This document shows positions 1-64,000 of a stretch of DNA of 64,000 nt, in pieces (position 1 is the stretch's first letter; the number at the start of each line of letters is the position of its first letter). Source of the DNA: Gavia stellata (taxonomy: Eukaryota; Chordata; Aves; Gaviiformes; Gaviidae). Where the stretch lies: assembly GCF_030936135.1 (NCBI RefSeq), contig NC_082603.1, positions 15,034,880 to 15,098,879 on the forward strand, in the 5' to 3' direction. Below the pieces are notes generated by a model, which was given only the letters and a program-made list of their open reading frames with translations, searched no databases and was not told the origin of the DNA. A program made the position numbers and the translations under genes.

Positions 1-240
1 CTCCAGCTTTCGGCCCACCGATCGCCCACCTGTGCTGCCGGGGACACGTGACTTCTTCCCCTCCCCAGAGGACACCGGCATTCTAGAATACACCACCGTG
101 GCCTTTTCTGCCCCTCAGTTTCTCGTAGACCTCTGCAAACATCAGTCCTCCGAGCTACCCCCTCCCCAGCCGAACCCGAAGGGTCCTTTCCAGCCCCTTC
201 CCCCTCCCTGAGCTGGCTGAGGGGCCTGGAAAAAAGGAGC
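1..240. promoter_or_regulatory. GC-rich edge with an E-box, possibly the flank of a neighbouring promoter
   Basis: The first ~240 bases are clearly richer in G+C than the next 7 kb and carry several CpG dinucleotides, C-rich CCCCTCCCC-type runs and a palindromic CACGTG E-box at 45-50. This looks like the outer edge of a CpG-island promoter lying below position 1. By vertebrate gene order the next gene after SLC35A3 would be MFSD14A, but none of its coding sequence is present, so that link is inference. Confidence 0.35.
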
Positions 241-1924
241 AAAAAAGGGCAGTTCGTACTGGATATACCTGTTAGACATCGAAAAACATTTCTAGAGACA
301 AAGTACATCACCACAGACATCATCCATCCTAAAAATCCAACCTGGAGACATGCTGCTTTCTTACTCTCAAGTTTTACACTTCGCTTACGAACGCTTTAAC
401 AACTTTAAACGGGCCGGCCACTTCAGGTTCTGATTTACCACACAACCTGTGGGTAGTTAAGATAACAGGGATCGGCTTTCCCAAGGCATCATACCCGTTA
501 GTGGAGAAAATATTTTAGAAACATGTACCATTATTACTAATTATTCTATGGCTTATAGCTTAAATTCCTTCACCGCTGATGTCTGGCAGCACTAAATGGA
601 GCAACATCTGTCCACATCCAGTACTACTACATTCCCAATCTCAGACACAACCCTCCATCACCATATCCACATACCAGTCTTCTCTCTATGTTATTCTTCA
701 CTCAGTCCTCCACCTTCCAGCCCTATTACTGCATATCCCTCCCTCCCCAGCTCCTGCGACATCCCTGTGTCCCCCAAAACCTCAGCTGCGCATTAACATC
801 TTCCCTGTCCACACAGACAGTGGCTGCTACGCTGAACCTCAACCCTTACATACAGACCTGTACTCCAGCTGCCTTACAGCACGGACACCGTGTTAACAAA
901 GGGGTGTAAAATCACTCACCACTGAAGATCATGTGGGCTTAAGTTAAACTGTTAGCCTTAAGACCAAGAACCCTCTTATCACAATGCAGCTTTTAAGGAA
1001 CTTAGAATTTCATGAGGTGTAGCCCTACTCAGGCCAAGGGATCTACTCTGATCTCACAGTGAGACAAAGGCAAGCAGACTCTAGCTCGTGATACAAAGTG
1101 TGGATCTACCGGGCTACCCATAGGATAAGAGGATGTTTGCAGCCATTGCTATTGTAAGTCATTTGTTACAAGTCTTAATACGTTATGCCAAGTATGTGAC
1201 AATTGCAGTATGTTCCAGGGTTTCACACCCCCTCTATTTGGAAAGGAGAGGGGTCCTAAAATTTTGCCATGGTTTCAAGTCTACTCCGTGGAGAGAGTGC
1301 CATTACATTTTGGTAAGTAACACACAGACATGTATGTGACATGTAAGGACTTCATGTAAAAAAAGTTTACATCTCAGGAAAGACATTTTGTAAAAAGGCT
1401 GATTAAACAGCTGTTTTTCCATGCACACCTTTATATTAGACCAACCCCTGTTATTAATGTCATTATCCCAAAATAAATGCATCTTAAACATCAAATTTGC
1501 TCATGTAGGCTGAGCAGATGATTCAAGTAAGAATTCCTAAATTTAGAATAAACTCAAGATAAATATGACTTGCTTTTGCTGTCATGAATTTCAGCCAGCT
1601 ACACGTTTTCAAATATCAAACTCCACTTACCTACGTAAGTCCTGGCATAATTCACTCTGCCATTATTTAACTGAGACAAATTCCTGACAAACATTTAATC
1701 TCCTGAAGAAGAGAAACAAAAATTGTCTGTTACATCTGAACACCTGTAGTGTTCAACCTTCTATACAAAGTAAATGCATAACAGTACCTGCTAGTTGTAG
1801 CTCTTTTTGGAAGCAGAATGAAAATGGACAGAGTACTTATCTCCCCAAGGGAAACCTTTGATTCTAAAGCACAGAGAGACGATGGTTTCAATGGTTTCAG
1901 TTAAGACTCTTACAAATTGGTTTT

Positions 1925-2000
1925 GGGCCAAACTCAGAGAACACTGTCCCCTGCATCCCAGTACTCTGTACCAGCTATGCTCCTTTGGTTAGTTGATGAA
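1925..2000 (+). repeat. Diverged direct repeat, copy 1
   Basis: This segment aligns by eye with 4881-4955 in the same orientation. Both share the string family CTCTGT(A/G)C(C/T)AGCTATGCT followed by CTTTGGTTAGTT. Roughly three quarters of positions agree, as expected of two old copies of one interspersed repeat. I cannot name the family. Confidence 0.6.
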
Positions 2001-4880
2001 TAATTCGTTTCTGTCACCTAATGGCCTAAAAATTTCAGTTTAAATCATGCTGCATGTGATCACTAAGATCAGAGCCAAACTGACAAAAGGAACTGACAGA
2101 AATGAAGAGTCCTGAAAATTACTGGTGCATAGCTGGTGAAATGACCTGATTTTATTTTTTATATATATCTCTGGAAAGGACAGGGAAACATGTTATCCAC
2201 CACCTATAGCAATCTGTTCATGAACTCTGTTCAGGCCTTTGATATATTCTAAATTATAGCTAAACAAAACCTCAGCTTCTAAATTGTAACATGAATCAAT
2301 GGATTGTGTTGTATTCTAGAGGGTACATTGTACAGTACTTTCCATTGCTATCAAAATTAAATATTTAAAATGGGGGGGGGAAGAAGCTACTGAATCACCA
2401 GCTGCCTCGTGGTAACTCGTGGCAAAACTCTTCTACAAAGGATTACAGTGTTTTACAATTGGACACCATACTATAGCTTGGTACTTGATACCCAGACACT
2501 CCCTACCACCTCCAGTTCAGGAACCGCAGTCCTGAATAAGGAGATCAGGGTTTTCAGACCAGAACAGTGCATAGACAGAGTCACAAGAACACTGCTGGAA
2601 TGTTATTCACAAGAAGTCATGATACAGTGGTCAAAAAGAAGCATGTCTCAGTCAAAATTAAATTTCTGGCAAAATTCAGTAAGCTGTATGTTAAAAGATA
2701 CCACTAACAAACACCTTACAATAGCCTTCTGGAGTTTACAGAAAATTATGCCACAAATTATGTTCTGAAATAATAAATGTTAATTAAAACATTGTTTTAT
2801 TTCTGCTAAAATATGCATAAGGCAAGCTTCTCCATTTCCAAAGCTCTCAAACAATTTTATATCATATTCTTAATAAAGCTGGTGCTCAATTTTAACCAGT
2901 TTATTACTATAGTGACATTATCTACACTTACAGGAGAAAAAAAATACAGTATTTACCTCAATATGGATTAAAAAAAGACAGTATTACATCATGTAAGATG
3001 CATTCCATGTTTCAGCAGTATTATACCAAAAAAATAACCTGTTTCCAAACTGCCTGGAAACACCATGTATTATAATTGTATTCAGTGTCACACACAAATA
3101 TCAACATCAACATATAAAAAAATCCTAAGACTACCTTAAAAACTTTGCTACAATGTTTGAATATGTGATTTATATTTGGACTCACATATTTAAAATTAAA
3201 CGTAAAATATCTTGACAATAAAGAAAAACTTTTAAAAATCTAAAAAAGTGTTACTCATGGCAGCAAATATAAACATATGCTTAGCATATAAGCAATACTT
3301 ACTGAGCTATAAATCGCTAATGAAATGAATATGGCTAATAACAGTCAGATGTTGAAGGCAAGAGTTAAAAATTTCATGTCTACTCTTGGACGCAAATGTG
3401 CAGCAGACTTTGAAGAATGAGCACTGAACGGCACCTCAGGACAGATTTTTTTTCTTCTAGAAAGAGTTATAAATTCAACTAGTGGGAAATAATTAGAAAA
3501 AGTTATAAATTCAGCTGAACAGAAATTTGGATTCACAGTAACTGGAGCAGAAGATATCACCTAATTAATCCCACTTATTTTGCTGCACTTTCCCCTGCAT
3601 TTTTTCCAGTAAAAATATCTTAATTCTAGACATCTAAAAACATATAATGAGCTTACCTGGAAAGAGTAGAACTCTTTAGTAACTTTCCATGGAAAATAAT
3701 CAGCATTAAAAGTGAACGAAACAATGAAAATAAAGGCAAGGAAACACTTCTTGGACTTTCTTACAATAGCTGAACACATAGGTAATGATACACTACCACA
3801 TACAGGGTATAATGCCACATTATAGGTAAGCATTATCTTTCTAATACACAAAAAGACTCTTGATGTTTTTTAATATCTCACTCTTACAAAACATGGATTT
3901 CAGAGAAGAAAACAATGACTAATCTTCCTCATTCACAATATCCAGCAAGAAACTGTCAACAGGAGGAAAAAGAACAACTTTAAATTTGGAAAATTATGAT
4001 TGCTTAAATGCAACAGAACATGCACAGCCAATAAAGAAATATATTAAAACATGAAAGTTACTGACAACGAAAAACAGAAGAAATGCAACGTTTCATTTAT
4101 CAATTTTAAAACAATTTAACAAAATCCATTACAGTCTTTTGAATTAACAGCCATAAAAATAAGTTAGGAACACAAAACAATTACATACTTCTAAAAATCT
4201 GTGAAAGGACTGTATGAGTAACTGAAGTGCAAGCATATGCTACCAAAATAAGACTGTTTTCTTGAGGAAAAATAAAACAATGGTTTCTAAAAAGTTACAG
4301 TAAAAACCCCAAGGTGTTATCTTGTAGAAGCCGGTTCTAGAACATCAATGTACCCATTATTAAAGAAATAAAAAGGGAAGTTTTCTTACAGTTTGTCTAA
4401 AAACAAGTTGAATAGAACTATAAAATTATCTGAATTCTTTGAGAAAAAAGATTATTGGGCACTTACGGATAGCACAGAAATACAATGTTTAAAGAAAAGT
4501 TTATCTTACTTTTAGACTCGAGATCTTTCACCACTGAGCTGCTGATTTATTTTGCTTTGAAGATAGTTCTAAGTTTATTGTTATTTGACCATTTATCATG
4601 TATCCCAGAGATTCTCAAATAAAACTACCAAATATCCAAGTATTCAATAAATACTAGTACTCCCATTACGCAAGTCTTAAAAAAAATACATCACATAATT
4701 CAAATTATCGCAAATAAATACCTAGCTATAACTTTATAAATATTTAAATACAATTCTGCTAGGTATAGGTTACCCTCCTAAATATACAACTAAACTAGCA
4801 AATACATTGTCTAAAAGTCAGAAAAATAGTTCCAAAAGACAGGTTTATTTTTGGAAAGTTAGACTCCTAGATTGCTTTTA

Positions 4881-4955
4881 GGGCAAACTCAAAGCATACT
4901 ACCCCCTACTTCCCAATGCTCTGTGCTAGCTATGCTTCTTTGGTTAGTTAATGAG
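4881..4955 (+). repeat. Diverged direct repeat, copy 2
   Basis: Partner of 1925-2000, same orientation, about 2.9 kb away. The best conserved part is GCTATGCTTCTTTGGTTAGTT near the right end. Confidence 0.6.
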
Positions 4956-7669
4956 TTACAGACTTAAAACTGGTTTTTTTTTTTTTAATTTTAAAATCCA
5001 GATACAAAAGTATCTCAATGAGAAAATGTGCATATGCTCGGAGATTGCAAAGGTTACAGAGATCAGTAAACCCTCCTCAAATCCTTTCTGTTCTTAGGAA
5101 ACATATGCTGTCCTCCCTCGGTCTAGAATTATGCTTTCCAACCTGGAGGGCCTCAGGCAAGAGTCTTTCCTTAGCCTGTGAAGGGCTAAGGAAAGACAGC
5201 TCAAAATGTAAATTCCTATTTCCTTTACAGCAATAAGTGTATGAAGAGATCTATCCCTTTACTGGAAAATTTAATGGAACTGTCAGCTGAAGAGTCACTG
5301 ATCTACAGACAGGAGTTACTGTTCCTTAGTACAGTACATATATTGTTTTTCAAAAGCTGTAGGACATCCTATTCTAAAGCAAAGAGCACATATTCCTGTT
5401 TTTTCCTTTAAACTGATCCTTGTTGACAAATATTGACAGGTGCACCTGAAATATTAAAACTGGGTTATGTGTAACAGAACTCCAGCAATGTGGTGATTAT
5501 TTGGCCTATTTGGTCCCTTCCTGTGCAACTGGCTTTAAAGTGTTCTCAACCTGCTTCTTATGTTTTTTGGAGAAATTCCTCAAGGAAGTAACCAATTATA
5601 TCACCTGAACATTTCCACTACTGTGATTCATGAAATTAAAAAGTACTATCGTGTAGGCCAAACTCCAATTCCGATATTACTACCAACACTTCTCAGATAA
5701 CTTCAGAGTCATGCACTTCCCATTCTACACTAGGCAACACTGCAAGTCACTGTTCTAGGCATATATCTTACCTCATGTTGTATTTCAGTGGCAAAATGAC
5801 TAAATGTAATTTTTCAAAGATTTTGCCACATTGAGTGTTACAGGTAAAAGGTTTAATATTAACATAGAATGCCAATTTAGGGTAATACGAGATAGTTTTG
5901 ACTACTAAGTAGCAGAGCTCCTGTAATTACGGCACACTGGGATAAATTCACAGTTCACAAAGCTTAGCAAGACCTTGGCATAACTCTGAAAATTCTTTAA
6001 TGTCTTGCACTGATATGATAAACAAACAAAAAGTTGATAATCCATGTCATTGCCAACACAAGGAAAACACGATTTTTACTTGGCTGACGTAAGTGGAATT
6101 TTTCCTTTCCCATTTACAATACTTCATTAAAAAATCTCAGAGCACTTGTACAGAATCTCCTTGTCAATCCACCACTAACACGTGGAAAAGACGATGAGGT
6201 ACTTCGGTAAACATTTTAAAACAGCTCTCTCTTCACAACGTGTTCATTAACACAAGACAGAAATGAGAAAGAGCATGAGGGGGAAGAAAAACATACATTT
6301 TTACCACTTGCCATTCTACAGGTAAGGGACTATTGGTATGTTTTTGTATAAATCCATACCTTTACAAGTGTAACATGTGGATAAGAAGTCACTCTACATT
6401 AATATCCATTGTGAATAGGTCTCCTGAAAAAAGTGATTTTTAAGACAGCTTTTTTGTTTATTAGTTCTGGCATATTTTTGTGTGTGTGTGCGTGTTTCTG
6501 GCTATATGCAAATACTTCAACAAGTGAAGTGTTCGTAACAGTCTAATTGATCTAAGTTCTAATTGCATACAGGTTTCTTTGTGAAGTTTTTTTTTAGTTT
6601 AAAACAGAAGAACAGCATGCTTTTATATTTACCTATTCCACAATTAATTACTTTTTTATTATGTTTCCTTATAAAGTAATTCCACTAGTAGACTGAATAG
6701 CTCCAGAGAACCCATTTTGGTTTGTTGGCTCAAGGACTCCCAGAACAAAATAGTCATAATAACAAAAAAAATCTCTAATTAAGCTATTACATAGAAATAC
6801 ACTGAAAAAGCCTTGGAGAGTGCATGAGTAAACACCACTTGTTTAAAAAACACCTCTGTAATGAAGTACAGTACAGTATAGAGATGATATACCATAATAG
6901 CTCCAGATGGAGGTGTTACAGACAACAATAATGTATTTAAAATGTTTATTATGGGCTTTTTTTGAATTGTGGTTAAAAAAAATCCCAGAGGACATTTCAA
7001 GCATAAAAACTACTTTAAAGGTTCTACCAAGAAATTGATTTATAATCAATAAAAATAAAATGAACATTACATCTGAGCAAGCACTCCATCATAACCCTAC
7101 TCTTAGTGCCAGGTTAGTGCAGTAATCCTCTGTACTGTGTTCACTGAGTTATTGCATCTGTTGGAATGCTACAGGCTATCCTGATGAAGGCTGGAGTATC
7201 AACACAGATTTCCAGCTTTCACTGTGAATTTCTCCCTTTGTGTACTTAGGTGAGAATGTTAACATTCTTACAATAGTTTTATATAAGCAACAGAACACAG
7301 GTTTCTGTTATTAAATCAGCCTTCTAAAAATAGAAAAATATTTGATATTGTGGAATTGTCTCAATCATACTTCACTCTTCACAGTTTTAATAAGGAATAT
7401 CTAATTAGAACCATCACTTTAGAACTATGATGTGTATTCAGCTGATTTCATGTAAATAGACAAACAGTAAAAAACATATTTACTAAGATTAAATAGAGTC
7501 AAATTGCAAAAACATACAATCTGACAATGTTGTCATGTGCTCTTTCAAAGAGTGCATAGGACATATATCTGCAGCAGTCATTACAGTAAATTCTTTTGAT
7601 GCAATCCCAGTGAGAGCTGTAAACATTCCTAATTGCTGTTTCTTGGAAACCTTTTGTTCCTTTCAAGTT

Positions 7670-7675
7670 TTTATT
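7670..7675 (-). promoter_or_regulatory. Candidate proximal polyadenylation signal of SLC35A3
   Basis: AATAAA on the minus strand, about 235 nt after the SLC35A3 stop codon. It is a canonical hexamer in a plausible position for a short 3' UTR form. Other hexamers occur further downstream, so which is used cannot be told from sequence. Confidence 0.35.
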
Positions 7676-7908
7676 AGCAAGCTGCACTGGGCATTCCCCT
7701 GTCTTTCCCCCCCCCCGCCCATCAGTTACAGACAGTATCATAATCCACCTTTAACCCCTCTGGCTGTTCAAAACGACTCATAAGCATTTCTTCAATAGAT
7801 TCAGGGTAGTAATCCTTTCCTTGCAGCGCACAATGACACTTTCCATATGCCATTGTTAGCAAGGCCCCCAATGCATAATCTTGAGAAGCAGGTTGATGAG
7901 GAAGTCTG

Positions 7909-17414
<9,506 letters not shown>

Positions 17415-20400
17415 TTCTTGACTTTTTTTCTTCCTGGAAAAAAAAAAAAAAAGAAAAAACCCAAACCCAGGCTTAAAGGGTAATATGGCAGATAGATATG
17501 TCCCTTGGGAATCAGCATATTAAAAAAAGTTATCCAGGGAGCTCAGCCAAAGGAAAACAACAAACCTAACCTGATACTTAAAAAGAAAAAGTAGATTAAC
17601 ACTTTAAAAATGTTTTTCAAATAATGATTACAAATGGGGACGTATATCAGAATATTAGGAGAAGTGATAACTAATAGAGAAATTAAATGAAATATTTCTT
17701 ATCTGTAATAATAATAATAAAGTAAAATAAGGACTACTAATTGATAATTAGCTTTCCAATAACTGTTTTCACAAAAGAAAGCTCCCAAGTTAAACCAATC
17801 ATGGATTTCTTTATGTAGGTGAAAGCTCAGAAGGTATTTTCAAAGTGAAAAAGCCCCACACTGTGGTACTGCAGAATGCCCAGTACCGCTGCTGCAATAA
17901 GCTATTCCCAGAATGAAGAGATCTTCTCATTCTTCCACTTCTCCAAAGTTTTTCAGGCTGCAGTCTCTACCTTGCTAGATGACACAGTGCCAGCACAAGA
18001 CAGGGTGAGGGTTGGCCTGCTTTAAATGAAAATGAGAGGTATGCCTGATGCTGAAGGAAAAGGAGAGTTGTGGGAAAGCAGGGCTGGATAGGAAGACATG
18101 GAATGGAGGAGCTGCAGGGGAGACAGCACTAAATCTGTCCTGCTAATTATCCTGCTCGGAAAAAATCAGTTGAATAGAAATGACTAGGTGACTGCACCTA
18201 CTTTCTCATACTGCACTGATTACTACAAACCTTACATTAGTAAAGCTGTATCTTGCTCATACCTACCATGAACTTTCACCAAGCTGACATGGTTTTCTTT
18301 GCCCTCTGTCACCAATTAAAGCATCAACTTAGTGCAGGGACTAACAGAGAGCGCAGTTCTCATTTTGCAAGCACAATTTATTACAAGGAACTTAAAAAAT
18401 GCAGCACTGCTATTCAGAATATTATATAATTTTCTGCTATTCTTCATATTAAGCAAGAAGAATTTCCATACGCACAGAAATTAATGCTTTCTATAAAAAA
18501 ATTAACTACTACTGCCTTCACTACTCACATATTCAAAAACAGAGCAGTGTTTTATAATGCCAAAGTTAAATCAAATCAGTATTTAAGTTAACAAATACAT
18601 TTTCAAGTAAAAGAAAAACAGTAACAAGTCAAGACAATGAATGCGGTTCTCACTTTCAGAAGTCTAGTGATGGCATAAGCAGTACTTATTGGATGCATAT
18701 GCCACAGCTGTCCCTATGCATGTTTTATACCTACAGGCACACAAGTTTTGACTCATTAACTACCTAGTTTTGTACACACTGCTGAAGGATGTGCTGGTGC
18801 CTCTAAATATTCGAAGCTGAAACTGAAGCTGTTTCTTGCCAACTGCATTTCTGTAGCTCAAGATGCATTTCATAACAATTTTCATTGCTATTTTTTCAGA
18901 GATCTGAAGACATGTGCTATTCAAATATTTCTGACTTGCCTTCATCTTGTCTCTAAGCACTAATAGATTTTCTCCAGTCAAGTACACAAAGTCAAATTAA
19001 TACCTATATGGCATGGATATTTAAGAGACATTGCAGTAACCTACAAACAAATATGAACTGCCAACAGCCACAGAGATATGAAGTACATACTTGTATCCTA
19101 CACAATAAAATTGTTTACCTCAAGACTCATATGGCTGTAAAAATATTTGTAAAAGCATATTGGCAAAGGAGGAAGAAAAAAATGCCAGGATGCAGAAACT
19201 GATGAAGAAATACACAAGGATTCCATTAAGGACTCTTAATAGAAGATACATTTGTATGAACTATGAACTCATTTAACTTGCTGAAGAAACAAATACTAAA
19301 GATGCAACTGCACTGGACAATATAAATCAGACAGAAATGTAAAGCATGAAGGAGAAGAAAGCTGCAGACAACATTTAAGATTTGCTAACTTTTTCCAGAG
19401 GTTCTGGTGGAATAACCCTTTACATGAGGATGTTAACTGTGGAATTACACATCCCCAACAACAGAATGGAGAAGATCAGTTAGTCAAAGATTAACATCTT
19501 TGAAGAATATATTTGCTATAGCTGAGAACAAGGAGGAGAAACAGAAGAACAATTCCTGTGAAGGGATGAAGAGGGGACATGCAAGATCAGAGATCATAAT
19601 CTCTGGAGAAATACCAGCAGAATAGAAAAGATAGAGGGAGAAAAAGGGAAAGCAAAAAAAAAAAAATCCACTGAGATAAAATACAGAACTGAACTTCATG
19701 AAAAGGTCTGCCTATGCTACTGGAGAAAACTGGCATTGCAGAACGCACGTTTATGTGAGCCAACTTGCACAAACAATTTCTTCCACCTTTTCCATCTACC
19801 TCATTTTTTAGTATTGAGACCTGACAATCTGGAAACACAAAAAGCAATATATGGTTAAGATGAACAACGCTAAATTTCATGAAAGCACACTTACAGATAA
19901 ATAAGTTTTTAAACTTTTTGGTTTTCAGTTTTCAAAATGCTTCTGAACAAAAGACAGATAATGGGAACAAACATCTCTCCTGAACTGCATTCTGTGAGCC
20001 TGTGAAGTGACAAAGGGTTTTACAAATATTCAAAATCCTCAGAGATCAATTCCTTAACCTTCAAAATAGGTCACAATATCAGAAAATAATGAATTCACAT
20101 CAATTTCTTACTGAAATACAACCATCTATTTACTAAGCAGCTTAAAATGTAATTTTAAAAGTAAATCACTGATACCTTGTTTTTGAGCAAGTATCAAAGC
20201 ATTCAGCGTGAAAACATACCAACAAGCACAACAGTTTAATAAACTCATCAGCAAAGCCATAAGGAACACATACCACAATATCGTCTTGAACTACAGTCTC
20301 GTGTTCATTAGTATTCATGGTAAAAAAAGGCAACTTTCCCCAGACAACGTGTCTCAAAAAGGTGCCAGCAGCAGGAAACATTTCTTTACCATAATTCCCT

Positions 20401-21127
20401 CGTGCAGTTTCAGAGTTTCCGAAATTCACACAAAATGGACTTTAAGTGTCCAGTGTGATAGCTGAAATAAAGATACTTGTTAAAAGTTGTCTGTCCTGTC
20501 AGGGGTCAGCAAGACAGGCTTGTAGAGAACACGTGTGTGAAGTTTCATGCTGTACTTAGAAATAGTTGGTTCACAGAGCAGGAACTACAGAGTCCTGAAA
20601 CTTACGTATGCCAATAAAATAACCACCCTCTACTGAGCACACATAATATACTTATCAGCTCTCCTGGTGCCTCTTCCTTTCTTTTTTAAAAGAGCTGCAT
20701 ATCAGTTTGTAGAACTCAGTGCAAACTGGGGACTGGATCCAGAAAAGGAGGCAAGTACTGAACTTCAAACAGTTGAACTGTCTTCAACCGCAGTTTCACA
20801 GCAGGTTTAGATTTACAGATTACTACCAGAGGTGTAATCGCTCTCTTCTAGCCATAAGTTCCAGCTACCCTTACTGCACCAGACTGTGTAGTCATTATGA
20901 ACTATTGACTAATAGTCATAAATGAACTATGGTCTTCAATAACAGCCCACACTTTGATTGTCTTAAACCAATAATGAAATGAAAGTTCCCAATGCATTTC
21001 CTCTACAGAGTTACAACCAAGTGTAGATTTCTTATTGGGCTTTGGACATAGTACTCAGTACTCTCCAGGATGCATCTGTTCCAAAAATCAGATTTAGGTT
21101 TGCTAATTCAAAGACTGGAAGTCACTC

Positions 21128-21211
21128 AGTGACTTTTGAACTATATCTTACACCGAGAGGTGCTAAGTACCTGCAACTCATTGACTGTAATGTAGCCTGT
21201 CATATCTGCTA
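21128..21211 (+). repeat. Interspersed repeat, arm 1 of an inverted pair
   Basis: Reverse complement of 22990-23077. The shared core is GAGAGGTGCTAAGTACCTGC continuing to ACTCATTGACTG. Identity by eye is about 85%. The core resembles an old amniote repeat with the string GAGGTGCT(G/A)AG(C/T)ACCTGCAACT; the family name is uncertain. Confidence 0.75.
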
Positions 21212-22989
21212 ACTCAGTGACTAGGCTCATTATTCTTTTATTTTATTAGTCTAGGTAAAAAAAAAGTAAACCCCTTCTGTGTCATTTATTTAGTATATCA
21301 TGTAGACACACCCTACAGCCAGCAACAGGGAAGGCAGGGGAAGAGGTTAAAGGCAGGTCTATATGGGAAGTCAACATGCAGTAAGCCAAGATGGTATTTA
21401 CAGCTATGTAACATTTGACTTCAGTACACACAGGTGGATAAAAATGCAGATGGATACTACGTGAAGAGTTGTTCTCCTTAGAAGTATGAAGGAAGAGGAC
21501 CCTGGAAAATTTTTACAGTCTCAGAAAACAAAACAAATCCAACTATACAGGAAGTAATACCTTCAGCTCAAAGTATCACACTGTGCGAAATCTGAAAAAT
21601 ACCTGTTCAAAGGAAGCAGTTTTTTTTAAAGTGGAAAATCACTTATTTCCATTTCATAACATTCATTCAGATAAAATGAATAAAATTCTGACTTGCAGAT
21701 TTTCATCTCCCTTAGTAATTTCTCCACCACAGGCTAAAATTTCATATTTTACATTTCATTTTTATATCATCCCTACACTTTCCCTACTAAAATACTGATA
21801 AATTCTAATGTTTGCAGATGAAATATTTGGCCAAAAGGAACATAAGCAATTTGACTTAATGAACAGTGAACATACTGTATGTATTTTATTTTCCTCTACT
21901 CATGCTTAACAAAACTTGCTAATATTAATCAAGATTTACCACATGAGCAACAAGAAGATTACAGGACTTGTCTTAACCTTAAGATTTTGTCTTTTAAAGA
22001 TCCGATGGTATAAACGCTTGAGGTTCTCAGCTGCTAAATATCTACAGTAACAGAATCTTGTGCAAAATTAAGGATTAGTTTATGAATTTATCCTATTCTT
22101 GAGTTTGTAGGAGGTCTCAAAATCTGACTTTTAGGTATCTAAACCACTAAAAAAATAGAACTCTAGAAGGAAAGGTGACTAATTGATTTTAAATACTCTT
22201 TAGTTAAACTCGGAGACTAGAGACCGTCTTGAGACATTTTCCAAAGACAATTGGAGTTATACTGCATATTATGGAGATCCTTCCAGCAAGCATGGCCTAA
22301 CAGCATCTGCAAGAACAAAAGAGCAGAGGCAACTCCACAGATTCAGGCAATTCCAAAATTTCACACCATATACATACCATGATACAAATATATTAAGATA
22401 AAGTGAGCACAGAACATTTAAGACTCAACTTTGTCTAGTATCAAGTATCTAGTTGACTAGCATATTTTAGACTCATAGAAATTTTTAAGGTTGGGGTGCC
22501 TTACATTTTCACATATTATTTTATAAATAAAAAAGATGATAGTCCACCCACAAATGCACAGTCAAACAAATGAAATTTGGATAATTTCTCCTGCATCAAT
22601 TACATTGAAAGTTCTTTCAGTATCCCAAACTATCCAGTATCCTGCATTACATTTCATTAATTCATCCTGAATTACTAAGAATGCCTTTCTTACAGTCAGT
22701 GCAGCTGGCTCACTTTTTATTATATTCATTAAATTTAATTCTCCTTAAATTTCTGAAACTTCAAGAGAATATCAGAGAAAACTTGAAAAAAAGAAATCAG
22801 CATCCAAAAAAACCCAAACACCCAACACTATCTCAAGAAGTAGCTAACACAACAAAAAAAAGCAATTAACAATGAATTCCAGTAAGTCACCTACAAAAAA
22901 GGAGGTTAATTTCACAGATTAAAACAACAACACACTCTGTCAAATAACTGAGCAATCCACAGGAAAAGTCATGCATGCAATTACTACCA

Positions 22990-23077
22990 GGTGACAGATG
23001 TAACAGGGTACATGACAGTCAATGAGTTGCAGGTACTTAGCACCTCTCACTGTAAGATACAATTAAAAAGTCACTTC
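22990..23077 (-). repeat. Interspersed repeat, arm 2 of an inverted pair
   Basis: Opposite-orientation partner of 21128-21211, with a ~1.8 kb loop between the arms. Pre-mRNA of SLC35A3 spanning both could fold into a long imperfect duplex. Confidence 0.75.
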
Positions 23078-24333
23078 AGATAGTTTTGGGGTATCTATGG
23101 TCATGATGTCTATAAATCAAGGTCCATTTACCACTTACCACTAACACATCTTTAGAACAAGTCCATACAGAAAAAGTGAGAGGAATTAATGACAGAGGGA
23201 GGGTAAAACGTACTGCTGGTTTAGGCTCCCATCCTGCAATTTACACCTCACTGGGTGATCCTAGGATTCTACACAGGCACAAAAGCAAAGGCCTTCCTAG
23301 GTGATGGCCTAGGGATGGGCCGTATTGAAAACAAATGCATGCAGAGTAACAGAAAATGGTGAAATAAGGCCTTTCCAACAGGCTATAGAGTTGATGTTTG
23401 TATTAATTTCTACCCATTTACCAAAAGATTTGACATGAAAATAACTTCTACTGGCAACTATTTCTTTACTCCTCCCTACTCTGTCACAAGGAAAGTTAAA
23501 TTTAAAAATAGAAATTACTAACTACTATTATGCTTCCAGCCTTCACAGTGACGGCATTATGTGAATTACATTCCTTCCAGCCTAGCTATGAAACATTTTC
23601 ACTGCTGACGGTCTTTTAGAGTTAAAAGCCAAGTTACAGGAGTTATTGCTATTGCTAGCTCTTAATCTATTTTATGATTAATGAGTTTAAGACTGCTTAA
23701 CCAAACAAAAGGTAGTTGCAGATTAGTTAAAATACAAGCCAAACAGAAGCAGACAACCAGCCTCTTAAAACTGCAAAAGGCAAAGTTTAAGTTTTGTGTG
23801 CCAGTACACCAAGTTCTCCATCTGGCATCTGCCAGAAAACAAACACTGATTGAGTCTACCTTACAGAACGAGAAACAGAATAGAAAGTAAAGTACACCAT
23901 TTCATTTCAGTGGAACAGGTATGGACACACTTCCAGGGCATTTGCTTTGAAAACAAGATAGCAGATTAAAGAAACAGGATTGTGTTCTCGTATTTCTCAA
24001 ACGAAATGTGAACCCAGAGCTGATGCTACACCTATACACACAGAGTAAGCTGGCAACAAAGAGGAAAAACACAATTGGAAGGTGGAGCAAGAACTAGCTC
24101 ACAGAACCTGAAAAACCTATTTTTATAAGACTTCCTTCTACGCTTTCGCATGTGCATTGCCCTCTTCCCTGTGTTGGATAACACACAAGTAACATGCTAC
24201 TTTCTGTAACACAATTACATTTCTCAGAGGAAAGTTCTGTTCCATAAATCTTCTTTCTGTTAGACTCCATATAGCCTTCTTTTTACCAAAAGTATTATCT
24301 AATCCAACAAATAGTTTACGTATAGAAATAAAT

Positions 24334-25138
24334 GGATGGAAGGAACCTCATGAAGTTCAACAAGGACAATTGCAAGGTCCTGGACATGGGCCGCGGCAAT
24401 CCCCAGTATCAATACAGACTGGGGGATGAATGCATTGAGAACAGCCCTGTGGAGAAGGACTTGGCGGTACTGGTGGATGAAAAATTGGACGGAAGTCAGC
24501 AATGTGTGCTTGCAGCCCAGAAAGCCAACCGTATCCTGGGCTGCATCAAAAGAAACATGACCAGCAGGTCGAGGGAGGTGATTCTCCCCCTCTACTCTGC
24601 TCTCACAAGAGCCCACCTGAAGTACTGCATCCAGATCTGGGGCCCACAGCACAAGACAGACATGTCCTTGTTAAAGCAGGTCCTGAGGAGGGCCACAAAA
24701 GTCATCAGAGGGATGGAACACCTCTCCTATGAGGAAAGGCTGGGAGTGTTGGGGTTTTTCAGGCTGGAGAAGAAGAGGCTCCAGGGAGACCTTATTATGT
24801 CCTTTCAATTTATAAAGGGGGCTTTTAAGAAACACATAGAGAGACTTTCTACCAGGGCCTGTATTGTCAGGACAAGGGGCAACGATACTAAACTGAAAGA
24901 GAATAGATTTTGATTGGATGCAAGGAAGAAGTTTTTTCTGATGAGGGTAGCGTGACACTGGAACAGGTTGCCCAGAGAAGCTGTGAAAGCTCCATCACTG
25001 CAAGTGTTCAAAGTCAGGTTGGACAGGGCTTTCAGCAACCTGATCTAGTGAACGATGCCCCTGCCCATGGCAGGGGGGGCTGGAACTAGATGATCTTTAA
25101 AGGTCCCTTCCAACGCAAACCATTCTATGATTATATGA
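24334..25138 (+). mobile_element. CR1 LINE fragment, ORF2 3' part
   Basis: Plus-strand CR1 ORF2 C-terminal region with typical segments: [51 protein letters not shown] and [10 protein letters not shown]. The frame breaks by a TGA at 24911-24913, yet the reading continues past it (WNRLPREAVKAPSLQVFKVR-like) and ends in the family 3' tail ...CCTTCCAACGCAAACCATTCTATGA. A dead 5'-truncated copy inside the SLC35A3 first intron, opposite to the gene. Confidence 0.95.
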
Positions 25139-28100
25139 TAAATACACCAGATGGTACTAAGGGTGTGCAGACATTTCCAAACCTAGTAAGTGCTGCTGAA
25201 GTGGGTTATGAACAAGATTTTACATACATAAGAATATTTACACTGCCAAATTTGGACTGCTATCATTCAACAACGCATTTCCTTCTTCCCCCCACCCCTG
25301 TAATATGTAATCTTTCATGTCCGTGTAATTTTTTTATAAACATTTCTAATAATCTTAAACCTTGTTTTTCTCACTTTAAAATGTCACTGTTAATGTCTTC
25401 CATCTTCCTCGTACTTGATACAAGTTTCTTCTTTGACTTCTCCCATAAGCTATCTATACTTGTCAGCTGTTCCTCCCCAAATACATGGCACTTTTAAACT
25501 AAACCACTGCAAATGACTTCATCATTTTAAAACTTATGTTGCTCTTTCTTTTGTTTTTCAGTTTGTTACTCATTCTTCCCGACGGATACATTATAATGTG
25601 TGTTAAGTACACTATGGAAAAAATACGCTGTTTTTCTTAGACCTTGTATTCTTCTTCAGAAGCGTTATTAAAACCAAATACTCTAGTGAAGTTTTTTCCT
25701 TACTCTTCTAGCAGAAACTGAGTAACAAAGATTTTTTTCACATGAAGGTTTCCTTCAGGCAGTATTTCCAATTTCTGCATTTACATTAAAAAAAATCTTA
25801 ACTGGTGAAAAAAAATTAAAAACATCACTGCATTCAAATGATATTTTCATGACAAGGATATCAAGCACAACATAGTAGAACACTGATGAACCTTGCTCCT
25901 GCAACATCATCTAGCTCCCTAGCCACAACCCCATCTTGGCCTTTTTAAAATCATGCAGATACTTTTTAGCTCTGGCAAGCACACTTATGCACAGAGCAGT
26001 TACACATTAAATTGTAACTGCTAAAGATCAACCAATGATTTCTTCTCAGCTTTGCTCCAAAACCCTAGGCTTTTGCCAAGGATAGTGGAGGCTGTATCAG
26101 TGATTCACTGGCCTATCACTCAACCAGGAAATTCCACCATTGCCAAGTCTAACAAAGGGAATGCAATTACATACTAACTAACATCTAATTTCAGACAATG
26201 CTACAAATTGCTTGGGACTCAGGTAAGGTTGTCTTACAGGTTGACAGAAAACCTGGCAGAAAAGGAACTTAACACTGCTGATTTTTTATGATCTCACAAA
26301 GGTTTCTTGTTTGCTTTTTTTGGGGGGAAAAAAAAAAATCACCATTCTAATGTATATATCAGACAGAAAATGTTGGGCATTGTGAATCTTAAAAGTGAAA
26401 TTTGTGGCTAAATACTTTTTAAGCCCACGCCACCCCTTTATCCTCTACACCAAACCTAAGAATCCAAAGATAAGATTTCTTTGATGGATAGGAATTTGGT
26501 TTCATGAATATTAACAAAATCTCATATGAGTATAAATATTCAGCATTCAGGAAATTCAGGCCCTCATTGAGCTAAATGTAACACCAGCATTTCTTGTAAG
26601 ATGAAGACTTCGACTATGTGCACAGTAGTTTTATATTGACAGAACAGTCATTAAGCCAAACTCTGCCTGCCTGCCAGCATAGAAATTTGATGCAACCTGC
26701 CTTAACTGCCTCTCTTTTTCAAACAGTACATACACTGGGTTCATTGTGTAGATCACAGTATAGAAAGATCCTAGCAGTCACATTCAGATTCTGGGAGCAA
26801 GGAGACATTCAGTTCTCACTTTTAGTTCAAATGCCCATCCCTCCTCAAGCATACAGGAGCGCAATGGCACGAACTGAAGCACTGCCCGAATGCAGCTCCT
26901 GTGGATGTATCAAGCCAATGAAGGAGCTTGATTTAAGGAGCTGAAAGACTGAACATTGAATACAGCCGGGGTTCAGCTACAGCTTACGCTTATGCTATTT
27001 ATGAATTACTAATCAAGTCTGGGTGCTCGAGGCAATGCAGCCACCCTCAGTCAAGGTGACCTAGTTTGAGTAGAGTAACACAAACCAGATACTACAGTGA
27101 AAATAAATCTGTAGACGCTTATTGCAGAAAGCTAGTAATTACAAATAAAATTAGACAGCTGAACAGTGTACTAAAGGGGTACGAAGATAAGACAAGAAGG
27201 TTCAAAAATTCAACAGGAAAATCCTGAACTCCTAACCATCTTACATTATCATGCTAGATCCTAAGAGGTACAGATCTTAAGAATCTCTCCTCCCCTCTAG
27301 AGACACCCTCTATTGATGTGATCCAGCTGTGCAGCCTCCTGAGTTCCAATGAAGGGACTGAGCCTGCGCAAGCAGCATGCATATGGGTATGAACCGAAGT
27401 AATTGGTGAAGAATAAGCCCAGGTGGTAAGCAATTCATGAATATTAAGAGAGGACTAACTATAGTAAGCCTGTCCCAAAGATCAAGTATATGTTGCCTTC
27501 ACTTAACATTGACAAATCTGGAACTATTTTAAGGAGACACATGTGATTTGATTTCCCTAGATAGCTGGTTCAGATGATCCCTCTCTTTTTCTTGTTATTG
27601 CAAACAGCAGCATAACTAGCATAAGGAATTAGGCTGTGTAGGCAGCCTGAAGGATTGTTAAAGACATCAGAGTTACTCATAACAAGACATTGCTCTAAAT
27701 AAAGCAAATTTATACTTACTACCACCATAGTCTTTCCCAAACCCGGTATTTTTGCTGTGCATTCTACTTCTACAAACCAGAACATCACACATCCCAAACC
27801 AATAGATCCTTATCTCCCAGAACTGAAATTTTCAATTACAAGTTCTCACAATGCCTAACAATGTACAAGGGAATAATGAGCTACAGTTTCTAAAGGAAGA
27901 GGTTATTGTAAATCAGCTTCTCCACAACTATCACCTCCCTCAAACTCACCCTGCAGCTTCTAAAGAAATTTGATGTTGCTTATTCTTTTATAAAAGAAAA
28001 GCACACCTCACAGAGCTAGAGCCTACGCTAGCAAACTGCCTACACAGCAACAGTTTTTATGGAGCAGGTTCCATGTACTAACTTAATAGAGAAGACCTGA

Positions 28101-29019
28101 ACCAGTCAGGCTCAACTCAGTCCACATACAAAGACTTCAGATGAGTCAAGTGCAGTACCTATGGAGAAAGGCAACCCCACAGATTTTGGAAGCAGCACTC
28201 CATCACCTAATGTGGATTCTAAAACCCATTTTGTCAGCCTGCACATATGTTCTTTGTAAAGCAAGGGTTGCCGCAGATCCCAGCCCTCCCGTGTAGAGGC
28301 CACCGTGACAGATAAGCTTCCCAAATAACACATCGCTCCATTCCAGAAAGCAGTCTCAGTCTTCTCCACCCAATCATTCCTTAAAAATCTTTTCTCTGCT
28401 GTCCAAGTCTTCCTCACTCTGATTTAAAATAGAGTTCATAGGATTCAATAAAATGAAGCAATTCGGAGTACCTTTTGGCATTTATCTTTTACCTTCCAGT
28501 CTATTCCATAATATGTATTATCTTACTATGTTCACTATGTCTGCATCTTCTGGTTTTCTGACTGAATCCATAAGCTTTGTACTGCTACAGTGTTTCTCAT
28601 TTCAAAAACCCAGTATGAAGTTGCGATGCCATGAAAAGACTCATAAAGTGGGCATTTCTGTTAACTTCACACCCAGCCCTACATCAAGCATAGCGAGCAC
28701 CTCCTCAGCAGAGCACCTGGCGCACCTACACCGAGAAGAAACCCGGCAAGGGAGCCACAACCTCAGCAACGACGACACGGCTACTGACCAGATCCGTATC
28801 CCTTCCCAACTTCACAGATAGCTGCTTCCACACAGTAACCTCACCTTCACCCCTCCTCTCCCTCCCTCTTCCCCAGACCATTCCATTTACAGACATTTCT
28901 CTCAGTATCTCCTCAATCCCGCTCTGCCTCTCCCCAGCCTGCTCCCACAGACCTACTTCCCACCCCCTCCACCAACCCCAAACGTCTCCCCCTCCCACAC
29001 CAAAGGCCTCCCTCAGGCT

Positions 29020-29705
29020 TCCTCCCTCATCCATAACCCTTGCGCCGCTCCCTCCGGGGCAGCCTCAGCCGGACTCTGCTCCTCCCGGTCCCAGCCCAGG
29101 CCTCCCACCTGCAGCAGCCGGCCGGCGGCCCAGCTCACCCCTCACTGCCGGCTCCGCTCGCACCAGCCGCCCGGTGTTTCCGGGTGCCGCGGTCCCGTCC
29201 CGCAAAGGCTCCGGCTGCAGCCGTGGCCCCGCCCGCTCCGTTCCCAGGGCCGCGGCAAGCAGCGCGCTCCGCCCGGCGCGGGTCCGGGAGCCGCCGCGGC
29301 GGGCGGCGAAGCGGTAGCCCGCCGGTCTGGGAGCGGCCGGGCCAGGTCCTTGCCTGGTGGAGGCGGGCAGGGGTTAGCAGGGGCTGCGGTGCCGGGGCCG
29401 CTGCATGAGGACAGCGACGCGGGCAGAAGGGTCCGCAGTGCTGTGGGGCGAATACTTGCGCCTGAAGCGGCGGCTGGGGCAGGAGGGGTGCCGCTTCAAG
29501 TAGAGGGTGACCCGTACCGCCGCCTCCCGCTGCCGCCGGCACTGGCACCGCGGCCCCGGCAACGCCCCGGCGGCCTTTGGGGAGGGGGGCGCCGCGGGGC
29601 CGGGCCGGCGCCAGCCCAGGCAGCCGCCTTCCCCCGCGCGGTCTTCTTCGGGGGGGAGAGGGGAGCGGGGTGTGGTAATGGGGCAGTGCTGCAGCGAACG
29701 ACGCG
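29020..29705 (-). promoter_or_regulatory. SLC35A3: CpG island, promoter of SLC35A3
   Basis: Strong local rise in G+C and dense CpG dinucleotides against an AT-rich background. It is the only CpG island inside the window, correctly placed for the SLC35A3 5' end. On the minus strand, good donors lie at its low side (GGG/GTGAGC at 29139/29138 and CAG/GTGGGA near 29110), suitable for an untranslated first exon. No TATA box was recognised. Long open frames here on both strands are a by-product of high G+C and show no protein family character. Antisense transcription from the same island is possible. Confidence 0.85.
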
Positions 29706-29732
29706 AGCATTGTGTAGGAAATCCATGATACC

Positions 29733-29738
29733 TTTATT
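29733..29738 (-). promoter_or_regulatory. Candidate polyadenylation signal of the microexon gene
   Basis: AATAAA on the minus strand, ~1.46 kb after the microexon-gene stop codon and just outside the SLC35A3 CpG island. An ATTAAA variant lies nearer, at 30609-30614. Either could end the transcript. Confidence 0.25.
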
Positions 29739-29739
29739 A

Positions 29740-31199
29740 ACGAAGTGCAAGGCTAGTTCAAATTAAGATACGGACCTCTCAGAGAACCTCATTGCGTATT
29801 CCAAAGAAACAAATTGTCCACCAAATTTTGAAGGTCGTATTTAGGCAAAGCTCCTTATGCTTCAATTACAGCTTCAGCTGCTTAGGTTGATGTACTGATG
29901 GCTGGCAAAAGATAGCGTGGCCTGGGCGGCGTATCAAAAATGGGTGAAATCCTGGCCCCTCTGAAGGTGGTAGCAGAACTTGAATGGAAATGTATTTCAT
30001 CAAGTACAAGTGTAAACCGTGGGAGATAAACATATTACCAACAAACGTAGTTTTAACACTAGGCGCACGTTCAACAAGACATTAATTAGAAGCATGCACT
30101 TTGTAACGCCAAACGAGCTTAGCCCATGGCTAACGCTGATGCAGGAGCTGTCGGAGCGGCCGTACAACAGGCACACCACTGCCAACTAGGTGCCAGAGCA
30201 GTGGTCGCTGTGCAAAGAGAAGGCAGCTCCAAGAGTGTGCTGCAAGATGGGGAACGGCTCTTGAACTCAAAAACAGGCCGTGGTCTTTCTATGACCACAT
30301 TTACTGTACCTGCTTGCAGATATCAGCATCATTGTTGAAATTAAACTTGCAGATATGTTGGGTATCACAGGTTAGACTAAACACTTGAGAGAAGGAGCCA
30401 AGATACTATCACTTTTATCAACTTAATTAAATTTCCATTCCTTCCCAAGGGAAAATGCATGGTTTTTCAGCAGCTTTTAGACTATCAGCCTAACCTGGGG
30501 TGCATTGCCTCACAGCCTTCTCTGCAGAACTCTAGGTATTGGCAGTCAGTTTGAACAGAGTTCGGTATTTCTGCGCTCTGAGCTGTTTGGCTACTCTAAT
30601 GAATAAATTTTAATTATCCCCGCAAAATTTCAGTTGCATGGATTTTTTTTTTTTTTTTTTTTGCTTTGCAACCTCCATATTGAACTTGCATTTGACTACG
30701 ATAGACTAAAAACAATACTCTGATACTATTTTAGCATCTTTTTTTCTGTCCCCTGGAGGACAGCTTATCAGATGTTTACATTAGCCTTATTTTATGCGAT
30801 GATGACCAGGCACAGTGCTCAGTTTGCATATACAACAATTTGTTTGACCTCCTCCGCTTTGGTTAATAACCAAGTATTTGTTTGTCGCACCAATCAGATT
30901 TCAGGTAGGTGTTCATCTCATTCCCCATCAGAAATAAAAATAAATCATACAGGTAGGGTACAATATGCTCTCTTAAAATGATGCCTAAAAACAGTGACAA
31001 AACTAATGATATCTACTAATGACTAAAACCAAAGGTAAACTAATGAGAGGCATGACATACTAGCTAGACATGCAACGTAACAGCCAAGCAGCATCTGCCA
31101 ATTTGACTTAAGGGTAATTTTTTTTCTTACATCAAGTAATTAGTCTAATATCATTGAATATAATCCATGTCTAGGATGCCAAGGCAACTCTTCAGAAGT
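29740..31199 (-). other. Probable 3' UTR / short intergenic gap
   Basis: Between the microexon-gene stop and the SLC35A3 CpG island. No exon was recognised. It holds a ~21-nt T run at 30642-30662. The gap is under 1.5 kb, so the two genes are closely spaced head-to-tail. Confidence 0.5.
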
Positions 31200-31298
31200 T
31201 CATAGAGACCATTTTGATGTAGCAGCAGAGAGAGCAAAGGCACTCAAAACACTGAGTAACAGCAGGAGTCGGGGAGTGGAGTGTTTCCCAGCAGAGCT
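31200..31298 (-). CDS. Microexon gene terminal exon e49 with hydrophobic tail and stop
   Basis: After acceptor GCTCTCTTTTTTTTATAG the family frame reads 32 codons and TGA (31202-31200). It opens [10 protein letters not shown], continues with [16 protein letters not shown] and ends TSKWSL. Small residues, a short polar spacer and then a 16-residue hydrophobic stretch near the C-terminus match the layout of a GPI-attachment signal. A single-pass membrane anchor with a tiny tail is the alternative. The phase-0 acceptor fits all upstream exons. Confidence 0.8.
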   Translation of the reverse strand, partial: SSAGKHSTPRLLLLLSVLSAFALSAATSKWSL

Positions 31299-34200
31299 CT
31301 ATAAAAAAAAGAGAGCAATTTGATAAACCCAATTCAAAATAGTTCTATTTATTACTATTATAAAAGCACAGGAAGTTTCAGAAAAATCTTTTCCTATTAG
31401 CCCCCTTTATTATGTACACACTGCTGATATTAAAGGATCATGTGCCATATCTATAGTACACGTAAATCAACAGGTGTTCCATTTTTCAAGTGATAGGCAT
31501 TATCAAAAGGATAAAGCACTTATGTGGTCGTACTTCTCATTTTTGTTGATACTATTCCCATTTATTATGTTGCACATGTATTTTCAAACTTTTATTCAGA
31601 TATAGGAAATCTGACAGATACCTCACAGTATAAACAATACTTTCAGTTTTCTACAATATGTATAGGAAGAAACCAGTAGAAACTACAAAGAGGAAAAGCG
31701 CTTACCACTTGACTGCCCCCTGAGGAAGGTGAATTCTGAAAACAAACAAACAAACAAACATATCTACAAGTGTTCCCACCCAATGGCGTTGAACACAGTT
31801 TTGGCTATGATCAACAAAATTTTAATAGCTTAACCCACAGCATGGTTTTAAGTTGTTCAAGAGGAAAGCAGCTTTGCATAGATAAAGTAAATAGTTTTAG
31901 TTACACCCTCTATCTCATCTTAACATCTGAAAATTTCAGCTAAAATTGATGAAAGGGCAAAAGTCTAGTTTTCTTTCATTCCGTTATCATATTCCATACA
32001 GAGTTTTTCATTCCTATAGTTGAAACAAGATGTTAAAAATTGATGAGTACTGAAGAAAAAAAAAAGTGCAAAACCAGGTAACCTGCCAGTGAAAAACTCA
32101 ACAATCTCGCTTATAAAAACAACAACAACAAAAAAAGATTAACTGAGCAGAGCCTACACAGAGAACAGGAATTTAAAAATAGAGGACAACAAAATGTAAC
32201 AAGGCCACTAACTGAAATGTAAAGCAAGGAAGATTCAGATTTAAAATATAACTGTTATAGCCTTCCCAGGCTGAGGTCGTATTTTCAACAGCGGTTTCTT
32301 CAAATATGCTCTAATACAAATGGAACTAATACAGAATGTTCTCTTCAGATCGAATCATCCTGAAATTGCTCTATCAACCACCCAGGTTCTTTATTTACTA
32401 AGAAAAGAAGATGAAAATGCTGTGATGAAAGTATTCTTACCGGTTTCCCAGAATAAGTGCTTCCTGAGGTAGAGAAGCCCTGTAAAGTAATTACAAACCA
32501 TTTATTTTTGTTGTATGAGACTCCTAGTGAATTGTGTCCAAAGAGCACACTGCAGTCTTGAAAATGCCCTAGATATTACTAGTTTTGATACTGACTTTGA
32601 ATTTACCTTTTCCTTGCACCTTTTTTCCTATTTTAATTGAATGGTCTCAAGTAAGCACCGCTATGTCCTCTTTATTCCATCAACCATTTCAGAGGATTTT
32701 CAAAGCAATGTATCACTGACTGAACTACAGAGTTTGAAACTGAAACAGTTATCCTGATATTTAAATACATCATTCTAAATAGAATGATCCAGGCATGTTC
32801 CTGTGAGTAAGTAACAGAGTATATCAAAATTTTGCTATGGGAGGAATGAATGCTGCCTCATCCTAAGGTTCAAGTTTGAACAAAATATTCCAATTTTTGT
32901 TGGTCAGTTTTCTCATACATTTACAATTGTAACATAGTTTTAAATTTCACCCTCATTATTGTTACCTATTTTAAATACCAATATCCACATTTCTACCTTG
33001 GTTGTGGAATACTGAAAGAAGAATATCCTTACTGGCTTTCCTTGATGACTGCCTCCTGAGGAAGATGAACCCTGAAAAAAGATACCCATTTTTGACTCTA
33101 AGCCTATTTATACTTCAGTATATTCCTGCTATCTGGAATAAAGGACCACAGGAAAATGAACACTATTTTGTGTCCAGTTATCCAAAAATCCCAGGGAAAA
33201 GCTTATCTGAAATACAAGTATTTAACATATTTTTTGTTACAAGTATTCTTTTGAATGATGTATTAGTCAGAGAAATTAATTCAAAGAACAGCAACCTGTT
33301 TTGTAGTTATGATGTATTTAATATACATAAAGGAAAAATAATAAGGTCCAACTAAACATTGATTCACCTGGAATCAGTCTACAGTTAGATTGGGGGAGGG
33401 AGAAGGTAAATGTTAGATTCCTTTGCTCTACAGCCCTGCTTGAAGAAAGCACGAATAAGGAAGGTAACTGAAAATAAAAATGGATACTGAAAAATTAGAT
33501 GTTCTACAAGACTCTTATTCAGTTTTCTGGCAAAGTTGCTCTGCTTATTTGAATGGCATTGCCAACAGGAAATCTTACAAGCATTGACTCTTTAAGAAAA
33601 GCCATCAAATATGGTACACAAAATGTCTCATCTTTACGATTCATGTATAAGAAAATGTAACAGTTGTGCCCACTTTTTAATAACAGGTGGATACATCTTA
33701 TTTTCTATAAGAGATAAGCTAAAACATTTTGTGTCCTTATTTATATCTCCTGCCATTGAATGACAAGAGCAAGATCTAAGTTACATAGCAAAAAAAGGGG
33801 TCTGAAACAGATTAAAATATGCATAGTCAAATGTCAACTATTATTTCCTTCAAAAAGAAAAAGAAAGTATTTTCTTCAAAGCAACCCAGAAATACTTAAG
33901 ACATGCATATAAAATCAATGAAAAGGTGAGCTCTGAGTACAAAGTGTATGATTACTATGAATTTAAACAGAAATAACTGTTGAGAAGTCCCTGTAATCTC
34001 ATTCTGTGATTACTAGAACGAATCCAGAGATTGACTAGAAGTTCAGTCAGAGAGTAAAATGCTGGCTCAAAACTATGGAACTGTGTGAAAATAATATTGT
34101 GTTTGAATTGTTGAGATAAGTAAGAGTGACACTCTTTGCATATTTAAGTAATTCTCAGAAAAATGTCTAGTCCATAACCAACTGGATATAATTTTTTTAA

Positions 34201-37200
34201 CAGGCTTATAAGAAAAAAGAAAGGTGAACTCGAAATTTGTTTACTTACTGGTTTACCATGTTGTCTGCCTCCAGAATATGAGCCCTGTAAGAAGTCAATC
34301 AAACATCTATTAGTTGAATGAAAAAATTTTTTATCACTGTCTTGAGACAATTTGTGCAGTACTTAGGACAAACTTATTTGGATGTTGTTTGAACAAAAAG
34401 TACCTGGGGTACCTGAAACTTAAGCTATCTGCTGCACACCAAAACAATGGCAATTTGTTATCTGAATCAAGAAAGCGGTGCTATGAAATACATTATAGCG
34501 ACTATAGTTTTATACAGAGCAGTAATTCATTATAAACAAGTCTTTTATTCAGCTTGCTGAAACGACTTTAATTGATATTACCTCAACTATTTAAGCTCAG
34601 TAAAATGGCCAAACGAATGTATCTTTCAGCATCAAGTCACCATCTGACCTGATCCAGATGGTACAGGGAAAGAGTTAGGAGTGATGGGATGGGAAGAGAA
34701 TATACTCACCTGCCCACCATACTGGCTGCTTCCTGAAGGAGAAGATCCCTATTAAAAAAAAAGAAAAACACAGGAAACTTAAGTGCTTAAGCATTAGCAG
34801 AATAACAGCAGTTACTCTTTTTTTTTTTTTTTTAATCTGTCCAGAATGAAACATCACAGAAGGAGCTATTGACAGGAGATCTCAATAGGAATCTGGAAAG
34901 TATATTAATCTAAAAAGATGCAGTGTAGGAATTCTGACTTAATTCCGCTAAGTTCCTTAACAGTTGAACTAGTACATTTGGCAAACAGTCACAAAACACC
35001 TGCTAAGACTATTCCCTGACATAAATACATGGATATGAAGTGTCTTTAAGTATGGCTCTGTTCAAGAGAAAAAAACCCAAACTTGCGTTTTTCTGCTAGG
35101 TCAAACGTGTTCAGAGAGCATCATGTGTATTGTTGTAAGAGCATCCTTATTATTCCGAATAAGTAATTTGGGAAAAATTTGTTTTGCAGCTTTTAGAAAT
35201 CCTCTTCATGCTACAAGAAATTATCTTCTTAAAAGAGTGATACTGAACTCAAATGCTTGCCAATGGAGTAAAAAGAAATTATTTTTTAGTATAGCAGAGC
35301 GAAACATTGCGAACAGTAATATTAATGAAAAATATGTTCCACCTTCTTATTAGATAGCCATCCGTTACATCTGTTAACTATTTGGGCTGGTAAGATTTCT
35401 TGACCAGTGACAAACCACTAAGTCTACAAAAGGTACGTAGGGAGCTGCTTACAGTAAGGGACTCGAATTGCAGCTGAAGATGAGGAAAGTAGTATTATTG
35501 TGGTTAACACATCAGAATTTGTATTTTCAAAGCAATGTCTATTGGTATATTTTGTTCCAAATTTCCAAGTATTTAATCTAAACAAATGCAAAAAAAAAAG
35601 GATAATTTCAATATAATTGAAAAATAACACAGAAAATAGATTTTGAACTGGTGTCATAGCAATGTGAAAGTAAAACATAAAAATGGTTAATTAAAATGAT
35701 ACTTGAGATAAGAGGCATTCTGAGGCAAAATACCTAAAATTACGATTTATGCAGTTTCTTTAAATTGAAGTTTACACATGCTACTCCATTTCAGTTACTG
35801 AGAAATGGTCCGTATTTTCAGATATTTATTGAGAGTAAAATGACTCTGAAAAACTGACTGGCAGTATATGCACTGCATCATCGTTTTCATTTAATACATA
35901 GCAAGTAGGAAGATGATCTTGGAAAACAAAGAAAAATTGCTTGCCTGTCCACCATACTGACTGCTTCCAGAATACGATGAACCCTGTAAAAAGAATGTGA
36001 AACTTTTGTAAATATTTTTTTTAAAATACCACTTGGCATCAAAAAAACTCTAGACCTAATCTAAACAATATTAATGACACTGATTAACTGAAAGAACTTT
36101 ACACAGTTATTAATGCAGTGGCAAATGGCTACTTATCTGCACATCATATTAGTGGTTCATGCAACGAGATGAACCCTGTGAATTATTTTTCAGTATTTTT
36201 TTTGAGGTAAGTACAAAGTAAAATCTCGGCTCTAGTATATAGAAAGAGATAACTGAAACATCAAGAGTGATTCAATGAAAAGCCACGTGCCATCTCTGGA
36301 ATTATTGTCCCTATCTCTGTGACTAAACTGAACTCAATATTTAATGGCTTCTGGGCAAATATGGCAACTCAGCCATGTTTATTCCTGAGGAACTGGAACT
36401 AATCTGTCTAAATGATAAAGACAAATTGCCTACCTGTCCACCATGGTAGCTGTTTCCTCCAAAAGAGCCCTGTATTCAACAAAAATAGCAATGTTTACTC
36501 TGTATTAAATTCAATGTCACGTAGAGGAAAAACAAGAGAACATATTGATCAAGTAATTTACACTATTACTAGTATACTTTTCTCTTTGGTTGATTAAACA
36601 AGTAAAGGATTTCCTTATTCCTTCAGATTATTTGCTTGCAAAGAGAAGTAATTTATATGTTGTTTTCAGCACTTCTGATTCTCAGAAGTGGCATATATAC
36701 CATGAGTGATATACTTATAGCATGTGGGTTTTGCTTGATATCATAATCTCAGAAAGTGAAGTCATCTAAGCAATTTTGACTATACTGAGACGACAGATAA
36801 CTGAACACTCTTAATTTCAGCAACACAGTGGTGGTTTTGGTTTTGTTTTTTTTTTTTTAAAGTATTTACAAAAGTATAGAGAATATACTAATTAGACAGA
36901 AAAATGGAAATAGCTTTAACTTTTTAAATGCATTGTTCTGCTCCCACTTCAAAGCATTTTGGGGCAAGATTTCAGATCTAAGTTTCACTAGTTCAATCAT
37001 ACTGTTAATAACCATCATAAAAAGAGCACTGTTACACACGTGTCCAAAACCCAGCAGATGAGAGATATTTGGGAAACAGATTCTCATAAAAGTCCCAGGC
37101 CTCTCTTACAAACAAAAAGAAATTAAATGCTTTGAAGCAGTTTTTCATGTCTGGATATTTTAAAGTCTTCCTTTAATACAGATACTGGAGAACATTACTA

Positions 37201-40200
37201 CTTGTTTAGTCAAAGGTGGAGAAAGTGCAGTTTATTTCCCATGTATTTGTTTGAAAATAGAAATGCATCTGGGTAGCTAGTTTTGACTACAATACTAAAG
37301 TTGCAAGTGACTTAATATTTTTGTCCTTAGCAGGTTCAAAAATTCTCATTTTAGCACAACGTGAAAAAAACTTTCATCATACATCTAAATTCACAGACAG
37401 AATTCAAGAAATGCAATTCCTTGGGAATTTTCCAGTATGTGTATATACTATGAAAAATATACAAAGACAAAGAATACTTACTGAACTTCCACCGGGGCAT
37501 ACACATCCACCCTGTATAAAACACAACCAAACTTATTTTCCTGAGTCTATGACTGGAAGAGGCCTCTGAATTAGTAAATCAAACTCACATTCTCCTACTG
37601 CAAGAAAATGGACTATAAAATCCTGCTCATAGAGTCACCAAGCTCAATCTAAAAAGTAGCTTCTTTGTCTCTCCACTGTCCTTTCAGTCTAGCTGTGCAC
37701 TTTCTGATCAAATTTTTAAATCTAGTCTTCTAATTTCTTATTTAAAACTTACAGTAAACACCTTGCTCACCAAAAGGATGAGTAAAAAAAAAAAAATTCT
37801 GAGTAATACTACAGAAAATATTTGGTTGGGAGGTTTTTTTGTTTTGTTTTTATTTTTTTGTGGTGTTTTTTTTTTTTCCTAGAGAGGCCAGAGCACCTGG
37901 AATACATGCAGTACTCTTTCATGCTACAGATGTTACAGAAAACACTAAAGATGACTTCCAGTGGAGGCCTACTAGGTGATTTCTACTCTGATAAAACTGA
38001 CTGAGAGGTGGCCAGGGGTTCACCATTCAGTGTCCAACTCTCCACATTCAATCCACATGAAATGCATAAGAAGAAAAATGTTCAGCACCAAAGCAGGCAC
38101 AGAAACTCAAATACAACTGCCATTCAGACAGTTACTACTGGCTGCTCTAGCCTGCGGATGTCTGAATGACACGGAAAAAGAAAGCAACGTGTTGCTGAGG
38201 CTTTGGGCAAAAAGCACAGTGGTGAAGGAAAACAGTTCTTGTGAAGGAAAGATACGCAAAGTAAATTGTGAGTGCCTGACACTAGGACAGCTGAACGGTA
38301 TGGAGAAAGAAAAGCATACCTGTCCACCAGACTGGCTGCCTCCTGAAGAGTAGCCCTGGAAAAAAAAAAGAGTAACTAATTATGTTACTGAGTAACATTC
38401 TCACTTGTTCTCTGTAGTCCTTAGTCTTTCAAATTGCTTCTGTTTAAACATAACACCAAAAATGAGCTTCTTAGAACCATGATCTGTTTAAGGAAGCATT
38501 TCCATGCAGTCATACAGGCCCGTGTATCATTTGCTCATATCATGATCTGACATACCAGACAGACCCATACTTAGCAATCCTCATTCAGTTTGGCTTAAAG
38601 ACATTCTTTCTTAGAATGCTGCTTTTTTGCAAAAAGTACAGGTCAGTTTTCCTAATGAACTGTGTACCAAATCTGCAAATACTATGAAAGTAGAAGTTTT
38701 ACCTGTCCACTGTACTGGCTGCTTCCTGAAGAAGCTATACCCTAAAGAAATGGGAAAGCATTCATAATGATTCTGTGATATTGCACATTCTTTAACTTAC
38801 GACCTGTCACAGAAAAACACACTTGTCTTCCATGGATTTAAGTGTCACAGGAATGCGAATACTTCCTTTATGACCATACTGAAATCTATTGGCCTTTACA
38901 ATGGCTACTGTTTAAACAGAACAATAAAGATTAAATCAAAGTCAGCTTCATGCAGGTGTGAGCAGTGCTGCTGCACTGGATTGTGTGCTCAGGCCAGCCT
39001 CTTACGTTTTACTTTCCTGAGTGGGCTGACACAGCAGAAGGTCATATATTCATCTATTCTGCCCAAACACTGTTCTGCTGTAAGCCACCCCTTTGTAAAA
39101 TATTGTTTTCCACAAAACAGAAAAAGAGAGAAAGGTGAATAATGGAAAAAACAACCCATAAACAGAAAAACAATTCTCACCTGTCCTCCATAATGGCTGC
39201 CACCTGAGAAAGATGGACCCTGAAGCAAAGGTGCTAATTATTTCTCTATCAAAAAGCTTCTTTAAAGGTTTTTTGAAAGAAAGACTATTTTCTTTCTCTG
39301 ATGCACAATGAAAGATAACAGAAAGAGAAACACTCAACCTACTCCTTTATGTGTTCTATGCAAATTAAGGATGGTCTGTAACGTACGAACCTTCCATAAT
39401 ATTGATCACGAGCCATTAGGATTATATACCTAGTTTTGGGGGACTGTATTTGGACTGAAGGTCTCTTTCTCCTCTAATTCCCTCTTCCAGAAGTCTGACA
39501 ATAAATGTTTTCAGAGGCTAAGGATGAGTTTGTTGGGGATTTCACTCCATATTAAAGGCTATACCACTAGGCAGCAGTAGGAACCCTATCCATCATCTTT
39601 CATTTCACAAGGGCATGGAACACCTTCTTTTAACAACTCCTGACCTTCTCTTCTGTTCCCCTCCGAGACATACTGCTTCTCTGGTATCAACTCTGATATT
39701 GCATTTTGCTGAAGGAAGTGAGGTATACCATAGGTTGAGGTAGAGGAGGAATGCAATCTGCTTCCAGCACTCCTTACTGTTAGAGCTAAGAAAACATGCC
39801 AGCAGCAGAAGGGAAATGAGTCCAGAACAAGGCGGGCAGGTCAGACCAAGGAACAAGGTCAGAACTGCATTTACTGTGATACAACAGAAGTACTGGCCCT
39901 TCATAGTTTTTCTATTGTTTCAGATCCTATATCTTTAGATACCTGATTATCTATTACCAGATTAACAGAGTTTAATCAAAATACTATTTTTTCAGTCAAT
40001 AGAAAAGTACCAAGTTTTGATGTAGAAGCTGGGTGTTGGGATAAGGACTATACAAGAAAAGATTCTCACCTGTCCTCCATACTGGCTGCCTCCTGAAGAA
40101 GGTGAACCCTGAACAAAAAGAATTAAATGATCTCTATATCCATATCACAGTACTCCTTTAAACCATGCTCCATATGAAGGAGAGGTACCTAACTCCTTTC

Positions 40201-43200
40201 TGTACAAAACTGACTGGACTGAACCAGGCTGTGCAAAAAGGAGTGAGACTCATCTGCATTTACCACGATGCATCAGAAATTACATCTAAAAACTCTTCTG
40301 TGGCTTTGTATCATATACATTTATAACTACTATATACCTCACAACAAATTAAATAAAACTTGAAAAAAAGCCCAGCCACCTCCTTAAAATGTTCTTTTAC
40401 ACAGAAAACTACCAAGTCTCTTGGATAAAGTAGTAAGCACTACAAAGGAAGAATTTTCACCTGTCCACCATGCTGGCTGCCTCCTGAGGAAGGTGAACCC
40501 TGAATATCAACAAAAAAGGAAACTGAAACTTCTTTGCACCCATTTAATAGAATCATTTCATGAGGCTTCTAAAAATTTTGGTCAGCTTCATGAAATATAA
40601 ATTTATTTCAGGAAGACATGACCTCTACTGCAAATTTCAGGAGCCAATAGAGTCAACCATGTATTTAACATTCTCTTTTTTCACAGACTTAAATAATGAT
40701 CTTCATCTGAACTCGTTTTGTTTAATGACAGTAGCACCATAATGCTACAGAGAAAGATTTACTGAGAAGATTTTAGACTAAGATAAATAAAGCTAAGGTG
40801 GACAGCTGGGTAGACAATGAATAAACTACAAGTTTGCATAGGTCAAAACTATAAAAGTGGGGACTATTAATGCTTACTTGTCCACCATAATGGCTGCCTC
40901 CATAAGATGATGACCCCTGGAAAAATATTGAAAATCAGTTATTTCTGAATATGTAATTCATGGAGACAAGCGGCAATGACATCTGTATTTTGTTATTTGA
41001 GTGTTTGTTTGTAATCTTCCCAGAATAAACTCTATATTTTTGTCTTCCTTCAATTCACAATATTACTACCGAGAACAGACCCTTATAAAGTTTCTTGAAA
41101 CACTAAATTGAGATAGCTATCTGGATAATCCTTTACTTGATAAGAGTCAAATAATGGTAAAACAAATATATCATATAAAATATTGAAAGTAAGAGCTTAC
41201 ATGTCCACCATACTGGCTAGCTCCAGAGGAATATGAATCCTGTAAAGAATACCAAATAAGTGAATTTCCTGATGTAGGATTTCCTTAAATCAAAACATAA
41301 CTCTCCCAGGACAATAGGAGCAAGAGAGCAAAGTAAGAGTGAAGGTGAGCGAGCAGGACTTCCAGTACGCTTTAAGAACTAGAGTTCAAGCCTTACAAGG
41401 TAACGGGGAAATACCTGAGTTCCTAAGAAAGGGTGGAAGGCAAAAGAACCTACTACTTTGTTTGTGTGACTTCTTGGGAAGGTTAAAGCAGCATTCTTTC
41501 AAGTTCTTTCTCTGCTCATTTCTGGAGAATGGCATTTCTTTATTTGGAAAGTTGAATCCTGGGCCAAAGCTAGCAGTAAAAGGCTGGCTATCTAACAGGA
41601 CTCTGAAAACCAAACCAAGCAAATTTACTGAAGCCTCAATACAACAAGAGGCCTCTTTAAAGAGGGGAGGTTGGATTTGTTTTACTTCTAATGGAATTAG
41701 GTCCACTAGGAATGAAAAATGCTGCATTTTGATTCATCATTTCCCCACACCTATTTTTTGTGAGCTTCATCATGCAAGTTTCACAAACACAAGGGCACTA
41801 TTTGCTAAAAAAGCCATCGTGTATAATTTTTAGGACATATCAAACTCAATGATGAATTTCATTTACTGAGTTTTTGCTTAAACATAGTTCCCATATCAAA
41901 ACTGAATTTAACTGAGTTTGTGAATAACCATCACTTTCAGAAGTGGCAAGCTGGCTCTCCTCTTGGAGTGAGTGCTTACTTGGCTACTGTATTGACTGCC
42001 TCCAGAGGAAGACGAGCCCTGGGGGGAAAAAAAAGAAAAGAAAAAAAAAAAGAAATCAGTTATTTTTCTCTAACAGAACTATTTTAAAGCAAAAATTCTT
42101 GAAGGACAGCAGTATATAAATTTCTATTTTAAACTTTTTTGCTTGGGTTTAACATCCACTCAAAATGTAAAATCTAGCTTTCCCTACTTTGTTAATAGAT
42201 CTAAAATTTAGTGTGTACCTGTCCTCCAGAATGGCTGCCTCCAGAGTCCTTTCAGAAAGGAAATACCAGCTATTTCACTTCAAAGGGTCTGACTGAAGGA
42301 TAGGCAGCTTATTTCTTTCAGTTTAAAATCAGCACACTGAAGAATGACATCCCCACAAAAAGCTTTTAATGTTCATTCTTGCAGAGTACTACGGACATTT
42401 GAGTACTCTGAGCTTCCACAAGATCTGCTAAGCTCATAAAGAAATGAAACTATTTTGTGTTTAGTTTATAATGTTACGCATCTATCAGAAATGTATCCTT
42501 CATAAGGAATATTAACAGTGTAAAATGACTTTTCAATTGCCCTGTAAAGAAGGTGTTAAAGACCATATTCTGAGGCAGACTGCAATATATAGTTGAGGGA
42601 GAACCAAGATCTACATTCAGTATGCAAGAGACATTCTCCCATGCTGAGGTACTGGGTGCATCTACGCATTAAAGTACAGATCAGGAGTGTGCCTTTGAGA
42701 CAAAACTCATGATAGTCCCCACTCACTGTAGTTTGTTTTGCATCATGGAGTGATCTCAGAGTGAATTAATTGGATGCCTTTCAGATTAAACTAAATTGTA
42801 GAATGCTCTCTAGGGACATGCTTAAGGCATTTACTACCACGACAAGGTAGTAAATGGACTTTTGGTCCATGGGACCATACCAGAGCAAACCCTTCCTGAA
42901 ATGTGTATGGTATCACCATTAGCTTATCAGCACCGATCATTTCACTCTGTAGAGTGAAACAATCCTAGCAGTTTGCAGTACTTGTCGATGTAGACACAAT
43001 CACTATGTTCCCTTAATCTTTATACACAATCCCTGCTTCCAAACTGCTGTCCAAAGACAGCTAAGTCAGTAAAAACCAAAAACCTCAGTCCCAATTGGAA
43101 GTTTCAAAGGAAACAAATCCCAACATCAATAATATGAAGGATGTAGAACACGTGTGGGTAAGAATATTTTCCTGACTGTAAATATATACACATTCCTCCT

Positions 43201-46200
43201 TCCTACAAGGGAGCACAAGACCAGCCCTATTAATTAGGACTAATTTTAATTTTTTTTACATTTAAAATTAATTTTTGTATAGTACATTTACGTAGCTGTG
43301 ACCAAGCCAGCTTTATATCAGTTAGCAGTCTAATAACAACACCACAGACTTCAGGGCTAGATACCAAAAGACCCAAATGTTTTTTCTCCCTTTAGTGTAG
43401 CACATACAGAGCTCCAGTGACATACACTGCATGACTTTCTAACACATGATGAACAGAACTGGTCTTGGGAACCCTGTAAACAGGTGTCTCCTGCAAAAGA
43501 GTTCTTATCCATATGAGAGGGCTAACATCATTAAATTACTGATCTATGAATACTAACCTTTCTTGCAGTAAATGATCTAAGAGGAATACAAACACATAAA
43601 TCCATGTCCTTATGGGATATTTTGACATAATTCCAAGGAAGCCAATGGAACCGGCTCCCAAAATAAATATTTATATTGTATGCATCTGCATTTGTGCCAA
43701 ACAACATTTTTTCATTCAAAGACTTCTCTTTGAATGAATACTATTTCAAATGGAAAGAGAAACGGCGAGTGCTGCATGAACGTCTCGTGTGTATTTTTAA
43801 TTGTAAGTAAGGCAGGTTATTTTCACAAGCGTATGACTTCTATTAGGTACTGCCTCTTTTTAACCTCTCTAGCCATTATATTGACAAAACAAACACAGGG
43901 CACCCTTAAAAGCTGATGAACATTGCTTACATTTGCAGAGGAATCACTTCTGACTAAGGTAGGGGATCCACCCTGTAAGGGGGGGGAGAGGGAAGAAAAG
44001 AGAAAAATTAGCCTTTGTCTTTGAATCTAAACTAAAAATGAAACAAAACCTTAGAATGCCTATTCTATGGTATTTTAAAGGAAGAATATCACACTCTGAA
44101 ATTAAATTACACTTCACTTACTTAATTTGCCAAGACAGCAAATAGTCTTTTTCAGCCTGGAAAACCATAAATCACAAAGTATCATTTTTTATCTAGCCAT
44201 GACTCATTGCCTAGAAAATAAGAACGCTACCCAAGGTGCATGAATGTCCTTTACATACTACGTATTGATTGACCATATATGATTTGCTTTGGAAAGCATG
44301 TATTATCCTATTTCACAGTCTTTAAATAATTTCATATGGACTTAAAAGCACCAATGACAAGTGGCTCTTTTTTTTTTTTAATTTGGTAAAAATTGATTTC
44401 TGAGACAACTTTTTATGGTTAGCAGTTTTGTAGACTTGATATTATTTTAGCTTCCCTTCATGATAGATCTTTTGTCAATTAATTCTACTATTTAATGAAA
44501 TAATTTTTTTTTTTTTTCTTTTGGAGAGGAGATACACAACTCTGTAAATACTGTATGGTAACTGAAAGTCACTGCTCAGAGAAAACACCTTGCTGCCAAC
44601 TTAGGGGCTTCCTGGCCTGTATCAGAAATAGTGTGGCCAGCAGGAGTAGGGAGGTGATCATGCCCCAGTATTCGGCACTGGTGAAGCCGCACCTCAAATA
44701 CTGTGTTCAGTTTTGGGCCCCTCGCTACAAGAAAGACATTGAGGTGCTGAAGCGTGTCCAGAGAAGGGGGACGAAGCTGGTGAGGGTTCTGGAGTACAAG
44801 TCTCATGAGGAGTGGCTGAGGGAACTGCGGTTGTTCAATGTGGAGGAGACCTTATGGCTCTCTACAACTACCTGAGAGGAGGTTCTAGCGAGGTGGGTGC
44901 TGGTTTCTTTTCTCAAGTTACAAGCGATAGGACGAGAGGAAAAAGCCTCAAGTTGTGCTGGGGGAGGTTTAGGTTGGCTATTAGGAAAAATGTCTTTACC
45001 GAAAGGATTATCAAGCATTGGAACAGGCTGCCCAGGGAAGTGGTTGAATCATCATCACTGGAGGTATTTAAAAGACATGTAGACGTGGTGCTTAGTGACA
45101 TGGTGTAGTGTTTGTCTTGGCAGTGTTAGGTTTATGGTTGAACTTGATGATCTTAAAGATCCTTTCCAACCTAAATGATTCTATGATACCAAGTTCCTCA
45201 TCGTGGCGTAATGAGAAATAACTCCTACCATGTCAGTAATATGTAAGTCACTAAAGGAACAATGAATATAAAATTAAGAGTACATTCAAATAAATAAATT
45301 AGAAATAAATAGGACTGCAGATAATTTTCTAGTTAAATAATTTAGTAAAATAAAATATATAATGAACAAATAACACTTACAGAACTTTCCCTGGAACAAT
45401 CACATCCACCCTGTAAAAAATGCAGAAAATATTTAAGATATCAAGAGCCCAGGACTGAAAGGGACTCCAGTTACAACTCAAATTACTTATTCTACCATCC
45501 CAGGTATGCACACCATAAAGTTACATTCATAACTGCTCAAGTGCCCAACTTCTAGAAATTAGTCTATTTTTTGTTCTCTTCATGCTGTGCAACTATTCCT
45601 GCACTTATTGCTCTGATGGGGCAAAAAACTTCTAATATTGTTATCTTCAAATTCGTTATCTACAGTCTTTACCTTAAAAATCTTACTCACCAAAAGGATG
45701 AGTAAAAAAATTCTGAGTAGCACTACAGAAAATATTCGGTTGGGAGGTTTTTTTTGTTTTGTTTTGGTTTGGTTTTTTTTGTGGTGGTTTTTTTTTTTTT
45801 CCTACAGAGGCCAGAGCACCTGGAATACATGCAGTACTCTTTCATGCTACAGATGTTACAGAAAACACTAAAGATGACTTCCAGTGGAGGCCTACTAGGT
45901 GATTTCTACTCTGATAAAACTGACTGAGAGGTGGCCAGGGGTTCACCATTCAGTGTCCAACTCTCCACATTCAATCCGCATGAAATGCATAAGAAGAAAA
46001 ATGTTCAGCACCAAAGCAGGCACAGAAACTCAAATACAACTGCCATTCAGACAGTTACTACTGGCTGCTCTAGCCTGCGGATGTCTGAATGACACGGAAA
46101 AAGAAAGCAATGTGTTGCTGAGGCTTTGGGCAAAAAGCACAGTGGTGAAGGAAAACAGTTCTTGTGAAGGAAAGATACGCAAAGTAAATTGTGAGCGCCT

Positions 46201-49200
46201 GACACTAGGACAACTGAACGGTATGGAGAAAGAAAAGCATACCTGTCCACCAGACTGGCTGCCTCCTGGAGAAGTTGAACCCTGTAAATGTTATATTTTC
46301 ATTTAAAAGATTTTCTTTAAGTTTGATTACAATATGTTGTCTTTTACTCTCTAAACTATGTTTGAAAATAGCTCACTAGTTAAGAACCCAGTTTTATCTG
46401 TTGAAAGATTAATGAGGATAAAAGAACCCCACAGTAGTCTGGAAACTTAGGGATTGCCAATCTGGTAATAGTTTCTTGAAATATGTACATTGGGCGGGGA
46501 AAAAAAAAAAAAAAAAAAAGAAAAGAAGAAAAAACTCAATACTGAAGAAAAATTTCCCACCTGCCCACCATACTGGCTGGTTCCTGATGAGGATGAGTCC
46601 TGGGGGGGGAAAAAAAAAAAAATCACTTAACTTATATTTATAAATATAAAAATTTGTATCAAATATTTATTACTTTCATTTGTTTCCTGGTGTTAGAACA
46701 TCAGTTAATACATGAATTGTATTTTGACCACTCTGCTTACACTTAGACTTTTACATAGAGATATATAAGGAAAAGGTATTTGAGTACGAAATGAATTTTG
46801 CTCACAGATAAAAAAAATTGCTGTAATACAATATGAGGACTCAAGATTTTGTATAACAGATACTTCAGGTCAAAAATACAAAGAGTTAGTATTTACCTGT
46901 CCACTGGAGTAGCCACCACCTTGAGAAGATGATCCCTGCAAAAAATAGACCCAATTTATTTTTGTTTAAAATGGCTTCTGAAAAACAAGACTATATTGTC
47001 AAACAGTCATACACACATTTTAAAACATTTTTAATTTTTTTTTTTTAAAAACAGTTTGCCATTTTGTTTCACAAGACATGATGCCAGATGTCATGAGAAA
47101 TTCTAGGAGATAAACAGTTGGGTATAATTTACTCGTCAGGATTATTTTTAAATAAAAAGCTATTTTGGAAGGGAACAGCAAATAATGAATAAAATAGATG
47201 CTTACATGTCCACCTGACTGGCTGCCTCCTGGGGAATAAAAATCCTGGAAAAATGTATTGAAATTATATGAAAAAACCAAAAACTTCCTTTCTTTCATAG
47301 TATGGAAAGATCAGGATGGAAGCTGAACACTCCTTCTTGCTTCTCCACTTTCCTTGATTTTCTCTCATGGATTGTTCAAGAACAACAAAAAAAAGGTCTT
47401 TCTGTATAAAACAGTACATGCCCCTTTATGCCTGTTGATAATTGCTCTTTTGGTGAAAGATATTCTTTTGAATAAAATGATGAAAGATTTCTTATATCTC
47501 CAACAAAAAAATTTCTTAGTCTGTGTCATTTATTTCTCATTAGAATAAATAAAATGGGTGCCACGTAAAAATGACAGGAAAATGGAAGCCCTCATAAGTA
47601 AGTCATATAGCACAATAAAGCAAAGGGTTTTACTTAGAATAAATGCTGGACAAATCATGGTATTGACGCCTTTTGCAGTCAGAAAATGAGTAAAAAAGCA
47701 CAGGAACCTGAACAAGTAAATTGTGGTCCCATGTTAGTAGTGTGAGTTTGAGATTCAGTGGCACACCTCAGCATCAGTTGGGATTTCTTTAGTCTTGAGG
47801 ACTTTCTATCCCACACTGGAAGCTACCACACCAGCTTCCACACAAGATGCAATTTAGGTGACTAGCAGTTGCCAAGCAGTGGGGCAGAAACCCTGGCAAC
47901 ACATAAGGAAGTAGTGCTTACCCGTTCGCTCTGCCGGCTGCCAGATGGCGAGGTAGGATCCTAAAAAAATATTAGGATATAGTTATTGCGTGGCAATGTT
48001 TCTATTTTTTTTCTAAACAAGGGTGGAAGGCAAAGAAGACTACTGCTCTTTTGCGTGACTTGTTGGGAAGGTTAAAGACGTAGGCTGAAGGATAAGCAGC
48101 ATTGTTTCAAGTTCTTTGCTCATTTCTAGAGAATGGCATTTCTTTATTTGGAAAGCTGAATCCTGATATAGCATAATAAAGGAATGAGATCACATCTCAA
48201 CCTATGTTATTTTCTCTTAGAATACTACAGGGGAAAACATCAGCACTTTAAAAGCTGTCTTGGTTCTTATAAAACCTCAGTGGTACACACCAATGTTGTT
48301 ATACCTTAGTTTCTTTCATACTTTAGTTTCTTTCAGAGGAACTTGGGGCCCTCTGTAGTGTCCTGTTTTAGCTTTGCTGAATATCCACAAGAAGATTTTG
48401 ATACAGAAACTGCGTGGAAACTAATGACACGCTATACTTGTGGCTGAAGTGCACAGCTGAATTTCTAAAATTGTGTGGAGAACAATTTCCTACTAACCAG
48501 AACACTGGAAAACAGACTTCTTATAAATCCAGTTAAAGTACAATCCAGACTCCGAGAAAATGAGACATTAAACTCGGAAAGTTTTATAAACAGCTTCACC
48601 AGAAATAATAGGAAATATACTTCAGTCAGGAGAAAAGGCACGTTCTTAAAACAGAAAAGCAAACAGTTCTCACCACACTACATGAAAACAGACCATTCCT
48701 ATGCAATATATAGATGAAGGAACTTAAATCTTATACATCTGGCATTGGAAAAACACAAATAGTGTGAATTGGAGATGGAAAGAGAGGGAACTAGTCTGTG
48801 CAGTATGGATAAGGGAATTTGTGTTGTAGAAAAAGAATAAAATGAGGTAATGATTAAGGGTCAAATATGATGTGTTTTCTCAAAAAACCAAAGAAAAGTT
48901 GAATTTTAAAATAAGTGTCTATTTTAAGAGCAATGAAGTTTGAAAGTCTTAATTTGTGGGAATTGTTATGAGAGTCCAGAATAATAAACATATATGGAAT
49001 ATACTCTTAAGGAGATAAATCACAAAAAAATAACCCTTAAGAACAAGAACGGCTGATCTCGCATATTGGTAGTACTGTGGTTGCAGTGTTAAATTAGTGT
49101 TACTGTATTAAATTAACTCAGTGAAAAAGTAGCCGAATTAAATCGCTGGAAGTAATAAGTATCTTGTTGTTTTGTGTAACATGAGCATCTACTAATACTG

Positions 49201-50565
49201 AGTTTCGATGGAGATTGTGAAATAAAGGAAAAAAGGGCTTCCTTTGTAAATGCTACTTCTAATAACTGATTCAAAAAAAATGTGTGATTGTTTCCAGTCA
49301 GAACGTTTGTAACTGCAATTTTTATTTGCCAAGTCCTTATCACACCATAGCACAATAATTTGACATAATTTAAATCTACATTTTCCTTTATCTATAAAAA
49401 CAATATAATTTCAAAGACGCTATTGCAGACAATTACTAAACACCACAGATTATTACAATGTACTGTGAAGGAGCTCTTGAAGATAAAATAATGAGGTAAG
49501 GTAAAGGTCCATGTAAGTACCTAGATACTTTAAAAGGTAGTAAATTCTGATATTGATATACTTGAGAAGAAATGCTTACACTGTCATCAGTTTCACTGCC
49601 TCCTATGGAAGGTGAATCCTGTAAAATAATGGAAAAACATTTATTTTCATATAAAAAGAACTCTTGCATGATCTTACTTGTGGAGAATATAAAATAGAAG
49701 AATAAAAATAACCAGCCACTTAGAATTTCCGATTTTACCTAAATCAGGGAATGTGCAAGAAAAGAAAAAATATGTAACTTTACCTGCTGGTTAAGCAGAA
49801 GAGGTTAAAAAAAAGAAAAACCCTCCTTGTAAACATGCATTTTTATACAGAAAAAAATTAAATAAAGTGGATTTGCAAAATTAATTATTCTTTACATTAA
49901 AAAGTCCCATTATCTATGTTTTCTTTCTAGATCCTGCACTAGAAGTAGCAACGTGACACAATTTTCTATGAAAAAGCAATCTGGATTATATGTCTTTTAT
50001 TTTTAATAAATAATTCTATATGACTTTGGCTGGTTAAAATGTATTACTAAACAAAACATAAGATGGTCCCTACAGAATGATCCCACAATGAGATTCACAT
50101 CAATAAATACAGACTTCAAATATAGTATCTGCATTTCCCTAGACTTTCAATAGCTTCTACATAAGTAAGGTGGGTAAAGTAAATGCACAAAATATTTTTC
50201 TTTTGAATGAGCTAATGCATAAATAGTAAAGTAGTTAAAACATTCAATAGTCACAGTGGCACAGTAAGCAGGATAGTGTATATAGTGCACATCACCTTCC
50301 CTCCGTTATGGAATCATTTGGACTTGTAAAGGGGTAAATAAACGTAAAGAGAAATAAAAGGTAAAATGTCATTTCCATGGTCATCACTTAAAAATAATTG
50401 TAATCTAGAACTCACTGCACATAAGAACCAACACAGCAAGCTTAAGCTTTTGATGTATGAGACAAATAATACTTACCTGACCATAAGATCCAGCACCACT
50501 ATGTGTGGAAGATCCACCCTGTTCAGAAAAACATAAATAATTTTCATATTGCAAACAGACTTTTG

Positions 50566-50600
<35 letters not shown>

Positions 50601-53600
50601 ACACTTACTGTAGGGATCCCCTTCCGGGGAGATTTAAAAAATATGAGTATTTACTTAGTTATCAGAATGGCTATTGAGCGACTCATAGTTATGTCCCTGG
50701 TAAAACACTAATTTAACATATTTTTAACTCAAATTCTGTTTCCACTTTTGAAGAGACCTTCATCTTGCAGATAATTCAAAGCTAGCATTGTTGAAGAGAA
50801 TAAGCTTTAATGGTTGGAGGCACCCCACATTTTACTCCCCTATAAACTTCCAGGCTACTTAGTCAAAAGTATATTAAAATATAGTGAGAGCCAAAATACA
50901 GAATATAGCTATATATAGGAGCCAGGGTATTGACCCTCAGAACCCTTTATACAAAGAATAAAAAGAGAGTGTTTACCTGACTATAGGATTCACTGCTGCT
51001 GTCGTAGACAGAAGACCCTCCCTGTACAGAAAATAAAAAAAGTTTATTATTTTGGTTGCCTCAAGAGAGAGTTTTCCTTCTTTCAAGGGCAGTATAGGAA
51101 TGAAGATAACAGAAGTCTGTCTTATCTTTACAAACGAGGAAGAACACTTACCTGTCCGTAAGATCCACCAGGATAGAAGGAAGACCCTCCCTGTACAGAA
51201 AACATACATTTACTGTTTTGTAGTTGAAACGTTCTCTCAAGGAAAACTTTTAGACTGTTCCTGTGCAGGCACAGCGACCAAAATATTTACCTGGTTACCG
51301 GAGTAAGAGCTGTGGGAAGAACCTGGGCCCTCCTGAAAGGAAAACACAGACCAGCTGTTTTCTTGCAGACAAGATGAACATTTAAATGACTATATATCCT
51401 GTTCTCACTTTACACCCTTTCTCCCAAATTTCAGCTAACTTCTATGTACCTAAATGAAAATCAATCAACCAATATTGTTAAAGTGGAAGAAGTCTTCTGG
51501 GGGTAATTTTCTTAGCCTGCTGAAACTTGAATTCTGCAAGGAAACTACAGATACCATTCTGTACTGTTTTCTGTCAAACCTCACAATACTTAGGTTACAT
51601 CAGGGTTAATTTAAGTTTTCTGCTCCAAGAGACAACTGTCACATCTGTAATTATAGCATGTCACAGCACCCAGAATATCGGGAGTCCAGAAACCAGGATG
51701 ATGGGAGTCTGTGTTATCCTGGTAAGGGATGAAGAACAACTACCTGTCCATAGGATCCTCCAGGATAGAAGGAAGGCCCTCCCTGTGCAGAAAACAAAAT
51801 GGGTCACTGGTTTATATTTTGCTACTCCTTCAGGGAGGGTTTTAGATGGAGCTTCTGAATAGGGCATTTTATCTGAATGTTTACCTGGTTACCGGAATAT
51901 GTGCTGTGTGAAGAACCTGGGGCTCCCTGAAATGAAAACACAGACTAGCTATTTTCTTGCAAACAGGATGGTGTAAACAGCAATGTACCTGACACTCACT
52001 TTAGGCCAATATTGTTAAAGAACAAGGAACTTTTTATCACTAATTTTCATAGCTAGATGAAAGATCATTCCATGGGGTTGTAAATACAATTTAGTCTTTT
52101 CCTCTGACAGACTTCATGTTGTAAGTTACAAATGGTTGAATCAATTCTTGGGTGTTATATTGCACAACAGCCACTATATGGGGAATATAGGAATGAAGAT
52201 AACAGAAGTCTGTCTTATCTTTACAAACGAGGAAGAACACTTACCTGTCCGTAAGATCCACCAGGATAGAAGGAAGACCCTCCCTGTACAGAAAACATAC
52301 ATTTACTGTTTTGTAGTTGAAATGTTCTCTCAAGGAAACTTTTAGACTGTTCCTGTGCAGGCACAGTGACCAAAATATTTACCTGGTTACCGGAGTAAGA
52401 GCTGTGGGAAGAACCTGGGCCCTCCTGAAAGGAAAACACAGACCAGCTGTTTTCTTGCAGACAAGATGAACATTTAAATGACTATATATCCTGTTCTCAC
52501 TTTACACCCTTTCTCCCAAATTTCAGCTAACTTCTATGTACCTAAATGAAAATCAATCAACCAATATTGTTAAAGTGGAAGAAGTCTTCTGGGGGTAATT
52601 TTCTTAGCCTGCTGAAACTTGAATTCTGCAAGGAAACTACAGATATCATTCTGTACTGTTCTCTGTCAAACCTCACAATACTTAGGTTACATCAGGGTTA
52701 ATTTAAGTTTTCTGCTCCAAGAGACAACTGTCACATCTGTAATTATAGCATGTCACAGCACCCAGAATATCGGGAGTCCAGAAACCAGGATGATGGGAGT
52801 CTGTGTTATCCTGGTAAGGGAAGAAGAACAACTACCTGTCCATAGGATCCTCCAGGATAGAAGGAAGGCCCTCCCTGTGCAGAAAACAAAATGGGTCACT
52901 GGTTTATATTTTGCTACTCCTTCAGGGAGGGTTTTAGATGGAGCTTCTGAATAGGGCATTTTATCTGAATGTTTACCTGGTTACCGGAATATGTGCTGTG
53001 TGAAGAACCTGGGGCTCCCTGAAATGAAAACACAGACTAGCTATTTTCTTGCAAACAGACATTTATGTCAGTGAGTCCATTTCTGAATTTCTATTCTTTC
53101 AAAATATAGCCTTCAAAAAGGACATTACTGCAATCATTAAGAGAGAACACTGGTTATTTTTGTTAGAGACAAGAAAACCTTTAGCAGGTACTTTTCTGTT
53201 CAGGTTAAAATATCTGAAAGAAATAGTAACTTTCCATTTTACTCTTTCTAATCACAGAATCCTATGTCATACCTGGCAGACTCTGTATTTTATAGACGAT
53301 CATGACCCTGATCATGTTTTTAAAAATTGCCAGAGTACTGAACTTCCAAAGTGTAAATAGGGTTTAGGAGAGCAGATTTTTCAGCTCACCACTTGAAGAA
53401 GGAGACTATTTACCAGTACATAACATCCATTATTACTGTCACATCCCCTTTGTATACAAAACAGACAAAGTATTATTCTATGGTTAGACTGCTTCCTCAG
53501 AGACTATTTGTAGACTGAGCTCTTGTCTTTAGATGAAGCTTAGAGAAAAAGTGGAATGATTGCAGTGTGAGGAATTTGGGGATCCACATAAGGAAACCCA

Positions 53601-56600
53601 CTGTTTCCTTTGAAACAATATGGTTTAAATATGTATAGCTTTGACTCTTAATTTATAATCTTTTCCAGGTTTGAAGAGACCTTCATGTAACTCATAGCTT
53701 TTAAGTTTAGAAGAAAGCTTTTTGCAGGAATTTTCCTCCTGGGCTAAAGAATCTTCAAGGAAGTAGGTGACTTACGTGAGATTTGTGAATGCTGGTTTAT
53801 TTATACATATACATCTACCTATACCTTGCTTTTTGCATGCAGAAGAATGAACCTGCCTATCACGGCCAATATGTTTACATGCTAATCTTAGGCACTGCTA
53901 CTGCCATATGTAGAGGACTGGCCATGGACAGAAATTGAATATAATTCTAGTTTTTAATTCATTCTATTCCTTTGCAAAGATCAATGAACTTTACTGCTGG
54001 GTGAAGACAAAGATCACAACTATTGCTACCTAGTTTATCATAAATTAATTCTATCAGCTGATACTATCCCAAACTGAAATACAAGTCTCTTGTGTATCAA
54101 AGCGGACACATCTGCACTGAGAACTGGTTTTCTAACATGTCCAGTTTAGATGTCTTATTTTCTTCATGTTGAACATTATTGTTTGATAGCAACCTAATAC
54201 ACTCTTCTACCCCCAGCCAAACTGTGGTGGCTTGCTGTTAAAAACTAAGCCTCCTTTTGCACCAAAAATTTAAGCATGCAAAGAAAAGGGCCCTATTAGA
54301 ATGAAAACTTGCATAAAGACGTCCATCTTTTTCCTTGGAAATGGATTTGCTTATCTAGCATTACAATCACAGGACAAATAAAAAAGTTTTTCCTCAATGA
54401 AGTTTCAATATTAGTTATTTTAATAGCCTAGCCTGTATTTTAAAACATGTAGGTCATAATTACTGATCAGCCTCAATTATATGAAAAAGGCGGTATTCTA
54501 CCTAACAAAAATTACTGTTGCTATTTGTTAATGACAGTTAAGTTCAGAAAGCAGTAATTTCTTTGTACAATTAGTTTGTTTAAATAGCATGCATTTTTAT
54601 AGACATAATAATCCACAATATGATTCTTGTTGAAATTGAAAACTAAAAAGAATTACACCATTCAAATGGGTTTATATAAATACAGCCTCTGTAAAAGCTT
54701 CAAAAAAGTTTTCAGGGAGACGATAGGTGACTTTAAAATCCATGTTCACCTGGCAAATCCAGGTGAAGCCAGAAGCCTGGTAAAGCTAGCCTATAATGCC
54801 CATGTAACCACGCTCCTTGCGCTTTTTCCTGGCACAGAGGCATTGCCCAAGAGAAAAGTTTATCCAGTGCCACTGATCATGAAATTGCAGTGATTCTCTT
54901 TATGGGAAAGAATAGTTTAAATATTGATTTAAGAGATTATTTTTTGAAGTACTTATCAGATTTTGACATTTTAATCACAATACCTTATTGCACCAATGAA
55001 AAGGACCTAGGCTGGATGCAGTTAAATTCTGTGGTTATTACAGGGTATATTGACTCTGGTTTTTGAAAGTAATGAATAATTGGCACGTAACAGTCAACTG
55101 ACAGAGCATCTGGATTGCCAAGCACAGTTACAGAAAGTTAGTGGCCAAATGGTAATTATGCAGTTAAAGTGGGACTCATTTTTCCATTTCATTGTATGTA
55201 TCCATACTAAGGAATTTATCAATAATGTTTAGTGTTACCCAAGTGTCCATACTTACTAGATGATTAATTCTAAATACTCCATTATGTAGATGAAAGTTTA
55301 AACTCAGGAAAAAGAATTACCTGTCTATTACCACTGCTTCCATCAGGACAAATGCAACCACCCTATAAATTAAAAAAACAAAACAAAACAAAAAACCGGA
55401 AACAATTATTGTTCTGGGAAAGTTTGTCTTATTTCAGATGTGAAACTGTGTTTAGGGGAAGAAAGACTATGGGACTAAAAATTAGCTGTGACCTTTCCTA
55501 TACCTAGAACAAATGAGGGGGCAGCATAGCTCTATACATTTAATGTTTGCTTTGCAAGTTAGACTGATGCTACATCTCTCAGTGCTATATCTCAATGACA
55601 GATACCTCATCAAGAGAGAATTACCTGGGTAGTCAATAGTACAGAGAATCACTATTGTGCTCTCACCAATAAACCATGTGTGCAATTGAAATAGTGTTAA
55701 GAAGTGGTTTTAAAGAGCCATTTCAGATAAATTTAATCTGAACAGGGTCACTTCATGTACAGTTTAATGCATAACATCACCAATCCCCCATGCAAAATTA
55801 CTGGACTTAAACTCTGAATCCTGAATTTAATTAGTTTAATTACCATGAAGCTATCTGGACAAGACTAGATAAAAATAGAGAAAATCCTGACCTGACTACT
55901 TGATCCACCACTGGTTGCAATAAATGATCCACCCTGTGAAGAAACCAATTATTTTTTATAGAACCATTTTATCAGAATCTAACATGTATAAAATTATGTA
56001 GTGAGAAGTAAGGTGACAAACTCTTTGTACTGCTTCCCCGCACCAACAAACATTATCTGTTCAGAACTCTCTGTATGAATCACTGTGAAAGTATAAATTT
56101 GGATGAAACTTAATTAGTGACTGGATACAATACACAGGGAATCTATATCAGGAAAACTAATTAAGAAAACTGTTACTCTCTGGAGCTCAGAGATCTGACT
56201 ACTATTGAATTAGACTTCAAACTCTCTGAGACAGAGGACTATGCTAGTGTTACATCTACATAATGCTGGCCATAGTGGGATTCCAGATCTCTGGGAACCT
56301 GATGGGTACAGTACAAAATATTAAGAAAAATAGAATCAGTTGCAACTCTGGATCAGTTGAATTTCACATAATTCTATAACATATACCCTGCTACAGCAGT
56401 ACATAAGTCTACAGAATATGAAAATTGGACCTACTGTTGTAACAGAAGCATGTAATCACTAAGATGTACCGTGTAACCAAATTCTAAATGAAACAGAATT
56501 ACATATCTGGCCATTACTATCACTAGAGCAGGACTGTTTCTAAAACTACTTCTTTCATGTTTTGCAAACAACTTTTACAAAATGTTATGTAAAGAAACAC

Positions 56601-59600
56601 TGACAATGCTTATCTGCTTAGTGGAGTGAAGGAACAGAGAATACAGTATATTCTGGCCCCATTATCATTATTTACAACTGTGCAAAATTATAACATTATA
56701 GGGAAAATGCTGCCAAATCAAAATAGCATCCTTCAGCACAGATAAATTAATGGAACCTAATTTTCAGAAATGAAATATAATTTATCAGAAAGCTCCTTGC
56801 AATGAGATCATGCAGCAGGCAACTATGTTATTACCTGGAGATTAGTGTGGTTGCTATTTGAAGTAGAAGACTCATTCTGTGGAGAAACAAGAAATTACTC
56901 ATTTTACTGTAAGGGTAATAAATTAAAATACATAGTTCTATTGGGAAAGAACTACCTACCCCTAAACAGAATACTCTGTTAAAGAAACTAGATCCTTATT
57001 CTTCTTTTTGTAGGTAATACAACAAGGAGCTGTAATACCAGCAGTAGTTCAGAAAAAGTGACAAGAATGGTTTACCTGTACATCATAGTCTCTTCTGCTC
57101 AAAACATGTGATGTATCCTGTAAAAAACAAAAGACATTTACTATAAGGAGTTGAAAACTCTATGATGAGTGACAGGCCTTATTTTTTTCCATATTATTTA
57201 TTTACAGCAACTCCAGACTCTTTAATGCATACATTGAGTAGGAATGCCTTATTATAAAATAAAAGGTTATTTGCACGTTATTTTTATAGGCTACTGCTGA
57301 GTCTGACTTGAAGCTATACAATACACACATCTGTATCTCCTCCACAACATGCTGAACACAATACCAAACGTTATTCTTTCTTACTTACATTATTCTATCT
57401 TACTTCAGCTAAAATTTTACCTGTCTTCTGTTTGTATGATACTCATTTAATTTTAACTTTAGGTGGGACCAACACTGTATGTGTGCTTCCTGAAGAACAG
57501 GAATTTTACCTGCCCGATACCTCATAACAGGATTTTCCTGTCTTTTTTCATAGATATACTTCCTTTAAAGTAAATTCACCCAAAGAGCAAACAGCCAAGC
57601 TATTTTATTTTACTTTTTTCCTTACAAAGGTAAATATTAATTACGACAAACAATTAGGGAAAACTTAGGCATAACTGGGACAAATTTGGTATAGTTAGGA
57701 CAAAAACCCTACAAGCAGTGAAAAAAGAAAAAAAAAAAAAATTACTTACTCGGGCAACAACAACTTTCTTGTTTGCACAACCAGAACTCTGTAAAGGATC
57801 AAGAAGCCATTTATTACTTTATAGATGCAGCCATCCACACAAAATACTTTCAGCAAAAATCTACCTAAACTTGTGAAGGTGGCATATTTTGGGACAGGAA
57901 AGCATCCAGAGAATTGACCTCACTTTCACTGAATAACACAGTGGAAAATACTGTATTAGAGTTATTTGAAAATAAAACTAACATTGATAGACTAGCTTTG
58001 GAGCAAGAGAGGAAAGTGTCATTTATCTCCCGAAACCCTGATACTGTACAAATAGGAATCCAAACCACATCAGCCTATTCCTGTGGAACCAATACAAAAT
58101 TCAGACTTAACTGCACCATAAAACACATTTACTAAACAGTGAGGCAGCAAGGTCTCACTTTCTTTTAGTGTTCTTTTCTTTTTTCACAATTCAGCATGAA
58201 ATTGTGAAAGTATAAAACAGTTTGTTTACCAAGCTATGTCTACAGCATATTCAAAGCGTGATTCCAATTTTAGGTAAATTGGCTTGAGTATCAGTAAACA
58301 ATGTAGTAACAAAAGCAAAAAGTTTGTGTCAAGCTCATGACCTGAATTTTGGCCAGTTTCTCAGGAGTTCTGCAATCTGCCATCAGCTGCATGCTGCCAC
58401 AGCTATCATTTTACTATCAGTAAGAGTCTTAAAAAGCATATTCTTCATCTGTTTTCACCTTATTACTCCTTCATCAGAAGTTCCTGCCTAGTGGAGTCTC
58501 CTTCAGCTCAAACACTGTGATTTAGAGAAAAATCGGTGTAATGAAATTTTGGGGTTTTTTTTTGAACATTCCCCACCCTTCTTTGTAAGAATGTTTAGAA
58601 GCAAACTGTTTTAAAATGAAGTCCAGCAATACGCACTGGATAGGGATAACCAAGAGAATAATAGCATCTTTTGTGAGCAAAGGAGGAAGTGATGAGACTC
58701 AAACAGGGCTTACTGCTGAAGGATTTTCTTTTTGCAGAACCTTTTGCATTAAATCTAATGTAATGCATTCAAGGTAAACACAAGCAAAACCAAAAAATAT
58801 TTTCAGAAGGCCTCCTTACTTCCTAGTATACATGTTTGGTGCAGTACTAAAGCACTAGAGAGGAAAAATAGGGAAAATAATAAAGCAGTAAAGTATATGG
58901 CTGACAACTGAAGGCAAGTAGCTGATGACAGAAGGTTACTCTAGATGGCAGTAAAACAAAAGGAGGCTGTAATAGATGGAAAAAGCTTTTCAATGAACAG
59001 AAAGAAGCATGGAAAAATGTCATTCATTTACACAACAGTATATTTGCTTGGTCACGAGCTATCCATGTTAATCACAGTTTCTGCTTGTAGGACAGATGGA
59101 AAGTCTTGACAGAGAGAGTATTATCAGGGGATAAATGTTACTTTACAATACTAGCATATATACAAGTTTAAATCAGAACAAGCAGGAAAAGCTTGAGGCG
59201 GCTACATGCCTCACGTACACAGATGGTTAACTCCCAAATACCTATCCGGTCAAAGTGCATATACTACAAAAAAACCTGTTAGTATATATTCTTAAAAGTA
59301 TTGTGCAGTTTTAAATAATTGTGCAGCAGCCTTGAGAATGACTAGAAGGGACTGATTACAGAGAAATATAACATCAAATAATCTCATTCTTTAATTAACT
59401 TTTTGAAGGGTATTATAAAGCAATCATACACTAAAATTAGAGGCCCACAGGTCTAATGCAGAAGTGTTCAGTTACTAACTCTGTCATTGACCATAAGGTT
59501 TTGAATACTGCAAAAGAAAAAAAAGCACTTACTTGACCATTGGCACTATAGGTAGTGTCATTCTGGAAAAGAATAAATTATTTCCTTCTTCAAGAATTAT

Positions 59601-62600
59601 TTAAATACAGTAAGGTTGCAGAAACCTCATTCTTTCTGATACTGCATACAGACAAACAAAAATAATTTGTTCTTCACATCGTCCACAGCCTTGCCTAAAG
59701 TAGTTTGAAATACTACCATCTGAGTCTGAAAAACATTTTAATAGCAACTTTAGAGTGGTAGAAATGTAACATGAAAAGCAGTGGAATATCTACCACTGTA
59801 TTTCTCTTCTTTCTTTCATTGTATGTATTTAAAGCTTGTCTATGGGATTTTCTTTTTTTTTTTAAATTACTGTAAAATGTATCCTTAGATTTTCGGCAAA
59901 ATCTTCTGTTAGTGCAAAGCCACTGAAATCTCTTAATCTATATTTAATTTCATCAAGTTAAATGCATTTAAAAGCACAAAATGTATCTGTAAACACTTGA
60001 CAATTTTCAGTAAGAAAACATGCTGTTGCTGAAACAGCTATTAGTGTGGGAATTCTTTCTGGATCATTCTGCTCACAAGACTGCATCTAGCAGCGCAATA
60101 TTTTCCCATCTACGTAAAAAATGTTGTGATGAAAATACATTGGAGAAAGCATACTCACATCATCACAAGCATTGGGATTATCATCTGAGAAATCCTGTGA
60201 ATCCTAGAAGAACATCAGATAACAGTTAGTTCCTCACAAAAATGGATTGTTAAAAATACACTTTGATGTTGTACTCTGCAAGATAGAATTGAGGCTCATG
60301 CAAAGAAAAAGCTGCTGAGTTAAATTAAAGTAAGATCTTTAGAAAGAAAATAAGGAGCCAAATACATGGCTGCAATAGTTCCATTCTTCAGTAACAGAAA
60401 AAAACCAAACAATAAAAAAAAAAAGAGCACAGAAACTATTATGTTTTATAACATCTATGAGAAAGATGATGCAGGAACTACAAAGATTAGCACAAGATGA
60501 TATATAACTAGGAAAAAGAATGAACTAGTTACCTGACTATCATAATAGCTGTCTGAGGAGGATGATCCACCCTTTAACAACACCAGAGAAAATTAGAATA
60601 TAGAAAACCTGATTTTGAGCACAAGTTAAGCTTGTATGAAATGACATACAAGTAGGGAAATAGAGCATTACTTACTTGGCCACCACCATAGTTTTGTGAG
60701 AAGGATCCACCCTATAAAAGGAACAAATATAAAACCTACTTCAGAAGAAACCGTGATTTTGTTTGGGGGCTGTAAAGCTGGAATAAACAATTGCCTGGGA
60801 TTCCTTTGAACAAATACAGCTTTCCAGATATCTAGATAACTTATCAGATATGATAAAAATTCTTACCAGGAGAAAATCAAGGTCTACCTACCTGGTTGCC
60901 ACCATAATTTTGTGAGGATGATGGTCTACTCTGCTAACAACAACAACAAAATTAGAATTAATATTACAGTACTGCAGATCGGACATTGTTCAGCCAACGT
61001 GGAACCTGTGTTAAGTAAAACGTCAGTGGGAGGAAGTAATAATCTAGTACTTACTTGGCTACCACCATAGTTTTGTGAGGAGTATGATCCACCCTGTGAA
61101 AACAAAACAGCAACAGTTATCATGCTGGAGAACTGAATTTGATCAGAATCCACAGAGCTAGCTTTATCAGGTTGCCAAGTTCTTTCTATGTAAGTGGAAT
61201 TTCAGGGCTGATAAAAAGTATATTTGAAGAGAATGAGTTACAGGCTGGAGCTGGGGAAACTCTGCAAGAGTCTATACCCTCCAGAGCAAGAAAACTATAC
61301 TCTGGATTAGAACTGATTATAAAGTTTTTACCAATGTGTAAGAAAGAGCTACCTACCTGACCACCCTGTGATCCATCCTGTAAATTAGGCAAAAATTATG
61401 CATGTTTTAGACACTTACTGTTAGGCTATGGATTATTTTTAATGAAAGCTGCTTAGGAATAGTAAGGAGCCGAGGCAAATATACAATATAGATATGATTT
61501 CTAATGTAGTAAGCATAGATTGCCAATAGTGCAAAGGTAAATACTACATGAGACATGTCAAGGAACCACAAACATTTATCTTTAAGTAATACCTAGTACA
61601 CTGATGAGTTTCATTCTGAACAGTCTCTAGAGAATGTATCTTTTTTTCTCCTGTAGAAAACCTAATTTATACAAATGGAATGAAAAATTCCCCTGCTAGA
61701 ATTATGACACAGAAAGCTGTGAGACACAGTGGCCTTGAGCAAAAGGTTTCAAATAAAACACTATGTTTCAACATGCCCTCTTTAGAAAAGGAATGTAACT
61801 CCTCCAAGTGAAGAGACATTTGTAGAAGTATTAGTGTCAAAAGTGCCCAATAAGAACAGTGAAATCCTGAGCTATCAAAGTGAGTGGGATATTTGCCCTT
61901 CACTAAAATGGGGCTGAGACTTCATCCAGAAGAGGCAAAGAAACATTATATGAAAAGTATTATCTTTCCATGTTCTAGCAGTTTTTAGAACAAAATCTAA
62001 GTGTTTCCTTTAGTCTTAGAAAGGAATAGCTCCTCTATAAAAAAAAAACCTTGAAAAGCTATTATAAAATAATACAATTATATACCTATATAATATATTA
62101 TTCTTTCAAGTTGCAATAATATATTACATACAGTGTATTGTATATACTATACTACATTATAATAAATTATAGCAACATCTATATTTGTTTATTTATAAAT
62201 ACAGTATATATTTATATTGCTAAACCACATTATTTGTTAATACAATGAATCTATCCAATTTTTTTATTTCTTGTGAAAAATCAGTAAGAATCAAGAGAAA
62301 TGTCACAAATAAAAAAAAAAAAGCGATAACTATTGCTGTTTCCTTACCAATTTTTAAAATTTACAGAGATTGTTTCTTTAAACATAGCAGACATCTTTTA
62401 GGATAGTGTTTTTTAGAGTTCCAACACTGAAACTTGTAACAAATACACATGTAGCTATCTATACTTCACTGCACAAACTGAATAAATTGTTAAGCCAGTC
62501 TCTTTCATGAACCTCAAGTGGCAGTCCTAAAATATTTTCTGACTTTTGGTGCAAAAAGTCCACAGAGAGGCTGGTGAGCTCCAGTCCTGATTTAAGTAGT

Positions 62601-62895
62601 GCCAGTTGACTAGCTCTGCAGCGGACTTGTTCTTTCCAGAATCTGACCTTAATATCCTATAGAGCTAGACATTTCACAGACATAATGCTAGGAAAAAGGG
62701 GGGAAAAAGACCCCAAGCTCCTGTGCATAGAAAGACAGTGAGTTCTAATCTCATAATTGGTAAGATTACATGGATTTGCTCTCTGAATCCGAAGTTGGTA
62801 CTAAGTTAGTGGCAAAATTAATGTTGGATGCATCTTAAAATCGGAGGAGGAAGGCCATTTACCTGGTGGCAGGGATTGCTATCATACGAAACACC
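31200..62895 (-). CDS. Unrecognised microexon gene encoding a Gly/Ser-rich modular protein with a hydrophobic C-terminal tail
   Basis: I do not recognise this gene. At least 49 minus-strand exons are visible, numbered e1 (62863) to e49 (31200) in transcript order: 48 microexons of 21-45 nt and one terminal exon. Every microexon is a multiple of three, phase 0 at both ends, flanked by AG and GT (one GC) and open in the same frame; the other two frames contain stops in several exons (e7, e10, e24). The join gives at least 643 residues. The C-terminal half repeats a ~13-residue module (G/D-S[11 protein letters not shown]); the N-terminal part is more varied, with Asn sequons, acidic residues and scattered Cys. 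The last exon has a Leu-rich tail suggesting GPI anchoring, so a secreted or surface role is inferred. No start codon or signal peptide is visible, so it is 5'-incomplete. Introns are 100 bp to 2.3 kb. It could be an adhesive, coat or mucin-like protein; function is unknown. Confidence 0.85.
31706..31735 (-). CDS. Microexon gene exon e48 (30 nt)
   Basis: Peptide [10 protein letters not shown]. The polypyrimidine tract of its acceptor is a TTTG microsatellite (plus-strand AAAC units at 31740-31760). Donor GTAAGC. Confidence 0.84.
32441..32479 (-). CDS. Microexon gene exon e47 (39 nt)
   Basis: Peptide [13 protein letters not shown]. Acceptor ...TACTTTACAG, donor GTAAGA. Confidence 0.85.
33033..33071 (-). 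CDS. Microexon gene exon e46 (39 nt)
   Basis: Peptide [13 protein letters not shown]. Acceptor ...CTTTTTTCAG, donor GTAAGG. Confidence 0.86.
34249..34284 (-). CDS. Microexon gene exon e45 (36 nt)
   Basis: Peptide [12 protein letters not shown]. With e46 and e47 it forms a C-terminal subset ending in GKP instead of GGQ. Donor GTAAGT. Confidence 0.85.
34710..34748 (-). CDS. Microexon gene exon e44 (39 nt)
   Basis: Peptide [13 protein letters not shown]. Acceptor ...CTTTTTTTTTAATAG, donor GTGAGT. Confidence 0.87.
35945..35983 (-). CDS. Microexon gene exon e43 (39 nt), GC donor
   Basis: Peptide [13 protein letters not shown]. The donor is CAG/GCAAGC, a GC-AG intron, the only non-GT donor in the set. 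Acceptor ...CTTTTTACAG. Confidence 0.82.
36137..36175 (-). pseudogene. Dead microexon copy (39 nt)
   Basis: Exactly 39 nt between an intact acceptor (TTCACAG) and a position where the donor reads ATAAGT instead of GTAAGT. In the family frame it starts GSSRCMNH, then has a TAA stop, then ends YDVQ. Length, flanks and ends fit the family, but both donor and frame are broken: an exon that has died in place. Confidence 0.75.
36434..36469 (-). CDS. Microexon gene exon e42 (36 nt)
   Basis: Peptide [12 protein letters not shown]. Donor GTAGGC. Confidence 0.84.
37482..37511 (-). CDS. Microexon gene exon e41 (30 nt), Cys type
   Basis: Peptide [10 protein letters not shown]. Donor GTAAGT, acceptor ...TTTTATACAG. 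Paralogue of e30. Confidence 0.83.
37766..38345. repeat. Near-identical intragenic duplicate tract, copy 1
   Basis: About 580 bp matching 45686-46268 at roughly 97-99% outside homopolymer runs. It covers the intron between e40 and e41 and most of e40, and stops abruptly inside that exon. A 125-codon open frame on the plus strand inside it is a by-product with no exon-like support. Confidence 0.9.
38320..38355 (-). CDS. Microexon gene exon e40 (36 nt)
   Basis: Peptide [12 protein letters not shown]. Its downstream 26 nt and the following intron are nearly identical to e29. Acceptor ...CTTTTTTTTTTCCAG, donor GTATGC. Confidence 0.86.
38703..38741 (-). CDS. Microexon gene exon e39 (39 nt)
   Basis: Peptide [13 protein letters not shown]. 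Acceptor CCCATTTCTTTAG, donor GTAAAA. Confidence 0.86.
39181..39219 (-). CDS. Microexon gene exon e38 (39 nt)
   Basis: Peptide [13 protein letters not shown]. Donor GTGAGA. Confidence 0.86.
40070..40108 (-). CDS. Microexon gene exon e37 (39 nt)
   Basis: Peptide [13 protein letters not shown], the cleanest example of the module. Acceptor TTCTTTTTGTTCAG, donor GTGAGA. Confidence 0.88.
40461..40499 (-). CDS. Microexon gene exon e36 (39 nt)
   Basis: Peptide [13 protein letters not shown]. Differs from e37 at one residue and a few silent third positions. Donor GTGAAA. Confidence 0.87.
40878..40916 (-). CDS. Microexon gene exon e35 (39 nt)
   Basis: Peptide [13 protein letters not shown]. Acceptor ...ATTTTTCCAG, donor GTAAGC. 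Confidence 0.87.
41201..41239 (-). CDS. Microexon gene exon e34 (39 nt)
   Basis: Peptide [13 protein letters not shown]. Acceptor ...TCTTTACAG, donor GTAAGC. Confidence 0.86.
41428..41563. repeat. Intronic paralogous segment, copy 1
   Basis: Intron between e34 and e33. Matches 48018-48164 in the same orientation (shared AAGGGTGGAAGGCAAA, GGAATGGCATTTCTTTATTT-like and GAATCCTG strings), with small indels. A long plus-strand open frame crosses it by chance. Confidence 0.85.
41980..42018 (-). CDS. Microexon gene exon e33 (39 nt)
   Basis: Peptide [13 protein letters not shown]. Acceptor is a long C/T tract ending CCCCCCAG; donor GTAAGC. Confidence 0.86.
42219..42248 (-). CDS. Microexon gene exon e32 (30 nt)
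   Basis: Peptide [10 protein letters not shown]. Looks like a standard module that has lost its first three residues; the acceptor is now TTTCTGAAAG. Donor GTACAC is weaker than average, so it may be skipped. Confidence 0.65.
42249..43930. other. 1.7-kb intron between e31 and e32
   Basis: No convincing exon. A possible remnant at 43444-43473 would read [10 protein letters not shown] after a fair acceptor but has a poor donor (GTTAGA). Otherwise featureless. Confidence 0.5.
43931..43972 (-). CDS. Microexon gene exon e31 (42 nt)
   Basis: Peptide [14 protein letters not shown], a diverged module. Acceptor ...CCCCCCCTTACAG, donor GTAAGC. Confidence 0.8.
44590..45187 (+). mobile_element. CR1 LINE 3' fragment in the microexon gene intron
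   Basis: Plus-strand CR1 ORF2 C-terminus in two frames: [17 protein letters not shown] to [15 protein letters not shown], then a frameshift near 44840-44860, then [19 protein letters not shown] to [18 protein letters not shown]. Ends with the family 3' tail ...CTTTCCAACCTAAATGATTCTATGAT. It sits in the e30-e31 intron and is antisense to the gene. Confidence 0.95.
45381..45410 (-). CDS. Microexon gene exon e30 (30 nt), Cys type
   Basis: Peptide [10 protein letters not shown], related to e41 and e13. Acceptor ...TTTTTTACAG, donor GTAAGT. Confidence 0.82.
45686..46268. repeat. Near-identical intragenic duplicate tract, copy 2
   Basis: Partner of 37766-38345, same orientation, about 7.9 kb away, ending inside e29 at the homologous codon. 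Differences are mainly in T-run length plus a few substitutions. Confidence 0.9.
46243..46281 (-). CDS. Microexon gene exon e29 (39 nt)
   Basis: Peptide [13 protein letters not shown]. Its downstream 26 nt lie in the near-identical tract shared with e40; the rest of the exon differs. Donor GTATGC. Confidence 0.85.
46561..46599 (-). CDS. Microexon gene exon e28 (39 nt)
   Basis: Peptide [13 protein letters not shown]. Acceptor made of a T tract then CCCCCCCAG; donor GTGGGA. A 20-nt A-rich run follows on the plus strand at 46501-46519. Confidence 0.84.
46897..46935 (-). CDS. Microexon gene exon e27 (39 nt)
   Basis: Peptide [13 protein letters not shown]. Acceptor ...ATTTTTTGCAG, donor GTAAAT. 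Confidence 0.84.
47206..47244 (-). CDS. Microexon gene exon e26 (39 nt)
   Basis: Peptide [13 protein letters not shown], ending His where most end Gln (shared with e34). Donor GTAAGC. Confidence 0.85.
47922..47960 (-). CDS. Microexon gene exon e25 (39 nt)
   Basis: Peptide [13 protein letters not shown]: a diverged, basic module. Acceptor ...ATTTTTTTAG, donor GTAAGC. Confidence 0.8.
48018..48164. repeat. Intronic paralogous segment, copy 2
   Basis: Intron between e25 and e24, paralogous to 41428-41563. Shows that the e24-e25 and e33-e34 regions arose by duplication of a larger block. Confidence 0.85.
49580..49618 (-). CDS. Microexon gene exon e24 (39 nt)
   Basis: Peptide [14 protein letters not shown] diverged, acidic version of the 13-residue module. 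Both other frames have stops. Donor GTAAGC. Confidence 0.82.
50477..50518 (-). CDS. Microexon gene exon e23 (42 nt)
   Basis: Peptide [14 protein letters not shown]. Acceptor ...TTTTTCTGAACAG, donor GTAAGT. Confidence 0.84.
50568..50599 (+). repeat. 32-nt T homopolymer
   Basis: Uninterrupted T run in the intron just upstream of e23, seen as poly-A on the sense strand. Length is likely polymorphic or assembly-sensitive. Confidence 0.9.
50977..51021 (-). CDS. Microexon gene exon e22 (45 nt)
   Basis: Peptide [15 protein letters not shown]. Start resembles e17/e21 (GGSSxY). Acceptor ...TTTTCTGTACAG, donor GTAAAC. Confidence 0.83.
51152..51190 (-). CDS. Microexon gene exon e21 (39 nt)
   Basis: Peptide [13 protein letters not shown], copy of e17. 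Donor GTAAGT. Confidence 0.86.
51291..51332 (-). CDS. Microexon gene exon e20 (42 nt)
   Basis: Peptide [14 protein letters not shown], copy of e16. Acceptor ...TTCCTTTCAG, donor GTAAAT. Confidence 0.85.
51744..51782 (-). CDS. Microexon gene exon e19 (39 nt)
   Basis: Peptide [13 protein letters not shown], copy of e15 at a 1092-bp offset. Confidence 0.85.
51885..51926 (-). CDS. Microexon gene exon e18 (42 nt)
   Basis: Peptide [14 protein letters not shown], copy of e14 at a 1092-bp offset. Confidence 0.85.
52245..52283 (-). CDS. Microexon gene exon e17 (39 nt)
   Basis: Peptide [13 protein letters not shown], identical to e21; paralogue of e15/e19. Donor GTAAGT. Confidence 0.86.
52383..52424 (-). 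CDS. Microexon gene exon e16 (42 nt)
   Basis: Peptide [14 protein letters not shown], identical to e20; paralogue of e14/e18. Confidence 0.85.
52836..52874 (-). CDS. Microexon gene exon e15 (39 nt)
   Basis: Peptide [13 protein letters not shown], identical to e19. Acceptor ...TTTTCTGCACAG, donor GTAGTT. Confidence 0.85.
52977..53018 (-). CDS. Microexon gene exon e14 (42 nt)
   Basis: Peptide [14 protein letters not shown], identical to e18. Part of the recently duplicated block. Donor GTAAAC. Confidence 0.85.
53059..55320. other. 2.3-kb intron between e13 and e14
   Basis: Largest gap in the exon series, at the border between the Gly/Ser-repeat half and the varied N-terminal half. A 27-nt phase-0 open segment flanked by AG and GT near 54751-54777 would read ASGFTWICQ, but its pyrimidine tract is poor. 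Nothing else was recognised. Confidence 0.5.
55321..55362 (-). CDS. Microexon gene exon e13 (42 nt), Cys type
   Basis: Peptide [14 protein letters not shown]. One of three exons with a GGCxC start (also e30 and e41). Acceptor ...TTTATAG, donor GTAATT. Confidence 0.82.
55892..55933 (-). CDS. Microexon gene exon e12 (42 nt)
   Basis: Peptide [14 protein letters not shown]. Acceptor ...TTCTTCACAG, donor GTCAGG (non-consensus +3/+4). Confidence 0.78.
56835..56876 (-). CDS. Microexon gene exon e11 (42 nt)
   Basis: Peptide [14 protein letters not shown] with two Asn sequons (NES, NHT) and no Gly. Donor GTAATA. Confidence 0.74.
57076..57117 (-). CDS. Microexon gene exon e10 (42 nt)
   Basis: Peptide [14 protein letters not shown]. 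The two other frames contain stops, so this exon helps fix phase 0. Acceptor ...TTTTTTACAG, donor GTAAAC. Confidence 0.76.
57750..57788 (-). CDS. Microexon gene exon e9 (39 nt)
   Basis: Peptide [13 protein letters not shown]: basic, with one Cys and a VVV run; compositionally the odd one out. Acceptor ...CTTTACAG, donor GTAAGT. Confidence 0.72.
57789..59532. other. 1.7-kb intron between e8 and e9
   Basis: AT-rich and featureless; no acceptable AG-microexon-GT pattern found. Confidence 0.5.
59533..59562 (-). CDS. Microexon gene exon e8 (30 nt)
   Basis: Peptide [10 protein letters not shown] with an N-D-T glycosylation sequon. Acceptor ...TTTTCCAG, donor GTAAGT. Confidence 0.76.
60159..60203 (-). 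CDS. Microexon gene exon e7 (45 or 36 nt)
   Basis: Peptide [15 protein letters not shown] if the upstream acceptor (TTCTTCTAG) is used. A second AG 9 nt further gives [12 protein letters not shown], also in frame. Strongly acidic, one Cys; donor GTGAGT. Unlike the Gly/Ser modules. Confidence 0.75.
60533..60571 (-). CDS. Microexon gene exon e6 (39 nt)
   Basis: Peptide [13 protein letters not shown]; acceptor GTTGTTAAAG is weaker than most; donor GTAACT. Confidence 0.78.
60676..60711 (-). CDS. Microexon gene exon e5 (36 nt)
   Basis: Peptide [12 protein letters not shown], acceptor TTCCTTTTATAG, donor GTAAGT. Confidence 0.83.
60892..60930 (-). CDS. Microexon gene exon e4 (39 nt)
   Basis: Peptide [13 protein letters not shown], acceptor TTGTTAGCAG, donor GTAGGT. 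A recent relative of e3; its first two residues differ from the usual GG. Confidence 0.82.
61055..61093 (-). CDS. Microexon gene exon e3 (39 nt)
   Basis: Peptide [13 protein letters not shown], strong acceptor TTTTGTTTTCACAG, donor GTAAGT. Closely related to e4 and e5 (SQNYGG core). Confidence 0.85.
61357..61377 (-). CDS. Microexon gene exon e2 (21 nt)
   Basis: Peptide DGSQGGQ, the shortest exon of the set. Acceptor ...TTTACAG, donor GTAGGT. At 21 nt it is near the lower limit for exon definition. Confidence 0.72.
61378..62862. other. 1.5-kb intron between e1 and e2
   Basis: Contains a very AT-rich patch (62060-62225, TATA/ATAT-like). No exon recognised. Confidence 0.5.
62863..62895 (-). 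CDS. Microexon gene exon e1 (33 nt)
   Basis: Peptide [11 protein letters not shown]. Acceptor tract of TTTG units ending TTTTTAACAG; donor GTAAAT. Most upstream exon found; has a Cys. Confidence 0.75.
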
Positions 62896-64000
62896 CTGTT
62901 AAAAACAAACAAACAAGGTAAATGCCCAAATTTTAAATTTTCTTGAAAAGTAATCAGCTTTCTTAAAACTTCTTGCGTGAGAATTAATGTAACCAAACTC
63001 AACATAAAACTTTACAGAGGGTGAGTTTAATTTTATTTAACCCCTTATGTCTGTGGCTTTACCCTCTGTCACTCCCATATTTGCAAGCACCAAGACACAT
63101 GCACACAAATGATTGAAGCAGGACTATGTGTGTGCCACATGGAAAGCAAGGTAGGCTGGCAATTGATGTCTCTCTGTAGCATCCTAGTTCCTCTTGATTC
63201 GTAAAGATGAACTGGCTTTTTTTTGGACAGTCCTTTTAGGAATCAACAGTTTCTGTTGTGTGACCATCTACCTCAGAATCTTGCTAGATTCACCCATCAT
63301 AGATCTTAGGCAAGGCTGCTGCCCAATGCCTTTCATTTCCCTGTTTTGGGTATAATTTTGGCTACAGCCAGTCTTCCTCTTGGGATGAAAGGGTGAGAAA
63401 CAGTACACACAATGAGTTCTACTCTGGTTGTCACTCTCCCATTATTAGAGCACAGGTCTTCTGTTGATAAGTCAATCTGTGACACAGCTTTGGTGGAAGT
63501 AACACATTCTTCCGGGTTTATCAGTTTCATTGCCGCTAACTGTGTCCTTGTTGTAGTGCTTCTTATGATGTTTTCACATGCATTACCATTCATACTTAAC
63601 TCATATCAATCCTAATATTTCTGCTAAATACTTCTGCTAAAAAATTCTGTATTTATACTTCTCTTTCATTCTTGTTGCTTTCTCTAATATAGTTATTTGA
63701 ACATAGGTTTATATCATGGCCTCATCCATGACCCTTTTCACCTGGGATCTCATCATTGAAGACACCATCTTTATACCACTGTAGGCATACACATGTTGAA
63801 ATGGAACCAGGATGAACACTACTAATTTAATTCTTATTCCACAGGAGCCACACTCTGATCACATTGCTTTCTATGGGAACTAAATAGAGCAACATTTGAA
63901 AATCATTCCCAAGAAAAGATTTTGTCTGTTTACTGAGTAGACAGATGAATCACTACTTGTCCGTCTTACGTGTGTAACACTACATGGGAGAAACCACTTC
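62896..64000. other. Upstream end of window, no exon recognised
   Basis: The 5' continuation of the microexon gene should lie here or beyond. I searched the minus strand for an ATG plus hydrophobic signal peptide with a phase-0 donor and found none. An 86-codon minus-strand open frame (63333-63593) has no recognisable family or splice context. Confidence 0.45.

Follow-up and report, generated by a model that had tools for sequence, protein, structure and literature searches.

We identified in the Gavia stellata genome (1.32 Gb) a gene that, to judge from its sequence, probably belongs to the FRRS1 family and codes for a Reeler head, a Ser/Gly/Gln/Tyr stalk built from about 67 microexons, and a hydrophobic, anchor-like tail; we propose a tether or coat role for its product. 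The microexon array is a real observation and is confirmed: in the window (the whole 64,000-nucleotide stretch that was analysed, positions 15034880-15098879 of contig 10, NC_082603.1), 48 microexons lie between 31706 and 62895 on the minus strand, in phase 0-0 and in a single open frame that encodes 617 residues.

Gene Structure and Coordinates

The whole model, assembled from the window and the adjoining contig sequence, has 72 coding exons over a span of 52,976 bp, with 3180 coding nt and 1059 residues. Microexons make up 67 of the 72 coding exons (48 inside the window and 19 past its end) and 2547 of the 3180 coding nt; they are 18-57 nt long, every one a multiple of 3 and in phase 0, and the median intron within the array is 450 nt. 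All junctions from exon 4 through exon 72 are phase 0 in one frame, and the exon borders are AG/GT, except for one AG/GC: exon 35945-35983 has a GC donor, not GT. The gene extends about 20 kb past the window end, up to contig position 15119054 (84175 in window-style numbering, that is, counted on past the window's last position). The features are as follows, those past the window end being given in contig and window-style positions:

16158..17519, minus strand: two exon-bearing ORFs of the presumed SLC35A3, downstream on the same strand (Nuc_sug_transp, 67.5 and 73.6 bits)
31200..31298, minus strand: terminal coding exon 72, with acceptor ttttttttatag; encodes the protein's most hydrophobic 15-residue stretch, GPI-signal-like or a short membrane anchor
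31706..42248, minus strand: microexons 55-71, the YGGQ subfamily and the 3′ end
Microexons 64-71, minus strand: 37482-37511, 36434-36469, 35945-35983 (GC donor), 34710-34748, 34249-34284, 33033-33071, 32441-32479, 31706-31735
Microexons 55-63, minus strand: 42219-42248, 41980-42018, 41201-41239, 40878-40916, 40461-40499, 40070-40108, 39181-39219, 38703-38741, 38320-38355
43931..50518, minus strand: microexons 46-54, at 50477-50518, 49562-49618 (weak donor), 47922-47960, 47206-47244, 46897-46935, 46561-46599, 46243-46281, 45381-45410, 43931-43972
50977..53018, minus strand: microexons 37-45, at 52977-53018, 52836-52874, 52383-52424, 52245-52283, 51885-51926, 51744-51782, 51291-51332, 51152-51190, 50977-51021
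55321..62895, minus strand: microexons 24-36, at 62863-62895, 61357-61377, 61055-61093, 60892-60930, 60676-60711, 60533-60571, 60159-60203, 59533-59562, 57750-57788, 57076-57117, 56835-56876, 55892-55933, 55321-55362
62896..64000, minus strand: part of intron 23, leading out of the window
Contig 15099064-15113838 (window-style 64185-78959), minus strand: microexons 6-23, past the window end
Contig 15114205-15114231 (window-style 79326-79352), minus strand: microexon 5, past the window end
Contig 15114871-15119054, minus strand: coding exons 1-4 (window-style 83980-84175, 81581-81717, 81180-81271, 79992-80100), encoding a signal-peptide-like start and the Reeler domain

The original prediction described 48 microexons and a matching terminal exon on one strand, in phase 0-0 and one frame, and this stands for the minus strand; its size range and uniform borders do not, since one exon is 57 nt long (49562-49618, the longest, with a weak donor) and one has the GC donor. 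The interval 31200-62895, offered as the whole gene, proved too narrow: 19 more microexons and four Reeler exons lie past the window, to window-style 84175, and a gene complete inside the window was rejected on the further exons found in the next 100 kb of contig sequence. Neither is the gene made of microexons only, as had been claimed, since four ordinary exons with the signal-peptide-like start and the Reeler domain begin it. The placement between two neighbours was correct, with Pfam matches in two exons of each: downstream the gene that we take to be SLC35A3, and upstream, on the same strand, one that we take to be AGL (glycogen-debranching-enzyme matches in two exon ORFs).

Single exons are less certain than the array as a whole, because 16 of the 67 microexons fail at least one of three criteria (splice score, open phase-0 frame, and a GSQYN content of at least 55%), 14 of them on composition; some may thus be wrong, and others may have been missed. 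Five of the 16 fall among microexons 46-54, and four exons score below the splice-site threshold (49562-49618, 47922-47960, 46243-46281, and 60533-60571). Since the first coding exon starts directly after an acceptor, it is probably preceded by a 5′ untranslated exon.

Comparison of the Array with Chance Expectation

We scanned for non-overlapping splice-site pairs 18-66 nt apart at three thresholds, using generic, untrained matrices and no composition filter. At the middle threshold the minus strand of the array gave 71 pairs, 51 of them a multiple of 3 in length, against 16 (7) on its plus strand, 20 (8) and 18 (8) on the two strands of the AGL region of equal length, 12 (5) and 9 (1) on those of the SLC35A3 region, which is shorter, and on average 15.3 (5.3) in 40 dinucleotide shuffles. 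The loosest threshold gave 103 pairs (61 a multiple of 3) against 40, 48, 31, 39, and 21 in the controls, and the strictest 46 (33) against 6, 8, 7, 6, and 1. Matrices trained on seed exons, likewise free of composition, gave 58 pairs, 48 of them a multiple of 3, against 2, 3, and 4 pairs in controls, a comparison that is partly circular. The finder that combines splice sites, an open phase-0 frame and a GSQYN content of at least 55% returned 50 exons on the minus strand of the array, none on the plus strand, none on either strand of the AGL region, and 2 and 0 on those of the SLC35A3 region.

A first scan of the window for short phase-0 exons had listed 47 Ser/Gly/Gln-rich rows on the minus strand, some overlapping or unrelated, and 5 on the plus strand that were unlike the minus-strand candidates. 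Five of the seven rows reported by TRF lie in the interval; they are short simple repeats only, and none is the exon array. Among the matches listed, a two-exon segment matched this array alone (6 of 6) and a second segment matched itself alone (1 of 1).

Coding Constraint and Exon Duplication

We consider this very probably a real coding gene. Ten disjoint paralogous exon pairs, read in the proposed frame, give a pS of 0.318 and a pN of 0.134 (pN/pS about 0.42; bootstrap interval 0.30-0.57, with 0 of 2000 replicates reaching 1), and the same pairs show no constraint in the shifted frames (pS 0.122 and pN 0.195; pS 0.161 and pN 0.172). A wider set of 55 equal-length pairs (at least 36 nt, 2-28% divergence), which are not independent of one another, gives a pS of 0.341 and a pN of 0.141. 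There is no stop in the 849 microexon codons and there are 10 and 41 in the shifted sense frames, which is weak evidence because open exons were chosen.

Tandem duplications are found in microexons 37-45 (offset 1092 bp, 99.1% identity over 880 bp) and in microexons 6-23 (offset 2735 bp, 99.7% over 1622 bp), and the recent duplicate exons are still open. They suggest continuing growth of the array, although part of this could be assembly duplication. In the youngest duplication the exons differ at 1 of 144 sites and the remainder at 3 of 1477. Only the older tandem duplication shows exons clearly more constrained than introns, with 11 of 81 exon sites and 55 of 214 aligned intron sites changed (Fisher p 0.028, for one of 28 alignment rows, picked after the rows were seen); at least seven short rows show the opposite trend, with more differences in the exon than in the little flanking sequence that aligns. 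We also observed a duplicated block (37726-38349 and 45644-46272, 93.7% identical, about 7.9 kb apart) that carries part of a microexon and its intron, a further sign of segmental growth.

Relationship to FRRS1 and Other Reeler Genes

The gene has a complete Reeler domain in exons 1-4 (Pfam PF02014, 109 bits, E 3.1e-31, profile positions 1-131 of 131, cut-off 21; 105.3 bits when the whole protein is searched), and from the comparison below it likely descends from the FRRS1 family. We compared three sequences by identity and introns: this gene, the gene of the same genome that we take to be FRRS1 (by gene order), and a gene on contig 19 that we take to be REELD1-like. The three introns in the Reeler exons are at the same aligned places as in FRRS1, with phases 1, 0, and 2; FRRS1 also has a phase-0 intron after its fourth exon, whose place cannot be aligned. 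In both genes, in addition, the ATG follows immediately on an acceptor, the same exon opens with NSAVSH, and a WIAP segment is present. The REELD1-like gene has two of the three Reeler introns in common and lacks the phase-0 intron between Reeler exons 2 and 3, and on this difference in exon structure an identity as REELD1 was rejected.

Over the joined Reeler part, identity is 37.7% to FRRS1 (BLAST E 2e-27) and 27.9% to the REELD1-like gene (E 1e-18). The exon-wise protein query of the genome ranks the two the other way, returning the gene's own four exons, a REELD1-like exon at 31.5 bits, an FRRS1 exon at 18.7 bits, and one chance-level match; because of this order we lowered our confidence in FRRS1 descent very slightly. 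A Reeler profile search of the genome gave at least four matches (two FRRS1 exons, one Spondin-1 exon, and one REELD1-like exon), a lower bound, since the list misses this gene's own exons. The peptide of the Spondin-1 exon resembles the Spondin-1 sequence in PDB.

FRRS1 proper, a ferric reductase, was rejected as an identity, as the Pfam search of the model finds neither DOMON nor cytochrome b561 after the Reeler domain. None of the nine DOMON and none of the eight b561 profile matches in the genome falls in this gene, which is weak evidence because FRRS1 itself is absent from the b561 list and enters the DOMON list only at E 0.1. Certain ORFs are presumably the DOMON and b561 exons of FRRS1; one 38-residue FRRS1 piece that had been taken for cytochrome b561 has no Pfam match and was dropped. 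Phase-0 exons may have gathered readily at the phase-0 intron that follows Reeler exon 4.

The Encoded Protein and Its Proposed Role

No Pfam family except Reeler was found in the 1059-residue model; NCBIfam gave nothing but two sub-threshold bacterial matches, and the sequence search of PDB gave weak matches to the Spondin-1 Reeler domain (E 0.007-0.0097) and others at chance level. Mean hydropathy over 15-residue windows exceeds 1.0 only at residues 3-25, a signal-peptide-like stretch, and at residues 1033-1056; the interior maximum is 0.91, within the Reeler domain. By the same calculation the C-terminus consists of small residues, a spacer, a hydrophobic stretch, and a polar TSKWSL end, so that a short membrane anchor is possible instead of GPI; anchoring by one or the other seems the fairly probable outcome for the predicted protein. 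With a full Reeler domain and FRRS1-like intron places and phases, the gene is no longer one of unknown identity, as first described, and the description of a modular secreted or surface protein of symmetric microexons agrees with the exon array, the signal-peptide-like start and the hydrophobic ends, all at the level of prediction. The observation behind the original prediction is right, and stronger than was claimed, and its interpretation is half right.

The part encoded by the array has 849 residues, 73% of them G, S, Q, Y, or N; at about 0.36 nm per residue in an extended chain, the stalk would measure roughly 300 nm if fully extended. The motif [GS]Y[GS]Q occurs 12 times, whereas shuffles have 1.7 and none of 500 attains that number; CxC occurs three times, against 0.25 in shuffles. 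G-G-C-x-C opens three spaced microexons (55321-55362, 45381-45410, and 37482-37511), and the CxC sites might serve along the stalk as disulphide cross-links or metal sites. N-glycosylation sequons are less frequent than in shuffles. A proteoglycan with GAG attachment was rejected, since SG (44 vs. 58.5) and SGxG (5 vs. 14.5) are both below the shuffles.

In the mechanism that we propose, the protein would enter the secretory path and be anchored through its C-terminal tail by GPI or membrane; the Reeler head would be held at the tip of a long, disordered polar tether, and adjacent molecules would join through the repeated [G/S]Y[G/S]Q stickers to form a coat or matrix. Since all microexons are symmetric and in phase 0, each could be left out, inserted, or copied with no shift of the reading frame, and splicing and germline exon duplication could both adjust stalk length and sticker number. 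From the sequence, extensive exon skipping is a slightly less than even prospect, and a sticky tether or coat is possible but a little more doubtful. With similar reserve we suggest a vertebrate micro-exon gene (MEG), an FRRS1 paralog (of birds, probably) that would have come independently to the flatworm MEG design, in which 67 skippable exons, mostly with one sticker each, would dial the length and stickiness of the coat.

Genomic Neighbourhood and a Possible Chicken Counterpart

Beyond AGL, on the opposite strand, lies FRRS1, and the genes follow one another as on chicken chromosome 8, for which a published table gives SLC35A3, ENSGALG00000046652, AGL, FRRS1, and PALMD (PMC11222857). According to the excerpted text of an RNA-seq study of muscle biopsies, ENSGALG00000046652, which has no symbol or name, is up-regulated on one genome build and non-significant on the other, and is outside the eight genes set aside as skin contamination (PMC6826700). 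If this chicken gene, matched by position alone, is the orthologue, the array gene is not confined to this species. In the titles, abstracts, and passages covered by our literature search we found no description of this gene.

We also observed a GC-rich stretch at 28001-30000 (GC 0.568), between the terminal exon of the array gene and the coding exons of SLC35A3, which is a probable SLC35A3 promoter island. Open-frame fragments of a recurrent element are found at 24332-24910, 44504-45105, and 13747-14067 in the window, and on contig 10 near 87.7 and 163.4 kb in window-style numbering; the element is presumably a non-LTR retrotransposon, CR1-like.

Alternative Explanations

The exons could instead be divided between a short Reeler gene, made of exons 1 to about 6, and an independent microexon gene that starts from a first exon of its own. 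Exons 5-14 are indeed widely spaced and less repetitive, and exons 5, 6, 8, 9, 12, and 13 fail the composition criterion; however, the junctions of exons 4-72 share one phase and one frame, the hydrophobic tail sits at the far 3′ end, and hydropathy never exceeds 1.0 between the protein's two ends, so the model has no second signal-peptide-like start, and we think such a division quite unlikely. Decay of a formerly coding gene is less likely again: it would fit the four exons under the splice-site threshold, but the 1059 codons are open with AG/GT (one AG/GC) borders (properties for which the exons were selected), the pN/pS of the duplicates is near 0.4, recent duplicates are open, and chicken has an unnamed annotated gene in the same interval, as far as the published table goes. 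It is extremely improbable that low-complexity DNA mimics microexons by chance or as a repeat artefact. The encoded sequence is simple in composition, as such an artefact would be, but the finder's 50 exons stand against 0, 0, 0, 2, and 0 on five control strands, TRF shows short simple repeats only, and the array segments match only this array among the matches listed (6 of 6; 1 of 1, itself).

The same gene may also work in another way. Instead of forming a coat or tether, its product could be secreted as a soluble matrix or mucosal protein, or the gene could serve to generate variable isoforms, the role suggested for schistosome MEGs. Symmetric exons permit any skipping, and the products of MEGs are described, in the excerpted text, as variable pools that are secreted or anchored (PMC4350168). 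Against this, the hydrophobic tail is present, and pN/pS is below 1 between duplicates, which argues against fast diversification; we regard this alternative as rather unlikely. The reading that we prefer, and think fairly probable, is an anchored FRRS1-family protein with a microexon-encoded stalk. Within the literature searched, which we covered by title, abstract, and passage, no such gene design is reported from vertebrates. The array is a natural test of how dozens of exons of 18-57 nt are recognized in one transcript, and the gene may explain the unnamed chicken gene in a well-known interval; exons so short easily escape annotation.

Comparison with Known Systems

The gene is similar to FRRS1 (Reeler-DOMON-cytochrome b561) in its signal-peptide-like start, its Reeler domain, and the place and phase of three Reeler introns, but has microexons and an anchor-like tail where FRRS1 has DOMON and b561, and identity in the Reeler part is about 38%. 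The REELD1-like gene shares the signal-peptide-like start and the Reeler domain, but the plus-strand candidates of the 20 kb examined include no comparable exon series. FUS-type [G/S]Y[G/S]Q low-complexity domains, elastin, and silk-like matrix proteins are rich in Gly, Ser, Gln, and Tyr and have repeated aromatic stickers. The array product shares both features; in contrast to these proteins, it is apparently secreted and has about one unit per microexon, and the likeness is in composition.

In the excerpted text of the same source (PMC4350168), MEGs are genes with mostly very small symmetrical exons and signal peptides, apparently restricted to platyhelminths; an apparently intact FRRS1-related case in a vertebrate, with about one peptide module to each exon, would show convergence. 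Compared by description, the array gene has the MEG design, its coding sequence being mostly in tiny symmetric exons, and it shares the signal peptide (signal-peptide-like here) and a secreted or anchored product (predicted here). Unlike schistosome MEGs, it belongs to a vertebrate, starts with a Reeler head, and encodes S/G/Q/Y-rich repeats in its 67 microexons. Mature MEGs have, according to those excerpts, a high dN/dS (PMC4350168), whereas pN/pS is about 0.4 among the array's own duplicates, the two being different kinds of comparison. The closest parallel in plan is VAL-6, hypothesised in the same excerpts to be a composite in which a gene from a different family carries a MEG-like section (PMC4350168): here too such a section is joined to a gene from a different family.
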